From: Zingiber officinale
Taxonomy: Eukaryota; Streptophyta; Magnoliopsida; Zingiberales; Zingiberaceae
Direction of reading: 5' to 3'
DNA length: 64,000 nt
Assembly: GCF_018446385.1 (NCBI RefSeq)
Contig: NC_056001.1
Location: 7,211,600-7,275,599, forward strand
Shown here one piece after another: positions 1-64,000 of the stretch. Numbering within the stretch: the first letter of the stretch is position 1; each line of letters begins with the position of its first letter. Both the position numbers and the translations under genes were made by a program. The notes beneath the pieces are model-generated. The model saw only the letters and a list, made by a program, of their open reading frames with translations. It made no database searches and was not told the DNA's origin.

Positions 1-129
1 TTGCTCACTATTTCCAGTTTCAATTAGGTGATCAATCACCTACACATGAATGAGCAGCTCAGTGTAAGTCTATATGACTATATTATCCAGCATGATTATT
101 TTCCAATAGCATATAGTGATAATGCTTAC

Positions 130-412
130 CTCGTCAGTTGGTCGAGTTCCAGTTATTGCCAAATCTAGAAAAAAAAATTCAGAAATAGTAAATCTAAATA
201 GTTTTGTCAGAAAAGAAGAAAGAATGAAACCTGTGAACACCCATCTCTCAAATGCCTCTCTATAGTCATTCTGGATAGTTTGCCTCAAAATCTGCTAGAA
301 ATTACCTTGATCAAGCATACTGCACACTAGTAGCTGACCTCAAATTGTCTGAGGTATTAATACAAGTACCTGGAAGTCATGCATCATATCCTTCAATTTC
401 TTCTTAAGTGCA
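130..412 (-). CDS. Partial Qa-SNARE (SYP13-like syntaxin), three exons
   Basis: Three minus-strand segments with good splice borders read as consecutive exons. Exon 412-370 gives ALKKKLKDMMHDFQ, exon 291-231 gives ILRQTIQNDYREAFERWVFT, and exon 164-130 gives ITGTRPTDE followed by a GTAAGC donor. Exon phases agree across both joins (43, 61 and 35 bp). This order matches the linker between the N-terminal Habc bundle and the SNARE helix of plant plasma-membrane syntaxins such as SYP132, where a KKKLKD-FQ-LRQ-I-EYRE-ER-VFT-TGTRPDE string is typical. Syntaxins drive vesicle fusion at the plasma membrane. The SNARE motif and membrane anchor would lie left of base 1, and the earlier exons were not found to the right. 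ERWVFTDLA in place of the usual ERRVFTV is divergent, so this may be a decaying copy. The identification is by recall of the family, not by alignment. Confidence 0.6.
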
Positions 413-1570
413 CTGTAGTTGGACAACAATGGTTACAATGACAGAAAATTAGTCATGGAATTTTTAGCTAATTAATTGATGGATCTGATGAAGGTTTCAA
501 CCACAAAACCATAAAACCATAAAACATATCAAACTAAAAAAAAAAGGGAACATGTTTCAACCATAAAACCATAAACCCAGCAGTCTAACTCAAGAATCCA
601 AGCTGCGAATGCCATAAACAGCAGCAGCCAAAAAAACAAAATTCTAGCTTAGAGAACAAACAGCCTACCTATCAGTTTCAACTCAGTCATATCATTGCAG
701 TCCGCGTTAGTTAAAAAACATACAACTTCACAATAGATTTTCATATTAGGCCAGCTATTATAAATCCCAACATTAGGTTCATCCTTTTTGCACACTTCCA
801 TTGAAGTGAAAAGACTTACAATGCTACAGAATATCCATCTTAATAATTTGATCCAATCCAAGTTTTAACACAGCAACACATTTGTCTTAAAAAATCCAAC
901 ATTAAAAACCAACGTCCCATGTGGCAAGTTAGATTCCACTCTAACCAAGATTTAAAACTCAACAACAAAATCACCTCAGCTCCATTTCAGTTTTACAAGT
1001 TTTCCACACTCCAACATTTCAGCACGTTGTTCAACCTCCAACTCTGAAATACAAAAGTTATAGCACACTAGCAGAATAAATAAAATCTGCATCAAAGGTT
1101 TCTATCAACACGCACCAATACGCCCTATATTCTCCGGCATTCAATAAAATATGGAAATCCAACTTTGAAGTATACTAGTTTCAACAGTTGGAAAGAGTTT
1201 CTGAAAAATCAAAACTTAGAAAACTTGCGGGCATAAATTAAAAGAATTAAGAAGAAACTACTAGTTACGAAAACATACCAATCAATATTCAGTAACCACA
1301 AAACAGCTTACCTGACATCAATATTTCTAAAAGAATCGAACCAATATTGATAGTATGCCCACTTGCCCATGCCAGAAACTCATGCTTCTCTTAACCTTCT
1401 CAAACAAACAGTCCCACAATGCAACTCAAGAAAATAATTAGAAATATATCTAAATATATTTTTGAACAATCTGAAGCATACCAATTGTAGCAGCCATTAT
1501 CTATGCACAAGAACAACTATGCAAACATTAGTCTTATGATCTTCCAAAAGGTTTGCATTTGTCACTTAAA
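413..1570. other. AT-rich non-coding stretch
   Basis: No exon with convincing splice borders or protein similarity was recognised here. It holds a short tandem stretch of the word accataaa around 500-570. If the syntaxin gene is real, its missing upstream exons would be expected here or further right, but none was found. Confidence 0.4.
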
Positions 1571-1932
1571 ATGGGGTTTTAGCTAATTAATTGATGTATT
1601 TGATGAACAACAAAGAAAAAGAAAAAAAAAAGAAATATATTGGTTTTTATATGCGGTTGGAAAATTAGGAGATCCATAAATCAGTAAATGATCTTTGAAA
1701 ATTAGAAAATAATCTTTAAGATAATGATTGCATAAAATCAGGAAAGAATCTTGAAAAATGAAGAAATAATTAATTTTAGTAATTTCCATTTCTTATATTT
1801 CCTTTCTTTTATTTGTTCCTATTTCATCACTTTGTATCTTCTATTTTATTAATGTAATGTCTAGTTGAAAATGAATAATAAAAAATTTCTCTTCTTCTAG
1901 TTTTTTTCCTTCAATCTTCCCCGTTTTCTTCA

Positions 1933-1944
1933 TGGTATCAGAAC
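1933..1944 (+). other. Primer binding site (tRNA-iMet) of the Copia element
   Basis: TGGTATCAGAAC follows a CA-ending LTR edge. It differs by one base from the common plant TGGTATCAGAGC site that pairs with the 3' end of initiator tRNA-Met. Confidence 0.8.
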
Positions 1945-2478
1945 AAAACCCTAGATTCGATCTAGGGTTTATTTTTTTCCATGGCAAATCAACATCCATG
2001 GAAGACTGCCTTAACCGACACAAGTAGGAATTCGATGGTGTCTAGAGAAGAAATGACTGTCAACTCAAATTTAAATCCACTGATATCTTTCAATGGTTCG
2101 ACGGAGGTATTCTCTAATTCACTCCAAGTTAATATTCAGCGTCTAAACGGAAAGAACTACACAAAATGGTCACAGACCGTGCGTTTGATTTTCGAAGGGA
2201 CAAATAAACTTGGATATGTTACCGGAGAAGCGATAAAACCAACTGATGGAGACCCCAGATTGAAAGGCTGGAAACCTGAAATTTTGCTCCTTATCGCATG
2301 GTTAGTCAATTCCATGGAGCCGCCTATCGGAAAGTCATTTTTGTTCCTACCTACAACCAAAGAGGTGTGGGAGGCAACTAGAGACACTTATTCAGATTTG
2401 GAGAACTCTTCGCAAATTTTTAGCTTAAAATCAAGGCTATGGTAAGCAAAGCAAGGGGGACGTGATGTGACTTCCTAC

Positions 2479-3378
2479 TGTTGGATCGCAGTAGTCGACT
2501 AGAAGGGGGGTTGAATAGCCTGTAAAAACAAAAAAAGACCCTTCTCGAACTTTCAACAGAACACTTGCATAAAAAGCAATAAATTAAAACAGAAAAGAAG
2601 AGTCACAAGATGTTTACTTGGTTACAACCGGGGAGGTTGTTAATCCAAGGAGTGGAACGCACTAGAATATCTCCCTCGGGCGGAGAAGTCTCTTACAGCA
2701 GTGAAAGCGCAAAAAGAAAGAAACTAAAGTCTAAAGGAAGCACACAAATGTTGGAATTACAATTCTTGAGTTGATTTGAAGCTTTTGGACCAAAGCTGTA
2801 TTTATAGTCTTAGTTGGGGCGCCTAGAAGGGGTCCAGGCGCTTGAGAGGGGATAAAATTTTATCCCCTTCGTAACAGATCGCGTTTGACGCGATCCTGGT
2901 CAAAATCCAACTCCGGGCGCCCGGAATGGCTCCGAGCGCCCGGAATGGTTCCGGGCGCCTGAACCACTAAAGTCAATAGGGTTGACTTTTGGTCCGGTCC
3001 CTCTGCTCCGATGCTGCTCGCCTCGGTCTGGGTATTCCGCTCCAGCTCCGCTCGCTTGGGTGATTTCGACCAACCGAAATAAGGCTCACCTGAACATAAT
3101 TTTGGCCTTCTAGAGCAACCTTCCGCTCAGGCTTCTCGTCCCTCAGAAACGTCGCGCGCCTCCTTCTCGTCCACCCGCGTACTCTTCCGCAGCGCCTCGT
3201 ACCTCAGACATGCCGAGCCCGTCGGCTCCCTCCCGTGTCGTCTTTCTCGTTAGCTGCGTCTTTTGCTCGACTCTCTGTGCTCCTAAGCTAGCTCCTGCAC
3301 ACTTAGACACAAGGTTAAAACATGACATGACCTAACTTAACTTGTTGATCACATCAAAATCACCCTGGGATTCCAACA
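2479..3378 (-). repeat. Left LTR (3' LTR in element sense)
   Basis: It begins TGTTGG and ends CCAACA. It holds a minus-strand TATA box (CTATAAATA, 2799-2807), a 20 bp perfect palindrome at 2848-2867 and a run of GGCGCC/GGGCGCCCGG inverted repeats at about 2818-2960. The copy at 5851-6746 matches along its whole length with scattered substitutions and small indels. Confidence 0.92.
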
Positions 3379-3540
3379 ATTTCACCCTTTTTGATGTAAG
3401 CAACCCAAGTTAAGCTAGGGTAAATAGACATAAAAAGAAATAACTAATATTGCAATAAAGTGTAAAAAGATAGAGAAATTGTAGAAAAAATGGTCTACCT
3501 CCCCCTAGACTTATACTTTTCTTTCTCCCCCTTTGATCAC

Positions 3541-3990
3541 ATAAAAAATGGGGTTCCGAGAAAAAAATATAAGGGATAAAACTTAGAAAATTTTGAAAAT
3601 AATTTTAATGATTTTACTTAAAAATTTGCAACAATTTTCAACAATGTTTCTAAGTTTCTTTAAAAAAAAATCCTAAGTTAGATAATTTGCTAAAAAAAAA
3701 TTCTAACTTAAATCTTTGAAAATTTTCTAAGTAAAAACTTTAGGTAAGAAAATTTTCTGCTTAAACATAAAAAATGGGGTTCCGAGAAAAAAATATAAGG
3801 GTTAAAACTTAGAAAATTTTGAAAATAATTTTAATGATTCTACTTAAAAATTTGCAACAATTTTCAAAAATGTTTCTAAGTTTCTTAAAAAAATCCTAAG
3901 TTAGATAATTTGCTAAAAAAAAATTTCTAACTTAAATCTTTGAAAATTTTCTAAGTAAAAACTTTGGGTAAGAAAATTTTCTGCTTAAAG
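3541..3990. repeat. Tandem duplication, period 226 bp, inside the LTR element
   Basis: The block starting ATAAAAAATGGGG at 3541 recurs at 3767 and runs to about 3990 with few changes. It lies in the AT-rich spacer between gag and the polypurine tract and has no coding content. Confidence 0.85.
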
Positions 3991-4717
3991 AAATTTAAGC
4001 AATAATTTCTAATTTTCAGACGGAATTTTAACTTAGGCAAAAATAATTTTTGAGAATTTTTTTTAAGTAAAAATTTTACGCAAGAAATTTTTTCTAAGTA
4101 TATATAAAAAAAATATTTTTGAAATATTTCCAAAAAAATGTTTAAAAAACTTTTTAAAGCATTATTAAATTTCAATCTTAATGTTTTATCAGAAAGTTAA
4201 TTAAACATTTTCTTTCAATATTTTGGCTTCCAGGCAGTGGCAAGGCACTAGGCCTTCTTGGTTATTGGAGCAACAATCACTTTTTTAGAAAAAGTCTCAT
4301 AAAGAAATTTAATGTCTAATTTTCTCGCTGAAAGCTCTAAATCTAATTAATGGTTCAAGTTAAACAGGACTTTGGAACCCAATATAGGTTCCAGCCTACT
4401 AGATTAACTAAAAATTTCTTAAGGACATGTTTTTTTTGAAATATTCCTAATTTGTCCCTTGTGGTATCTAAAATACCAATTTAGATTATTAAATTTTCTA
4501 ACATTTGTATTAGATGAGCATGCATGGTTTTTCAAATTATTTACTTGTATTTTTAAATTATCATTTTCCAATTTTAATTTGTCTAACTCTTCTGAAGGGC
4601 AAGATTTAGCTAGTATTAGTTTTAAATTTTTAATTTCTTTTTCTAACTTACAGCAATCCTTAGTTAACAGTTTAATAAACTTAAATAATTTATCGGGAGG
4701 AAGAGATCGTACCTGAT

Positions 4718-5791
4718 TTACCTTGTCGATCTCGTTGTTCGTGTCTCCCCTGAACTGCTGCTATCTTTCGACGTAGCTCCCCCTTCATCGATGCTCTCGA
4801 TGCTCATTTCGAAAGAGATTGACTCACAGTCGTCGTCTTGATGACTTGCCATTAGTGCAAGTCCGGAAAAGGCCTCGACTTCCGATTCGGATGACGAATC
4901 ATCCCACGTCGCCTTTAAGACCTTGTGTTTTTGGACAGGCGTCTTACCTTTGTCCTTGTCCTTATTCCTCAACTTGGGGTAGTTGTCCTTGACGTGCCCT
5001 TCTTCGTTGCAGTGGTAGCAGCAGATCATCCTTTTCTTTTTACCCTACGGATGGTTAGTATTTTTAGATTTACAAAGTTTCTTGAAACGTCTTATCATCA
5101 TAACCATTTCCTTGTCGTCGAGAGAGGACTCTGACTCAGGTTCGTCTCTCGATGCTTTGAAGGCGACGTTGTGCTTGGGCGCCTTCATACCTACACATCT
5201 TGATTCATGCATTTCAAATGTCGAGAATAATTCTTCTAAAGTAATTTTTTCTAAATCTTTAGAAATATAAAAGACATCTACTAGTGATGCTCATTTCGTA
5301 TTTCTAGGAAAAGAATTTAGTACGTACCTTAGCGAATCTCGGTTACGTACCTTTTCTCCGAGATTCGAAAGTTTGGTGATAAGCTCTTTGACTCTCGAGT
5401 GCAAATGCACAGTTGTTTCATCTTCTCCAAGTCACAGGTTGGTGAGATGGTTGCGAAGTAGATCCCATCTTGCGAGCTTGGCTTCGAACGTCCCTTCATG
5501 TAGCTCAAGGAACTTCTCCCAAAGTTCCTTTGCGGAGTCGTAGTTGCCGATTCGGTTGACTTCTTGTGGCAGAAGAACGCTCAACAGATGGTACTCTGCT
5601 TTGTCATTTGCCATGTAGTCGGCCTGCTCCTTTTTCATCCATTGATATTTTTCTTTGTCCTCCGGTGCTACAAAACCAAATTCCATTATAAGAAGTAATT
5701 CAAAGTCGATTTCGAAAAATACCTGCATTCGCTTTTTCCAGGTAGCGAATTTCCCTTTGAATTTTGGCGAGTAGATGCTTGGTCCGACCAT
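4718..5791 (-). pseudogene. SIRE-like gag of the nested element, with a damaged zinc knuckle
   Basis: The ATG at 5791-5789 opens a frame with KFATWKKRMQVFFEIDFE, DYMANDKAEYHLLSVL and SAKELWEKFLELHEG, the usual gag sequence of SIRE/Maximus-type Copia elements. A stop near 5432 breaks the frame, but similarity continues (LHSRVKELITKLSNLGEK) to about 5290. A later segment (5029-4718) holds CYHCNEEGHVKDNYPK, a CX2CX4HX4C knuckle whose last cysteine has become tyrosine, then an acidic serine-rich tail. Beyond it, to about 4330, are coiled-coil remnants such as KLKLENDNLKIQ. No enzyme domain follows. Confidence 0.8.
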
Positions 5792-5836
5792 TAGTTCAGT
5801 GCTTCATTCGGCGGTTAGTCCTCCTAAAGCGTCCTC

Positions 5837-5848
5837 GCTCTGATACCA
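5837..5848 (-). other. Primer binding site (tRNA-iMet) of the nested LTR element
   Basis: On the minus strand it reads TGGTATCAGAGC, two bases inside the right LTR. This fixes the element's orientation as right to left. Confidence 0.92.
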
Positions 5849-5850
5849 CT

Positions 5851-6746
5851 TGTTGGATCGCGTCGGCCGATTAGAAGGGGAGTTGAATAGTCTGCAAAAG
5901 CAAAAAGAGACCCTTCTCGAACTTTCAACAGAACACTTGCATAAAAAGTAATAAATTAAAACAGAAAAGAAGAGGCACAAGATGTTTACTTGGTTACAAC
6001 TGGGGAGATTGTTAATCCAATGAGTAGAACGCACTAGAATATCTCCTTCGGGCGGAGAAGCCTCTTACAGCAGTGAAAGCACAAAAAGGAAGAAGCTAAA
6101 GTCTAAAGGAAGCACACAAGTGTTGGAATTACAATTCTTGAGTTGATTTGAAGCTTCTGGACCAAGGCTGTATTTATAGCCTTGGTCGGGGCGCCTGGAA
6201 GGGGTTCAGGTGTCTGGGAGGGGATAAAATTTTATTCCCTTCGCAACGGATCGCGTTTGACGTGATCCTGGTCAAAATCCAACTCTGGGCGCCTGGAATG
6301 GCTCCGAGCGCCCGGAATGGTTCCGAGCGCCCGGACCACTAAAGTCAACAGGATTGACTTTTGGTCCGATCCCTCTGCTCCGGTACTGCTCGCCTCGATT
6401 CGGGTCTTCCGTTCCGACTTCGCTCGTTTGGGTGATTTCGGCCAACCGAAATAAGGCTCACTCGAACTCAATTTCGACCTTATCGAGCAACCTTCCGCTC
6501 CGGCTTCTCCTCCCTCGGAAATGTCGTACGCCTCCTTCTCGTTCGCCCACGTACTCTTCCGCAGCGCCTCGTACCTCCGACGCATCGAGCCCGTCGGCTC
6601 CCTCCCGTGCCATCCTTCTCGCTAGCTGCGTCTTTTGCTCGACTCCCTGTGCTCCTAAGCTCCTGCACACTTAGACACAAGGTTAAAACATGACAGGACC
6701 TAACTTAACTTGTTGATCACATCAAAATCACCTTGGGGTTCCAACA
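5851..6746 (-). repeat. Right LTR (5' LTR in element sense)
   Basis: 896 bp, TGTTGG to CCAACA. The minus-strand TATA box CTATAAATA is at 6171-6179, which would drive the element's transcript leftward. The same GGCGCC-type inverted repeats lie at 6188-6340, directly upstream of that TATA in element sense. Confidence 0.92.
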
Positions 6747-7747
6747 CCTACTACAATGAGTAGATGGCATTGTGGCAAGAACTAGATCTATGCTATGATA
6801 ATATTTGAAATTGTGTTGATGATAGTGTTCGTTTTATGAAATGGCAAGAGAATGATCGGGTGTTTATTTTCTTGGCGGGACTCAAAAATGATCTAGATGA
6901 AGTAAGGGGTCAAATCTTAGGAAAGACACCTCTACCAACAATCCGTGAAGTATTTTCAGAAGTTTGCAGAGAAGAAGCTCGACAACTGGTTATGCTTAAC
7001 AAATGTACCTTAGTCTCTACTAATTCAAGTTTGAAAAGCTCTTCCCTTGTTACTAAAGGTTTTCAAGAGGAAGCAAAGAAAGATAGCAAAAGTTTTGGAA
7101 AAGCATGGTGTGACCATTGCAAACGCCTGTGGCACACATAGGAAATATGTTGGAAAATCCATGGGAAGACCAAAAATTAGAAGAAAAGAACTGATGGTGA
7201 AGGTCATGCACTTCAGACTATTATCTCATATCAAGAGGAGCAATCTATTCCTAGCGTACTTCCTTTCACCAATGAACAAATAGACGAACTGTACAAACTC
7301 CTTGAGTCTTAGAAAAATCATTCTTGTTTAATAGCTCAAAAAAGTAATTGCATGGCAACAACCTTCCTTAGTGTCAATTCTAATCATGCCTAGATCATTG
7401 ACTCAGGTGCAACTGATCATATGACAGGAATGTCAAAATGTGGTGATCACATCTAGTATGTACTGAATCATGTTAAAACTAAAGGGAAAAAATCACCATT
7501 CATCATCGAGAAAAATTGGACTAGGATCTCCAATTTTTGGGCAATTGAGGAGTGTAAAGACAAGAGTCGCCAAAATAAAACAAATCAATCTATCAATCTT
7601 TTAATTCTAGAGATATATTTGTGACATAAGTGAGAAACTCTATCAATATCGATGAGCATAGATATAGATTAGTAATTTTTTTTAACTCTCCCACTATTTT
7701 TAAAATCTATTTCACACTATTTTATTATTTTTAATCATCTTTTTTAG

Positions 7748-8245
7748 ACCAAGAAAATTGGGAAGGAACATGCATTTATAGAAACTTTCACCTGCACATT
7801 TCAGAAAAAAGATAAGACTTAGAGCGGGGAGAGAGCTAAAGCAATCAAGGTTTGGAAAAATTTTGAATCTTAATTTATAACTTATATTCTATTAGTTATG
7901 TATATGCTCTAATTGTATATTCTTGTGTTCCTAAAATATTATTATTATTATAAATTTATTTTAATTTTTTTATTACAATATAGGACAAATATGATGAGCT
8001 AGAGGTAGCACAGAGAAGTTCAAGTGCTAGTGATAATGTCAAGGGATCTGAGGCATCTTTTGGTAATAATTTGGATTTATGGCTGAATGTGACTGGGGGT
8101 CAAAAGGGGGAGAAAGGATATTAGGAAAATGGCTCATGCATCTTCTTCCTCCTCACTAGCAGTAAGGACACAAATCCATAACTTGACTGAAGAGGTTACT
8201 CATTTGAGGGGCATCATATTGGAAAGGGTTCAGGAAATGAGATAA
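7748..8245 (+). pseudogene. Transposase fragment, Ptta/En/Spm plant-transposase family (C-terminal part)
   Basis: Exon 7748-7867 follows a TTTTTTAG acceptor and reads ETFTCTFQKKDKT, a stop, then ERAKAIKVWKNFE. After an intron with a TATAG acceptor, 7984-8245 reads DKYDELEVAQRSSSAS, LDLWLNVTGGQKG and, after a frameshift near 8120, SSLAVRTQIHNLTEEVTHLR and GIILERVQEMR before TAA. This order (KKDG, ERA, YDELV, LWLxxTGGxKKGRVYGLG, then the leucine-rich tail) is characteristic of the plant transposase family PF03004. The usual RVYGLGS motif is destroyed. It is dead by one stop and one frameshift. Confidence 0.75.
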
Positions 8246-9305
8246 ATGCATCGACAACAATACTTTACTATTTGACATCGTCTTTAGTTAGGGTCCATTC
8301 CAACTTAGATTCCTCCCGATTTTGGTGATAATGGTGATGGTTCTTCGTGATTTTTTTTATATGAACATTTGTTATTTGATTGAGTTTGTTTTTTATATAT
8401 CTTTTTAATATTGTTAATTTGCTTTGAATAGGGTTGGTAAGAAGGAATATGAAGATATTAAGTTTCATGTTAGGCTTTTTTTTGCCATGTTATAGTTACT
8501 TCTATTTTTTATTTTACCCTGATATTTTGCATGTTATGTCATGTCATGTTTTGCATATTTTTTACTTACCTATTCCTAATCAATGTAAAGTTAGTTATAT
8601 AGGTTTCTATACTTTTATTATGTCATGAAATATTTGATACATGTATTTTTTATTACATGACTTATACATTTTTTGTTTGTTATACTTATTTACAAGTTTC
8701 ATGTATGTATATGTTTAATAAAATTAAGTATAAATGACATCCTTTGACACTTAAGAACGTATGTATATGTTACAACTCACAAGACACATATATATGTTAG
8801 GACCAAAAGTAGCTAGAGGGGGGGGGGGGGGGGAATAGCTCGTCGCGTGCTCGTTGCTCGGTGTTGCTTGTTTCTTCAAGAATGCGCAGCGGAAAATACA
8901 TAAACAAACACAAACACGCTAACACTAGGAGTTTACTTGGTATCCACCTCCAACGGAGATGACTAATCCAAGGATCCACACCACGCACGCATCCTCCACT
9001 ATGAAAACACTCCTTTTCGGTAACTACCGAGGGCGGAGAAGCCCTACAAGACTCTCAGTACAAGAAGAAGAAAGGGTAGTAAAGAATAAGCAAAAGCTTA
9101 CAAGAAATGCAGTAAAAACCCTAGCTTCTTCTTCTTCTCGTTGCAACTCGCCTCTTGACTTGGATGAACCTCCAAGAACCTTCAAGAACTGGCGGTGAGG
9201 AGCTTAGAGAGTGCTGGGGAGGAGCTGTGTTGAATCTGGAATGAATCGGTGAAGTTCTGCTGAAGAAATCGCACGCCAACAGCTATAAACGACGCCAACG
9301 GTCGA

Positions 9306-9680
9306 ATCCCAATCGATTGGATTGCTCCCAATCGATTGGGGAGGCTTTGGATCGATCCACGGATCGATCCAGAGCGCCTCTGTGCTCTGGAAAAACTTCT
9401 GGATCGATCCACGGATCGATCCAGCACTTATCGCGCGAAGCAGCAGCGTCCCAATCGATCCACTGATCGATTGGGACCTCTGGATCGATCCACGGATCGA
9501 TCCAGAGAGGTTCTGTTCGTGGGGACTCACCGGATCGATCGGTGGATCGATCCAGATCTTCTGGATCGATCCACTGATCGATCCAAACCTGCTGGATCAA
9601 TCCACGGATCAATCCAAACCTGCTGGATCAATCCACGGATCAATCCAAACCTGCTGGATCAATCCACGGATCAATCCAAA
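9306..9680. repeat. GGATCGATCC palindrome array in the solo LTR
   Basis: The 10 bp palindrome GGATCGATCC (and variants GGATCAATCC, CAATCGATTG) recurs in pairs of the form GGATCGATCCACGGATCG, spaced by 15-30 bp of variable sequence. The last three units (about 9590-9680) are near-identical GGATCAATCC copies. Several overlapping open frames on both strands here are only the result of the repeat. It begins a few bases from a TATA-like GTTTATAGC (minus, 9282-9290). Confidence 0.92.
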
Positions 9681-9746
9681 CCTTGGTTTTTGCCCAAAGC
9701 CCCCTAAACCAACATCTAGTCAACCATGACTTGTTGGTACATAAGA

Positions 9747-10287
9747 CCTAGCATCCGGTCACCCTTGGCCAGCTAGGACTCTCTCACCAAGTGTCTGGTC
9801 AATCCCTTTGACCCACTTGGACTTTTCTCTTCTTGCCAAGTATCCGGTCACTCCCTAAGACCTACTTGGACTTTTCTTCCTCGTGCCAAGTATCCGGTCA
9901 ATCCCTTTGACCTTCTTGGACTCTCACCAGATGTCTGGTCAACCTTGACCCATCTGGATTTCTCTTGCCTGGCTTCACTCACCAGGACTTTCCCAATTGC
10001 CTAGTTTCACTCACTAGGTCTTTCACCTGGCTTCACTCACCAGGATTTTTCTCCTGCCTAGCTTCACTCACTAGGACTTCCCAATTGCCTAGCTTCACTC
10101 ACTAGGTCTTTCACCTGGCTTCACTCACCAGGATTTTCCTCCTGCCTAACATCCCAGTTAGGACTTCCCAATCAAGTATCCGATCATCCTTGACCTACTT
10201 GACTCTTCTTCAATCAACATTGCATTGTCAAACATCGAAACCCAAACCAAGACTCAAGCTTGGTCAATCAGGTCAACCTTGACCTGA
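9747..10287. repeat. Array of short hairpins with co-varying arms
   Basis: About fourteen short inverted repeats follow one another. Long type: outer arms CCTAGC/GCTAGG (9747-9777), CCAAGTG/CACTTGG (9787-9820), CCAAGTA/TACTTGG (9836-9869), CCAAG/CTTGG (9886-9919), CCAGATG/CATCTGG (9927-9957), CAAGTA/TACTTG (10173-10201), each around an inner GGTCA/TGACC-type stem. Short type: CCTGG/CCAGG (9968, 10026, 10114), CCTAG/CTAGG (10000, 10057, 10088), CCTAAC/GTTAGG (10144-10161). It closes with CAGGTCAACCTTGACCTG (10269-10286). Confidence 0.85.
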
Positions 10288-10529
10288 GGGATGTTGCACC
10301 AACAATATACCCTTCATATGTTATGATAATGAATTGAATTTTATTTGTTATAAATATTAGACACATATATCATTTATATGTTAGACATATTTTTTTGTTA
10401 TAAATGTTACTTAATGTTTATTTGTAATTTGACACAGGAAGAGAAGAAGAATGGAAAAAGGAGAAGGAAGTGTCTCCTAAGATAGAAAATGAAACTTGTT
10501 TTGATGACATATGTTAATGAATGATGTGT

Positions 10530-12070
10530 ACAATCCACAACTACATGATTATCATTAAGTAATAAAAGATATCGAACCCACAAAGACTGGATATAAGCAC
10601 TAGAGATTAATCACGATGAATTAGCTAAACGATCGATGGTTGAGAATTTATGCACTAAAGTGAAGAGAAACAAGATTAGGAGAAAGAGAGAGAGTTTGAG
10701 GGAGTTGAGGATTGATTGAAGACTTTGGTTGAGGGAAACATTCTAGAAGTTCGGTTTTATTGTGATGCTAATCAATGAACTAAGGATCACCAATTACCCA
10801 TCCTCTATCCCTATGCACATGTAGTAAGTTTGATTCATTACCGACATTTTCACGCGACGGTTATGTCGGAGTGTCATCTCTATTAACATCCAATGTTGCC
10901 CAATGGAAGTGATTCCTATGAAGTCTGGTTAGGGATACCCTTGTCACTAAAGCCCCCCGGTCATACATCCACAAGATACACAAAATATTTGATAACATGA
11001 ACATAGAAATAACTCAATAAGTCTAATTCAACAATTCCTTGTAGAGAGTTACTTTCCTTTCAAGGTGATGATGCTCTAGATGCCCGATTAAAGGGTTACC
11101 CTTGTCACTAGGGGTTTTCAGTCATACAATCTAGAGTATTCCCTCTACAGGGTGAACAAAACCACACAACCATTCAACCAAATATGAGAATTAAGCACCA
11201 ACACATCTCATACGCATAAAATCGAATGAATACAAGGTATAAGCAATATCATATGGAAAGGAAATTGGAAAATCCAAGAGTATACATCAATCACACATCA
11301 CAACTACTCCCTTAATTCTAGAACAATAAGATCTACCCCATAATAAGAAGGAAAGAATCCAAAGACAATGAAATCATAAGTTTAAAACTCAATCTAAAGA
11401 GAAGATGGGAGAAGAAGCTTATCCAAGACATTGAGTGTTCTTCATATCCAATCCCACTCTTCTGGAGTCGAAGGTGATAATGAAAACAGCTCCAGATCTT
11501 CAATCAAAGTGCAGAGAGGGCGTAGATTTGAGCCAAGATGGGTCTCTCAAAGGGGAGAACCTTCCTTCCCTCAAGAAGGGGAAGAACTCCCCTTAAATAG
11601 AGCCGAGAATAAGCCAGGGCACGGTCCGTGTCACGGCCATGCCCTTTGGCACGGCCAAACCTTGAAGTTGTGCTGTTGGAGTGACATGGTCGTTCCATGG
11701 TTTAATTCTGCTCTGTTGGAAAATGGCACAGCCATTGATTTGGTTCAGTTTGTTCGGCACGACCATGCCTTTTGGTATGGCCCTAGCTTGATTGGGTTCT
11801 AGTGAGCAGGCATGACCGTGTGAAACCACACAACCAAAGGTGGACTCTTCTCTAGATGGATGTCATGGTCGTGCCCTTTGGCACGATCGTGTGTTGCTTG
11901 GCCATGGATGAAGAGACACGGTCATGTGAAACCACACTGCGAAAGATCTGCTCTCTTCCTTGTCTCTCCAAAGCACGTTTCAATACCAATTTCGTTCAAA
12001 AAATGCATCCTATTAACAGAAAATCAAACAAAAATAGATCTCCGATGAAGATAGTAATTATGCTGAAAAT
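10530..12070. mobile_element. LTR-like insertion in the CACTA remnant, borders uncertain
   Basis: This block separates two stretches of CACTA-type AT-rich DNA. It contains the phrase aagatatcgaacccacaaagactgg (10566-10590), which I associate with plant LTR retroelements, two similar passages ending in cccttgtcacta (10938-10951 and 11098-11111), and several copies of a cacggccatgccctttggcacgg motif (11620-11910). No open frame has a recognisable domain. I could not fix a target duplication, so the class is a guess. Confidence 0.4.
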
Positions 12071-12570
12071 ATGACAAAGAGTGATAAAAATGCATAGAAT
12101 ATAAATAAAAAAAAGCAAGTGAATGTGTGTTAAAGTATGCATAAAGTGTATATATTCTACGCATATACTAGTTATTTTTGATGATTTGTTAGATGTGTTG
12201 TTTGGATAGTATGACTTATTGTTGAACATTGATATGTTATATGACTTGTAGTTATGGATATGATATGTATGGCTTGTAGTTATGGATTTGATAGTTTCAA
12301 GTTAAACTTCATTTTGTATGACTTCTTTTGAATGTTAATGGTACGATGTGTTGGAAAGGGTAATTGTAAGATGTGTTGGATGTTAATTATATAGAATGTG
12401 TTGAATTAATTGTATGATGTGTTGAATTCTTAAAAAAAAATATCATAAAATTTGTGATAAATTTTTATAATTTCGTCACAAATATGTGCCGGCTGTGAAT
12501 TAACGATGAAAATATTTTTACCCTAATTTCCATCGTAAAATTTAATATAAATTTATTATTATTATTTTTT

Positions 12571-12577
12571 GGTAGTG
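12571..12577 (-). other. CACTA terminal inverted repeat, right end
   Basis: Read on the minus strand this is CACTACCAAAAAA with its start at 12577, the classic CACTA terminus. Confidence 0.7.
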
Positions 12578-12841
12578 ATGGGCTCCAAGAGATTGGGACG
12601 GTGCGTCGTAATCGCACATGCTGATCAGGGTTGGCGTAATGTTTCCACTTATCCCTTGAGCAATATCTACTTCCAATAAAAATTCAAATGTCTGAAATCT
12701 CACGGTCATGTAGAACACGGGAATACTTGGCTGGGTGTTGACTACACGCATTGGAAAATTGGAGCGCTGTCACCATTTCTAGCTCATCTCATCGTCATCT
12801 AAATGCCATACTGATACCCGAGGGATATATAGGGTTCAACT

Positions 12842-13347
12842 TAAGGGTGTAAATAAATCAAGCCGTTCATGAGTTATTCGAAGTTCGATTCGATAAAAAT
12901 TCGTTTGAGCTCGTTTAATTAGGCTCGTTAAGATAAACAAGCCAAGTTCAAACTTCACAATACTCAGTTCGTTAGCTCATGAACACGTTCGTTAAGCTCA
13001 TGAATTAATTTTTAAATAACAATAATAATAATTTTGATATTAAATTTATAAATTTTACACTTTACTTATAAAAAATATAGACAAATATATTAAATTTATT
13101 TATTAGAATAAAATTATAAATTTTAATAAGAATATTATAATTTTCTCTAAATATATAATTTAGTTTTTAATGAATATTTAAATTTATAATTTATATTTAT
13201 TTAGCTCGTTTAGGCTCGATAAAAGCTTGAATAAGCTCGTGAGCCATGAATATATTCGTTAAATAAAGCTCAAGCTCGACTCGATTATAAACGAGTCAAG
13301 CTCAAACATTCAAGAATTCGGCTCGACTCGACTCGATTACCCTCCTA
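12842..13347. mobile_element. hAT-like MITE, 506 bp
   Basis: Ends are TAAGGGTGTAAATAAATCAA (left) and the complement of TAGGAGGGTAATCGAGTCGA (right), flanked by 8 bp copies GTTCAACT (12834-12841) and GTTCAACC (13348-13355). The inside is AT-rich with subterminal repeats of the gctcgtt / aagctcga words in inverted order. There is no coding capacity. An 8 bp duplication and TA(G/A)GGG-type ends fit a non-autonomous hAT element. Confidence 0.8.
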
Positions 13348-13923
13348 GTTCAACCCTTCCACGATTAATGCTATGTATAAATATCGATTTTAGCCTATGG
13401 TATATTATAAAAAAAAAAATCTAGTGGGATAAGTCTTAAAATGTTAGTCGTTTGAATGTATTTCTGATTTATTATGATGACAAAAAAAATTCTATAAGCC
13501 AAATCAATCATTTCCAGAATTATTCACTTAAAAAAGCTAAAATATGTATATAGAGAACCCAGCTATGCGGACAGAACGTTGCGCGCGCCCATGCACACCT
13601 AAGCGATCCAGGCATCTGGATCAGAGATGTAGACACATACATTTAGTTTTTTTAATCAACATCTTCTAAAAATAATTCTATATCCTATAAATATCTAAAA
13701 TTTTTAATTTTAAACACTATAATTCAAGAGAAAAGTCTGAATCTTAAAAGACAATCTTATTGATTCAAACTCATTATAATCTAACCACTAAATTCTAAAA
13801 TTTTAAACCTTAAATATATATAATATACCCCGTGAGTATCTAAAATTTTTAATTTTGAACACAATAATCCAAGAGGAAAACCTAAACCCTAGAGGGAAAA
13901 TCTTACTAACTCAAACTCATTAT

Positions 13924-14958
13924 TGTTAGAACCATTGACGGACGGCTAGAGGGAGGGTGTATAACCCCTGCATAAATCAAAACAAAAAGAACTTTTCTCG
14001 GCTTATAATTTAAATAAAATAAACACTTGCATAAAAATAAATAATAAACTGAAAAGAAAGAAGCATAACGAATTACTTGATTACAACTGGGGAGGTTGTT
14101 AATCCAAGACGAAAAAATACACTAAAAGATCTCTTCTGGGCGGAGAAGCCTCTTACAGCATTCAAAGCTCACAAAACAAAGCTAAACAAGAACTAGGAAG
14201 TACACAAGTGTTGTTTCAAACTATTCTGCATTGTACTTTAGCTTTGGGAGCAAGACTACTTATATAGCCTTACTCAGGGCGCTTGGAAGAGTTCCAGACG
14301 CCTAGAGGGGGATAAAATTTTATCTCCTTCGCAACGGATCGAGGTCAAACGCGATCCGGATAAAATCTGATTCTGAGCGCCCGAACTAGGAAAGCCAACC
14401 AAATTGACTATTTCCAGTCCGGGCCTTTCGCTCCAGCTTCGCTCGCCTCGGTCCGGGTCTTCCACTCTGGTTCCTCTTGCTTGGGTGATCTCGGCCATCC
14501 GGAATAGGGCTTATCCGAACCCAACTTCCGGCCTTCTCGAGTAAGCTTTCGCTTCGGCTTCTCGTCCCTCGGAATCATCGCTTGCTTCCTTCTCGTCCGC
14601 CAATGTACTATTCCGCAGCTCTTCATCCCTTAGACACATCAAGCTCGTCGACTCTCTCCCGTGCTAACCTTCTCGCTAGCTGCGTCTGTTACTCCTCAAG
14701 CAATCTTTCACTCCGGCTTCTCGTCCCTCGGAAACACCGCACGCTCCTTCTCATCCGCCGGTGTGCTCTTCCGCAGCACCTCGTCCCTCAGACGCACCGA
14801 GCCCGTCGGCTCTCTTCCGTGTCCTCCTTCTCACTAGCTGCGTCTTTTGCTCGATTCTATGTGCTCCTAAGTTCCTGCACACTTAGACACAGGATTAAAC
14901 ACAACATGACATAACCTAACTTGTTTGATCACATCAAAACAACCTTGGGGTACCAACA
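13924..14958 (-). repeat. Left LTR of the second element
   Basis: TATA box CTATATAAG lies on the minus strand at 14259-14267, with a GGCGC-type inverted repeat next to it (14278-14307). A 159 bp tandem duplication (14536-14853) makes this LTR longer than that of the element at 2479. Confidence 0.9.
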
Positions 14959-15723
14959 ATCTCCCCCTTTTTAATGTGAGCAACCCTAAATTAAGTTAGG
15001 GTAAACTAACATAAAGTAAAAGAATAAATTTGCAATTAAAGTGCAAAAATTAAAAAAAGTTAAAACTACCTCCCCCTAGACTTAATTTTCCCTTCTCTCT
15101 CTTTGATCACATAAAAAATGGGGTACCAAAAGAAATCTAAGAGTAAATTTTTCAAAAAATATGAATGTTTAAAAAAAAAAAAAATCTGATTTTCAACATT
15201 TTGAAAGACTTCTCAAGTTTTTGAAAATTTTGAAAATAATTGTGATAGCACTTAAAAAATTACAATAGTTTTAGAAATTTAAAAAAAAATCTAAGTAAAA
15301 AATATTTTTGATATCACAAAAAAAACATCAATAATTTCCTAAGTTAAAAACAAAAAAAAATATTTGAGTAACTTCAACAACTATTTAAAGCATTATTTAA
15401 TCATATTTAAATCCTTTTGTCAGTTAGTCAATTAAATATTTTATTTCATTAATTGGCTTGCAGACTGTGGCGAAGTACTAGATCTTCTTGGTTATTGGAG
15501 CAACAACTACTTTCTAGACAAAGCCTCTTAAGGAAATCAAACATTTAATTTTCTCACTAAAGACCCTAAGCCTAATTAAAATTTAATTTATACAAGATTT
15601 GGGAACCCAATACAGGTTCCTTCCAACTGAATTAATTAAAAAATTCTTTGGGACATATTTTCTGGATAGTTTTTTTATTTGGCCCCTATGAAATCTAAGA
15701 TTGACGCTTAGTCTATTATAATT

Positions 15724-16480
15724 TTAAGTTTTAACATTTAAGCATGCATGATTTGTCAAGTCTTCTACTTGTACTTTCAATTTATCATTTTCTAGTTTTA
15801 ACTTATCACAATCTTCTACTGGACAAGATTTATCTAAAATTAATTTCAATTCATTGTTTTCTTTTTCTAGCCCGCAACAGGTTTTTGATAGCAATTTAAC
15901 AAATTTGAACATCTAATCAGGTGGAAGAGATCGTACTTGACTTACCTGATTGATCCCGTTATTCGTAGCTCACCCTGAACTGCTGCTTTCTTCCGAAGAC
16001 TCTCCCCCTTCATCGATGCTCATCTGGGATGATCTTTCTGTGTCCTCAAGAAAGAATTCGGCTATAAGGGTTGTCTCGGTAATTTCCTTGGTCTTGGATT
16101 CTTCTGACGACGACTCGGTGCCCATCGAGGAGTTGGTTTCGGCTACAATTGGTTCTTCATAGAGCTTCAAGAATTTTTTTCCAAAGTTCTTTCGCACTTT
16201 GATAGTTGCTGATTTTGTCAAGATCCTTTACCGGTAGTACATTTATTAAATGATATTCAGTCTTACCATTTGACGTAAAGTCATCGCGCTACTTTTTGGT
16301 CTAGATGTGTTTTTCAATTTCTTCTCCGTTTGTTTTCTTAATTTGGTGCTTCATAACCATATTTTATTATTAATAAAATATTAAAATCTATTTTAAGAAA
16401 TACCTTCATGCGACGTTTCCAAAAAGCGAACTCCCCCTCAAATAATGGTGGGTAGATGCCAACTCCGGCCATCATCTTTT
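15724..16480 (-). pseudogene. Gag remnants of the second LTR element
   Basis: Segment 15912-15724 reads LLSKTCCGLEKENNELKLIL and DKLKLENDKLKVQVEDL, a coiled coil matching the equivalent part of the element at 2479. Segment 16221-15970 carries an acidic, serine-rich tail ending SIDEGGESSEESSSSG. Near 16420-16480 a few codons of the gag start are recognisable on the minus strand (MAGVGIYPPLFEGEFAFW). Most of gag, including the zinc knuckle, is deleted. Confidence 0.6.
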
Positions 16481-16516
16481 GCTTCGATCGGCGGTTAGTC
16501 CTCCTGAAGCGTCATT

Positions 16517-16528
16517 GCTCTAATACCA
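16517..16528 (-). other. Primer binding site of the second LTR element (mutated)
   Basis: Minus strand TGGTATTAGAGC, one base off the tRNA-iMet site, two bases inside the right LTR. Confidence 0.85.
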
Positions 16529-16530
16529 CT

Positions 16531-17583
16531 TGTTACGACCCTTGGCGGCTGGCTAGAGGAGGGGGGAATAGCCCTTGCACAAATCAAAACAAAAAGAACC
16601 TATCTTGACTTATAACTTAAATAAAACAAACACTTGCATAAAAATGAATAATAAACTGAAAAGAAAGAGGCACAGCAAATTACTTGGTTACAACCGGAGA
16701 AGTTGTTAATTCAAGGTGAAAAGGTGCACTAAAAAATCTCCTCTGGTCGGAGAATCCTCTTACAACATTCAAAACTCACAAAACAAAGCTAAACAAGAAC
16801 TAGGAAGTGCACAAGTATTGTTTCAAACTATTCTGTGTTGTGCTTTAGCTTTGGGAGCAAGGCTACTTATATAGCCATACTCGGGGCGCCTGGAAGGGTT
16901 CCAGGCGCCTGGAGAGGGATAAAATTTTATCCCCTTCGCAACGGATTGAGGTCAAACGCTATCCAGATAAAATCCGATTCCGGACGCCTGGAAGGGTTCC
17001 AGTGCCCGTACCAAGAAAGTCAACCAAGTTGACTTTTTCCAGTCTAGACCTTCCACTCCGATTTTGCTCATCTCGGTCAGGGCCTTCCGCTCTTGTTCCT
17101 CTTACTTGGGTGATTTCGTTCATCCGGAATAGGGCTCACTCGAACCCAACTTCCGGTCTTCTCGAGCAAACTTTCGCTCTGGTTTCTCATCCCTCGGAAT
17201 CGTCGCTTGCTTCCTTCTCGTCCACCAGCGTACTCTTCCACAGCTCTTCGTCTCTCGAACGCACAGAGCTCGTCGGCTCTCTCCCGTGTCGACCTTCTCA
17301 CTAGCTGTGTCTTTTACTCCTCAAGCAATCTTCCGCTCCGACTTCTAATCCCTCGGAAACACCACACGTCCCTTCTCATTCGCCGATGTACTCTTCCGCA
17401 ACACCTCGTTTCTCAGATGCACCGAGCCCGTCGTCTCTATTCCGTGTTGTCCTTCTTGCTAGCTACGTCTTTTGCTTGACTCTCTATGCTCCTAAGTTCT
17501 TGCACACTTAGACACAGGATTAAACACAACAGGACATAACCTAACTTGTTTGATCACATCAAAATAACCTTAGGGTATCAATA
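16531..17583 (-). repeat. Right LTR of the second element
   Basis: TATA box CTATATAAG lies on the minus strand at 16866-16874. A perfect hairpin with 11 bp arms (GGCGCCTGGAA / TTCCAGGCGCC, loop GGG) lies at 16885-16909. The same 159 bp internal duplication is present (17161 onward), so it predates this insertion. Confidence 0.9.
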
Positions 17584-17591
17584 ATTATAAC

Positions 17592-18298
17592 GGGGCAGAT
17601 CCTTTGGTCTACAAAAAAGTGGATCAGGGGATGGACTACTTGAAATTACGGTCGGATTGTGGTCATGATCCAGCCGTAATTAGTTGCAATCCCTCACTAA
17701 GTTCATTATCTCCCAGGTTATAGTTTGGATTAGGGAGGGTGGTCGGAGACCACTTGAAGGTCGCGGGGGTGGGCAAGTGGCCAAGCAACCTAGCGCCGAG
17801 TGGGAGACTGCCTCCAGGTGGCCTTCGGTTATCCGTCCCAATCCAAACTATAATCTTGGGGGGATGTTGAACCCAGGGAGGGATCACAGCCAATTACGGT
17901 CGGATCACAGTCACGATCTAGCCGCAATTGTAAGTGGTTCATCCCCTAGTTCACTTTTTTATGGACCAGAAGATTTGGGCTCCGGATCATGGTTGTGATC
18001 TAGCCGTGATTGGTTGCAATCCCTTCCTAGGTTCACCGGCCCCCCTCCCCTCGCGTTATAGTTTGAGTCAGGGTAGGTGGTCGAAGGCCACCTCCCGCTC
18101 GACGCCAAACTGCCTGGCCACTTGCCCAATGCCGGCGGCCTCTAGCCACCTGCCCCGATCCAAACTATAGCTTGGGGGACGGTGGACCCAGGAAGGGATC
18201 ACAATCAATTGCAGTAGGATTGCGGCCACAATCCAACCGCAATTACAAGTGATCCATACCCTAGTTCACTTTTTTTTGGACCAAAGGATCTGCCACCT
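17592..18298. mobile_element. Mutator-like MITE with long inverted repeats, 707 bp
   Basis: The left end GGGGCAGATCCTTTGGTC and the complement of the right end (GGTGGCAGATCCTTTGGTCC) match, and the similarity continues for more than 70 bp inward (AAAAAAGTG, then GATGGA, ACTTG, GGATTGTGG). The flanks are ATTATAAC on both sides (17584-17591, 18299-18306), possibly 9 bp with one mismatch. Internal sequence is also partly palindromic (ggttatagtttgg against ccaaactataa). Long TIRs with an 8-9 bp duplication favour a Mutator-like origin. There is no coding potential. Confidence 0.8.
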
Positions 18299-18579
18299 AT
18301 TATAACTCAACTCCTAATTTTTAAAATTTTGAACCCTAAATATATATAATATACCCAAACAATAAATAAAATACAAAAAAAAACATTCTGCTTAAATCCA
18401 GACACCTGGATTGAATCTAGGGCGCCTTGATTAAATACAGGCGTCCGAGGTCAGTAGGGTCACACGGCAGCGAGTCCGCAGTAGAGCATTTTCGTATATA
18501 TATATACTACACAACGGTGAACGACATCCAACGTGAATGATTTGAGCGGTCAAAACTTATTTTTTTCCTCTCTTATCTG

Positions 18580-19206
18580 TATACAACTTTAGCTTCTCTC
18601 TTGCATGTAAGTCTCTCTTTTACGTACAAGGTGGTGCTAGTTTTTATAAACTAATACCAAGGTTAGTTGATCTTTAAAGATTAACTCCAACGTGCTGGTT
18701 TTTAAAGACTAGCACCAGTATGTTAGTACTGGTTTACATAAACCAACGCCACATGGGTGTTGGTTTTTGCAAATCAGTACTAACTATTGATGCTGATTTA
18801 CACCATATTGGTTTTAGTCTTTAAATATCAGCACCAACAGAAAATCAGTTGTGCAAACTAGTACTATGTTGGTACTGATTTACGCAAACCAGTACTACAT
18901 AAAACAAGCAGCAATAGTGATACTGGTTTGTGTACGCTTGCAGCACCACTATTGGTGTTGGTTTGGTGCTGGTTTATACTACGTTAGTACTGATCTTTAA
19001 AGACCAACATCAATAGTAATGTTGGTTTGTATAAATTAACATCAACGTGGTCTAAACTAGCACCAATGTATTGATGCTCATTTTTAAAGACCAACACATT
19101 GAGTTGATCTTTAAAAATCAATTTCACTTTGGAACTGATTTATAAAAATAATATCATCTTATTTGTTGGAGGGAGACCTCCATGCAAGTGAGAAAAGAGT
19201 TGTATA
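18580..19206. mobile_element. Foldback element full of nested inverted repeats
   Basis: The outer arms pair: TATACAAC ... CTTGCATG ... GTCTC (18580-18618) against GAGACCTCCATGCAAG ... GTTGTATA (19170-19206). Between them, from about 18630 to 19160, the words (A)CTGGTTTxxxAAACCAGTxx, GGTGTTGG/CCAACACC and CTTTAAAGA alternate in direct and inverted order some twenty times. No ORF is present. A 2 bp TA or no clear target duplication can be seen, so the class is undecided. Confidence 0.65.
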
Positions 19207-22200
19207 AACACTTTGGTTGTGTTAGGTAAGTATAAATGGATTAGGATCCAATACTTTATTTTTAATAATTTTATTGTTTTTTTCACAATTTTATTTTATA
19301 TTTGGATTTTTTCTTTAGAAAATGGTCCACTCATTTCACTAAATCCATTTCATACCTGGTCACGTTTTTCCCATTTCCATTAAGTGTATTAATAAAGATA
19401 GCTTGATCTCCCAAGTTCCCTTAATATATATCTTAAGTTCTTCCTCCAGTTTGAGCCAAACTATCGAAAATTACTTCTTAAATCCTCCGAACTATACTAT
19501 TTGTTTATTTGAAGTCGGAATAATAAATTTGAATTAAATACAGAACTATACTATTTTTTTAATTTTATATGTGCGAGATGATGTGACTATTAGGATTACT
19601 GAACCTTGACACGTCGCATCAATATCTACCATTCGCATGTAACATTGCCGACCACGTCTTTTAGCTAGGGCATCGTTTTTGTTTCCATTTTAATTGGGTG
19701 TGACGTGATTGCGATGGAATCGGGTTAAATTACACGTGGGAAACTGAAGACCTTTTGTTTATTTATTTATTTATCTACCAGATCACACTGATTCTCACAT
19801 TGCTTATTTTAGTTATTATTTGGCTATTGCTATCTCGGTAATTTTAGTAGTTGATTTAGGGCATCTTCCATAGTTTTAGTTTTTTTTAAAAAAAATATAT
19901 ATCTTAATACATCACATTATATCACATCAATATTCGAAAAATAAAACACCTCCATTAATTAAAGCTCTAAATAATTGTTATATGGTCAAATTCATAACAT
20001 ATAATTATATAGTTATATACATATTACATTAATTTTAAAAAAACAACTTTAAAATTTTATTACTATTTTTGAATTATATAAACTTCAAACCTTGTAGTAC
20101 AATAGTTAGAATTTTTTTATTAAATTTTTTTTGTTTCAAAAACCTTGTATTGAAGATGATCCTACACTTCTATTTTGGATTTTCTATAACATAAGTATGT
20201 ACAGCTTTCTAGAATTGTATTCATGTTTTTTTGTTAATCTGGTTATTCAATTTTTTTGAGTCGATTAATTCTAGAGAGGATTGATTCGGAAGTTTTTTAT
20301 CAACTACTAAAATAAATTCAAAAGCACAGGACGATCTAGCATCACGAGTATTTTAAACACCATAGACGTATGGTGTACTGCATGAGTTTCAAACCCCGGT
20401 TATATTGGAGCTCATTTTATTCGTATTTTAATTTTAGTTGGCACCAAATATCCAGTTTACATTGACTAATCCTAAGGATGATTGGTTCAACTCGCTCCAT
20501 AAAAGTTCTCCACTTGTCATTAAAGTAAATAAGTAAGTGTTCATATCGAGAGATCCATCAGTCCGACGTTCTTAAGTCAATTGTTCATTAAGAGAATTTT
20601 ATCCCTTAATTTATCGAAGAATGCATCCTACACCATTGCCCCAGGAGTTTAGGGCCTGTTTTATTCATGTTTTTGTACAATATATGGACGGAGCTACAAA
20701 TATTCATTTGTGGAAAATTGGATACGAGTAGCCTCATGGCTACTTAGAGGAGACAATCGGACTCCAATGTCCATGACTTTTAGCTCTATCTAACAAGATT
20801 CTATAGAGATTAAACTGTACCAGATTTAGTCCCATGAGGGTTTCAAGTGAACGTAATTTTACCCATGAGGTAGGTTCGGGTATAGTTTAATTAATGAGTC
20901 ATGATATCTTCAAGAAAAAATTTCAATAAAATATTTAAGGATATCATCATTTCATTTTTTTTTTTACCTCATCATTTGATGTATTTATCTTGAGCATTTC
21001 ATTGAGATTCTTTCCTTTAACATATCATTTTTCTAATTTAATCATGAGATCAGATTAATTATATACCTCTTTTGATCATAAAATTGACGGAGGACGAATG
21101 TATTCATCTTTGTCCCTATGAGATTAGATTAGTTAGATATGATTTAATCGTGGATTGTTCAGGCATGACGTGGCCTGTAATTCGAATTTGACTTTTGAGT
21201 CGTGAATCAGAAAAACGATCATCTACCTCCAAATAAATCCGACGAATTAGCCTAGTCACTTGAATTATAAAAAAATAATGATAATAGAGTCTATGCTCAC
21301 GTCAAATGCCAAAATCAACCATTACGAGTTAGCATCCTGCACACACACGTGATGATTCCTACTTTATGTGATATATCTCTATCATGGTTTGACCAATTAA
21401 TTTACTAATAATTATTCGTAATTTATTATCTCCATATTAATCCAGAGATAGATTGACGAAAATACTAGGAACAAACGAATTATTTTTTATCACATACTTT
21501 ATGTCGACTGGATTCGAATAGTGTATTATCATTTTATTTTGCCTCTTGTATTGCTACTATGATCATTCACTTTTATTTGTATACAAGTTTTAGATGGTTT
21601 AATATAAAATTTAAAATATTAGTTATTTGTGTATAAATACTATTAAGTTATATTAAAGAAGTGATTAATTACAGTTTAATTTATTTAATTTAGCAAGAAA
21701 GAAAAACACTCGCATAAAGTTTAAAAAAATTACAAATCAAACGCTCACCATGGCCCATGGGCAACGATATAATATTCTAATTTTATTTAACTTTTCTATG
21801 CATATGCACATGTCTGTCTTGAAAATACATAATTTAATTAGTATTTCTATTTCTTATATATCGCTTTGAGTTGCATTCGGCCAATTCTAATAATTAATTA
21901 ATTAAATGGCTACACAGCCTACACCCACATGCACATGCTTCACGATCTTCGTCACTTATTTCACTTAAGGGATTGGAGACAATGCATCTCTTCCACCTAC
22001 CAATCATTTTCACTACATATCTCCCTTCATACCGGATATTAATCATAGTGAGTACAGTAAGCTGCACGCCATTTGCGCATGCAAATTAAAGGAATCGATC
22101 TGTTCATGGATAACCACGAAGGCCTACAATTTCGCTAGCTGCCGACCTCTTTAATTTGTTTGGGTGCCAAACACATTTCCCTTATCATCATCACGCTTAT

Positions 22201-22960
22201 ACTAAAATGACAATTTAATTACTTACTTTACCAAGATGAAAAACAATAGAATAATTACACGCGTTTACAAGTAAATTTAAATATATATAACAAACAGTAC
22301 TAGAAAGGAGTATCTAATGATTACTAGCATTAAAAAAAAACAAAAAAGAAGCTTCTATGTCCTCGAACATGAAACACGATCAAGGACAATGGGGTGTTAG
22401 TTTCAACCCGTACTGCACCTAGAAGCTGCGTTGTTTTTTATCACACAAGTCAACCAAAGCAATGCAAACCATTTGTGTATGTGAGGAAATTAGAGGACGT
22501 TGGATTGTTGATGGTTAAGATCACCCAACGAATTTATCTGTCCTCTCAATAATAAACCAACTGCAAACAGTCGGCAACATGTAATCATGAATCACGAAAC
22601 TTTTCTATATTTATATAAATAATTGCCGTTGGATAGATTATAGATAGATAGATTTCAAATAATTGAGCCTCCTGTCGCATGTCGGGATCCATTTATTGCT
22701 CCGAGCCGGCGTCTAACTCCTGATTTGATATTTGATTCCCGGCCTGGTCAGCTTAAAAAGACCCCTAACATATGGGTTTTGTTTGATCTGTCCTCATTGT
22801 GATTTTGACTTGCCGCTGTGTCTGAAAGGAAATATTATAGCAGAATCTTCCACCATTTAAATTCAGAATATGAAGAGTGTGAAATAGGTCTTCGAAACCT
22901 TTTCATATTAGTTTGGTCCTGGTTATTAGCATAGGATGACCTAATAAGTAATATCTTTTT
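19207..22960. other. Quiet intergenic stretch
   Basis: AT-rich DNA without open frames of note, splice-bordered exons or paired element ends that I could recognise. A short segment near 20385 (GAGTTTCAAACCCCGG) looks like a weak tRNA B-box but no SINE structure surrounds it. The last kilobase may hold the distal promoter of the gene at 23079. Confidence 0.5.
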
Positions 22961-23022
22961 CTGGCTTACTCAACTGGAGGTTTGATTGATTGCATTGCAT
23001 TAATTGAGTTTCTCAGTTTCTC

Positions 23023-23030
23023 TATATAAA
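23023..23030 (+). promoter_or_regulatory. TATA box of the small gene at 23079
   Basis: TATATAAA lies 49 bp before the ATG, so the 5' leader would be only about 20-30 nt. Confidence 0.6.
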
Positions 23031-23078
23031 GACTTGGATTTCTTCTCGTGCTGCCACGGTTGATTCGCACCCCAGCAG

Positions 23079-23540
23079 ATGAAACGCAACAGAGCAGAGC
23101 TCGCGCCCAACCGCGAAATACCACCGGGAGTTCCTCCGGCCAAATCTCTTTGGCAGGGAAAGGACTCCACGGGATTGACGATGAAGGAAGTAGGGGCGGC
23201 GCCAGCGCCAACGCCAGTGGAGAAGCCGGCGGTGCCCCTAGATGAAATAGTGGGAAGTGCAGCTGCGGAACCGACTCCCCCTACGGTGGCAGCGGTGCCG
23301 GATGCGGTGGTGGATGTCGAATGGTTTGAGGCGGCGGAGCACTCCTTCGGTGGGACTGCGTGGTGGTGGGGCGTGGAGGAGGAAAGGCTCTCGGGGTGGT
23401 TCCCTTTCGCTGCCGATGACTTCCTCTGTTCTCCGAACAGAGGAAGTGGAGAATTTGGAAGCCTTTTGTGGGAAGAGGAGGACCAGGACATATGGCAGTT
23501 GCAGCATATCCACGAGATCCCGAGTGCACTCGATCAGTAG
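23079..23540 (+). CDS. Small acidic single-exon protein, 153 aa, unrecognised
   Basis: An uninterrupted frame starts at an ATG 49 bp behind a good TATA box and ends TAG. It is much richer in G and C than its surroundings, as many monocot genes are. The N-terminal third is basic and proline-rich, the middle is alanine/proline-rich and low-complexity, and the C-terminal half is ordered-looking and acidic with many aromatic residues: DVEWFEAAEHSFGG, AWWWGVEEERLSGWFPF, ADDFLCS and a WEEEDQDIWQLQ tail. There is no signal peptide or membrane segment. The WGVEEE-GWFPF-DDF block reads like a conserved motif but I cannot name the family. A possible poly(A) signal (AATGAAAAATAA) lies near 23609. The opposite strand is also open (23000-23491) but lacks promoter support. 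Confidence 0.55.
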   Translation: MKRNRAELAPNREIPPGVPPAKSLWQGKDSTGLTMKEVGAAPAPTPVEKPAVPLDEIVGSAAAEPTPPTVAAVPDAVVDVEWFEAAEHSFGGTAWWWGVEEERLSGWFPFAADDFLCSPNRGSGEFGSLLWEEEDQDIWQLQHIHEIPSALDQ

Positions 23541-23619
23541 CAGAAAGAAGGGACTTTCATACTGATTTATAGAGATATTTCCCTTTTCAATCTGGCGAAA
23601 GCGTAAAGAATGAAAAATA

Positions 23620-24590
23620 ATTTTTCTTTTTTAAAAAAAGGTTCCCTGTGGGTATGTTGAGTTCTGTCTCTCTTTTTTATTAAAAAAAAAAAAAACTGAT
23701 CTTCCTATTCGAAAAAAGAAAGGGTTAGTTTTCTAGTGACGAAAAACAAATGAAAATTAGATCTGCCTGAAAATTTCGCATTTTATCAGCTGAAAATCTG
23801 AAGAGTTGCATTAACGAAAATAACATTTCCTAAGACAAAGTATTCTACAACGAGAGACGTAGGATGACCCACGACGATCTTCTCTAGAAGAAAAAATAAA
23901 AAAAAGACAAAGTAAGTATCGTACTCGTGTTTCGAATCTACTCAGCGTGCTGCGGCGTGGAAGAGGCCGTTAAACGACGGTTGGTGGGTGGAAAGAAACG
24001 GACAGCTTCATTTCCATTTCGTTTACACATCGCGCGTGGCGCGGTGCCGGTGCGAATGCTGTCGAACGACGAGGTTGGCGTGGTTTGTGTCATGGCGCCG
24101 AGGTCGAATGCCGCGAGACACGAACTTTGTTTACAGCCCAAAATCCTTTACGCGGTTCTGCCTCCCTGCTCCCATGCAGCATCGACGGCCACATGGACAG
24201 ATTTATACAGAACAAAAAAGAGATCATAAAGACATGAGTTATACAAAACTGGAAAGAGTAACTGGGCTTGGAGAATGATTCCTTGCTCCAAACTATGACA
24301 TGTAATCTGACCAGCAAATTAGCAAACTTCCCTCGATCAGCTTTCTTAATTACTTTTTTTCCCCTCTATAGCTGTATTGTTGGAAATTTGAATGGAAATA
24401 ATTAATAATAGGTGGATGAAACAAATTACATTATTATGCATGAGTGTTTAAGTCTCGTATGGCCGTATTTGAAATCTCCTGGTATATATATATATCTGCT
24501 GCTCGCTCATCCGTGAGTGCGCACGGGTGAGAATGTATGATCTAGATTACATTGAATCAAATTGACTCTGGTACAAATATGATTTGCATG
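23620..24590. other. Stretch without a recognised gene
   Basis: An island of higher GC (about 23940-24200) has a 100-codon plus-strand frame with no recognisable domain and no nearby TATA box. I take it as fortuitous. The rest is AT-rich. Confidence 0.4.
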
Positions 24591-24599
24591 TTGATATGA

Positions 24600-27328
24600 T
24601 GCATAATAGTAGGGGCAGGTCATCAGAAATTAAGGAGACGTGATAATTAGAAGTCAAGGAGGATAACAGTCAACAGTTAGAAGGACTTGGCAGTCAACAG
24701 TTAGGGAAAGAAGAGGTATAGGACCATCTGGTGTCATCAGCCGCATGATGTCCGGTCGGGTGCTTACAGATCAGGATCCCAGATTTGAATCAGGATGTGC
24801 AATCGGGGTGATACCTGACCTGTTCCGACTGGTCGGGTTTTCACAGCTCGGTTATATCCAAGCCTGGTTTTCTTGAGTGATCTTGCCACAGGTCTTCCTG
24901 CTCATCAATATTTAGGCCAGGTGTTATACTTGACAGATCATCCCGAGCTGCCCTAGTCATACCCGGGCAGAACAGAAGGCGCTACGCCACAACAAAGTCA
25001 GGAAATCGTAACCGTCTATTAGAAAATAACTGCTGTATGTCAAGGAATATTCCAATGGTCTGCGGTCATCTGCGAATGGAATCTTCTTCCGGTCCATGAG
25101 AGGATGCCACGCGTCCTCTATCACCAGACACGTCCTAACACCCGACATTCCTTGACATCTATCAGGCTCCAGAGATATGCACTGTCATATAAAAAGAGAG
25201 GTCCTCTCCCTTGAGCAGGGAGGCTCTCTCACACATTCGCACTTATCTTCTACTTTTTTTTTCTCCTTCGTACACTGTTCTTCTGGAGAAAAAGTACTTG
25301 ACTTAAACGTCGGAGGGTCTGCTTCGGGGACTTTTTCCTTAGTTTCTGGCCTCTAACGTTCCATGTGCTTGTCTGAGTGCACGCAGAGCTCAAGTACCTA
25401 TTAGTATTAGCCCTAGTATCAATTATAAGATGATTGTAAAGGGCTCATTTTGTATCATATATCATTATTAATAAAAGGCAAAGTTGGTTATTATATTTAT
25501 TTTAGTTCAGTGTCAATTGAATAAGTATAATAATGTCCTTGGATAGTAGGTTCTTATCTATAGTATATCAATTGGTTGAATTGATAGTGAAATATTGTAG
25601 AGAACACTACTTTTAACTGTTCCCAGTCGAGTATTAATATACAAGGACAATATTAATGCGTTGAGACTAACATGTAAGTCAACGGATGACTTGATCTAAC
25701 AAGTTATAGATATGGGATATCAGGTTGACACATGGGTATATATTAGAGAATATATACTGAATGACCCGCCATGAGAATGTTTCATGGATTGTTATATGAG
25801 TGTCATAAACATTTTCATGTGACTATTGGTATAAATAATTCTTAGACCTGAAGTCACTACGGTTCCCTACATAAGGAGTTATGTACTTTGGTATCGACAA
25901 ACGTCACCTGTAACAAGGTGGACAATAAAGTCGATCACTGGGTATGCAATGAATTATACGGAGGGATGTGAGTGATGTAGATGAGATCTGTCCCTTCCAT
26001 ATGACGGAAGCAATATCTATGGGCCCCTTGATTAGTAGAACACAAGAAAGCATGACCATGCGCAAATGAGTCAATATGGGATATTGAGCTTATTTGATTG
26101 AGTGTGTCTAATTAGAGATCAAGAAACACAAAGGTTGATAAGAGGATGACACGGTCTATGCCTCATCGATCAATCTAGATATCAAGGATAGAGGGGCCAA
26201 GTCATACAAGATAATAGCCATGGATAGGTTAGGTCGGATCTCGACTTTCTCGTCACTTGGGTAGCAATGATGCCTTGCTAGATGCTACTCATTGCTTATG
26301 TATCTAAATGTTGATTTGGGTGCATTGCCAACGTTACGAGAACCTATTGGGTCACACACAAAGAACAAGTAGATTTGGAGATGGATTCATATGATGAATC
26401 ATTGGATTAAGTCTAATCCGAATTAGATTTATTGAGTTAGACTCAATTGGATCTAATTATTGGATCAAGTCCAATTCAAACTAGACTTGAGGAAGTTAAT
26501 TCAAATTAATGAAATAATGATTCATTGAATTTGAATTGCATGAGAATTAATTGAGTAAGACTCGATTGAATTAGACTTGAGTTAGACTCAAGTGAGTTAG
26601 ACTTGAGTTAGACTTAAGTGAGTTATACTTGAGTTAAACTTAAGTGAGGATAAATGAGAAGACATTCATTGAATTTTCAAAATTCAATGAATTATTATAT
26701 TCAATTTTTGAAATTGAATAAAAAATGAGGAGTTTCAAAATGGCCCTTAATGGAGAGTGAAAACGCATTAAGGCTCATTAATAGAATTAATGGCGTTAAG
26801 TGTTTTCATTGGATGAAAAATACTTAAGCCATTTTACTCTCATTTTTCCTCACTTTTCATTATCCTTCCTCTTCTTCTTCCTCTCTTGGCCTAAATCACT
26901 CTTGGTTACTAGCACAACCATAAGTGTTTTTCTTCTCCATCTTTGTGAGTTTGTGAGACAAACGGAGGAACACTTGTTCATGTGGATACCGAAAGAGGCA
27001 CGGACACTTGATCATGTTGAGACCCGAGCTGTCGGGAGATCGTGTGCACGCTACAAAGGTATAATTTCATACTCTTAGAAACTTATTATATAATCTTGTT
27101 TCCCTTCGCATGGATCTTCTGGAGGAACTAGTATTTTCCGCTGCGTGCTTGCGTGTTTAGCGCAACTAGTTCCTTACAGTACCACCGGCTTAGCTACCAT
27201 CATCCGTCAGCGCCATGTGGGGGTCCGTTCTCTGGGGTACATAAAATAAGAGTGTCCTAGTCGCCTCTCGGTCAACACCAGCAACAGCTCATCCGACCTT
27301 TGTCTGACTCAGATTCTGGACAGGATCA
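24600..27328 (+). mobile_element. Gypsy-type LTR (Tekay/Del-like), split by a solo LTR
   Basis: The segment 24600-25398 has a TATA box (CATATAAAAAGAG near 25187) and, downstream, ACTTAAACGTCGGAGGGTC and GGGGACTTTTTCC, words I know from R regions of Tekay/Del LTRs. After the nested 1780 bp LTR it continues at 27184 with ACCATCATCCGTCAGCGCC and ends ATTCTGGACAGGATCA at 27328, where such LTRs normally meet their primer site. No internal region follows. The left border is approximate. Confidence 0.55.
25399..27178. mobile_element. Solo LTR, 1780 bp, inside the Gypsy LTR
   Basis: TATTAG (a mutated TGTTAG) at 25399 and CTTACA at 27178 are flanked by GTACC on both sides (25394-25398, 27179-27183). 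The inside has the look of a long Copia-type LTR. A strongly repetitive part at 26400-26660 alternates GAGTTAGACTTGAGT and AAGTGAGTTAGA words. No ORF has a known domain. Being solo, it records an insertion followed by LTR-LTR recombination. Confidence 0.85.
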
Positions 27329-27764
27329 TGCGCGTTGAATATTAGATCAATTGGGATAAAATGTATTGAAGTGTAACAATCAACATTTTACTTGCCACTC
27401 TAAACTCCTATATAAGGAGGTTGTGACCAGGAGCAAGAAAAAAAACCCATAAGCAAAGAAATCTATCTACCTTGTTCCCCTCTTCCTTAATCTTTGTTGA
27501 GCACTCTGCTTGACAAATTCTATTAGTAGCATTCGGATATGAATTCAGTTAGTTATAACCACCAGTGCTTAATGATATTCGCGGTGTACCATTGTGTGCT
27601 AGGAAATAGAAAATCCATGACAACCTCAAGGCACAGCCAGAGGTAAGATGAATCTATTTTTAAGAAAACTGTGTCAAGCATAAACTTCAGCATCTTCCCT
27701 TCGGACTCAATAGGAGTACTCGGCTCAGATGACTTGAGAGTACTCAGACTCGGCAGGAACATTC
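27329..27764. other. Probable 5' end region of the Copia element at 28.9 kb
   Basis: It holds a TATA box (CCTATATAAGGAG near 27410) and a C/T-rich leader, as an LTR would, but neither end could be defined. It runs directly into the repetitive ctcagctcggcc stretch (28424-28700) once the TRIM is removed. Confidence 0.35.
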
Positions 27765-28423
27765 TAAAGGATCGAAAAGAATTTATATATCTCTACAATG
27801 ATATGATATTATCCACTTTGGGCCTAAGTCGTCATGATTTTGCTCTTGGCCTCTACCCAAAAGACCTCATACCAATAGAGATATCTTTTTCTTATAAACT
27901 CATGATCCTTCCCATATGTTTTCAATGTGAGACTATGTTTGTAATCTTGCAACCCCAACAATTCCCCTTCCCCTCAAACAAAGGACAATAGGATCTCCAT
28001 CAAGTATCGGGTCACTCTTGACCTACTTAAGGCCTCCCCTCGAGCATCGGATCACTTTTGACCTGCTCAGGGCTTCCCCTTAAGTATCGGGTCACTCTTA
28101 ACCTGCTCAAGGTCTCCCCTACTTCGTTCAAGGTTTCACCCATATGGTTCGATCTTGGATCATAGCTTTGGCTCATGCTTCTTCCGATGGTTAGTCCGGT
28201 GAAGAGCGACCTTGCTCTGATACCAATTAAAGGATCGAAAAGAATTTATATATCTCCACAATGATATGATATTATTCACTTTGGGCCTAAGTTCTCATGA
28301 TTTTTCTCTTGGGTTCTACCCAAAAAGTCTCATAACAATGGAGATATCTTTTTCTTATAAACACATGATCTTTCCTATGTGTTTTTAATGTGGGACTATA
28401 TTTGTAATCTTGTAATCCCAACA
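27765..28423 (-). mobile_element. Complete TRIM (miniature LTR retrotransposon), 659 bp
   Basis: Two 196 bp LTRs (27765-27960 and 28228-28423) enclose only 267 bp. The flanks are CATTC on both sides (27760-27764, 28424-28428). On the minus strand the LTR starts TGTTGGGATT and ends CGATCCTTTA, and the complement of TGGTATCAGAGC sits one base inside the right LTR. The LTRs differ at a modest number of sites. There is no coding sequence, so it must be mobilised in trans. The interior carries three hairpin modules of the type seen in the solo LTR at 8795. Confidence 0.95.
28214..28225 (-). other. Primer binding site (tRNA-iMet) of the TRIM
   Basis: Minus strand TGGTATCAGAGC beside the right LTR; this sets the orientation. 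Confidence 0.85.
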
Positions 28424-29529
28424 CATTCAGCAACTCAGCACTCATCAGCTCGGCCAATTGCTTCATCATCTTAGACTCAAGCAACTCATCTTAGACTCAA
28501 ACGGTTCAGCTCAGCCTTAGATAGCTCAGGTCGGCCTAGGACAACTCAGTTCAAACTCATGGTAGTTTTGCTTGGCCTCAGCTTAGCTCAGACTCAGATA
28601 GCTTAGCTCGACCTCAGACTGGTTCAGCTTGGCCAAGTCTTCTAGGCAACCCAACTTTTCAAGCAACTCTTTCTTCCTACTTGACAGCCTGAGATTATCA
28701 ACTCAAGTCATCTCAACAGGTCCAAAGTTAAACTTTGAGTATATTTTAATTCAGTAACTCTCCTTGTAATCTTCCACAAGTAATATTCATTGTGGAAGAT
28801 TGTCTTACTGTCTTAAAAAATAATCTGGTACTGTTGAGATGCTCATATAAATGATTGAGATGCAACATGCTCAATGCATGAAGCCATCTTCTGCCCTGAT
28901 TGAAAATGTTCCAATCAATTATGGGGAAAAGCTAGAGAAGATCACTAGGTTGAACTTCAGGCGGTGATAACAGAAGATACTCTTCTATCTTACCACGCTA
29001 AATCTAGCTCGGTTCTTGACTGAGGAACCTCCCAAGCATACTGAAGATATTACTAATGTCCAGACCATTAGTGCAGTGTTGGCATAAACTCATTTTGAGT
29101 TCCTATACCAAAATTATATCCTCAACTGCCTTACCGACTCATTGTACGTTGTGTATAGCATGAAGAGAACGACTAAGGAGCTATGAGAGTCCATGGATAA
29201 GAAGTATAAGACGGAGGAAGCGGGAGTCAAGAAATTAATTGTGGGTCAATTCTTGGACTACAAAATCACTACAAGAAAAACCCTCATAGACATCGGTGGA
29301 ACAACAACGGTTTTAAGCAAAAACCGATGTCTTTGAGTATTTTACACCGGTTTTTCCAAAACCGGTGTCTATAAGCGCAGATTTTCGCTCATAGACATCG
29401 GTTTTTAAGCCGATGTCTATGAGCGCCTTTTTTTCGTTAATAGACACCGATTTTAACAACGGTTTTTAAAACCCGGTGTCTATGATAAAATAAAATAATA
29501 TAATTTTCCCACCAATACTTAGTCGAAAT

Positions 29530-30184
29530 TTGCAACACTTCACTCTTCCCTCCAAACCTAACCCTATAACGCGCCGTCCACCGTATACCTCGCCTCATCT
29601 CCCTCTTCCCCTTCCTAGATCGACGTCTCTTCCTCTCCCGATCAGGATCAACACACGATCCCCTTATTTCTCCATCCAAACACACCGCATCTCCTCCAAC
29701 TCCTTCCCTTTGGGCAGTCTATCAGGCAGGGGAGCGGACATCGGGCAGGGGCAGGTCTTGGTGCATAAGTGCATTGATACCTAGGCAGCGGGGTATCGCC
29801 TTTAGACCCTGGTAGGTTCCCTTCGGCGACAGCTTCTGTAACTCTACCGTCATTTAGGATTTTGCGCCGGCGGCTATTCAATTAAGCAACTCTCCGTCGT
29901 TCCATTCGGCCGGTAGAGGGTCGTTGGGAGGCAGGGACTGCGGGATGCAGTTGAAGCCGCGGCGCATTCCTCGTCATATCTCTTATAATCAACTGGTGTG
30001 CCCTTCGGGGATTCTTTGAAGGGAACATTCCTAGTTTAACCCAACCACCAGCATCTTTGCTTAGCTTTTGGTTTGCTTGTACCATCGTGTGATTTGCTAG
30101 GGTTTATGATTTATCATCGATCCATTTGTTTTTCTTGATTCACAAGATTTTTGTTGATTTTCATTTTCATAGTGAAGAAGGGGA
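29530..30184 (+). other. Captured 5' leader of the helicase gene
   Basis: A C/T-rich, relatively GC-rich stretch without ATG-led long frames runs into the helicase start codon at 30185. Its composition differs from the AT-rich CACTA ends. It probably includes the helicase promoter-proximal region and an intron-containing 5' UTR. Confidence 0.5.
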
Positions 30185-33123
30185 ATGGCTACATCTTCAG
30201 TTCCCAACTCTCCTCCCTCAAAGAGGCCACGATATGCTCCGCCAGATCCAACTCTTCCCAGTCCTTGGCGGGCTCTGATCGACGGCAGCACTGATTACCT
30301 GTACTACTGGAATTCGGAGACCAAGGTCACCTAGTATGAGCGTCCGGTCTCTGAGGACCCACCACTGACCTTGGTTGCTTCACAACTGCGACCTGGAGTG
30401 AGCTCATCCATGCAACAGCCTAAGCAACAGTCGCCTTTAGATGTCCCTAAAGAGAATGCGAATCAGAATCCCTGTCAGGTATTTTTTACATTGAAGAGAT
30501 TATGCGATAATGTGTTAATGTGTCGAGGAGAAAGGTTAGACATGAGCATCGAGAACTACTTCAAGTAACCACTCTTTTTTTTTCATATGATGCAACCAAA
30601 GAAATTGGATACCTTACTAACCACTGAGTGTTGGAAAAGATTGGAAGATAAGTATTTAATGTAAGAAGGCTTTGCTTCAATTGGCAGTGATGCCTTCTCT
30701 CTTAAGGCGGTTAATGCTGTAAAAAAAAAATAGATCTGTTTTATATATACTTGCTAGTGATGTAAAAAATGGTCTATCACAGCTCATTGATGATAACAAG
30801 TATCTCCAGAGTTGTTGAACCATTAATATATATATTGATCCATGCTTACTTATTGATGATGATATCAATCGTCTACCCAACATATGTAGATATTGGGAGT
30901 AGTACACTGCTAAAACGAGTGTCATAAGATGCAACTTATATGCTTGTTCATCTTCTACAGACAGTGAAGTGCCTCCTTTTATTAGGTGGATAAAAAAAGT
31001 ACGGTCATTGTCTTGACATTCAAGTTAGGCCAGTCTTGGTGATATGAATCTTTGCCTTTCAGTATGTAGGTAGTCGATCCATTGGTAATCCTTCAATCAT
31101 TGATTCAACTGAGTTTGTGCAAGATCCATCCATAGTGAAACATCACAAGCAAAGTTCAACAAAATCTGGTCCAGCTGCTTCAACTGCAGAAGCATATCGA
31201 AGTAAGCATGAAATAACTGTAATTGTATGCATCTTGCTTCATGGTTATGCTTGTATATATGGTTCTTTTGTTGGTTTAGCTACTATGTTTCTATTATTTT
31301 TATTTCTTTGTTAATTTTCACTTATTGAAAACTAATTTTGAACTATGAACTTAGGATTTTTCCTATTCATAAAATATACTAAGAGAAAGGTAGACACCTC
31401 TCTTTCTTTTGATATGTTTACAGGGAGATGTTGCTCCAGATCCATATATGACATTTCAATCTACTGGTTTTCCACCTGATATTCTTAAAGAGGTAACTCA
31501 TAGTATTTTGTCGTTATATACTTTGTTCTTGCATAGTTTGTACTTAAGGTTCAGTTTTTAACAAACATATGAAACAACTAAGAAAAGGTGGTATGGAAGA
31601 AAAGGTCACCAGTCCTTGTTTGACAGTCCAGTGTGTATGACCACTGGTCCACTAACAAATATCATAAGATGAGTAAGTGATTTATCTATTTTTTTGGGTT
31701 GTACAGTTGCCTCTGCTTCCTGTTATAATCATGTGCTTATAAAGACATCCGCCAATAACCTTCTCTTTAGATTGTTTAGAGATGTAAAATGCCCTTCTAG
31801 AAGATAGCATCATGGTGGCAAGGGGGTCATTATTAAGTGGTCCATTTTATTCAATGACCTCAATCATCTCATACCAAAATAGAAATCCTAAACCTAAAAT
31901 ATCAAGGTGGGATTAAACCCACAAATTACCAATAATCTATTAACTTATTACCTCTAACAATTTCTACCTTCTAATCAGCACATTCACTAACATTTTGTGT
32001 GGGATTTGAATGGCTTTGAGATGAGTTGCGTTTGAATGCCTTGTCTATATTGTAATTAGCAACATTGATGAGGAAGCTTTCTAATATAAACAGCTTGTGG
32101 GTGGGATGATATGGGACTTTTTGTTTTCCCTTTGAATGCCGACATCATAGTTGAGCATATATGGATTCATTATATAACCATGATATCACACTAAGTCAGT
32201 AATTATGACAACACTTTATGTCAGTTAAGATAGGGATTGATTCTGTATTTGATATAAGACTAGGTAGGATAATTCTGAGTTACTCTTGTTATTGTTTCAT
32301 TATGTTAGATCATGCTTTGATATCTTATGTCATTCTGGTATTACCATTTTGTCATTGATCTTACTCTTTTTTGTTAAGTGATGCGTCATTCTGTTGGTGA
32401 TCAGCGTCTAAACTTAATTTATAATGGCATTGTCTTAGAATTGTTTGCTTTTTTTGTGTCTATTTTTTTTTTCAATTTCAATGGGATCTATCGCTTCAAA
32501 TTTTATTTGAATTTTGTGACCCATAATCACTTAGCTATTCTTATTTTTAGTGTTAGCTTCTTTGGACACGTTTGCCTAATTTTCTAATATACCTGTATAT
32601 CTTAGAATGATTAAATAAATAATAGGGAGCACAACTAATTCCCTTGCCCTACCAGTTGTACTAGTCGCCTATGCCAGTTTTGAGACCATTCAATCCAACA
32701 TTATGGAGGTCTGACTTTTCGCAAGTTTCACAATGAAATCCTGGTTCCATATGTGTTTGTTTTATATCAACCTGTAATGGAGCAACATTTGTTTTTGTGA
32801 CGAGGTGTTGCACATTCTTGGTACTGAACTTCTTTTGTTTGTTGCTTTCATAGATACATCATGCCAGCTTCTCAGCTCCTACACCAATTCAGGCTCAGTC
32901 ATGGTCAATTGCCTTAAGGGGGTGTGACATTGTGGCCATTGCAAAGACAGGATCAGGAAAAACAGTAGGTTTTCTAATGCCAGGGTTTGTTGTTCTCAAA
33001 CGCAATCATAATAATTCTAAGATGGGTCCTACTGTACTAATTTTGTCACCAACGAGGGAGTTGGCCACTCAAATACAGGATGAAGCAGTCAAGTTTGGTA
33101 AATCATCAAGAATATCTTGTGTG
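30185..33123 (+). pseudogene. Captured 5' half of a WW-domain DEAD-box RNA helicase (RH14/RH40/RH46 type)
   Basis: Four exons with GT/AG borders, all in phase 0: 30185-30478, 31063-31218, 31424-31492 and 32854-33123. Exon 1 starts [20 protein letters not shown] and encodes a WW domain ([19 protein letters not shown]); a TAG replaces the Gln expected just before YERP. Exon 2 ends AEAYRSKHEIT. Exon 3 is [20 protein letters not shown], the region before the Q motif. Exon 4 holds the Q motif ([10 protein letters not shown]), motif I AKTGSGKT and motif Ia PTRELA. Plant proteins of this group (DRH1, DB10) have just this layout. Motifs Ib to VI, including DEAD itself, are absent, so no helicase activity is possible even without the stop. 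The match of intron positions shows genomic DNA, not cDNA, was captured. Confidence 0.88.
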
Positions 33124-33484
33124 GTATGTTTGATGATAGTTGTTATATTCCTAACAGTGAGTCCTTATTTGATTAGTTGCGAACTATGAATTTGTGTGCT
33201 TTGTAGAATGCAATGTGAGATATGTTAATGTCGCAGACAACATTCCATAGCTTTCTACTTATATTTCATTCTAACAACTCAAAAAAAACCTTTTAACAGA
33301 TTATGTTGATTCAACTGTTCATGTTCCTTGAACAATGCTTGATGTATATTTATTTATCAAGTGATGAAGAAGCTTATGACTAGTCTGTTTCACTTTTTTT
33401 TTGTTTCCCAAGCAAAAGGTATGTTATTATTATTATTAAAGTCATAAACCGTGTTCTTTCTATCTGTTGTTCTTCATCAAGCAG

Positions 33485-33773
33485 GATGGACTGCAAGCAC
33501 ATTTATGAGAAGGAACCAGTAATCCACTACATAAGCACAAAGAAACCACATCCTCGATGCCCAGTTGCAGGTAAGTGCCCTATCTATTGCAGTTGATCTT
33601 TCGTTGTTGATCTTTTTGCTCATTACAGCTACATCTTATCAGGTTGCCCAAAAATTCTCCAAGTTGGACGGGTTGTATGCAACGCCATGCTTACAATAGA
33701 AATTGATGAAATGCGTTTGGCATCAGCTACAAACATAAATTCAACAATGGTAGAAGATTTTTACAGAAGTTGA
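33485..33773 (+). pseudogene. Captured 3' exons of an MMS21/HPY2-type SUMO E3 ligase
   Basis: Exon 33485-33570 reads DCKHIYEKEPVIHYISTKK and HPRCPVA, and exon 33643-33773 reads GCPKILQVGRVVCNAMLTIE and IDEMRLASATN, then VEDF near a TGA. CKH, CPVAGCP and IEIDEMR are typical of the SP-RING domain and C-terminus of plant MMS21/HIGH PLOIDY2 (NSE2), the SUMO ligase of the SMC5/6 complex. Only the second half of the SP-RING is present. Splicing from the helicase exon at 33123 would read these exons in another frame and stop after seven codons. Identification is by recall of the family motif. Confidence 0.78.
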
Positions 33774-34755
33774 CTGAAAATGGCAACACTGCTCCCTACA
33801 ACTGTAAGCTTGATATAATTTTTCAAGGTGATTTAGCCCCTGTCGATGATTTGTCATCAGCCAATGCGATTTAGGCATCATAGTTAATTATCTTTTGATG
33901 TTGTAAGAGGAATATTTGTGTAATTTGTGGATACGGACTTGATGTGTACAATATCTATTATCTTTTTATATTGTAAGAATAATATTTATGTGTTGGTAAC
34001 ATGGATATTTACTTGGTGTGTTTAGATACACCGATGTATAATAATATTAACTAAATTTTGTACTATTAAAATGTTGTATAATATCGATTTTTCACTGTTT
34101 CAGAAATCAAATCGGCGTCGTTAAATAATATTGATATTACATCGGTTTTCCACCGCTGCCAAAACTGGTGTTATTAACATATATTACATCGGTTTTACAC
34201 CGTTGATGAAACAGTGTCGTTAAGTGATACTACACCGGTTAATAACCGATTCGAAAATCGGTGTCGTTAAGTGATACTACACCGATTTTAACTCGAAGTC
34301 TAAAATGGCAGACCTTTTACATCGCCTTCATAGACATCGGTCGAAAATGTAATAGACAGCGGTGGAAAACCGATGTCTATGAGGGTTTTTGTTGTAGTAA
34401 ATGGTTGACTCTAAGATAGTGTTCAGTCAAATCCAAGAGATTTAGGTGATTCTACATGAAATTCACTAAGAAGGCATGGTGTTGAGTGAAACGCCTTCCA
34501 AGTGATAATCATTGAGAAGTTGTCGCCTGGTTGAAAAGACTTCAAGGACTACCCGAAGCATAAGCGAAAGAAGATGAACATGGAAGAACTCGTTGTTAGA
34601 CTTTGCATTGAGGAAGACAACAAAATTTTAGAGAAAAAGTATTTTCTCCGACTACTATAAAATCCAAAGTGGTCTAGCACAATCAAAACTTGAAATAGAA
34701 GAATCTCAAATCTTCAAAGATGGAACCTATAGGAAGCATAAGCAAGAAGTTCTTT

Positions 34756-37140
34756 GGGAAGTACTTCAACTATGATTGAGTCGGTCACAAATCATTGGAG
34801 TGCATAAAGCCAAAGAATAAACAGGAGGTTAACCTGAACAAAGGACTAAAAATGGATGACCTCTGATTCATGGCCTCCGAACTGAATCTAGTCGGTTCAA
34901 ATACTCAATAATGGTGGATTAAAACTAATGCCACTATATATGTATGTTGTAATAAGGAGTTGCCCCCACAACTTTGAAGAAATCAAAGATGAGGACAAGA
35001 TATACATGACAAACTCAGTAATCTCAGGCATAATGGAACAAGAAAAAGTGATGCAAAAAATAACTTTGGACAAGGAACTCACTCTGAACAATGTATTATA
35101 TGTTTCGGATGTTCGGAAAAATCTAGTATTTGAATCAATGTTGAGAAACCAAGGATTTCACATTGTTTTAGGTTGGATAGAGTTATTCCGTCTAAAAAAT
35201 GGAGTGCTTTAGGAATGAATTATGTAACCTATGGGTTATTCAAGCTTAGTGTAATGGTCATTAAACCTAAGATTAATAAAATTGAAAACTCTTCTATTTA
35301 TATGTTTGAATCTTCATGTTTATGGCATGATAGACTAGGATATGTTAACTACAATGTGCTACGCAGACATACAAAGTATACTTACATTCCACCTAGACCC
35401 GAAATATAAGTGTAAGATTTGTGTTGAAGTGAAAATGAAGAGGTCATCGTTTCAACATGTTGAAAGAAACAATGAACCACTCGACCTAATTCACACAGAC
35501 TTCTATGACTTAAAATGTACATCGACACGTGGTGGGAATAAGTACTTCATCACTTTTATAGATGATAACATAAAATATTATTATGTCTATTTTCTCAAAA
35601 GTAAAGATGAAGCAATAAAGAAATTTGTTCTCTATAAGAATGAGGTTGAAAACTAAGTTATTAAAAAGATAAAGATGGTTCGAAGTGACTGAGACAATGA
35701 ATATGTATCATCATTCGCTCAGTTGTGTGTTGAATTTGATCAAACATGAAACAACAACTCATTATACTCCTCAAAAAAATGATGTTGTTGAGCAAAAGAA
35801 TCACACTCTAAAGTAGATGATGAATGTTCTTCTATTAAGCTTTGAATTATCAGAGTTCATATGTGAGAAGTTGTGTTAATAGTTAATTACTTTTAACTAA
35901 GGTGCCCCGAAAGAAATGGATAAGAGCCCTTATAAGTTGTGAAATGAAAGACAGTCATCTCCTAAATATTTACAAATGTGGAGGTGTCTTGCCAAATTTT
36001 GATGAATAATCCTAAAATGATTAAGATAGGACCAAAAACTATTGATTACATATTTATTAGATATGCATATAATATCAGTGCGTATTAATTTTTTTGTATG
36101 AGTCATAAATACCGAATATACACAAAAACTTGATATTAGAATTGAGAAATGCTTTGTTCTTCAAGTATATGTTTTTGTATAAGACCTGAGAGGAAGCAAA
36201 TTTATCAAAACAAGCATATGAAACATAAGAGGAAGAAGAATATGATGGACCAATTGAGGTTGAGTTCAAATGAAGTAAAAGAACTCGGATAGAAAAATTC
36301 TACAGAATAGATTTTATTATTTTCATATTGGAAAGTGAGCCCCAAAGTTACTCAGATTTAGTAAATTCTTTTGATGGACTTCATTAGAAAGAAGAAATTG
36401 CATCAGAGATAGACTCTATCTTGTAAAATTACACTTAAAAACTTAGGAATTTTTCTCAAGAAAGTAAACTACTAGGTTACAAGTGGATCTTTAAGAAAAA
36501 AAATAAAATTAGATGGTACAATTGATAAGTTTAAGGCTATATTGGTAATTAAAGTTTACTAACAATGAGAAGGTCTTGGTTACTTAGATATGTAATCTCT
36601 AGTATCAAGAATAAGTTACATTAGAGTATTGTTGGCTATCGTCGCTTTATGGAATCTAGAAATATATCAGATAGATGTAAGACAACCTTTTTATATGAGG
36701 ATTTAGAAGAGAAAATCTATATAGAGCAACCTGAAAGATTTTCTATGTCAAGGTAGGAAAATAAAGTTTGTAGATTGGTGAAGCCATTTTTACAGCTTGA
36801 AATAGACACCAAAATAGTGGCATGAAAACTTTGTTAATGTTATGAAAGAATGTGAATTCAAAATTAATGAATGTGATAAATTTATCTACATGAAAGTCAT
36901 AGAGAATGATTATGTCATCTTATGCCTATATGTAGATAATATACTTATCATTGGGAGTAATGATAAAATAATCAAATCCACTAAAGATATGTTAAATTCA
37001 AGATTTGTAATGAAACACATGGGCCTAGCTGATATGATTCTAGGAATTAAGATCTTAAAACATCAGAATGACTTGTTCTGAATCAATCTCATTATGTGGG
37101 TAAAATTCTTGATATTGTATTGGCATAGACTCTGATAAAT
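34756..37140 (+). pseudogene. Copia pol remnants: protease, integrase, reverse transcriptase
   Basis: The knuckle reads NYD, a stop, then VGHKSLEC, having lost its first cysteines. The protease active site WWIDTGA has become WWIKTNA, so the catalytic aspartate is gone. Pre-integrase words (SSCLWHDRLGYVNYNVLRR) and integrase words (NEPLDLIHTDFYDLKC, GGNKYFITFIDDNIKYYYVY) are clear. Reverse transcriptase ends with VILCLYVDNILIIGSND, where YVDD is YVDN, followed by MLNSRFVMKHMGLADMILGI. These changes make every enzyme inactive. Confidence 0.8.
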
Positions 37141-37217
37141 ATGAGTCAACATTATTAGACAATCTTCCATAATAAATATTGCTTGCTGAAAATTACAAGG
37201 ACAATTGCTGAATTGAA

Positions 37218-37914
37218 TGTAGGTCCCGTGCAACGGGCAAGAGGGGGTAAATTACCCTAAAATTATAAAGACACCCCTCTCAGAACTTTTGACTAAAGTT
37301 AATACAAACACGTTTAATAAACAAAACTAAAATTCATAAAAACAAGTATAAGACAAAAGTGTTTACTTGATTTGCAACCGGGGAGGTTGCTAATCCAAGG
37401 CAAGTGAAGCTCAACTAACAAACTCCTTCAACACAAGTCGGAGGTGAAGAAACTTCGTACAAGACGTTTAAAGCACAAAACTTGAAGAATATAATGGGAA
37501 TTTGATTACAATGAGTGTTGTTCTAAATTGACTGAACCAGAGCTCTATTTATAGCGCTCTAGTGAAATTTATTCTTTTCTGATGTGACGCAGTCCGAGCG
37601 CTTGGACCCTCTTCGAGCGCCCCTAAGGTGGCAAATTTTATCTCTACGCAACGGCTTCGCGCAACAGTTGGAAGATAGACTTTTTCATGTCCGGGCGCCT
37701 GGACCATGTTCGAGCGTCTGGACCATGTCCGGATGCCCTGACCAGTGCTGACATGGACCCAAAGGTGATCCATAGCAATGGAAATACGACGAGGAGGCTA
37801 TGAGGAGCCTTGGTGGTACAAACTCCCAGACCATCTTGTCAGGGCGCCCAGATGCTTCAGGCGCCTAGATCAGTCAACCTCAAGCTGATCCTCCAGGGCC
37901 TTCTTCGATCGCTG
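37218..37914 (-). repeat. Truncated SIRE-like LTR
   Basis: It starts TGTAGGTCCC at the Copia junction and shares words with the LTRs at 2479 and 13924 (ttacttgatttgcaaccggggaggttgctaatccaagg). A minus-strand TATA box (CTATAAATA, 37546-37554) is followed by GGGCGCCTGGACC inverted and direct repeats (37590-37720). It is cut off at 37914 by another LTR. Confidence 0.7.
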
Positions 37915-38945
37915 TGTCACGCCCCCTGAGGAGTCCCTGCCAGACAAAAATCTGACAGTATCTCCCCTGTACGGGTGACAATCTAAGACATACATACATA
38001 CAAAATACATCAGCCACATGCGGCTGGAATATATACACAACCACGCAGTTTATATTCAGCCCACTCGGCTGGAACATAATAAAACACAACCACAGAGTTA
38101 TATATATACAATAAACAACCCACTCAGTTGTATAAAAAAAACCAACACAGCGGAAAAACGATAGCAGAAAACCCAATACAAAACAAATCAACACATTGCT
38201 AGCCGACTAGGCTTTATACAACAACCACAACAACAAATACACCAAATACAGCAAATATCAAATACAAATAAAACATATACAAAACCCGAAACGATCTTCG
38301 GATGTAACGTAGGACCCGGCAGACAGGATACTCCAAGTGACATCTACTTGCTACATGAAAACATAAAGGTATACATGCGGTGGTGAGTATAGGTAACTCA
38401 GCGGATAATAGACAAGACAGTGCATGGACCATAAATAACATGGAGATCATAAGTATACAGTCTCAGTAGAGAATAAAGAACATGATCATACTAACATATC
38501 CAATAAACACAACTACCAGTATCAGTGTATCTCACATGGTATAACGGTCATAACTGACATGCAAAAACTGTACATACTACAACTAACAAAATGATAAACA
38601 CATACCTAATCTAGAAACGACACATGGTACAATGATCAATAAACTCACAAGATCTGCAACAAACCCACTCATGACACCTGTGCAATATAAATACAACTGC
38701 ATATATATGTAAAATAAATGACATGTATGCAGCATGACAACCATATGCAACAAGCATATCTCAAACAAGTGCAACAACCACAATCATATGCATCTAGTAT
38801 CTATTAGGCATGTATGCAAATATATCTCCAAAGATGCACCGCGCATCATATGCAAAAAAAATATGTATGCATGCTCCATGGTCACCCCCGCCATCTCTCT
38901 AGACACCACGACCCCTGTATGGCCGAGAGGCTTGGGTCCGTGACA
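37915..38945. repeat. LTR-like unit, 1031 bp
   Basis: Its ends are TGTCAC and GTGACA, perfect 6 bp inverted termini of LTR type. The interior is rich in short aca/ata words with several repeats of gccacatgcggctggaa / cccactcggctggaa. The flanking five bases do not match, so it did not arise by a simple solo insertion into one sequence, or one flank has been lost. Confidence 0.5.
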
Positions 38946-39453
38946 AACCGTACTAGCCTCCAGTACATTAGCTTATCCCAAAGTTTCTTTGCGTTTTCGT
39001 GTGGGTCGCCGCGGTTCAGCTCTTCTTTTGTTAGTCTGCACTGAATTGTGTTGAGAGCTTTCAAGTCGATCTGCGCCTTTTTCTTCATTTCTGGATTCCA
39101 ATGTTCCGGGTCCATTGGGATTCCATCGTTATCGACTGGAGCCTTGTAACCTCTAGTGATGTTGAACCACTGACCGAAGTCGGTCTTCAGATAAACTTCC
39201 ATCCGCTTCTCCCAGTATGGGAAGTCGTCACCATTGAATAGGGGAGGACAGACGATATTTTACCCTTCAAGTTGTGTCATTTGATGGCTATAGAAAAAAA
39301 AACTAAAACGGGGTACCAAGACTTAGTCTTGGATTAGCAGTGTTTGAGATGTATTTAAAACGATTCAAATGGAATGCGAAAAATCTAAAAATTATTCCCC
39401 CGGCTTGATTGGTGGTTGCACCAATTCAGAACATAACTGACTCTAATACTACT

Positions 39454-40819
39454 TGTTGGATCGATCGCACATGAGAGAGAGGGTGAATCACGTGGTTTTC
39501 AAAAAATTTCTTTTTGTAGTTTTGAAATCACGAGTATGCGCAGCGAAAATTAAAAAGAAACAGTACAAGAAAATACAGGCGGTTTTACTTGGTTCAGAGC
39601 CTTCAGCGACTCCTACTCCAAGACCCAGGTCCTGTGGACCTATCGATGGGTAATTTACTAAAAACCTCTTCCGGTACCTCCAGAAGAGAGAATCGGATAC
39701 AAGAAAATTTAGAACAAGTGCAACACCCTGCACTTGTCCTTTTGCAATAATTAAATACACAAAAATAAATGTTACCGAAACTTAGAGATTGATGTTGAAG
39801 TGCTTGTGTCGATGTCGGCCTGCTGGCTACGATCGGAACTCCTCGGAGCAGTTGTCAGGCGCAGCAGATTCGTAGTAAAGTAGTAGCAAGAACCCATAAC
39901 AGTCGGAACCTCGAAAGAACGCGTAGTAACTCGTATGGTAGTTGTTGTGGCTTACTTGGTCAAGCCTGCCTTATATAGGCTATGGAAGGCACCTTTCATG
40001 GCTATGGAAGGCGCCTCCAATGAGGCAAGTTTGATCCCGAACAGCCCAGCACTTATCCACTGTGATGCCAAAACTTTATCCTGTGGAAAGCATCTTCTAT
40101 AGTCATGGAAGACACCTTCTATGAACAGTACGAAAGCGCCTTCACTGCTTGAAGGCGCCTTCGGCACTATTCATCCGAAGGTAAATCAGCTCCTTTTGTC
40201 CTGCAAAAACACGTTAGTCCAAATAGTCTGCAAAACAAGTATTATGATAAATAATAAATTATAATAAAGGATAGTAATTAGTTCATGTCCTCCCATGACC
40301 AAGAACTAGTCAAGGTCTCAGTTTAGGGATCCCAAATGGACCTAAACTAGAGCAACACCTACTGTCCCTATAACCGGGACGTGTCCTCACTGGGTCACTC
40401 TCCTCCGGTGACTTACCTTAACTTATCAGTTTGCCAGACATTTAGTTAGCCCGTCGACCTATCTGTATTTCGTGCTAGCTATTCGGTCAGCCCGTCGACC
40501 TAGCTAGACTTCGTACTAGCTATCCGGTCGGCCCGTTGACCTAGCTGGATTTCGTGTCAGCTATCCAGTCGGCCCTTCGACCTAGCTGGATTTCGTACAA
40601 GCCATCCGGTCGGCCCGTTGACCTAGCTGGATTTCGTACCAGCTATCCGGTCGGCCCGTTGACCTAGCTGGATTTCGTATCAGCTATCCGGTCGGCCCGT
40701 CGACCTAGTTGGATTTCTTGCACACTTAATCAAGTGGTTAGATCATGACAGAATCTAACTTAACTTACTTGTCATTCATCAAAATCTGGATTAGACCGTT
40801 AGTGCGAACCGCACCAACA
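39454..40819 (-). repeat. LTR of the truncated SIRE-like element
   Basis: The minus-strand TATA box CTATATAAG is at 39970-39978, with GGAAGGCGCCTCC / GAAGGCGCCTTC inverted repeats beside it (39983-40170). A 41 bp tandem repeat occupies 40440-40720. Confidence 0.85.
40440..40720. repeat. 41 bp tandem repeat made of hairpins
   Basis: Six to seven units of the type AGCTATCCGGTCGGCCCG then TTGACCTAGCTGGATTTCG. Each unit is a hairpin: outer arms CTAGCTA/TAGCTAG (40474-40507) or CCAGCTA/TAGCTGG, inner stem GGTC/GACC. Units differ at a few sites. Confidence 0.85.
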
Positions 40820-43260
40820 CACACTACTTCATTTTACTATTTTATTAAGAATCTACCCCCTTTACTAACTAATTTTGGTAAAACCTAAAATGAAATTACA
40901 TTAATATCCTTTTTCTTTTTATATCAAAAATGATTTCAAGATTTATTAGTAATTTCCATAAACGCATCAATCAGAGATCTAAAGTTCAAGACTCAACTAC
41001 GGTGTATTATTGAGAATTTTTCTCATTAATTAATCAGTGATCTAGAATTCGAGACTAATTTGCAGCGTATTATTGAGAAATTTTCTAATCAATTAGGAAT
41101 CTAAAGTTCAAGACTCAGTTGCGGTGTATTATTAAGAACTTTTCTCATTAATTAATTAGAAATCTAGAGTTCTCTTTAGTCTCACATCTTAGAATTAGCA
41201 ATGCTACAAGCAGAAAAGCTTCTATAAATACCTTGAGCTGACGATGTTAGAAAGCATACTTGTTTTGACTTTTTAGCTAAAAGATATTAAATTAATTTTT
41301 TTCTCAAGCTCATCCTAGCATTGCACTATTACATGGTGTAGTGCATCCTTACCTAATTTATGTATAGCCTTTTGGATAAAATTAAGTATAGTATTTATTT
41401 TTATCATCTTAATATCTTCTATAAAAAATTAAATTATTTTTTTTATGAATGAGAGTTCGTTACCTACACGCATTCATGTATTATATTACACACACAACTA
41501 AGGGCAGAATCATGTATAGTTTGGAACTACCCCATCTCAATTTTTTATAAATGTCTTAGAGGTGTATAAAATTATAAAAATATTAGAGTTTTAACCTACT
41601 TAAAAAAATAAAAATAAGGATAATGTTAAAAAAATTAAAATTATTTTCTATATGTCAAATATGTCAATTTTTGTTCGGCATGTGCACGATAATTTTATTT
41701 TATCAAACTAATTAGTGAAATAATTTGAGGAAAAAAATTTAAAGATTAAAATCATTTTTTAAAATATACAGATATCAATTAAATTACAATATGTTTTTTA
41801 TAATATTTTTTTCTTTAAAAATAAATTATTTCAATAGTTTGCATGGTCGTGTTTCAAATCCTTTGCTGTATGACGACTAATGATAGATTTTAAGAAATCT
41901 ATCCGAGCCCCTTTTGTAATTACCATCCTCATGAAATGTACTCGCAATGTTCCACAAGATGGAAATAGGAACAAAAAACTCATTCAAGGATGGAGAGGCG
42001 TCTAATCACAGAATTATTATGGTATAGTCGTCAAAAAAATGTGTATCTTGTCTTAATTTCGAATGATTCTGTCTCTATGTCTCTTTACGGTGGTGTGATA
42101 ATTGAAACATAAAGTATTGTTATATGAAATTTTGAGATCTAAATCTGACGAGTTCGAACATATCTTCCTTTATACCTTGGTTATATGCACTAATGTTTAA
42201 TAGTCATCCATGATTTACTTCATCCATGTTAACTTAGGGACAGGTTAGTGAAGGAGTTGAGACGAGCCAATATCTTTTGCCATATAGAATGATTTTTTTT
42301 TTAGTCCACGCCAACTAAAGACTAAATCAGGATGTTATTCAAGAGATTAAATCTCAACTAAATCATTATTTTTATATTAAAAAAAATTATTCATAATGAT
42401 ATTATATAACAAGTCTTTTAGATAATATTTGAATAAAATATAAATAAATAATTAAAAAATAAAAATATATTAAAAGAACATTAAGAGAATAAACTTATAT
42501 AAATATATAATAAATCAAGTTCATTGACACTATATTTTATTTTACGAGACTCTTATCAAATTCATCTATATGAATTTAATATCCGGACTAATTAGAAAAT
42601 ATTTAGGCTTTTGTAATTTATGTTAAATTTGAAATCTTAGATATAGAGAGGAGGATATATTGGGCTAGTTAAAAAATTTATAATGGACTTTAATACTTGG
42701 ACTAAATAATATATCTGTGTAAGGAGGGGACTAGTCTAAGCTAAAATGTTTCTCCTATATGACGCCAACTATTTTCTTTTAAGAAAAATTAACAAACAAA
42801 CAACATAAGTGAGGATTCAACATGGAAATCAAAACAAGAAAAGAAGCATTCACAAGGATGAGAAATCAAAACAAGAAAATGAAGCATTCACAAGGTTGAG
42901 AATGCAGGTATCCCAGCAGCTAGGCAGATAGTTTACTTGGTAGGAAAAATGTCGGGTAAAACTTTTGAGATGCAAAATCATCACATCAGATACCACCTTC
43001 TGTATATAGGGACACTTGAAGAAACACTAAAAGAGTAAGCCATGTCATATAGAAGAAAATCTTAAGGGGATAACAAACAAGAATTTTGTAAAGCAATTCA
43101 TCAGGTACAAGAGGTTGTCATCTAACAATTCACAGAGGGATCAATCCAAGATTGGAAGTCCTGCATAATCCGCAAAATACTACTGATTCAATCCAACTAC
43201 TATTAATTTTGGATCACAGATTAACATACCAAGAGTTGTTTGACATATGTTTGGCAAGCA
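40820..43260. other. AT-rich intergenic DNA
   Basis: No gene was recognised. It contains a tandem repeat with period near 66 bp at about 40965-41175 (units of the form ctaaagttcaagactc, ggtgtattattgagaa, ttttctcattaatt). The remainder is low-complexity A/T. Confidence 0.5.
40965..41175. repeat. Tandem repeat, period about 66 bp, three copies
   Basis: GGTGTATTATTGAGAA and its variants recur three times with the flanking word GATCTAAAGTTCAAGACTC. Copies are diverged. Confidence 0.7.
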
Positions 43261-43264
43261 TCTT

Positions 43265-44360
43265 TTAGGAAAATGAAATAGAAGGACCAGATCTTAAACA
43301 TAGGACAGAAGCTTGAAGTAGATGGCAATATAGAATGTCAGACACCACAGCACATGTATGCTGCCAGAACAAGAATGCCGAAGCTTCTTTCACACCATAA
43401 TTCCTCAAGCTAGAAATGGCTCCCAACAATATAGCACTTGGTGTAGTATACTGCAACAAAAGCACAAAGCGGTACATCTGGTCTCCTTCAATCAAAAGAT
43501 GCACTTTAGCAGCTAAAGTTGTTTCTTTATCAGTGATCGCTTTTCGATTTCATATGCTTTCTTTCCTATTTCATACCCCTTCCCTTATGTAAACACCACC
43601 GGAGTCCAGTACCATCTCGGAGAGCCCAGTAGCTCTGCATGCATGACCAGTTTAACCTATTTCGGCCTCGCATCATCAGCCATGAAACAAAGAAGCCCAC
43701 ATTTCATGTGCCTGCGACACCTCCACAACAGCCCCAAATCACCTCAATCCACGTGTCCTATGGAAACCTCAGCTGCCGATCCCTGCCTGGTTCATGCACA
43801 CTGCCTTCGACAGGCCAATGTCAAAAGAGGTGAATCGCTGTTCGCATGTCAATTCATGGCTCTGCCCTGCATGTTTTGGATTGAGGCTTCCACACCAATC
43901 ATTAAACTTGTTTCTGCCTGAGGGGCCCCACTGGGCTCGTCCTATCCTAATCTCAGTACTAACCTCCATTGTGCAGCGTATTTGGTCCATCCCCAAGACC
44001 TCCAGTTCTTCAAAAGCTGTTATGATCATATCCTTTAACCAAACCCAGATTCTCTTTGATCTGCCCATGACTTCAACATATGGCATGCACGTATTTGTTG
44101 AAGTCGTTCTCGCAGATGTTGGTCCTCTTGCTGGATGATGCGACCTGCAGGCTGCGATAAGGACGCCCGTTTTGGGCATTTCAGTGAAGAAAAAACTCGA
44201 GTAAAATGCAAATATATCCAAATTTGTATTACAAAACTTGTTACGGACCAAGTAAATATACAGAGTTGACCCTGTATTAAAGTTGAAGATGAAGACCTTC
44301 AGATAGGATCGAGGATGTTTGAATGATGCGTGAAGCTCTTTACACATACTCAAAATAAAT
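43265..44360. other. Moderately GC stretch with open frames, no gene recognised
   Basis: The minus strand is open for 194 codons (44353-43769) and the plus strand for 114 codons. Neither shows a motif I know, and codon-like bias switches frame along the region. It may be a decayed gene fragment; I cannot support a function. Confidence 0.3.
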
Positions 44361-46890
44361 TAACAGAAGGTCAATATAAAAAATTAGAGAAGGGATCCCT
44401 TGTAAAATCCTCCGACGTTCAAGTCAGTATATGTCTCGATGGAAATTAGAACAACAATAATGAACAGCAGGATGCGCACTTAGTGTAACGAAGTACGTAT
44501 ACCTTGCCATCTGAGAGGATCCTTGTTTATATATCACCTCTATAACCTCCGTAATCATAAGATGACAGAAAATGTCGAGTATCAAAAGTTGTTGAGCAAT
44601 GGAGTATATGCATCCTGGAAGACGTATAGTCAATCTAATGAATCTTCCACTACTCGTGTGCACCCATTTTTTAACTGACGCTATTAAGAAGGCGATTGAT
44701 GGAATATACTGTCATAATGTGTCAGCTGAAGGGAAGCATAATCACCTCCTAGGAAAGTTCCCTGGACCTATATCATTTTAGAAGAATATTCTCTAACAAA
44801 TGATTGTTATTCTCTGATAAGTTGTTAGAATTTTCTAACAATATTATTTCCTGAATATATCTCGACGGGGCATTAACCTACTCGAGCGAATAATAAATGG
44901 AACCTTGAGATTTATAAGGTTGGTTTGCACTCTGCACGACTCTAATATACATGTGTGACAATGCCGAAGATCTGAATAGAATATCATCCAGTTCTTAGGG
45001 TCACTTGAATATATGCTAGGAGTCTGGAGCTCTGAGTAAAATATTATCTGGTTCTTAGAGTCGCTTAGGCCCGGACGACCTTACGACCGTCTTGTCGTAG
45101 ACAGGGTTGTTCATCTTTTAGAGAAAGGAAAGCTAAGTCCCTAGGGACCACTCTAATCTTTTGGTTGGGCGTTCTTATAACTGGAAACTAGTCCTCAATC
45201 ACTAAAGTAATATCTCGAGCTAGTCCAATTCAGTCGGAACATTGATTGACTGACCCTTAGGCTGGTCACTCCTGAATTGAGGGTCCTAGAACTGGATGAG
45301 AGACTGAGCTCTACCCAAAGATAACCTTTTGACTGTCACTTTTTTTAACTTTACCTTTCACGTCGGCCCGAGATTCTCATTTGACACCTTATATCAAATA
45401 GTAAACCATAATTCTCTCCACCACTAAAAACATGTCATCTGCCAATTCAGATAAGCCTGATCCTTTCGCTGTGAGGAAAACATAAACCTGCAAGAACCCA
45501 CAACAGCAACAACCTACAGGAATTGGAGCAGAAGAATATGGTCCAGGCCTTTGCCAACTTAATTACGATCCAAAATGTCTGTACGTATTGAGGACAAAAC
45601 ATTTTAAGCAAAAGAAAGAAAAATGGCCCTTATTTTGCTCATCCACATAATTTTCATTTTAAAACTATTTAAAAATCTCATATTAGAGCCGCGACCCATT
45701 GGAACCAATGGCTATGTCCTATTCAAACAGAACAGAACAATTCAGTGTCCATGTGCAGTTGCTAATCAAGAACACTCCTCCTAAACTTCAGTGAGATACC
45801 AATCTGGAAACTTTAATGGGAGTCGTCTAAAGGGAATGACTTGCCTTCAGACAATTATACCTCCTGTCATTCAGGATGCCCATAAAGACAAGTTTTTTTT
45901 GTCTTTTTTAAGCTGCTGCTACATTGACTAACACGGCGTCCAACGACCGGCGGAGTGCTTTTGACTGAAAGATGCATCTTTTACCTCTATTCGGATCCCA
46001 ACGGTGGACTTTAACTAGAATCTTTACACCACCCTATCACATATCAATGTCTTTTAGGGTAGATTCAAGTGTAGTAAAAGATAATTATACTAGATGAGGA
46101 TGGGAAAAAAACTTTTCTTCAAAAATATACATGAACTGAAAATTAATCCTTTGTCATCTTTTAATTAACTGAACATCCATTGAAGACATCGTTTGTAGTA
46201 GATTCGAGTTAGAAGGGCTGGTGGCTTTGGATCCTTGGAGCAGCAATCATTTTGATCCATGTGACCATGGTCATGTAGCTCAGATACAGACGTAAGATCT
46301 CCAGTACTAATAAAAATCTTGACTAGTCACTACGTGCAAGGAAAGACAACCCTTCGTGGGGGTACATAACCAACGTACACCTTGTTTCAGATTACAATGC
46401 ATGCCAAGGTACAGTAGTTAATACTCCATAAGATTAGTTCGGTAGTATGAAAAATAAAAATTGTTAAGCTTCTCACAAACCTCTAGTCGAATATATAATT
46501 GGTTAAGCGAATGAATCTGCAAATATACTCGATGATATTCATTCCTTGACACTAGCAGATTTGCCTGACAACGAACTTAGCGCAGCTATCACCATTTACA
46601 GCATACAATAGCAAGAGCTCAAAGCAAATGTTCATGACCAATGATAGAAGAGTAAGTGGAGGACCACAGCTACATAAGAGAGGAACATAACAATGAACTG
46701 GTCCAAAAGTTCTACTCCAACCAAACGCTGCAAGATGCATCAGAATAAAACATTTTATGTTCTATTGAATAAAGTGTACAAAGATTAATGAAAATCATGA
46801 TAATAACTTGAAAATAATACAGTTACAATGTTACATCACTACATATTAAAAAATCAACTAGTCATATACTCAAAAAGAACATTATAGGTG
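44361..46890. other. Intergenic repeat-like DNA
   Basis: The word TCCTCCGACGTTCAAGTCAG at 44408-44427 is the complement of a motif common in Tekay/Del LTRs, and the passage agtctggagctctgagtaaaatat is partly repeated (45020-45060), so part of 44.4-45.4 kb is probably an old Gypsy LTR on the minus strand. No gene is supported. The last few hundred bases precede the bHLH gene. Confidence 0.35.
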
Positions 46891-47224
46891 GCGGTGTGAT
46901 GTTGTGACTCCACCCAAATAAGATATTATGATTATTGGAATCGTAAAATTCACAATGGATTGCTCCACATCAAGTAACACATTCTCTGACATGAATTGCA
47001 CAATTAATTGTCTAACTCAACTATCCATTATGGAATACAAGCAATCATTTTCCTGTAACTATTTAAATTTCACCATTAAAATATTATCATTTGTGGAAAT
47101 ACGACCCACCTAAACATGAGCCACCAAACTAGATGTGCCACGTATCCGCCTAAAGACAAGTTGAGAGACCTTTAAAGGGCCACCAGCTTCTCCTCCAACT
47201 CCATTGCTTCTCTGCTCCACATCC

Positions 47225-49764
47225 ATGGGAGAGTCTCTTCAGGAATTCGACTACCTTAGGCGTTCCTTTCCTTTCGTGGAATGGGAACAAAATTTTGAGC
47301 TGATGAGCCAAGTTACAGAGTTCACTGGCTCTGTAATGCAGAATCAGTGCATAGGGTTGATGGATTACTCCAATAATTATTACTTGCCTCACCAGGAGTT
47401 TGCAGTGCCAGTTATTGATAACTCCGTGAGCTTCTTGCCACCTGTTGAATGTCAAAAGCCCATTTTAAAGCAGCAGCCTGTCCCAGGCTCAATTGGAGAA
47501 CATATCCATGAAGACAGGAAAAGGAAGTCAATGGTGGCACCAGATACCAATTCATTGGCTGAGATTAAGGTTAAGAAGAATGTATGTGAAATAGGTTATA
47601 GTTCAAACTTAAGATGAGAAAGCTTCTGAAGGTATTTTTTTAATTACTTACCAATTTCTCTTTTATCTTCAGGCCTCAGGGAGTGGGAAGAGACACAAAA
47701 GAAATTCAAACGAAAAGAACAAACAAAAGGAGGTGGTTCATGTGAGGGCAAGAAGAGGCCAAGCCACTGACAGCCATAGCCTAGCAGAGAGGGTAGGCAA
47801 GTAGTTTGCATGCACTAAAATTCAGTCCCTTGATAGCTTATGTGGTAGGATTGTAGTACTTGTATATATATATGTGGCAAATTAAAAAATGATATTTTCA
47901 TAAAAAATAGAAATAACCTCTTCATTAACATGTAATATTTCAATTCTAATAAGCACGCACTGTTTCAGGAGAGAAGAAAGAAGATAAATGAAAGAATGAA
48001 GCGTTTACAAGATCATGTTCCAGGATGTAACAAGGTAATAGATCAAAGTAATCTTTAAACCAATGGTACAGTTAAAAGTTTCCATTAGTTTGACTTCTAA
48101 GCCATTGCAGAGAATGGGTATGGCAAGGATGCTGGATGAGATAATCAGTTATGTGCAATCGCTGCAAAACCAAGTTGAGGTATCACTTCACTTGTTCAAA
48201 CAACTGTTAATTTTTTCAAAATAACTGATAGGATGAACAGGTGATCATTTCTATATAAAACTTAAACTGTTAAGAATAACCTTGTGCTTTAAAGTCCGCT
48301 AGGTCATTCAGAATATGCTTGAACATGAACCAAAAGTATGGGAACCCAACTAACCCATGAGCTTTGCGCAGATAGTCCCAAGGGAAACAAAGACATATAA
48401 CAGAAAAAAAATAACAGGGGAACAATGTCGAGTTCAATTAATGACACATGCATAGACACCATCCATGTGATGACATAAGTCAAAGTAGCAGGGGTCACTT
48501 ATATAGTATGGTTTAAAAATTCACAATCTTCTTGATTAATTGTGGTACCTGACGCAGTTTCTCTCAATGGAACTCTCGGCCGCTAGCTATGTTCAAGACT
48601 ACAGCATAGGCGCCGGATCCCTTTCGACAGTACAGGTGAAACATCCTTCAGAACTAAATGTTTACAACAACATCTTAATGTGAAAATTGGATATGTGAGG
48701 CAAAGGAAAATGGTCCATTCCTTGTACTTGTGCTTCCCAAAGCGAAAGAGTAGCAAAAAGATTGTTCATTTAAGATGATTGACAAAAAAAAAAAAATCTA
48801 ATAAGTCCTGTAGTTTGTACAGGACTATGATTTATTGTCAGTTTTCAACCTGATACAGAATCCTATGTTAGACTTTAACGACCTCATAAATTAAAGTGAT
48901 AAACTGTATTAATATTCTTAGAAATGGACTGAACAATGCAGTGGATCTTAAAATTTGTGATTAGATTATCCACCATGTTGTTTTTCTAACTATCAGACAC
49001 CTGATGTAGATTCCTTCGCCCCACAAAAGCTGTATAAGAGATAAGAAGGCCAATGTAGTTCTCAATAAAACTTTGTGGATTTTCCACAATACACGAAATT
49101 CTTATCATGGTGGATGTAATCCAGATTCAATAGACATTATTAAAAGAGATAGATGAATTAGGAAAACATGAACAATTATACCACTTTATACCAGAAAGCT
49201 TATGCCGAATCCAAATTAGGACTAGTTTAGCCCCAGTTTAAGTGGAAAAGTAGAAGATTATTTTGATATTCAAATAATCATATTGCACATTTATATGTTA
49301 ACATCAGCATTACATGAATACTGCTAAGAATGCTTAAATTCAACGTAAAAAAAAAAAGAGAGAGAATCATCACTTAATAGGCAGATAATGTAAAGCTAGG
49401 ATGAAAGTTATGAGACATGAGCGCAAAGAATTATTTGCACCAGTTCCAATCAAGAGGGACCGATAATTAAAGAAAGGTCAAAGATGGGATATACAACAAA
49501 TCATTAAGCCAAATACATTCCCACAGAAAAGCACCCAATATTTGTTATGAAAACATGAGCCTTATCTCATGTATATTTTGCAGTGACTCATCTATCTACG
49601 CTTTATAGAAAATGACAGGGGTCAATAATTAAAGCTATCATGTTAATTTGTTGTCACCTTTGCAGGTAGAAAAAGAAGATGGGGCACGAGAGCCAGAGAA
49701 ACTGAAGACGCTGATGGAGGGGCATGGAGACTGCACTAGCTTCCATTCATCAGTGCCCTTTTGA
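47225..49764 (+). CDS. bHLH transcription factor, BEE/HBI1-like, six exons, 262 aa
   Basis: Exons 47225-47581, 47673-47792, 47969-48034, 48111-48179, 48558-48635 and 49666-49764, all with GT/AG borders and all in phase 0 (789 nt with stop). Exons 2-4 encode the DNA-binding domain: VHVRARRGQATDSHSLAER, ERRKKINERMKRLQDHVPGC and MGMARMLDEIISYVQSLQNQ. His154, Glu158 and Arg162 give the H-E-R set for E-box/G-box (CACGTG) recognition; helices 1 and 2 support dimerisation. The RARRGQATDSHSLAER core and the following VEFLSMEL place it in subfamily XII (BEE, HBI1, CIB), nuclear regulators of cell elongation under brassinosteroid, light and gibberellin control. The N-terminal 119 residues are variable, as in the family. 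The start chosen is the first ATG of the frame. The fifth intron is 1030 bp. I see no stop or missing core residue. Confidence 0.9.
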
Positions 49765-51568
49765 CTCGTCTTTCGTCTCTTGGCTTTACCATGTCTATGA
49801 CTACATACATTGCTCCAAATCCAGCCCAAGTGATGTCTGTTCCCCACAACCCATGCATGTCACAGAAGGATCACGTAAGAGCTACATACTTTTCTGCACA
49901 CGAGTGTGGTCCTTAAACAAAGACAACATAAACCAATCTGTTCTTATCACTTTGTTTTGTGTCTCATTCAATTATCCTTTCACCAGGTCATGTATTCATT
50001 ATCTCTCATCACAATTACCCTAATAATAATTTCCACTATTTAAACCCTAAAGCACAGTCGATAATCAACAAGTGTTAATTATTTAAACCCTAAAGCACAC
50101 TTATCCTAAGGATTTGATGGACGACATAGGATAATATGCAATAATTGAAGGAATCGTACAAGAATCGCTCGTAGGTTGACTGGACAGGAATAATATACCA
50201 GATGAAAAAAAAGGAGACAGAGATGAAGGCATTAACCTTCCGTCTGCCGGAAACGGACACCGCGTAGATAACCGGAAGCAGCCGCCGCAACGGCCGGTAG
50301 TAGTCCTCTCTTCACTTGGCAATCCGCCGCCTCATTCGCCGTCTGTCACCTTCGATTCTTTCCACTGAGCATGGGCAACAGCCAAATGGTTTACTATTTT
50401 CATATTGGGCCTGGACGTCTTACTGGGCCAATTTAAATCCATACGAATCTAGAATATTTACATGGGCCATGGAGAATTTATTAATTAATTAACAATTATC
50501 TTTTTCAACGTTTAAGCATTATGTAGAGCCTATATCATTGGTTAATTGATTATACTTTTTATTATTTTTGAATAATATTTATTTAACAATCATATTTTTT
50601 TATTCATCAGAAGATTAATTGAATTTTTCTTTTTCAATCCCTGGATATGATTTTGACTTGGTCAACCTATTCAACTTGATTGGTCTGCTCAGCTTAGTCA
50701 GCTCTTGACTCAGTCTGACTGATATTAACATGTTCAATTTACTTGATTTAACAATTTTCAATCTGCTAGAGCCAACCAATTGATTTGGCTTAATCAACTC
50801 GGCTAGATATGATTGGCTTAATTTTACCAACCAAATTTGCTCACCTGATTGATTAGTTTGGCCTACTTTACCAATTAATCACTCGACCATTCGTGCAACC
50901 CTTCTACTACAATTGACTCAATCAACTTGTTCAATTATTCTATTTGACTTATGTGAGCCCAAGCATCTCTAACCATGTTTATACACATTTTGTGTGAGGA
51001 TGCAATAGAATAAAAATATATATATATATATATTATTTGATAAATGAAATAGACGATATAGAATAACCATTATAAAACTGAATAAAAACAAAATATTTCT
51101 CAGATGTATCTAAATTTAAAGAAAATAAAATTAAATTAAATCCAAAGAAAACTAAAACCTCTCCTCATCATTAATTAATTAATTAATTAATTAATTCCAC
51201 TGTTTGTTTTTGTTTTCTTCCCCGGGAAGAGAATGGCCGCCCAATTCGCCCTCGACACCCGGCTTCACCCTGCCTCTCACATCTTTTCCCAGCTCTGCCA
51301 ACTCCAAATTTGAACCAGACTCCAAAAAATTCCTGCGTAATTGCATGCCGAACAGTAGCGCACGCCTCTCTTTTCAGGCCGATCCCCAGTCCAGTAGATA
51401 ATTAGTCGAGCACCAGAGTGGCCACCTATTCTGCCTCTCCCATAACTTGCAAATTACCTAGTCTTCTCCCTATGCTCTGTCTCCCATTCACTAATCACTA
51501 CGGATAAAAACATAGAGTTAGAGAGCCTTTTAGCTATATATCTTTCTATCTACCAGCAGCAGGTAGCA
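49765..51568. other. Spacer between the bHLH and MYB genes
   Basis: The first part is the bHLH 3' region. At 50390-50470 are three TGGGCC/TGGGCT words followed on the minus strand by a GC-rich segment. 50640-50960 is a low-complexity run of ttgacTNNNtcaacttg words. Then come a (TA)n run (51015-51033) and an (AATT)n run (51170-51197). A GC-rich tract at 51220-51400 has a short open frame of no known type and probably belongs to the MYB promoter or leader. Confidence 0.45.
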
Positions 51569-52610
51569 ATGTCTGATAAAAGTAGTTCATCGTCCATCAA
51601 ATATCAGGAGATGGAGCTACGGCGAGGTCCCTGGACTCTAGAGGAAGATTCTCTCCTCATCCACTATATTGCCTGCCACGGCGAAGGTCGCTGGAACCTC
51701 CTCGCTAGGTCCTCAGGTTCACTCCTCGTCGGAACCCCTGCTTAATTATTTCGGTATAATTAATTATATATAGCTTTCCTGATTTAAATCGTTTGATGTG
51801 GGTGCAGGGTTGAAGAGAACCGGCAAGAGCTGCCGTCTCCGGTGGTTGAATTATCTGAAGCCGGATATAAAGCGCGGCAATCTCTCCGCCGAGGAGCAGC
51901 TCTTGATCCTCGAACTCCACTCCAAGTGGGGCAACAGGTGGTAGCTAGATGCAAATTAATAAATTCTCAAAATCTCGATTAATCCTAATTAAGAGTACGG
52001 TTGGGCTGCAGCCAGACATGATCCTCATTACGAGCCAAAAAAGGAAAAGAAAAGCAAATTATTTCAATCCCTCTTTTATGCGTTATGCAGATGGTCTCGG
52101 ATCGCACAGTATTTACCAGGGCGAACCGACAACGAGATCAAGAACTACTGGCGGACGCGGGTGCAGAAGCAAGCGCGGCAGCTGCGGGTCGATGCCAACA
52201 GCAGCGTCTTCCGTGACGCCGTCCGCTGCTACTGGATGCCGCGACTGCTCGACGAAGCCTCCGCTTCCGCTGCCATCGCTGCCGCCGCCACTCCCTTTCT
52301 CTCACAGCACCCACCTGACCCTCAGTTTTTACATGATCGTCAAGAATTTGCTCAATTACCCACCGAGAATTGCCACTCCCAAGTCCTCATCCCTCACATG
52401 CCCCAATCCTCCTCGAACGATCAGGATCAACTCGCACGATTCGATCCTCCTCCGATGGAAGCCGCCGCCATAACGACGCCGGACGATGTTAGCTTTGATC
52501 CGGCCTTCAGCAATTGCAGCGATATTGTTAGCGACATGACTAACGGTGGGCAAAGCGAATGGGGTATGGATGAACTCTATGGCATGCTGAGAGGCTACAT
52601 GAAATACTAG
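51569..52610 (+). CDS. R2R3-MYB transcription factor, subgroup 20 (MYB2/62/78/108-like), 265 aa
   Basis: Exons 51569-51716, 51808-51937 and 52091-52610, with the two intron positions typical of R2R3-MYB genes (798 nt with stop). R2 has Trp22, Trp42 and Trp62 at 20-residue spacing ([23 protein letters not shown]); R3 has Leu75, Trp94 and Trp113 ([20 protein letters not shown]). These repeats bind MYB-core DNA. Directly after R3 comes [20 protein letters not shown] and YWMPRLL (residues 140-146), the W-x-PRL signature of subgroup 20, whose members act in jasmonate, ABA, senescence, stamen and phosphate-starvation responses. The C-terminal part is acidic, ending [13 protein letters not shown], a likely activation region. 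R3 residues needed for DNA contact (NEIKNYW) are intact. It lies 1.8 kb behind the bHLH gene on the same strand. Confidence 0.93.
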
Positions 52611-54470
52611 GTAGAAGACCATTATTCCGATCCCGATCGATCAGTATAACTTGGATTGATATATAGGTAAAATTAGTGCGACTTGCGAATTATCGTCTGT
52701 AATTGTTATGAACATATTCATTGGGGGAGAGAGATGGTGCATCATATATAATATATATTTTCTCAATAGCTCGAGGTTGATTGAGAAATTTGGAAGTGGG
52801 AGCAAAGTGATTGATCGAGCTAGTGGGAAGAGATGGTGCAATTGGATCGATGCTGGATTTTTGTGATGGTACCATCAAATCCGAGTGTGATGGTTGTTCT
52901 GATGCTCCAGTACGCCTGCAAACCAACAACGCTTGATGTGCCAGCAGCTGATCATGCAACAGGGAACGTTCAAACAAAAGGCAAACCGATTCCTTTAATT
53001 GGATCAAAAACCAATAATGAAAAGGAAAAAAAAAATAGTTCCAAACTGCTTTATGAGCATTGTAGTGGTAGATCTCTGATTGATTGAGGTGAAATTAGGG
53101 TTGGCATCTGGTTGTTGTGGTGCATCATTATCATCTATAGATAATTCATTTTTAAAGCTTCTTTATGTAATCGAGCGTACGCTAACTATGAATATGTTAT
53201 CATGTTTATTAGGCACGTGGAAGAAGACGATTGTAAATATCTTGACAATGAATATGATCAGATGACAAAAACAATGTCATATACAATGATATATATTGAG
53301 ATAAGATTCTGAGGTTCCATTTCAGTTTTAGCTAGGTCCAACCATCAAATGTGAAATTTAACTCTTAAGATTATACTTACTCAAGTCTTGTCAAGTTTGG
53401 AAAATTTAGAAAGCATTTAACTTTGTCTTGAGTTTTGAAGTGGGTTTAGTTGCTGTCTCCTAACTTAACTTCTCGAGAATTAACTTCTTTTTCTATGGCT
53501 TGTCTTGAATGCCACACATGCTATTGGTGATCACAATAGAAAATCAAACAGTTGTTGGAGAGCACGCACAAAACAAAACAATGTAATAATAATAATAATA
53601 ATAATATTAATATAATGCAGAAAAAGAATATTTAAGTGTTCCATCAAATCATGCATTCAGTGTCAAGTAGACGCGTGAAGAGACTAAACTCTTGAGAGAG
53701 GCCACCTTCGCGTAGCTTTTCAATTAGTACCGTATAGCTAGGCCAACTAGTACCGTATGTCTAGGCCTACTAGGGAGATTCCCACCTATCTCCAATAGCA
53801 GCTATTCATCAAGCCATCTACAATTAGAAACTATTGGGAATCACCCAACTTTCCCTTCGAATGGACCATTGTACCCTGACACTCAAATGGGAACTAACTC
53901 AACCTCCACTTGAGTTCCCTCCACTAGACTCCTCTACTGATTTTCATTTTAACTCTACTCATATCGGATCCATGGCTTCGAGTAATAACAAACATAATAT
54001 TTACATACAAATAATTTGGAGTTTGAAACAACACAGCAACCTTATGAGGAGACAGGAGGATACGCAGAACTAAGAGGTAGTTTCGGCTTCAAATTGGATC
54101 TATTGTCAAATCCATCTCTTTTTGTTATTTTAGTTATTGGCTCTTTTTTATGACCACAGTGGGAAAAGGGGAGAATCGCTCGTCTAGAATTCATAGATCT
54201 TATAGGCTTTCGTGTCCCACTGATTGGTGGAGGATAGGTTTTATCCTTTGGAGGAGCTGTCGTTTTAGTAGTTATTGGAGAAAACATTTTATTATTGCTC
54301 CAGAGGAAAAGTAAAGTTTGTCTAAAAAATATTTGGAGCTCCACGGTTAATAGAACATGATTTCGAGTAGAAAGGCATAACTAAACCTCCGTGTTTGTTT
54401 GTATCTGATTTCTTTCGAATGCGGTGGTCTTGTTACCGAGTCAACTTAGTTTTTGAGGATTAGGAAGCAA
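52611..54470. other. MYB 3' flank and intergenic DNA
   Basis: No further gene was recognised. There is an (ATA)n microsatellite at 53584-53611, and the word tagtaccgtat is doubled around 53726-53756. A minus-strand open frame of 100 codons (54344-54042) has no motif I know. Confidence 0.4.
53584..53611. repeat. (AAT)n microsatellite
   Basis: About nine ATA units in a row. Confidence 0.9.
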
Positions 54471-55958
54471 CTGATTGAAATATTTTCCAGGGTCCTCAAA
54501 TTGACCAGTACTAAGGTACAAGACAAAACATCTCATTCATGACATCTAACACGAACAACGGATTCAAAGTCATGCCTCTCGTAGGCTTTCTTTTCATGAT
54601 GATAGCAAGTGAAAAATGGCAGTCTGTATGTTGAAGATCTTCTTCCAAAAGTCCTGGTGATAAGACTCGCACACCTGTTGCACTGTTTCTGGAGATGTTA
54701 GCCATTATGCTGGGAAAAAAAAAACCAGTAGAGGATTTTGTTAGTTCAACTTGGAAAATGCAAGACTTTTGATTACCTTTCATAAAGAAAGTCGAGAATA
54801 TCATCACAGACTGTAAGAATTGCTACCACTAGTAGAATTCCTTGTCAGTGCCTACTTGGCCCGGTAAGGGAGACTGATTGTGAGATTTATTAAGATGTAA
54901 AGTTGAAGAAGTCACTCTTAGTGAGTCAGCAGGTTGGAATGCATAAGGACATTCAATGAGCTGCAAAGATTTACTTTCTAAAACCTTTTAAATTGGTAAT
55001 CAAAGGGAAATAGCACGGGGCTCTAATTCAAATATATCGAGCTTTCCATGCTACTCGTCTTCTTCTTCCTTGTTTGTTTGTGTTAATTTCTTAAGTATGA
55101 AGTTTGGAAGACTCAAGAAAATACAGTTCGACTACAAATATGCTATCAAGTGTTCAACGTGTAAAAAATAATAATAATACACGGTCAATTTCCTAATAAA
55201 GACTCACATTTGGGTCCTGTGCTTAAGGTAGCTTGGACACAGGCAGAACAAATTGAACTGCAGAATTCACCTGCGATGAGAGAACCAGTGTTTTCAAAAC
55301 CAGAATGAGCAAGGAACTGGAGACCATGCTTACCCAGTTTTAGGATTGTATGTGTCAAAAATCAGGTCCAGTAGGTCGCTCTCCACTAATTGAACTGCAG
55401 CTGTTTGGCCTCAGATTATTGGTTGAATAGACTGGTCCAGTGCAGGTCAAAAAAACACTGGAGAAGATGAGCATCTCTCACCACCAAAATTAGCAGCTCA
55501 GATAGCTAACAAACAGCAAGCACGTGTTTCCTCAAATTTACTCCAAAATTATAACATTAATGGCATTCAATAGAAAATTATTATTATGCTGATTCTTCCA
55601 ACTTGTATCTAGAAACAGAGCAGGTTGAAAAAAGGGTTCGCCAAACATCATTACCTAAGGAACGTTTAGTATATTTACTGTGAAAGTCTAGCCTCATACT
55701 TGAACAGATCCACCTGTGCTATTCTAAAAATGGTTAAGAATATCAATGCAAACTACTTGAATCATTATCAATAGTTACCAACAATAAATAATTGGAAAAA
55801 CAAGGCCATTCTTCTCCTAGGAATGCTTAAAGAATATTGTTAGCCATGATCATTGGTGGAAACATATTTTTCAGAGAGGAAGCACTAAGGAAACATCTAT
55901 ATGTTACCAGTATTTTACGAATCAATAGCAAAATGTCATGTACTAGAAATTAACACAC

Positions 55959-58633
55959 CTGTTTGTAAGTGAGCATTGAACAGAGTGTTTGTATATCTAT
56001 GTACTTTGGTGTCAGTCCAGCTCGCACAACATTGTCTGATGCAGACATACATTGAATGCATTCACCAGATGTATATAGGCATGGGGTTCATTCGGACCAA
56101 TATACAGTGCTTCACCTGGGCTAAGCTTCACGTAATTGAAGAAAAAATGCCAGAACACCAACATCAGCTTGATATTGCTTCTCCAGAAGTAGTGCCAGTT
56201 GTTCTTTCTCTGATAGCCTCCTAGTCTAAATGCAGTAAAATAAACTATCAGAAAAATGAACAATAAGAAGGATAGAATATTTGAATGGCACGCCAATCCA
56301 GCACAGAAATACAAATGGGCCATTGCACTAGGGCTGGTTGTGTACATGGATGTTTTCCACAACTAAAACAATTATGACTGACGTTCATGAGGTTTTGACA
56401 TGCCTTGGAATTAGTTCTAAGACGTGATGAAGGGTGTCTTTCATAAATCTTAGATATGTTGTGTTGCCTACATTGAACTCGAGTATGCACTAGGAATTAG
56501 TCCTACTCGGTAATCATGCCCTGGTCCATCCCCCATTGAGGCATCAACAACTACTAGCACTGTAGAGAAGAAGCAATCTCTACAAGTATTGAGATTACTG
56601 ACTCTTTTTCACTCAACAGGAGGAATCCCAAATATTGTTATCGAATGACTTCATGATCACAGAACCCCTAAATTTGATTTGGTCAGATAGGACAATTTGG
56701 CTTTGCATTTACTTAGTGAGAAATGAGAAGAAAAACACTAGAGCAGTTAATAAACAAGACCTAGAAACCTCCTCAAAAAATGCCTCACTTGATGAGCATC
56801 CTTTAGTATTTAGTTATTCTCAGAAGATTCCATCACAATGCAAACCAACAAGCCCCAGAAATCGACATCAATACCAACTGGACTATGAGTCAGTTACAAC
56901 ATAACTTGATGACAAGCAACATGATTCAGTACGGAATTTTTCGTGGTAAAACCAGTAACTCTATGCCAAACAAAAACGCAAACAAAAGCTTGTATAAATG
57001 ACATCAGAGCATATCAAGGAATCTTCAATAAAAAAGGGAAAAAAGGTAATGAAGGTACATAAATTTTTGTTGGAAATAGTAACTGACAAACATAGAAGAT
57101 ACGAGTTTGGGAAAGATATATAAGCAACAAATGGCATTTTTTGATTATCCTTTCCATGTATTGCCCTCATTCTACCTATTGTTATCTGAGAGCTTAAGTT
57201 TGAGATTTGAATTCGGATTATGTTCCTTCAAAGGTGTTAGTTAAGTATTTCAACTAATACAAGACAATTCACAAGAAAAGGAAGCTTCGAATATTAATGA
57301 TGATAATCAAGAAACATCTACTCATACCTAAAAAAATTAAGAGAAATAAATTTCAGTAGAGCTGTAGAAAATTTAGGAGAAAATAATACACATTTGCATT
57401 GTTAACAGAAATAGTATTAAGCAAACTGATAAATCAAAATTATTGAAAGTGCAAGAAGATATGCTCAACAATAAGTAATAACACTCATATGTTCAAATGG
57501 CATACGAGGATAACTGCATGATCAAATATTTACTGAGGTATTTAAACAACTAAAAATAGGAGCAAAATTTAATAACCAGGTAAGTTGAACCCATGTGGCA
57601 AGTTCTGATTCTCAAATCTAATAGAATCAATTTCATTCTCCAAAGGTTTCTAATCAGACAATTTGACATTAGTCTGAAATACTTCATAGATCACTTTAAG
57701 TAGACGACATTAAAATTTTATGTTACTGGTCAAAGGAGAAAACAACACCATGTCTAATTGTATTTTTTTTCATCCTTAGTTATTAGACCAAAGAACAAAA
57801 TGGCACACATTTCACTGTCCTCTGAATTCAGAATTTTTATATGAGAATAACTCTACATAAATAGGTTAGTTTGCGTTATTTTCAGCTTCTAAACGATTTT
57901 TTAGTTTAGAAACCAGCGTTGAGATTATATCTTTATTTGCTGACATAAGCTTAATGAAGGCAGATTGCATAACAGCTTTTGCATTCATATAGCCATTTAG
58001 CTCTCTTGTCCAGATAATTTTGCTTGCTTCATCATTACCAACCAGCTCTGTGATTTCGGGCACACTAAGAACATCCTTGAGTTCCTACACAGTATCAAGA
58101 CAACAAAGTGACTTTGTTATATTTTTACAAAGCAATAAAGAACCGAAATCAATCTATTGAATGATTATCTTAAAACTGAATGATACATATAAAAGTGAAA
58201 TAGCACAGATGACCAATACATACAATAATATAAAGGATTTTGTTACATTTTACAAGGCAATCAAAAATCAAAAGCAATCTATTGCATCCTTCTCTTAAAC
58301 CTGAATGATAGGTATGACAGTGAGAGCATAGATGACAAGTACATTTTAAAATATAAATAATTATTGTTAATCAGATAAAGGTAACCGTGTAAAATTGGAA
58401 GAGAAATGGAGAATATGTGAATGAGAAACAAAAGACAATCTAGATATTAACAGCTGAAAGAGTACTTGAATGTACCTCCATGCTGACAAAACCACATAGT
58501 GCTTTGAACTCTGTCAGAGCAATCACCATCTTTGGCTTATGGTTAGGATCCTTATAGACACTCGGACGCATCATATGAAGCATCCTCGCTAGCTCCTTAT
58601 CTGGGTGTGTTTGTATGGACAATGCTTTAGCCA
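55959..58633 (-). pseudogene. Mannose-6-phosphate isomerase gene fragment, three exons, frameshifted
   Basis: Minus-strand exon 58633-58476 reads AKALSIQTHPDKELARMLHM and VYKDPNHKPKM, then TEFKALCGFVSME with a GTACAT donor: the metal- and substrate-binding core of type I phosphomannose isomerase, which interconverts mannose-6-P and fructose-6-P for GDP-mannose and ascorbate synthesis. Exon 58084-57866 reads ELKDVLSVPEITELVGNDEA and KLMSANKDIISTLVSKLKN but runs into TAA without a donor. Exon 56225-55959 holds LSEKEQLALLLEKQYQADVG, FNYVKLSPGEALYIG, NEPHAY and [14 protein letters not shown], with one extra T in the FFFN run and two extra bases after NEPHAY. The 5' exons are replaced by a Gypsy LTR at 58962, and the 3' exons were not found. 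The gene is dead. Confidence 0.85.
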
Positions 58634-58961
58634 CTGACAATATTTACCCAAAAATACAAGAACAAGCACAATTCAGCATCACCATAGTATTACAACTACC
58701 AAAAACTTACCTCCACACCAAGACAAAAAATATACAAATATTAACTGCTTGTTTTGAAGAATTTAGTTTCATGAAATAAAAACTCTATTTTTAATATTAT
58801 ACTAGATTTTTAGCCATAGTTGAAAAAAATGAGAATTAAAATTATATCTGGGATTGAAAATTTGATATCAGAAATTGCAGGATTTGGGATTCAAAATTCA
58901 TAGGAATTCCTTGGTCTAAACAAATACTAAATTGTAATATAATCTAAGATACCATGCATAA

Positions 58962-59240
58962 TGATGCTGTCCGGAAGCGGTGAAGGCGGTAGGCTGGGGA
59001 CGCGGCTTGCTATTGACCCAATGTGAAAACTCTGCACTGTCTACAACACAGAGAGCGTTAATGTTGAGCCAGGGAAGGGGTCTCCGGTGTTGGCCCTCCA
59101 ACGCTCAAGTCAGTGATCGGTTTATAGAGAGGAAATAGTGAAGACCAACAGTAGCAAATGAGCATGTAAAATTATTGAGCATCGCATACCTCCACCTGTA
59201 GTTGGAGACCTCTTTTATAGTGTTACTGTTGTGTCTATGC
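58962..59240 (-). repeat. Gypsy LTR fragment (Tekay/Del-like)
   Basis: On the minus strand it has a TATA box (CTATAAAAGAGG, about 59210-59221), then ACTTGAGCGTTGGAGGGCC, GGAGACCCCTTCCCTGGCTC, TTCACATTGGGTC and CTTCCGGACAGCATCA ending at 58962, the familiar order of R/U5 words in this lineage. The upstream border is not defined and may extend to about 59.8 kb. It abuts the first surviving exon region of the mannose-6-phosphate isomerase copy. Confidence 0.65.
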
Positions 59241-60540
59241 ACACATCTCAAAGCACTTGCACGCTTCCTAAAGCATTCCTAAGAAAGGATTTGCCAAAAA
59301 GTGCTTCTGATACCTTTCCTTAAATGAGCATGCAAATCTCTATAATTTGACAGACTGGAAGCTTCTAAAGCACGATTTGTCTGCAAGATATTATTTGTCC
59401 TTTATAGTACAAACTTCTAAAAGAGTATGACGTAGCAGGTACATGGGGCCTACGTTATGTCGACCAGCCATCACTTAGGGAGACCGCCAACTCGGCCTTA
59501 TGGAGCGTCGTCCATGACTTGGTCTTCACTCGGTTGCTTCCTTGGCCGTAAGGACACAACATGTCCGATCAATCGACCTCCCCGATCAGCTGATGTAGTC
59601 GATCGGGTTTAGGAATGCTAATCAATGAAGCTTGCCTGCCCATCCTAGGTTGAGACAAATCGTCCGGTCGAGCGGGAGACCCGATCAGACATTCACGTCC
59701 AACCGGCTACGTGGGTAGCTCGAGCAAGCCGCTTCAATTACTCCTTGGCTTTGACCTCCACGCCAACCGGTCTTTCCTATTTTGACCCCTTTTTTGAGGT
59801 CCTCTTTTATCACCGCATTACAAGCTTCCCCTTCAAGTCTAGTCGAAGGAGGTTGTAAGTTCGACTGATTGGACCTTTAGTACTATAAGCACTCCTCCTT
59901 TCCGGCCGGGCATTTTGCTTTCTTGGCTGCCGCTCAACCTAAGCAACCATGGCCTTTAAAGTTTCTCCACGAATTCCTTACTCCCCGACCGGGGGCTTTG
60001 TGGTATGATGCCGCTAGGCCTGAATGCTGGCGATCCTTGGTTGTTTGTTATTTTCTGCCTCAACTTTTTCCCGAGCGACCTCTAATTTTGCATAGTGCTC
60101 TTCTTATCACAGCTGACATCATCTTAATTTCTCAAAAATCGATCAAATCCTCTGCCATTAATGCAAAGCATGTCGTGCATGCTTTTTCATCATGCGCCTG
60201 ATGATCACCTCCATTCCTCATAAATGCCTCCTATTATTTACTGTCACGTCTCACGATCCCCTACCGCCAAATATTCAATGTGACAAGTGACTATTGGGAT
60301 TCGATGTGATAGCGACCTTTTCAAATTTTGACGGTCTATCAAATCTCGTTTCCCCAAACCCTTGATCGGACGGCCCCGAACAGCCGGCAATAACGTGTTT
60401 AAAGCCTTTGTTTTTCTTTACACTGTATAGCCTTTGTTTCAGCCTTTGTCTTCCTCCTTTACACTTTCTTCTTTTTTTTTAGTCTCTGTTTGTTGCCACC
60501 GGCAATCCGCGTTCCAGTAAGTTTAATCCTTCTTCTCTCG
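59241..60540. other. LTR or leader of the retroelement at the right end
   Basis: It is rich in cgatcgg / gaccggtc / ccgatcag words, as in 61-62 kb, which suggests it belongs to the same element. An open frame at 59923-60201 has no motif I know. Borders not found. Confidence 0.35.
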
Positions 60541-60567
60541 ATTTTTTATCTTCATCTTCTCCTCCTC

Positions 60568-62830
60568 ATGGCTCGTTCACCTTCTCCTCCTCCCGGCATA
60601 CCCGACCTGTAGTATACTTCCACTTCATCAAACTTTAATAGCAATGAAGTGGACCAAATAAAAATGACCTACCAAATTCCTCCCGATCATAAAATTGCTA
60701 TCTCTTCCAGCTATGATCGTCCCCACACACCCCTTGACGATTCTCTTACTTTTTTCAAGGGCCAGCTTTACGCCGACCTTTGTTTCCCGATACACCCCTT
60801 CTTTTCTGAAATTTACCAATGAGCAACTGGTGTCTAACTCTTTTAGGCTACTCTGTGGGGTTGTAGTGTTGTTTCGTTTGTATAGAATCCCTCTTCGCCC
60901 ATGTATTTTCCATTACTTCTGTTATCCTAAGCAATCTGAGTTGGGCATCTTCCTTTTCCAAGCTCGGGTAGGCATTGTATACTTCAACAAAATTCCCTCA
61001 TCCAATAAAGGTCGGAAGTCTCATTACTTTTACGTCCAACTTCCTGACTGGGTTGCTTTCTCGACCGGCTGACAAATGGAGTTGCTCAACCCTCCCAAGT
61101 TGGGCAAATATAGGTGGGAGCCGGCATACCTTCAAGCTGCTATGCAGCTAACCGACCTGAAATATCATATCCATAGGTTGCTAAAAGAGGGTGTTTTGTA
61201 CATGTTCAGGCTAAGTCCTATTTATGCACGACTGCCCAACCCTTTTGGTGAGCAATTTTTCCTTCTATCATTTTTGGATTTAATTGATTTTTTTTCTTCT
61301 TTTTTGCAGCTAAAGTAATGTTGAAGGCTCTGCTCAACGAATCTACAAAGTTAGCTGATGAAGAGGTCAAAGCTAGAGGAGCTGCTAAACTAGAGAGCCA
61401 TTGGCTCTTGTCGGTCGGAACATCTGAAGGGCCGACCGGCGATGAAAAATGAGTCGGGTAGCGGGCCACCGCTAACACTGAAGAACTACCTCCCGAGCGC
61501 CCTTCATTGGTGCCCATAGTAGTTCCTTCAGAGTCCACAACATCCGCCAATCGTTACTCCAGCGCCAGCATTGCAAAAGGCTTCAAACGAAAACTTTTGC
61601 CTGATCAACGACCTCCGCTCAGCCGAGCTCTGCTGCATCGATCGTTCGACCACCTTTTGAGCGAGGGGAAAGTTCTACCTCTATTGTTCCCGAGAGAGCA
61701 ACCAGTCGATCGACTCCACCCTCATCCGATCGGACGCCTTCCTTATCTAAACTGCCTGCCGATGTTATCCCCGCTCGGCCTATAGCTTATCTGATGCCTC
61801 CCCCGGACGACCCAATAGCTCCATTCTCCACCATCCGTTCAACTCCCATGTCCAAATCCAAAAGTAAGTCTAGCTCGGAACCCATCAGCTCGAGCCCTCG
61901 CTGGCACATCATGGTCGTCCTCAGATTGCCCACTGATGAGTGGTGTTATCCGGACCCCAGCGAGCCCCGCTCCCCTAACACAAGATCAGAATCCAAGGAC
62001 CCTTGGCTCAAACTTGGGCAGGCGCTAGAGCCCGGGCGACGACGAGCTCGTCGATCGTTTTAGCTTAAATTCCATTGGGGTGAGTGTAGTTATTATTTAT
62101 ACCTTTATGTCTCCTAGTCGAATTCACTTGAACTCTTTTTCACTTTAACAGTTTTGGGTGGGCGACTTGGCTTTGTGCTAGAGTCTGGCTCAACTGAATC
62201 ACGAGTACAAGCAGCTACAAGAAACAGCTGGGGGAACGGGTGCCTCCAAACTTCTATCGAACAACTAACTGCTACAGTAGCCCAACTAAAGGAGGATTTG
62301 GAAAAATAGTTTGAGCAGCTTCTGGCGTCCGAGCGGGCATTGATCATGGTGAAGGACAAAAATCACAACCAAGCCATTGAGCTCGAGAAGCTGAGAAAAC
62401 ATACCCACAATTTTGAATCAAAGATTAGCTCAGTGAATGCCAGGAAGCTCGGGTCCATTAAAGACTTGGACATCAAGAATAAAAAGGCTCAGGTCCTGGC
62501 TAAGAAACTCAAAGAGGCATCAGCCGCTCTGGGCCGAACGACCGAGCAAGCTAGCCGTGAACTTCAGCTTGAGGAGCGCCAACGATTAATAGATGAGAAA
62601 GATGCAGAGCTGCAAGCCTTAAAAGCCAACTGGAAACTTCAAAGGCCGAATTTTCTAAGTTCAAGGAGGAAGAGCCCAGTTGGTTGGAAACGCACAGGGT
62701 GGATTCTCTTCGCTTGAGAGATTTCAACCAGCTGTTAATTGACCGGACCATTAAACTGTTCGGGTATGACATTGAAGGGACCCTCAAACAGCTGAAGGAG
62801 GATGGTTATCTCTCTACCGAGGTTCCCTAG
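60568..62830 (+). pseudogene. Retroelement ORF, putative gypsy type transposon family, with coiled coil
   Basis: The ATG at 60568 opens a frame broken early by stops. Segments read YADLCFPIHPFFSEIY, NSFRLLCGVVVLFRLYRIPL, FHYFCYPKQSELGIFLFQAR, and HYFYVQLPDWVAFSTG, then KLGKYRWEPAYLQAAMQLTD and LKYHIHRLLKEGVLYMFRLS. These are hallmarks of the plant protein family called putative gypsy type transposon (PF04195). A GTGAGC donor (61248) and TTTTTTGCAG acceptor (61309) suggest an intron, after which KVMLKALLNESTKLADEEVK follows. From 62340 is a long coiled coil (VLAKKLKEASAALGRTTEQA, EERQRLIDEKDAELQALKAN). Function of the family is not known; it accompanies Gypsy-derived elements. Multiple stops and a frameshift near 60810 kill it. 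Confidence 0.65.
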
Positions 62831-63109
62831 ACCTTCATCAAAAGGTAGAAAATCTTGGAGGTGATCCCAAGCGATGTCATTGCCGACTTAGCGTAGTATT
62901 TTTGTCAGTGATTCTTTAAAAAAGTTAAGAGACTTTTCAAGTTTGATGTTGTGTATGCTTGTTCTATGCCTTAGAATTTTCATCGTTTGGATGATTTAAC
63001 TTATAATCGTACTTCTTTTGTCTCTTAGACTTAGATTTTTTTTATCTACTCAAGCAATACTATAAAGAACCTTCATTGTAGTGGTCTATTGGAATTTCGA
63101 GAGAGCTTC

Positions 63110-63870
63110 AACACTTAACGGCGAAAGCAAGTTCACCTGTAACTCAGCCGCTCACCCTGAATCTCTGAGACTTAGTCACTGAACAAGCTTTGTTATAAGA
63201 TGGTCAATCGGCCCTCTTGCCTAAGTTTCTGGTGTGAGAGCATGCCCACTTATAACTCAGTCGAACGACACGAAAGTCTGAATACTTAGGCATGAGAGCA
63301 TGCACACTTATAACTCAGTCGAACGACACGAAAGTCTGAATACTTAGGCGTGAGAGCAAGATCACTTATAACTCGGCTGAACGGCACGAGAGTCTAAATA
63401 CTTAAGCGTGAGAGCAAGCTCACTTATAACTCGACTAAATGGCACGAAAGTCTAAATACTTAGGCGTGAGAGCATACTCACTTATAATTCGGCCGAGTGC
63501 ATAAGAGTCTGGGACTTGGTCGTAAGGGCAAGCTCACTTATAACTTAGCCGAGCGACGAGAGAGTCTGAGAATTGGTCGTGAGAGCATGCTCACTTATAA
63601 CTAAGTCGAACGACATAAGAGTCTAGATACTTAGGCGTGAGAGCATGCTCACTTATAACTCGGTCGAGCGGCACGAGAGTTAGGGACTTGGTCGTGAGAA
63701 TCATCCCACTTATAACTCGGCAGAACGGCGTGAGAGTCTGGATACTTGAGCGTGGGAGCAAGCTCACTTATAACTCGGTCGAACAACACGATAGTCTGGG
63801 ACTTGGTCGTGAGAGCAAGCTCACTTATAACACGGCCGAACGACGCGAGAGTCTGGATACTTAATTATTT
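63110..63870. repeat. Tandem array, period about 58 bp, some thirteen copies
   Basis: Units of the form GTGAGAGCAAGCTCACTTAT then AACTCGGCCGAACGGCACGA, GAGTCTGGATACTTAGGC repeat head to tail from about 63118 to 63865. They differ in a few positions; lengths vary by one to three bases. It lies 3' of the putative gypsy type transposon ORF and probably belongs to that element. Confidence 0.9.
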
Positions 63871-64000
63871 TTCGCTTAAAACTTCCTACATTTATAGAAC
63901 AATAATTTTTACAATTTACATAAATTTAGCGTAAACTTACTACCCGACCCAATAGGCCTATAGATGGATTACGTTGCATGGTCGATCCAGGTTTTTTCCA

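Follow-up and report, generated by a model that had tools for sequence, protein, structure and literature searches.

Two-step hairpin modules with paired arm changes in Sirevirus-like LTRs and a TRIM retrotransposon of Zingiber officinale

Palindromic "repeated motif" arrays located upstream of the TATA box have been described in the LTRs of Sireviruses, and a role in regulation was suggested for them (Bousios 2010, PMC2829016). According to the repeated-motif table, in the sections of that article drawn on here, the units are single short palindromes with a CGG-CCG core in 12 of 13; the definitions of the Sirevirus PBS, PPT and C-rich signal used below come from the same sections. In maize Sireviruses, the clustered LTR palindromes attract an excess of small RNAs (Bousios 2016, as cited in the portions used of PMC10760457 and PMC5311732), and the question why plant LTR elements keep silencing-prone hairpin regions was raised by the authors of a 2023 maize study (PMC10760457). 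A preliminary description of the DNA considered here knew of no account of such structures; published accounts of palindromic arrays in Sirevirus LTRs, however, date back to 2010 (PMC2829016).

The window, i.e., the whole stretch of DNA that was analysed, comprises 64,000 nt of Zingiber officinale (NC_056001.1, assembly GCF_018446385.1, positions 7,211,600-7,275,599 of the forward strand) and is without an Rfam match at the gathering score. Pairing was counted in this window and in a 200 kb genome sample, in ten arrays with 65 inner cores. The two-step hairpin layout claimed earlier at three places is present as described, with pairing far above chance: an outer arm, three bases, a GGTCA-type stem, a loop, a TGACC-type stem and an outer arm follow each other in two LTRs (LTR1 and LTR3) and in a TRIM, the modules measuring 31-34 nt and forming a two-step hairpin that carries a 3-base bulge. 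The modules resemble each other in sequence as well as in layout, and their outer stems are short. LTR1 had been taken for a solo LTR at 9747-10287, which covers only the 5' part of its U3; its actual extent and features are the following.

8795-10304, minus strand (the sense strand): LTR1, a complete, Sirevirus-like solo LTR of 1,510 bp, with the TSD ATATA at 8790-8794 and 10305-10309
9280-9292, minus strand: TATA-like box TTTATAGC, at sense position 1017 of 1,510, about two thirds into LTR1
9708-9738, minus strand: module M0, arms ACCAACA/TGTTGGT, inner stem AGTCA/TGACT, the majority state in 28 copies
9747-9777, minus strand: module M1, arms CCTAGC/GCTAGG, innermost pair A.A
9787-9957, minus strand: modules M2-M5, arms CCAAGTG/CACTTGG, CCAAGTA/TACTTGG (twice) and CCAGATG/CATCTGG
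9968-10162, minus strand: second hairpin class, six copies, each with a CCTGG/CCAGG or CCTAG/CTAGG stem around the loop CTTCACTCA (TTTCACTCA in one of them), followed by a single CCTAA/TTAGG hairpin
10172-10202, minus strand: module M13, arms TCAAGTA/TACTTGA

The boundaries of LTR1 were set in L001, and identical LTR ends adjoin the PBS and the PPT in L007 and L008. The hairpins of LTR1 belong to U3 because they lie upstream of the TATA-like box. In the window copy, the second CCAAGTA/TACTTGG module of M2-M5 has the right arm TTCTTGG. The family comprises 2,750 candidate copies, 40 of which were scored; the M14 row of the copy alignment is out of register and was scored solely as "not Watson-Crick".

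27765-28423, minus strand: TRIM of 659 bp, with the TSD CATTC on both sides
27765-27960 and 28228-28423: TRIM LTRs, 89% identical
27962-27979: TRIM polypurine stretch
28000-28110, minus strand: three TRIM modules with a 40 bp period, in the interior between the PBS and the polypurine stretch
28214-28227, minus strand: TRIM PBS ATTGGTATCAGAGC

The coordinates of the TRIM were counted by eye. Its small size, LTRs, PBS, PPT, TSD and lack of a coding region are those of a TRIM, no ORF of at least 130 aa being listed within the element. Among 1,712 candidate copies of the family, 40 were scored. The majority arms in 21 copies read TCAAGTA/TACTCAG, TCGAGCA/TGCTCAG and TCAAGTA/TGCTCAA, so that just one pair position is cleanly exchanged between the modules. 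The matched state AAGTA/TACTT, reported earlier for the window copy, is shared by 7 of the 21 copies at the deciding pair, and the earlier account is overstated in this respect.

39454-40819, minus strand (the sense strand): LTR3, a Sirevirus-like LTR of 1,366 bp
39453 downwards: PBS-like AGTAGTATTAGAG, immediately beyond the LTR3 edge
near 39973: LTR3 TATA box CCTATATAAGG, at sense position about 843 of 1,366, the modules lying upstream
40434-40712, minus strand: seven LTR3 modules with a 41 bp period

Only two majority arm types occur in 40 copies of the LTR3 family, CCAGACA/TGTCTGG in the first module and CCAGCTA/TAGCTGG in the remaining six. The latter arms, which had been noticed in the window, are therefore those of the family, whereas CTAGCTA/TAGCTAG at 40475-40507 gives way to a CCAGCTA/TAGCTGG majority in the 40 copies.

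The three families had been regarded as unrelated in their other sequence. The R-U5 parts of LTR1 and LTR3 align with a score of 90 against a maximum of 76 in 200 shuffles, and the part of the TRIM leader past the PBS is matched by two leaders of the LTR1 family, with scores of 32 and 34 against maxima of 25 and 24 in 1,000 shuffles; moreover, the TRIM and LTR1 share one module type. Common descent is evident in modules, leader and LTR parts, so that LTR1, the TRIM and LTR3 are not independent witnesses. A motif common to unrelated families was rejected on account of the same R-U5 and leader homologies.

With respect to the Sirevirus signals, the PBS junction, consisting of CA, A(T or G)TGG and TATCAGAGC, occurs in the LTR1 element, where it reads TATCAGATC in L007 and CA followed by AGTGGTATCAGAGC in L109; the exact junction is also found in L002, though there next to another LTR1-like LTR, a more distant one of opposite orientation. 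The PPT octamer AGGGGGAG, starting 10 bp upstream of the 3' LTR, is exact in L110 (two copies examined) and has one G fewer in L008. L109 and L110 represent one LTR1-family element, which possesses both the PBS AGTGG+TATCAGAGC and the PPT octamer. The C-rich integrase signal of LTR1 consists of a C run then TCTAG, about 20 bp inside the 3' end of the LTR; that of LTR3 is weaker (CACCCTCTCTC). In LTR1 as well as LTR3, the palindromic repeats keep to the upper LTR half and precede the TATA box, in agreement with the Sirevirus definition, which has that box near mid-LTR. Both lack the CGG-CCG core, the left half being often CGGTC and the right half GACC followed mostly by T or C; Tnd-1 also lacks it according to PMC2829016, in the sections used, so the core is not universal. 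The LTR1 element gave matches to PF14223 (copia gag, E 8e-4) and to the zinc knuckle PF00098 (E 4e-4), both weak and below the Pfam cut-offs, and no match to pol was obtained in 5 of the 7 frames of at least 60 aa in a 2 kb middle piece of one copy.

The 65 cores were located without use of the outer arms and all of them entered the permutation test, the ten arrays having been picked after the pairing lists had been seen. The outer arms pair in cis at 358 of 455 positions, as compared with 221 on average and 267 at most when arms are re-dealt, and with a mean of 255 and a maximum of 296 when re-deals are confined within arrays; the value of 358 was reached by none of 20,000 re-deals, across or within arrays. 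Once nine of the 65 rows are removed as parse artefacts (six modules with 3 core/spacer mismatches, an edge core each from L019 and the TRIM, and an L027 core in shifted register), 347 of 392 outer positions are paired (88.5%), a share that falls to 10.5-26.3% when one arm is slid by 1-3 bases. In a blind test on the 200 kb sample, which holds 84 exact cores on the two strands together, 16 cores had all 7 outer positions paired in cis, as against 0.6% of the trans pairings. A motif-free scan yielded 68 pairs of hairpins that have the same loop and differ by paired changes in the stem, versus 0.67 in two-base-block shuffles; 51 of them fall within these LTR or TRIM arrays, including 37 of the second hairpin class. 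Chance as the source of the hairpin pairing is rejected, cis pairing being far above re-deals and shuffles, and the hairpin modules are real.

In all three arrays, the window copies fold below two-base-block shuffles (z -3.8 to -9.1). The sense strand folds more stably in 28 of 28 LTR1 and 27 of 40 LTR3 copies; the z-scores of the window copies are lower on the antisense strand, and the folding comparison was not used for the choice of strand. Wobble pairs display no clear strand preference, either in 56 modules (31 sense-type vs 21 antisense-type, p 0.21) or in the LTR3 copies (264 vs 224, p 0.08). Of the 31 array modules whose outer stem is perfect and at least 6 long, 30 have the 3-base bulge on the same module side, simultaneous bulges on both sides being excluded by the design of the search. 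The perfectly paired arm types number 12, joined by at least 16 paired steps, and those of L019 (7560-7860) and L017 (1340-1640) come from one copy each. In the second hairpin class, the 34 perfect stems are all CCTAG/CTAGG (19) or CCTGG/CCAGG (15).

The genomic copies behave otherwise. In 40 copies of the LTR3 family, one-sided changes (573) are more than ten times as frequent as two-sided ones (50 of 623 changed cells, about 8%), with 47 two-sided changes expected by chance and at least 50 obtained in 1,754 of 5,000 shuffles. Of the two-sided changes, 46 are Watson-Crick, slightly more than the 36.7 that shuffles give on average (at least 46 in 203 of 5,000 shuffles); eight of the 46 are one shared variant at one pair. 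TRIM copies exhibit 65 one-sided and 6 two-sided changes (4.1 expected), and the LTR1 family 32 and none. The two sides of the stem thus change almost independently in genomic copies. Decay being mostly one-sided, pairing is kept, if at all, before insertion and not by repair in the chromosome; such upkeep would rely on selection or, possibly, on reverse transcription. Strong hairpin-templated repair in the chromosome, which had been offered as an explanation, is rejected on these counts. The predominance of one-sided changes is the outcome which the preliminary description had named as speaking against its idea that pairing itself is kept; selection before insertion is still compatible with the data.

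Two amplified LTR1-type subfamilies (28 and 21 copies), counted by hand, show 3 paired and 2 one-sided differences at three matched modules, as against 50 and 573 cells in the old LTR3 copies (Fisher p 0.005, from small numbers and from cells, which are not events); with module M5, left out for its unclear counterpart, the figures become 4 and 3 (Fisher p 0.001). In the 21-copy subfamily, CCAAGTG/TACTTGG is established in 21 of 21 copies, and CCAGAAG/CATCTGG, with its A.A mismatch, is carried three times. The paired changes over module types, the conserved bulge and the similar loops argue that pairing mattered in the amplified lineages.

The explanation proposed, to which about an even chance is accorded, is that of palindrome-rich U3 arrays of Sirevirus-type Ty1/copia LTRs under selection on self-folding: selection during replication would keep each unit able to fold on itself. 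More weakly, the fold may act as an RNA hairpin in the genomic RNA, lying in the 3' U3 of the LTR elements and in the interior of the TRIM, e.g., as a Gag-binding or stability signal. A location in genomic RNA is common to all three elements and a place relative to the promoter is not; the best guess is a self-pairing cis element that may act as RNA or as DNA, perhaps in genomic RNA. Against selected pairing, the outer stems are short and unpaired states are established (the 21 of 21 subfamily copies; 8 of 21 outer positions in the TRIM majority not Watson-Crick), and against RNA selection, the wobble pairs are devoid of the clear strand preference which it might give. That the modules constitute a shape-defined RNA signal of Sirevirus-like elements and parasitic TRIMs, in which helper proteins read the shape while stems turn over and pairing is kept, seems unlikely.

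An enhancer at the DNA level, whose GGTCA/TGACC half-sites would bind a dimeric plant factor while the outer arms make a dyad-symmetric site wider or help a cruciform to form, is conceivable though on balance not expected. TTGACC resembles the W-box of WRKY factors. The arrays of both LTR families lie upstream of the TATA box, where Bousios 2010 (PMC2829016, in the sections used) places the repeated motifs and proposes regulation in general terms, and the inner-stem pairs vary little among TRIM copies. However, a protein site keeps its letters, whereas the outer letters change here while pairing stays; the symmetry is broken by the 3-base offset, and in the TRIM the modules take up a large part of the interior, on the downstream side of the LTR. 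The bulge is predicted neither by a symmetric protein site nor by a plain corrected palindrome, which bears on hairpin-templated correction, i.e., template switching by reverse transcriptase or in DNA replication that copies arm to arm without selection. This process would yield paired changes in short stems, might still operate at the reverse-transcription step, and agrees with the slight surplus of Watson-Crick two-sided changes in LTR3. It is nevertheless improbable: two-sided changes are not in excess overall (50 vs 47 expected in LTR3, 6 vs 4.1 in the TRIM) and are absent among the 32 changed cells of LTR1, the bulge that copying through would erase survives in 30 of 31 modules, and the triplicate A.A mismatch persists throughout the amplified subfamily.

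It appears quite improbable that the structure faces the host, folded palindrome transcripts feeding small-RNA silencing and pairing being a by-product or serving the host. The excess of small RNAs at maize Sirevirus palindromes (Bousios 2016, as cited in the portions used of PMC10760457 and PMC5311732) fits such a role, but pairing should be selected against in a silencing target, a point made in the 2023 study (PMC10760457), and the paired stem changes would be left unexplained. Common descent alone, in which duplication and recombination would have rearranged whole modules of a few old arm types and pairing would reflect few events, without continuing selection, is very improbable. The low number of perfectly paired arm types and of minimum paired steps would suit it, and the second hairpin class might go back to one switch that was then copied repeatedly; yet every step takes two matching changes, and two-sided changes arise at chance level in the presumably unconstrained LTR3 copies.

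Paired changes between module types and amplified lineages, set against near-independent change in copies, suggest that the elements need pairing itself, and the contrast between paired and one-sided changes provides a test usable in other plant genomes. The modules common to the TRIM and the LTR could represent a cis signal for mobilisation in trans.

Among known systems, the kissing-loop dimerisation and packaging domain of Ty1 (PMC5454406, in the part used) offers a functional analogy, in which RNA hairpins of an LTR retrotransposon serve as cis signals; that domain occupies the 5' end of the RNA, whereas the LTR modules lie in U3, at the 3' end. The TRIM resembles other TRIM retrotransposons in its 659 bp, short LTRs, PBS, polypurine stretch and 5 bp TSD but differs from them by interior hairpin modules shared with a Sirevirus-like LTR, of which a literature search, within the portions of the sources it covered, gave no evident report. 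The Sirevirus palindromes of Bousios 2016, as far as the citing passages describe them, likewise form a hairpin-prone LTR region of high sequence variability; here, covariation was counted arm by arm, in module types and in genomic copies. Like the Sirevirus repeated-motif boxes in the sections used of PMC2829016, the modules are palindromic, of high copy number and clustered in the upper LTR half upstream of the TATA box, their sequence varies between elements while symmetry is kept, box cores such as CGGTC...GACCG resemble the inner stem, and the PBS and PPT junctions are similar. Unlike these boxes, the units are two-step, with a 3-base bulge, covarying outer arms and no full CGG-CCG core, and they also occur in a TRIM. 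The palindrome-rich U3 setting is already known from Sireviruses, and the modules represent a bulged, two-step, covarying form of it.

Hairpin modules occur at three places in the window, and inspection of the sequence found them laid out as in the preliminary description, namely an outer arm, three bases, a GGTCA-type inner stem, a loop, a TGACC-type inner stem and the second outer arm. The elements that contain them, whose sense is assigned to the minus strand because of the position of the PBS, are the following:

8795-10304, minus sense, LTR1, a Sirevirus-like solo LTR with flanking TSD ATATA
27765-28423, minus sense, TRIM
39454-40819, minus sense, LTR3, a Sirevirus-like LTR

The solo LTR formerly delimited at 9747-10287 is thus part of a longer LTR with ATATA on both sides. 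M0, a module of the LTR1 array, possesses arms ACCAACA/TGTTGGT (9708-9738) which equal the LTR end letters and create a false LTR start at 9733; this may have misled the earlier reading of the boundaries. Copies were searched in the 3.09 Gb assembly (211 contigs, 22 of them 89-194 Mb); the haplotype-resolved ginger assembly is reported to comprise 11 pairs and 3.1 Gb (PMC8342452). Among the 40 LTR1 copies scored elsewhere in the genome, five pairs are spaced by 5.6-5.8 kb, as expected for the two LTRs of one element, and in the pair of contig C21 the PBS adjoins one LTR and the PPT the other.

The hairpin pattern is real and well supported, and occurs in a known setting. In a 200 kb genome sample (twenty stretches of 10 kb from nine contigs, placed at round coordinates fixed beforehand), all seven outer positions were paired in cis in 16 of the 84 exact inner cores, both strands counted, versus 0.6% of trans pairings. 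The larger test relied on ten arrays picked with pairing in view (three from the window, seven from the sample), in which 65 cores were found from the inner stem and spacer alone. Their outer arms were paired at 358/455 positions; re-dealing the 3' arms gave 221 on average and at most 267 across all modules, and 255 on average and at most 296 inside arrays (20,000 trials each). After 9 of the 65 rows were dropped, 347/392 outer positions were paired, and the slid-arm control paired 10.5-26.3% of positions. The perfectly paired arms fall into twelve types, and connecting these takes at least 16 paired steps. Of the cores that contain one mismatch or none (184), 38 had a perfect outer stem of at least six; 31 of these 38 reside in arrays, and in 30 of the 31 the bulge comprises exactly three bases and lies on the same module side.

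A motif-free scan yielded 68 pairs of hairpins that share a loop and differ by paired stem changes, versus 0.67 expected from three shuffling rounds. Inside LTR or TRIM arrays lie 51 of them, including 37 from a second hairpin class, present in the LTR1 array among others, with stems CCTGG/CCAGG or CCTAG/CTAGG and the loop CTTCACTCA. Among the 90 array candidates of this class, many of which are chance loops, 34 have perfect stems, all of two matched types, and eight others resemble decayed versions, CCTGA/CTAGG being the closest to a hybrid.

The behavior of genomic copies does not bear out the idea that paired changes would prevail in them. For the LTR3 family (40 copies, mean identity 81%, 82 pairs with a Watson-Crick majority state), 573 cells, i.e., single pairs in single copies, were changed on one arm and 50 on both, with 47 of the latter expected if the sides were independent; 1,754 of 5,000 shuffles reached 50. 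Watson-Crick pairs account for 46 of these 50 cells, versus a shuffle mean of 36.7 (46 being reached by 203/5,000 shuffles), and eight cells of this slight excess come from one variant, common to copies, at one pair. One-sided changes similarly prevail in the LTR1 family (28 copies, 32 versus 0) and in the TRIM (21 copies, 65 versus 6, with 4.1 two-sided expected). With two-sided counts so near to chance, genomic copies therefore change nearly regardless of pairing. By contrast, when the LTR1 family and the subfamily typified by the stretch L009 (28 and 21 copies, respectively) were compared by hand over three matched modules, paired differences numbered three (the outer stems of M0 and M1 and the inner stem of M0) and one-sided differences two (M1, M2). 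Set against the LTR3 cells, this gives a Fisher p of 0.005, on small numbers, with cells rather than events counted and modules matched by array order. Mismatches also became established: 21/21 copies of the L009 type have a G.T in M2, and a module that occurs in triplicate in such copies carries an A.A pair. The maintenance of pairing is imperfect.

The remaining sequence of the three elements, previously held to be unrelated, is partly homologous. LTR1 and LTR3 align in R-U5 (score 90, maximum 76 in 200 base shuffles), with no signal at their 5' ends (20, shuffle maximum 30) and no match between their leaders (14, maximum 24). After its PBS, the TRIM leader matches two LTR1-family stretches, L109 (32 versus a maximum of 25) and L007 (34 versus 24), with 0/1,000 shuffles in both cases, as well as a neighbouring LTR1-like element (37 versus 27); the TRIM module is 81% identical to an LTR1 module over 42 bp. 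The last two thirds of the LTR of stretch L017 (1340-1640) match LTR3; at the U3 module position this LTR has other small hairpins, with stems CCAGA/TCTGG and CAGGA/TCCTG and similar loops, e.g., like ATCNNACA. Judging by this one copy, hairpins seem to be retained at the U3 module position even as their sequence is replaced.

Were folding of the sense RNA selected for, that strand should tolerate G-U pairs more readily. Wobbles showed no clear strand preference, with 31 of sense type and 21 of antisense type in 56 modules (p 0.21) and, respectively, 264 and 224 in the LTR3 copies (p 0.08). The modules are located upstream of a TATA-like box in both LTR1 and LTR3, so that they should enter RNA only as the 3' U3, and in the interior of the TRIM. 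Since a place in the genomic RNA is the feature common to the modules of all three, a putative RNA function is weakly favoured.

Other repeats and elements were observed nearby. Tandem palindromes CTCCGGGCGCCCGGAATGG occupy 2911-2959 and 6289-6335 of the window, not far from segments matching the 5' part of LTR3 (3293-3361 and 6661-6729); these regions may be further LTRs that carry a different type of palindrome. A 58/115 bp tandem array at 63230-63863 has a unit holding the palindrome-like GTGAGAGCATGCTCAC, variable among copies, and an ORF at 1981-2445 encodes a copia gag domain (PF14244, E 8.9e-9). The LTR1-type element of contig C18 (stretches L109, L108 and L110) contains a gag-like piece; the frames scanned in its 2 kb middle piece gave no pol match, and the element is possibly a non-autonomous amplifier. 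Beside a C18 LTR1 copy, a more distant LTR1-like LTR (L002:484-1467; 77% over the aligned part) lies in opposite orientation with its own PBS. The TRIM and LTR3 of the window recur as copies in the same order at C15:9383715 and C15:9398132 (95% and 93% identity), perhaps as the other haplotype, for which the divergence would be high between alleles.

The preliminary description knew of no account of such repeats. Palindromic motifs of Sirevirus LTRs are in print, repeated upstream of the TATA box and of env and differing among elements (Bousios et al. 2010, PMC2829016); that paper suggests regulatory roles for them, with no test. The palindrome region has been presented as a variable small-RNA hotspot (Bousios et al. 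2016, via PMC10760457 and PMC5311732), and PMC10760457 raises the question why such structures persist. In the mostly non-subscription literature, judged at listing level, no evident report was found of compensatory stem changes in Sireviruses, of LTR inverted repeats with compensatory mutations, or of TRIM hairpins like these modules. As far as this literature extends, what is new is the two-step module with its bulge, the contrast between module types and genomic copies, drawn arm by arm, and the occurrence of the modules in both LTR elements and a TRIM. A further palindrome block fills the stretch of the LTR1 U3 (9311-9683) that separates the hairpins from the TATA-like box; it is made of the partly tandem units TGGATCGATCCA, CCAATCGATTGG and GGATCAATCC, of which CCAATCGATTGG resembles the Tnd-1 motif of PMC2829016.
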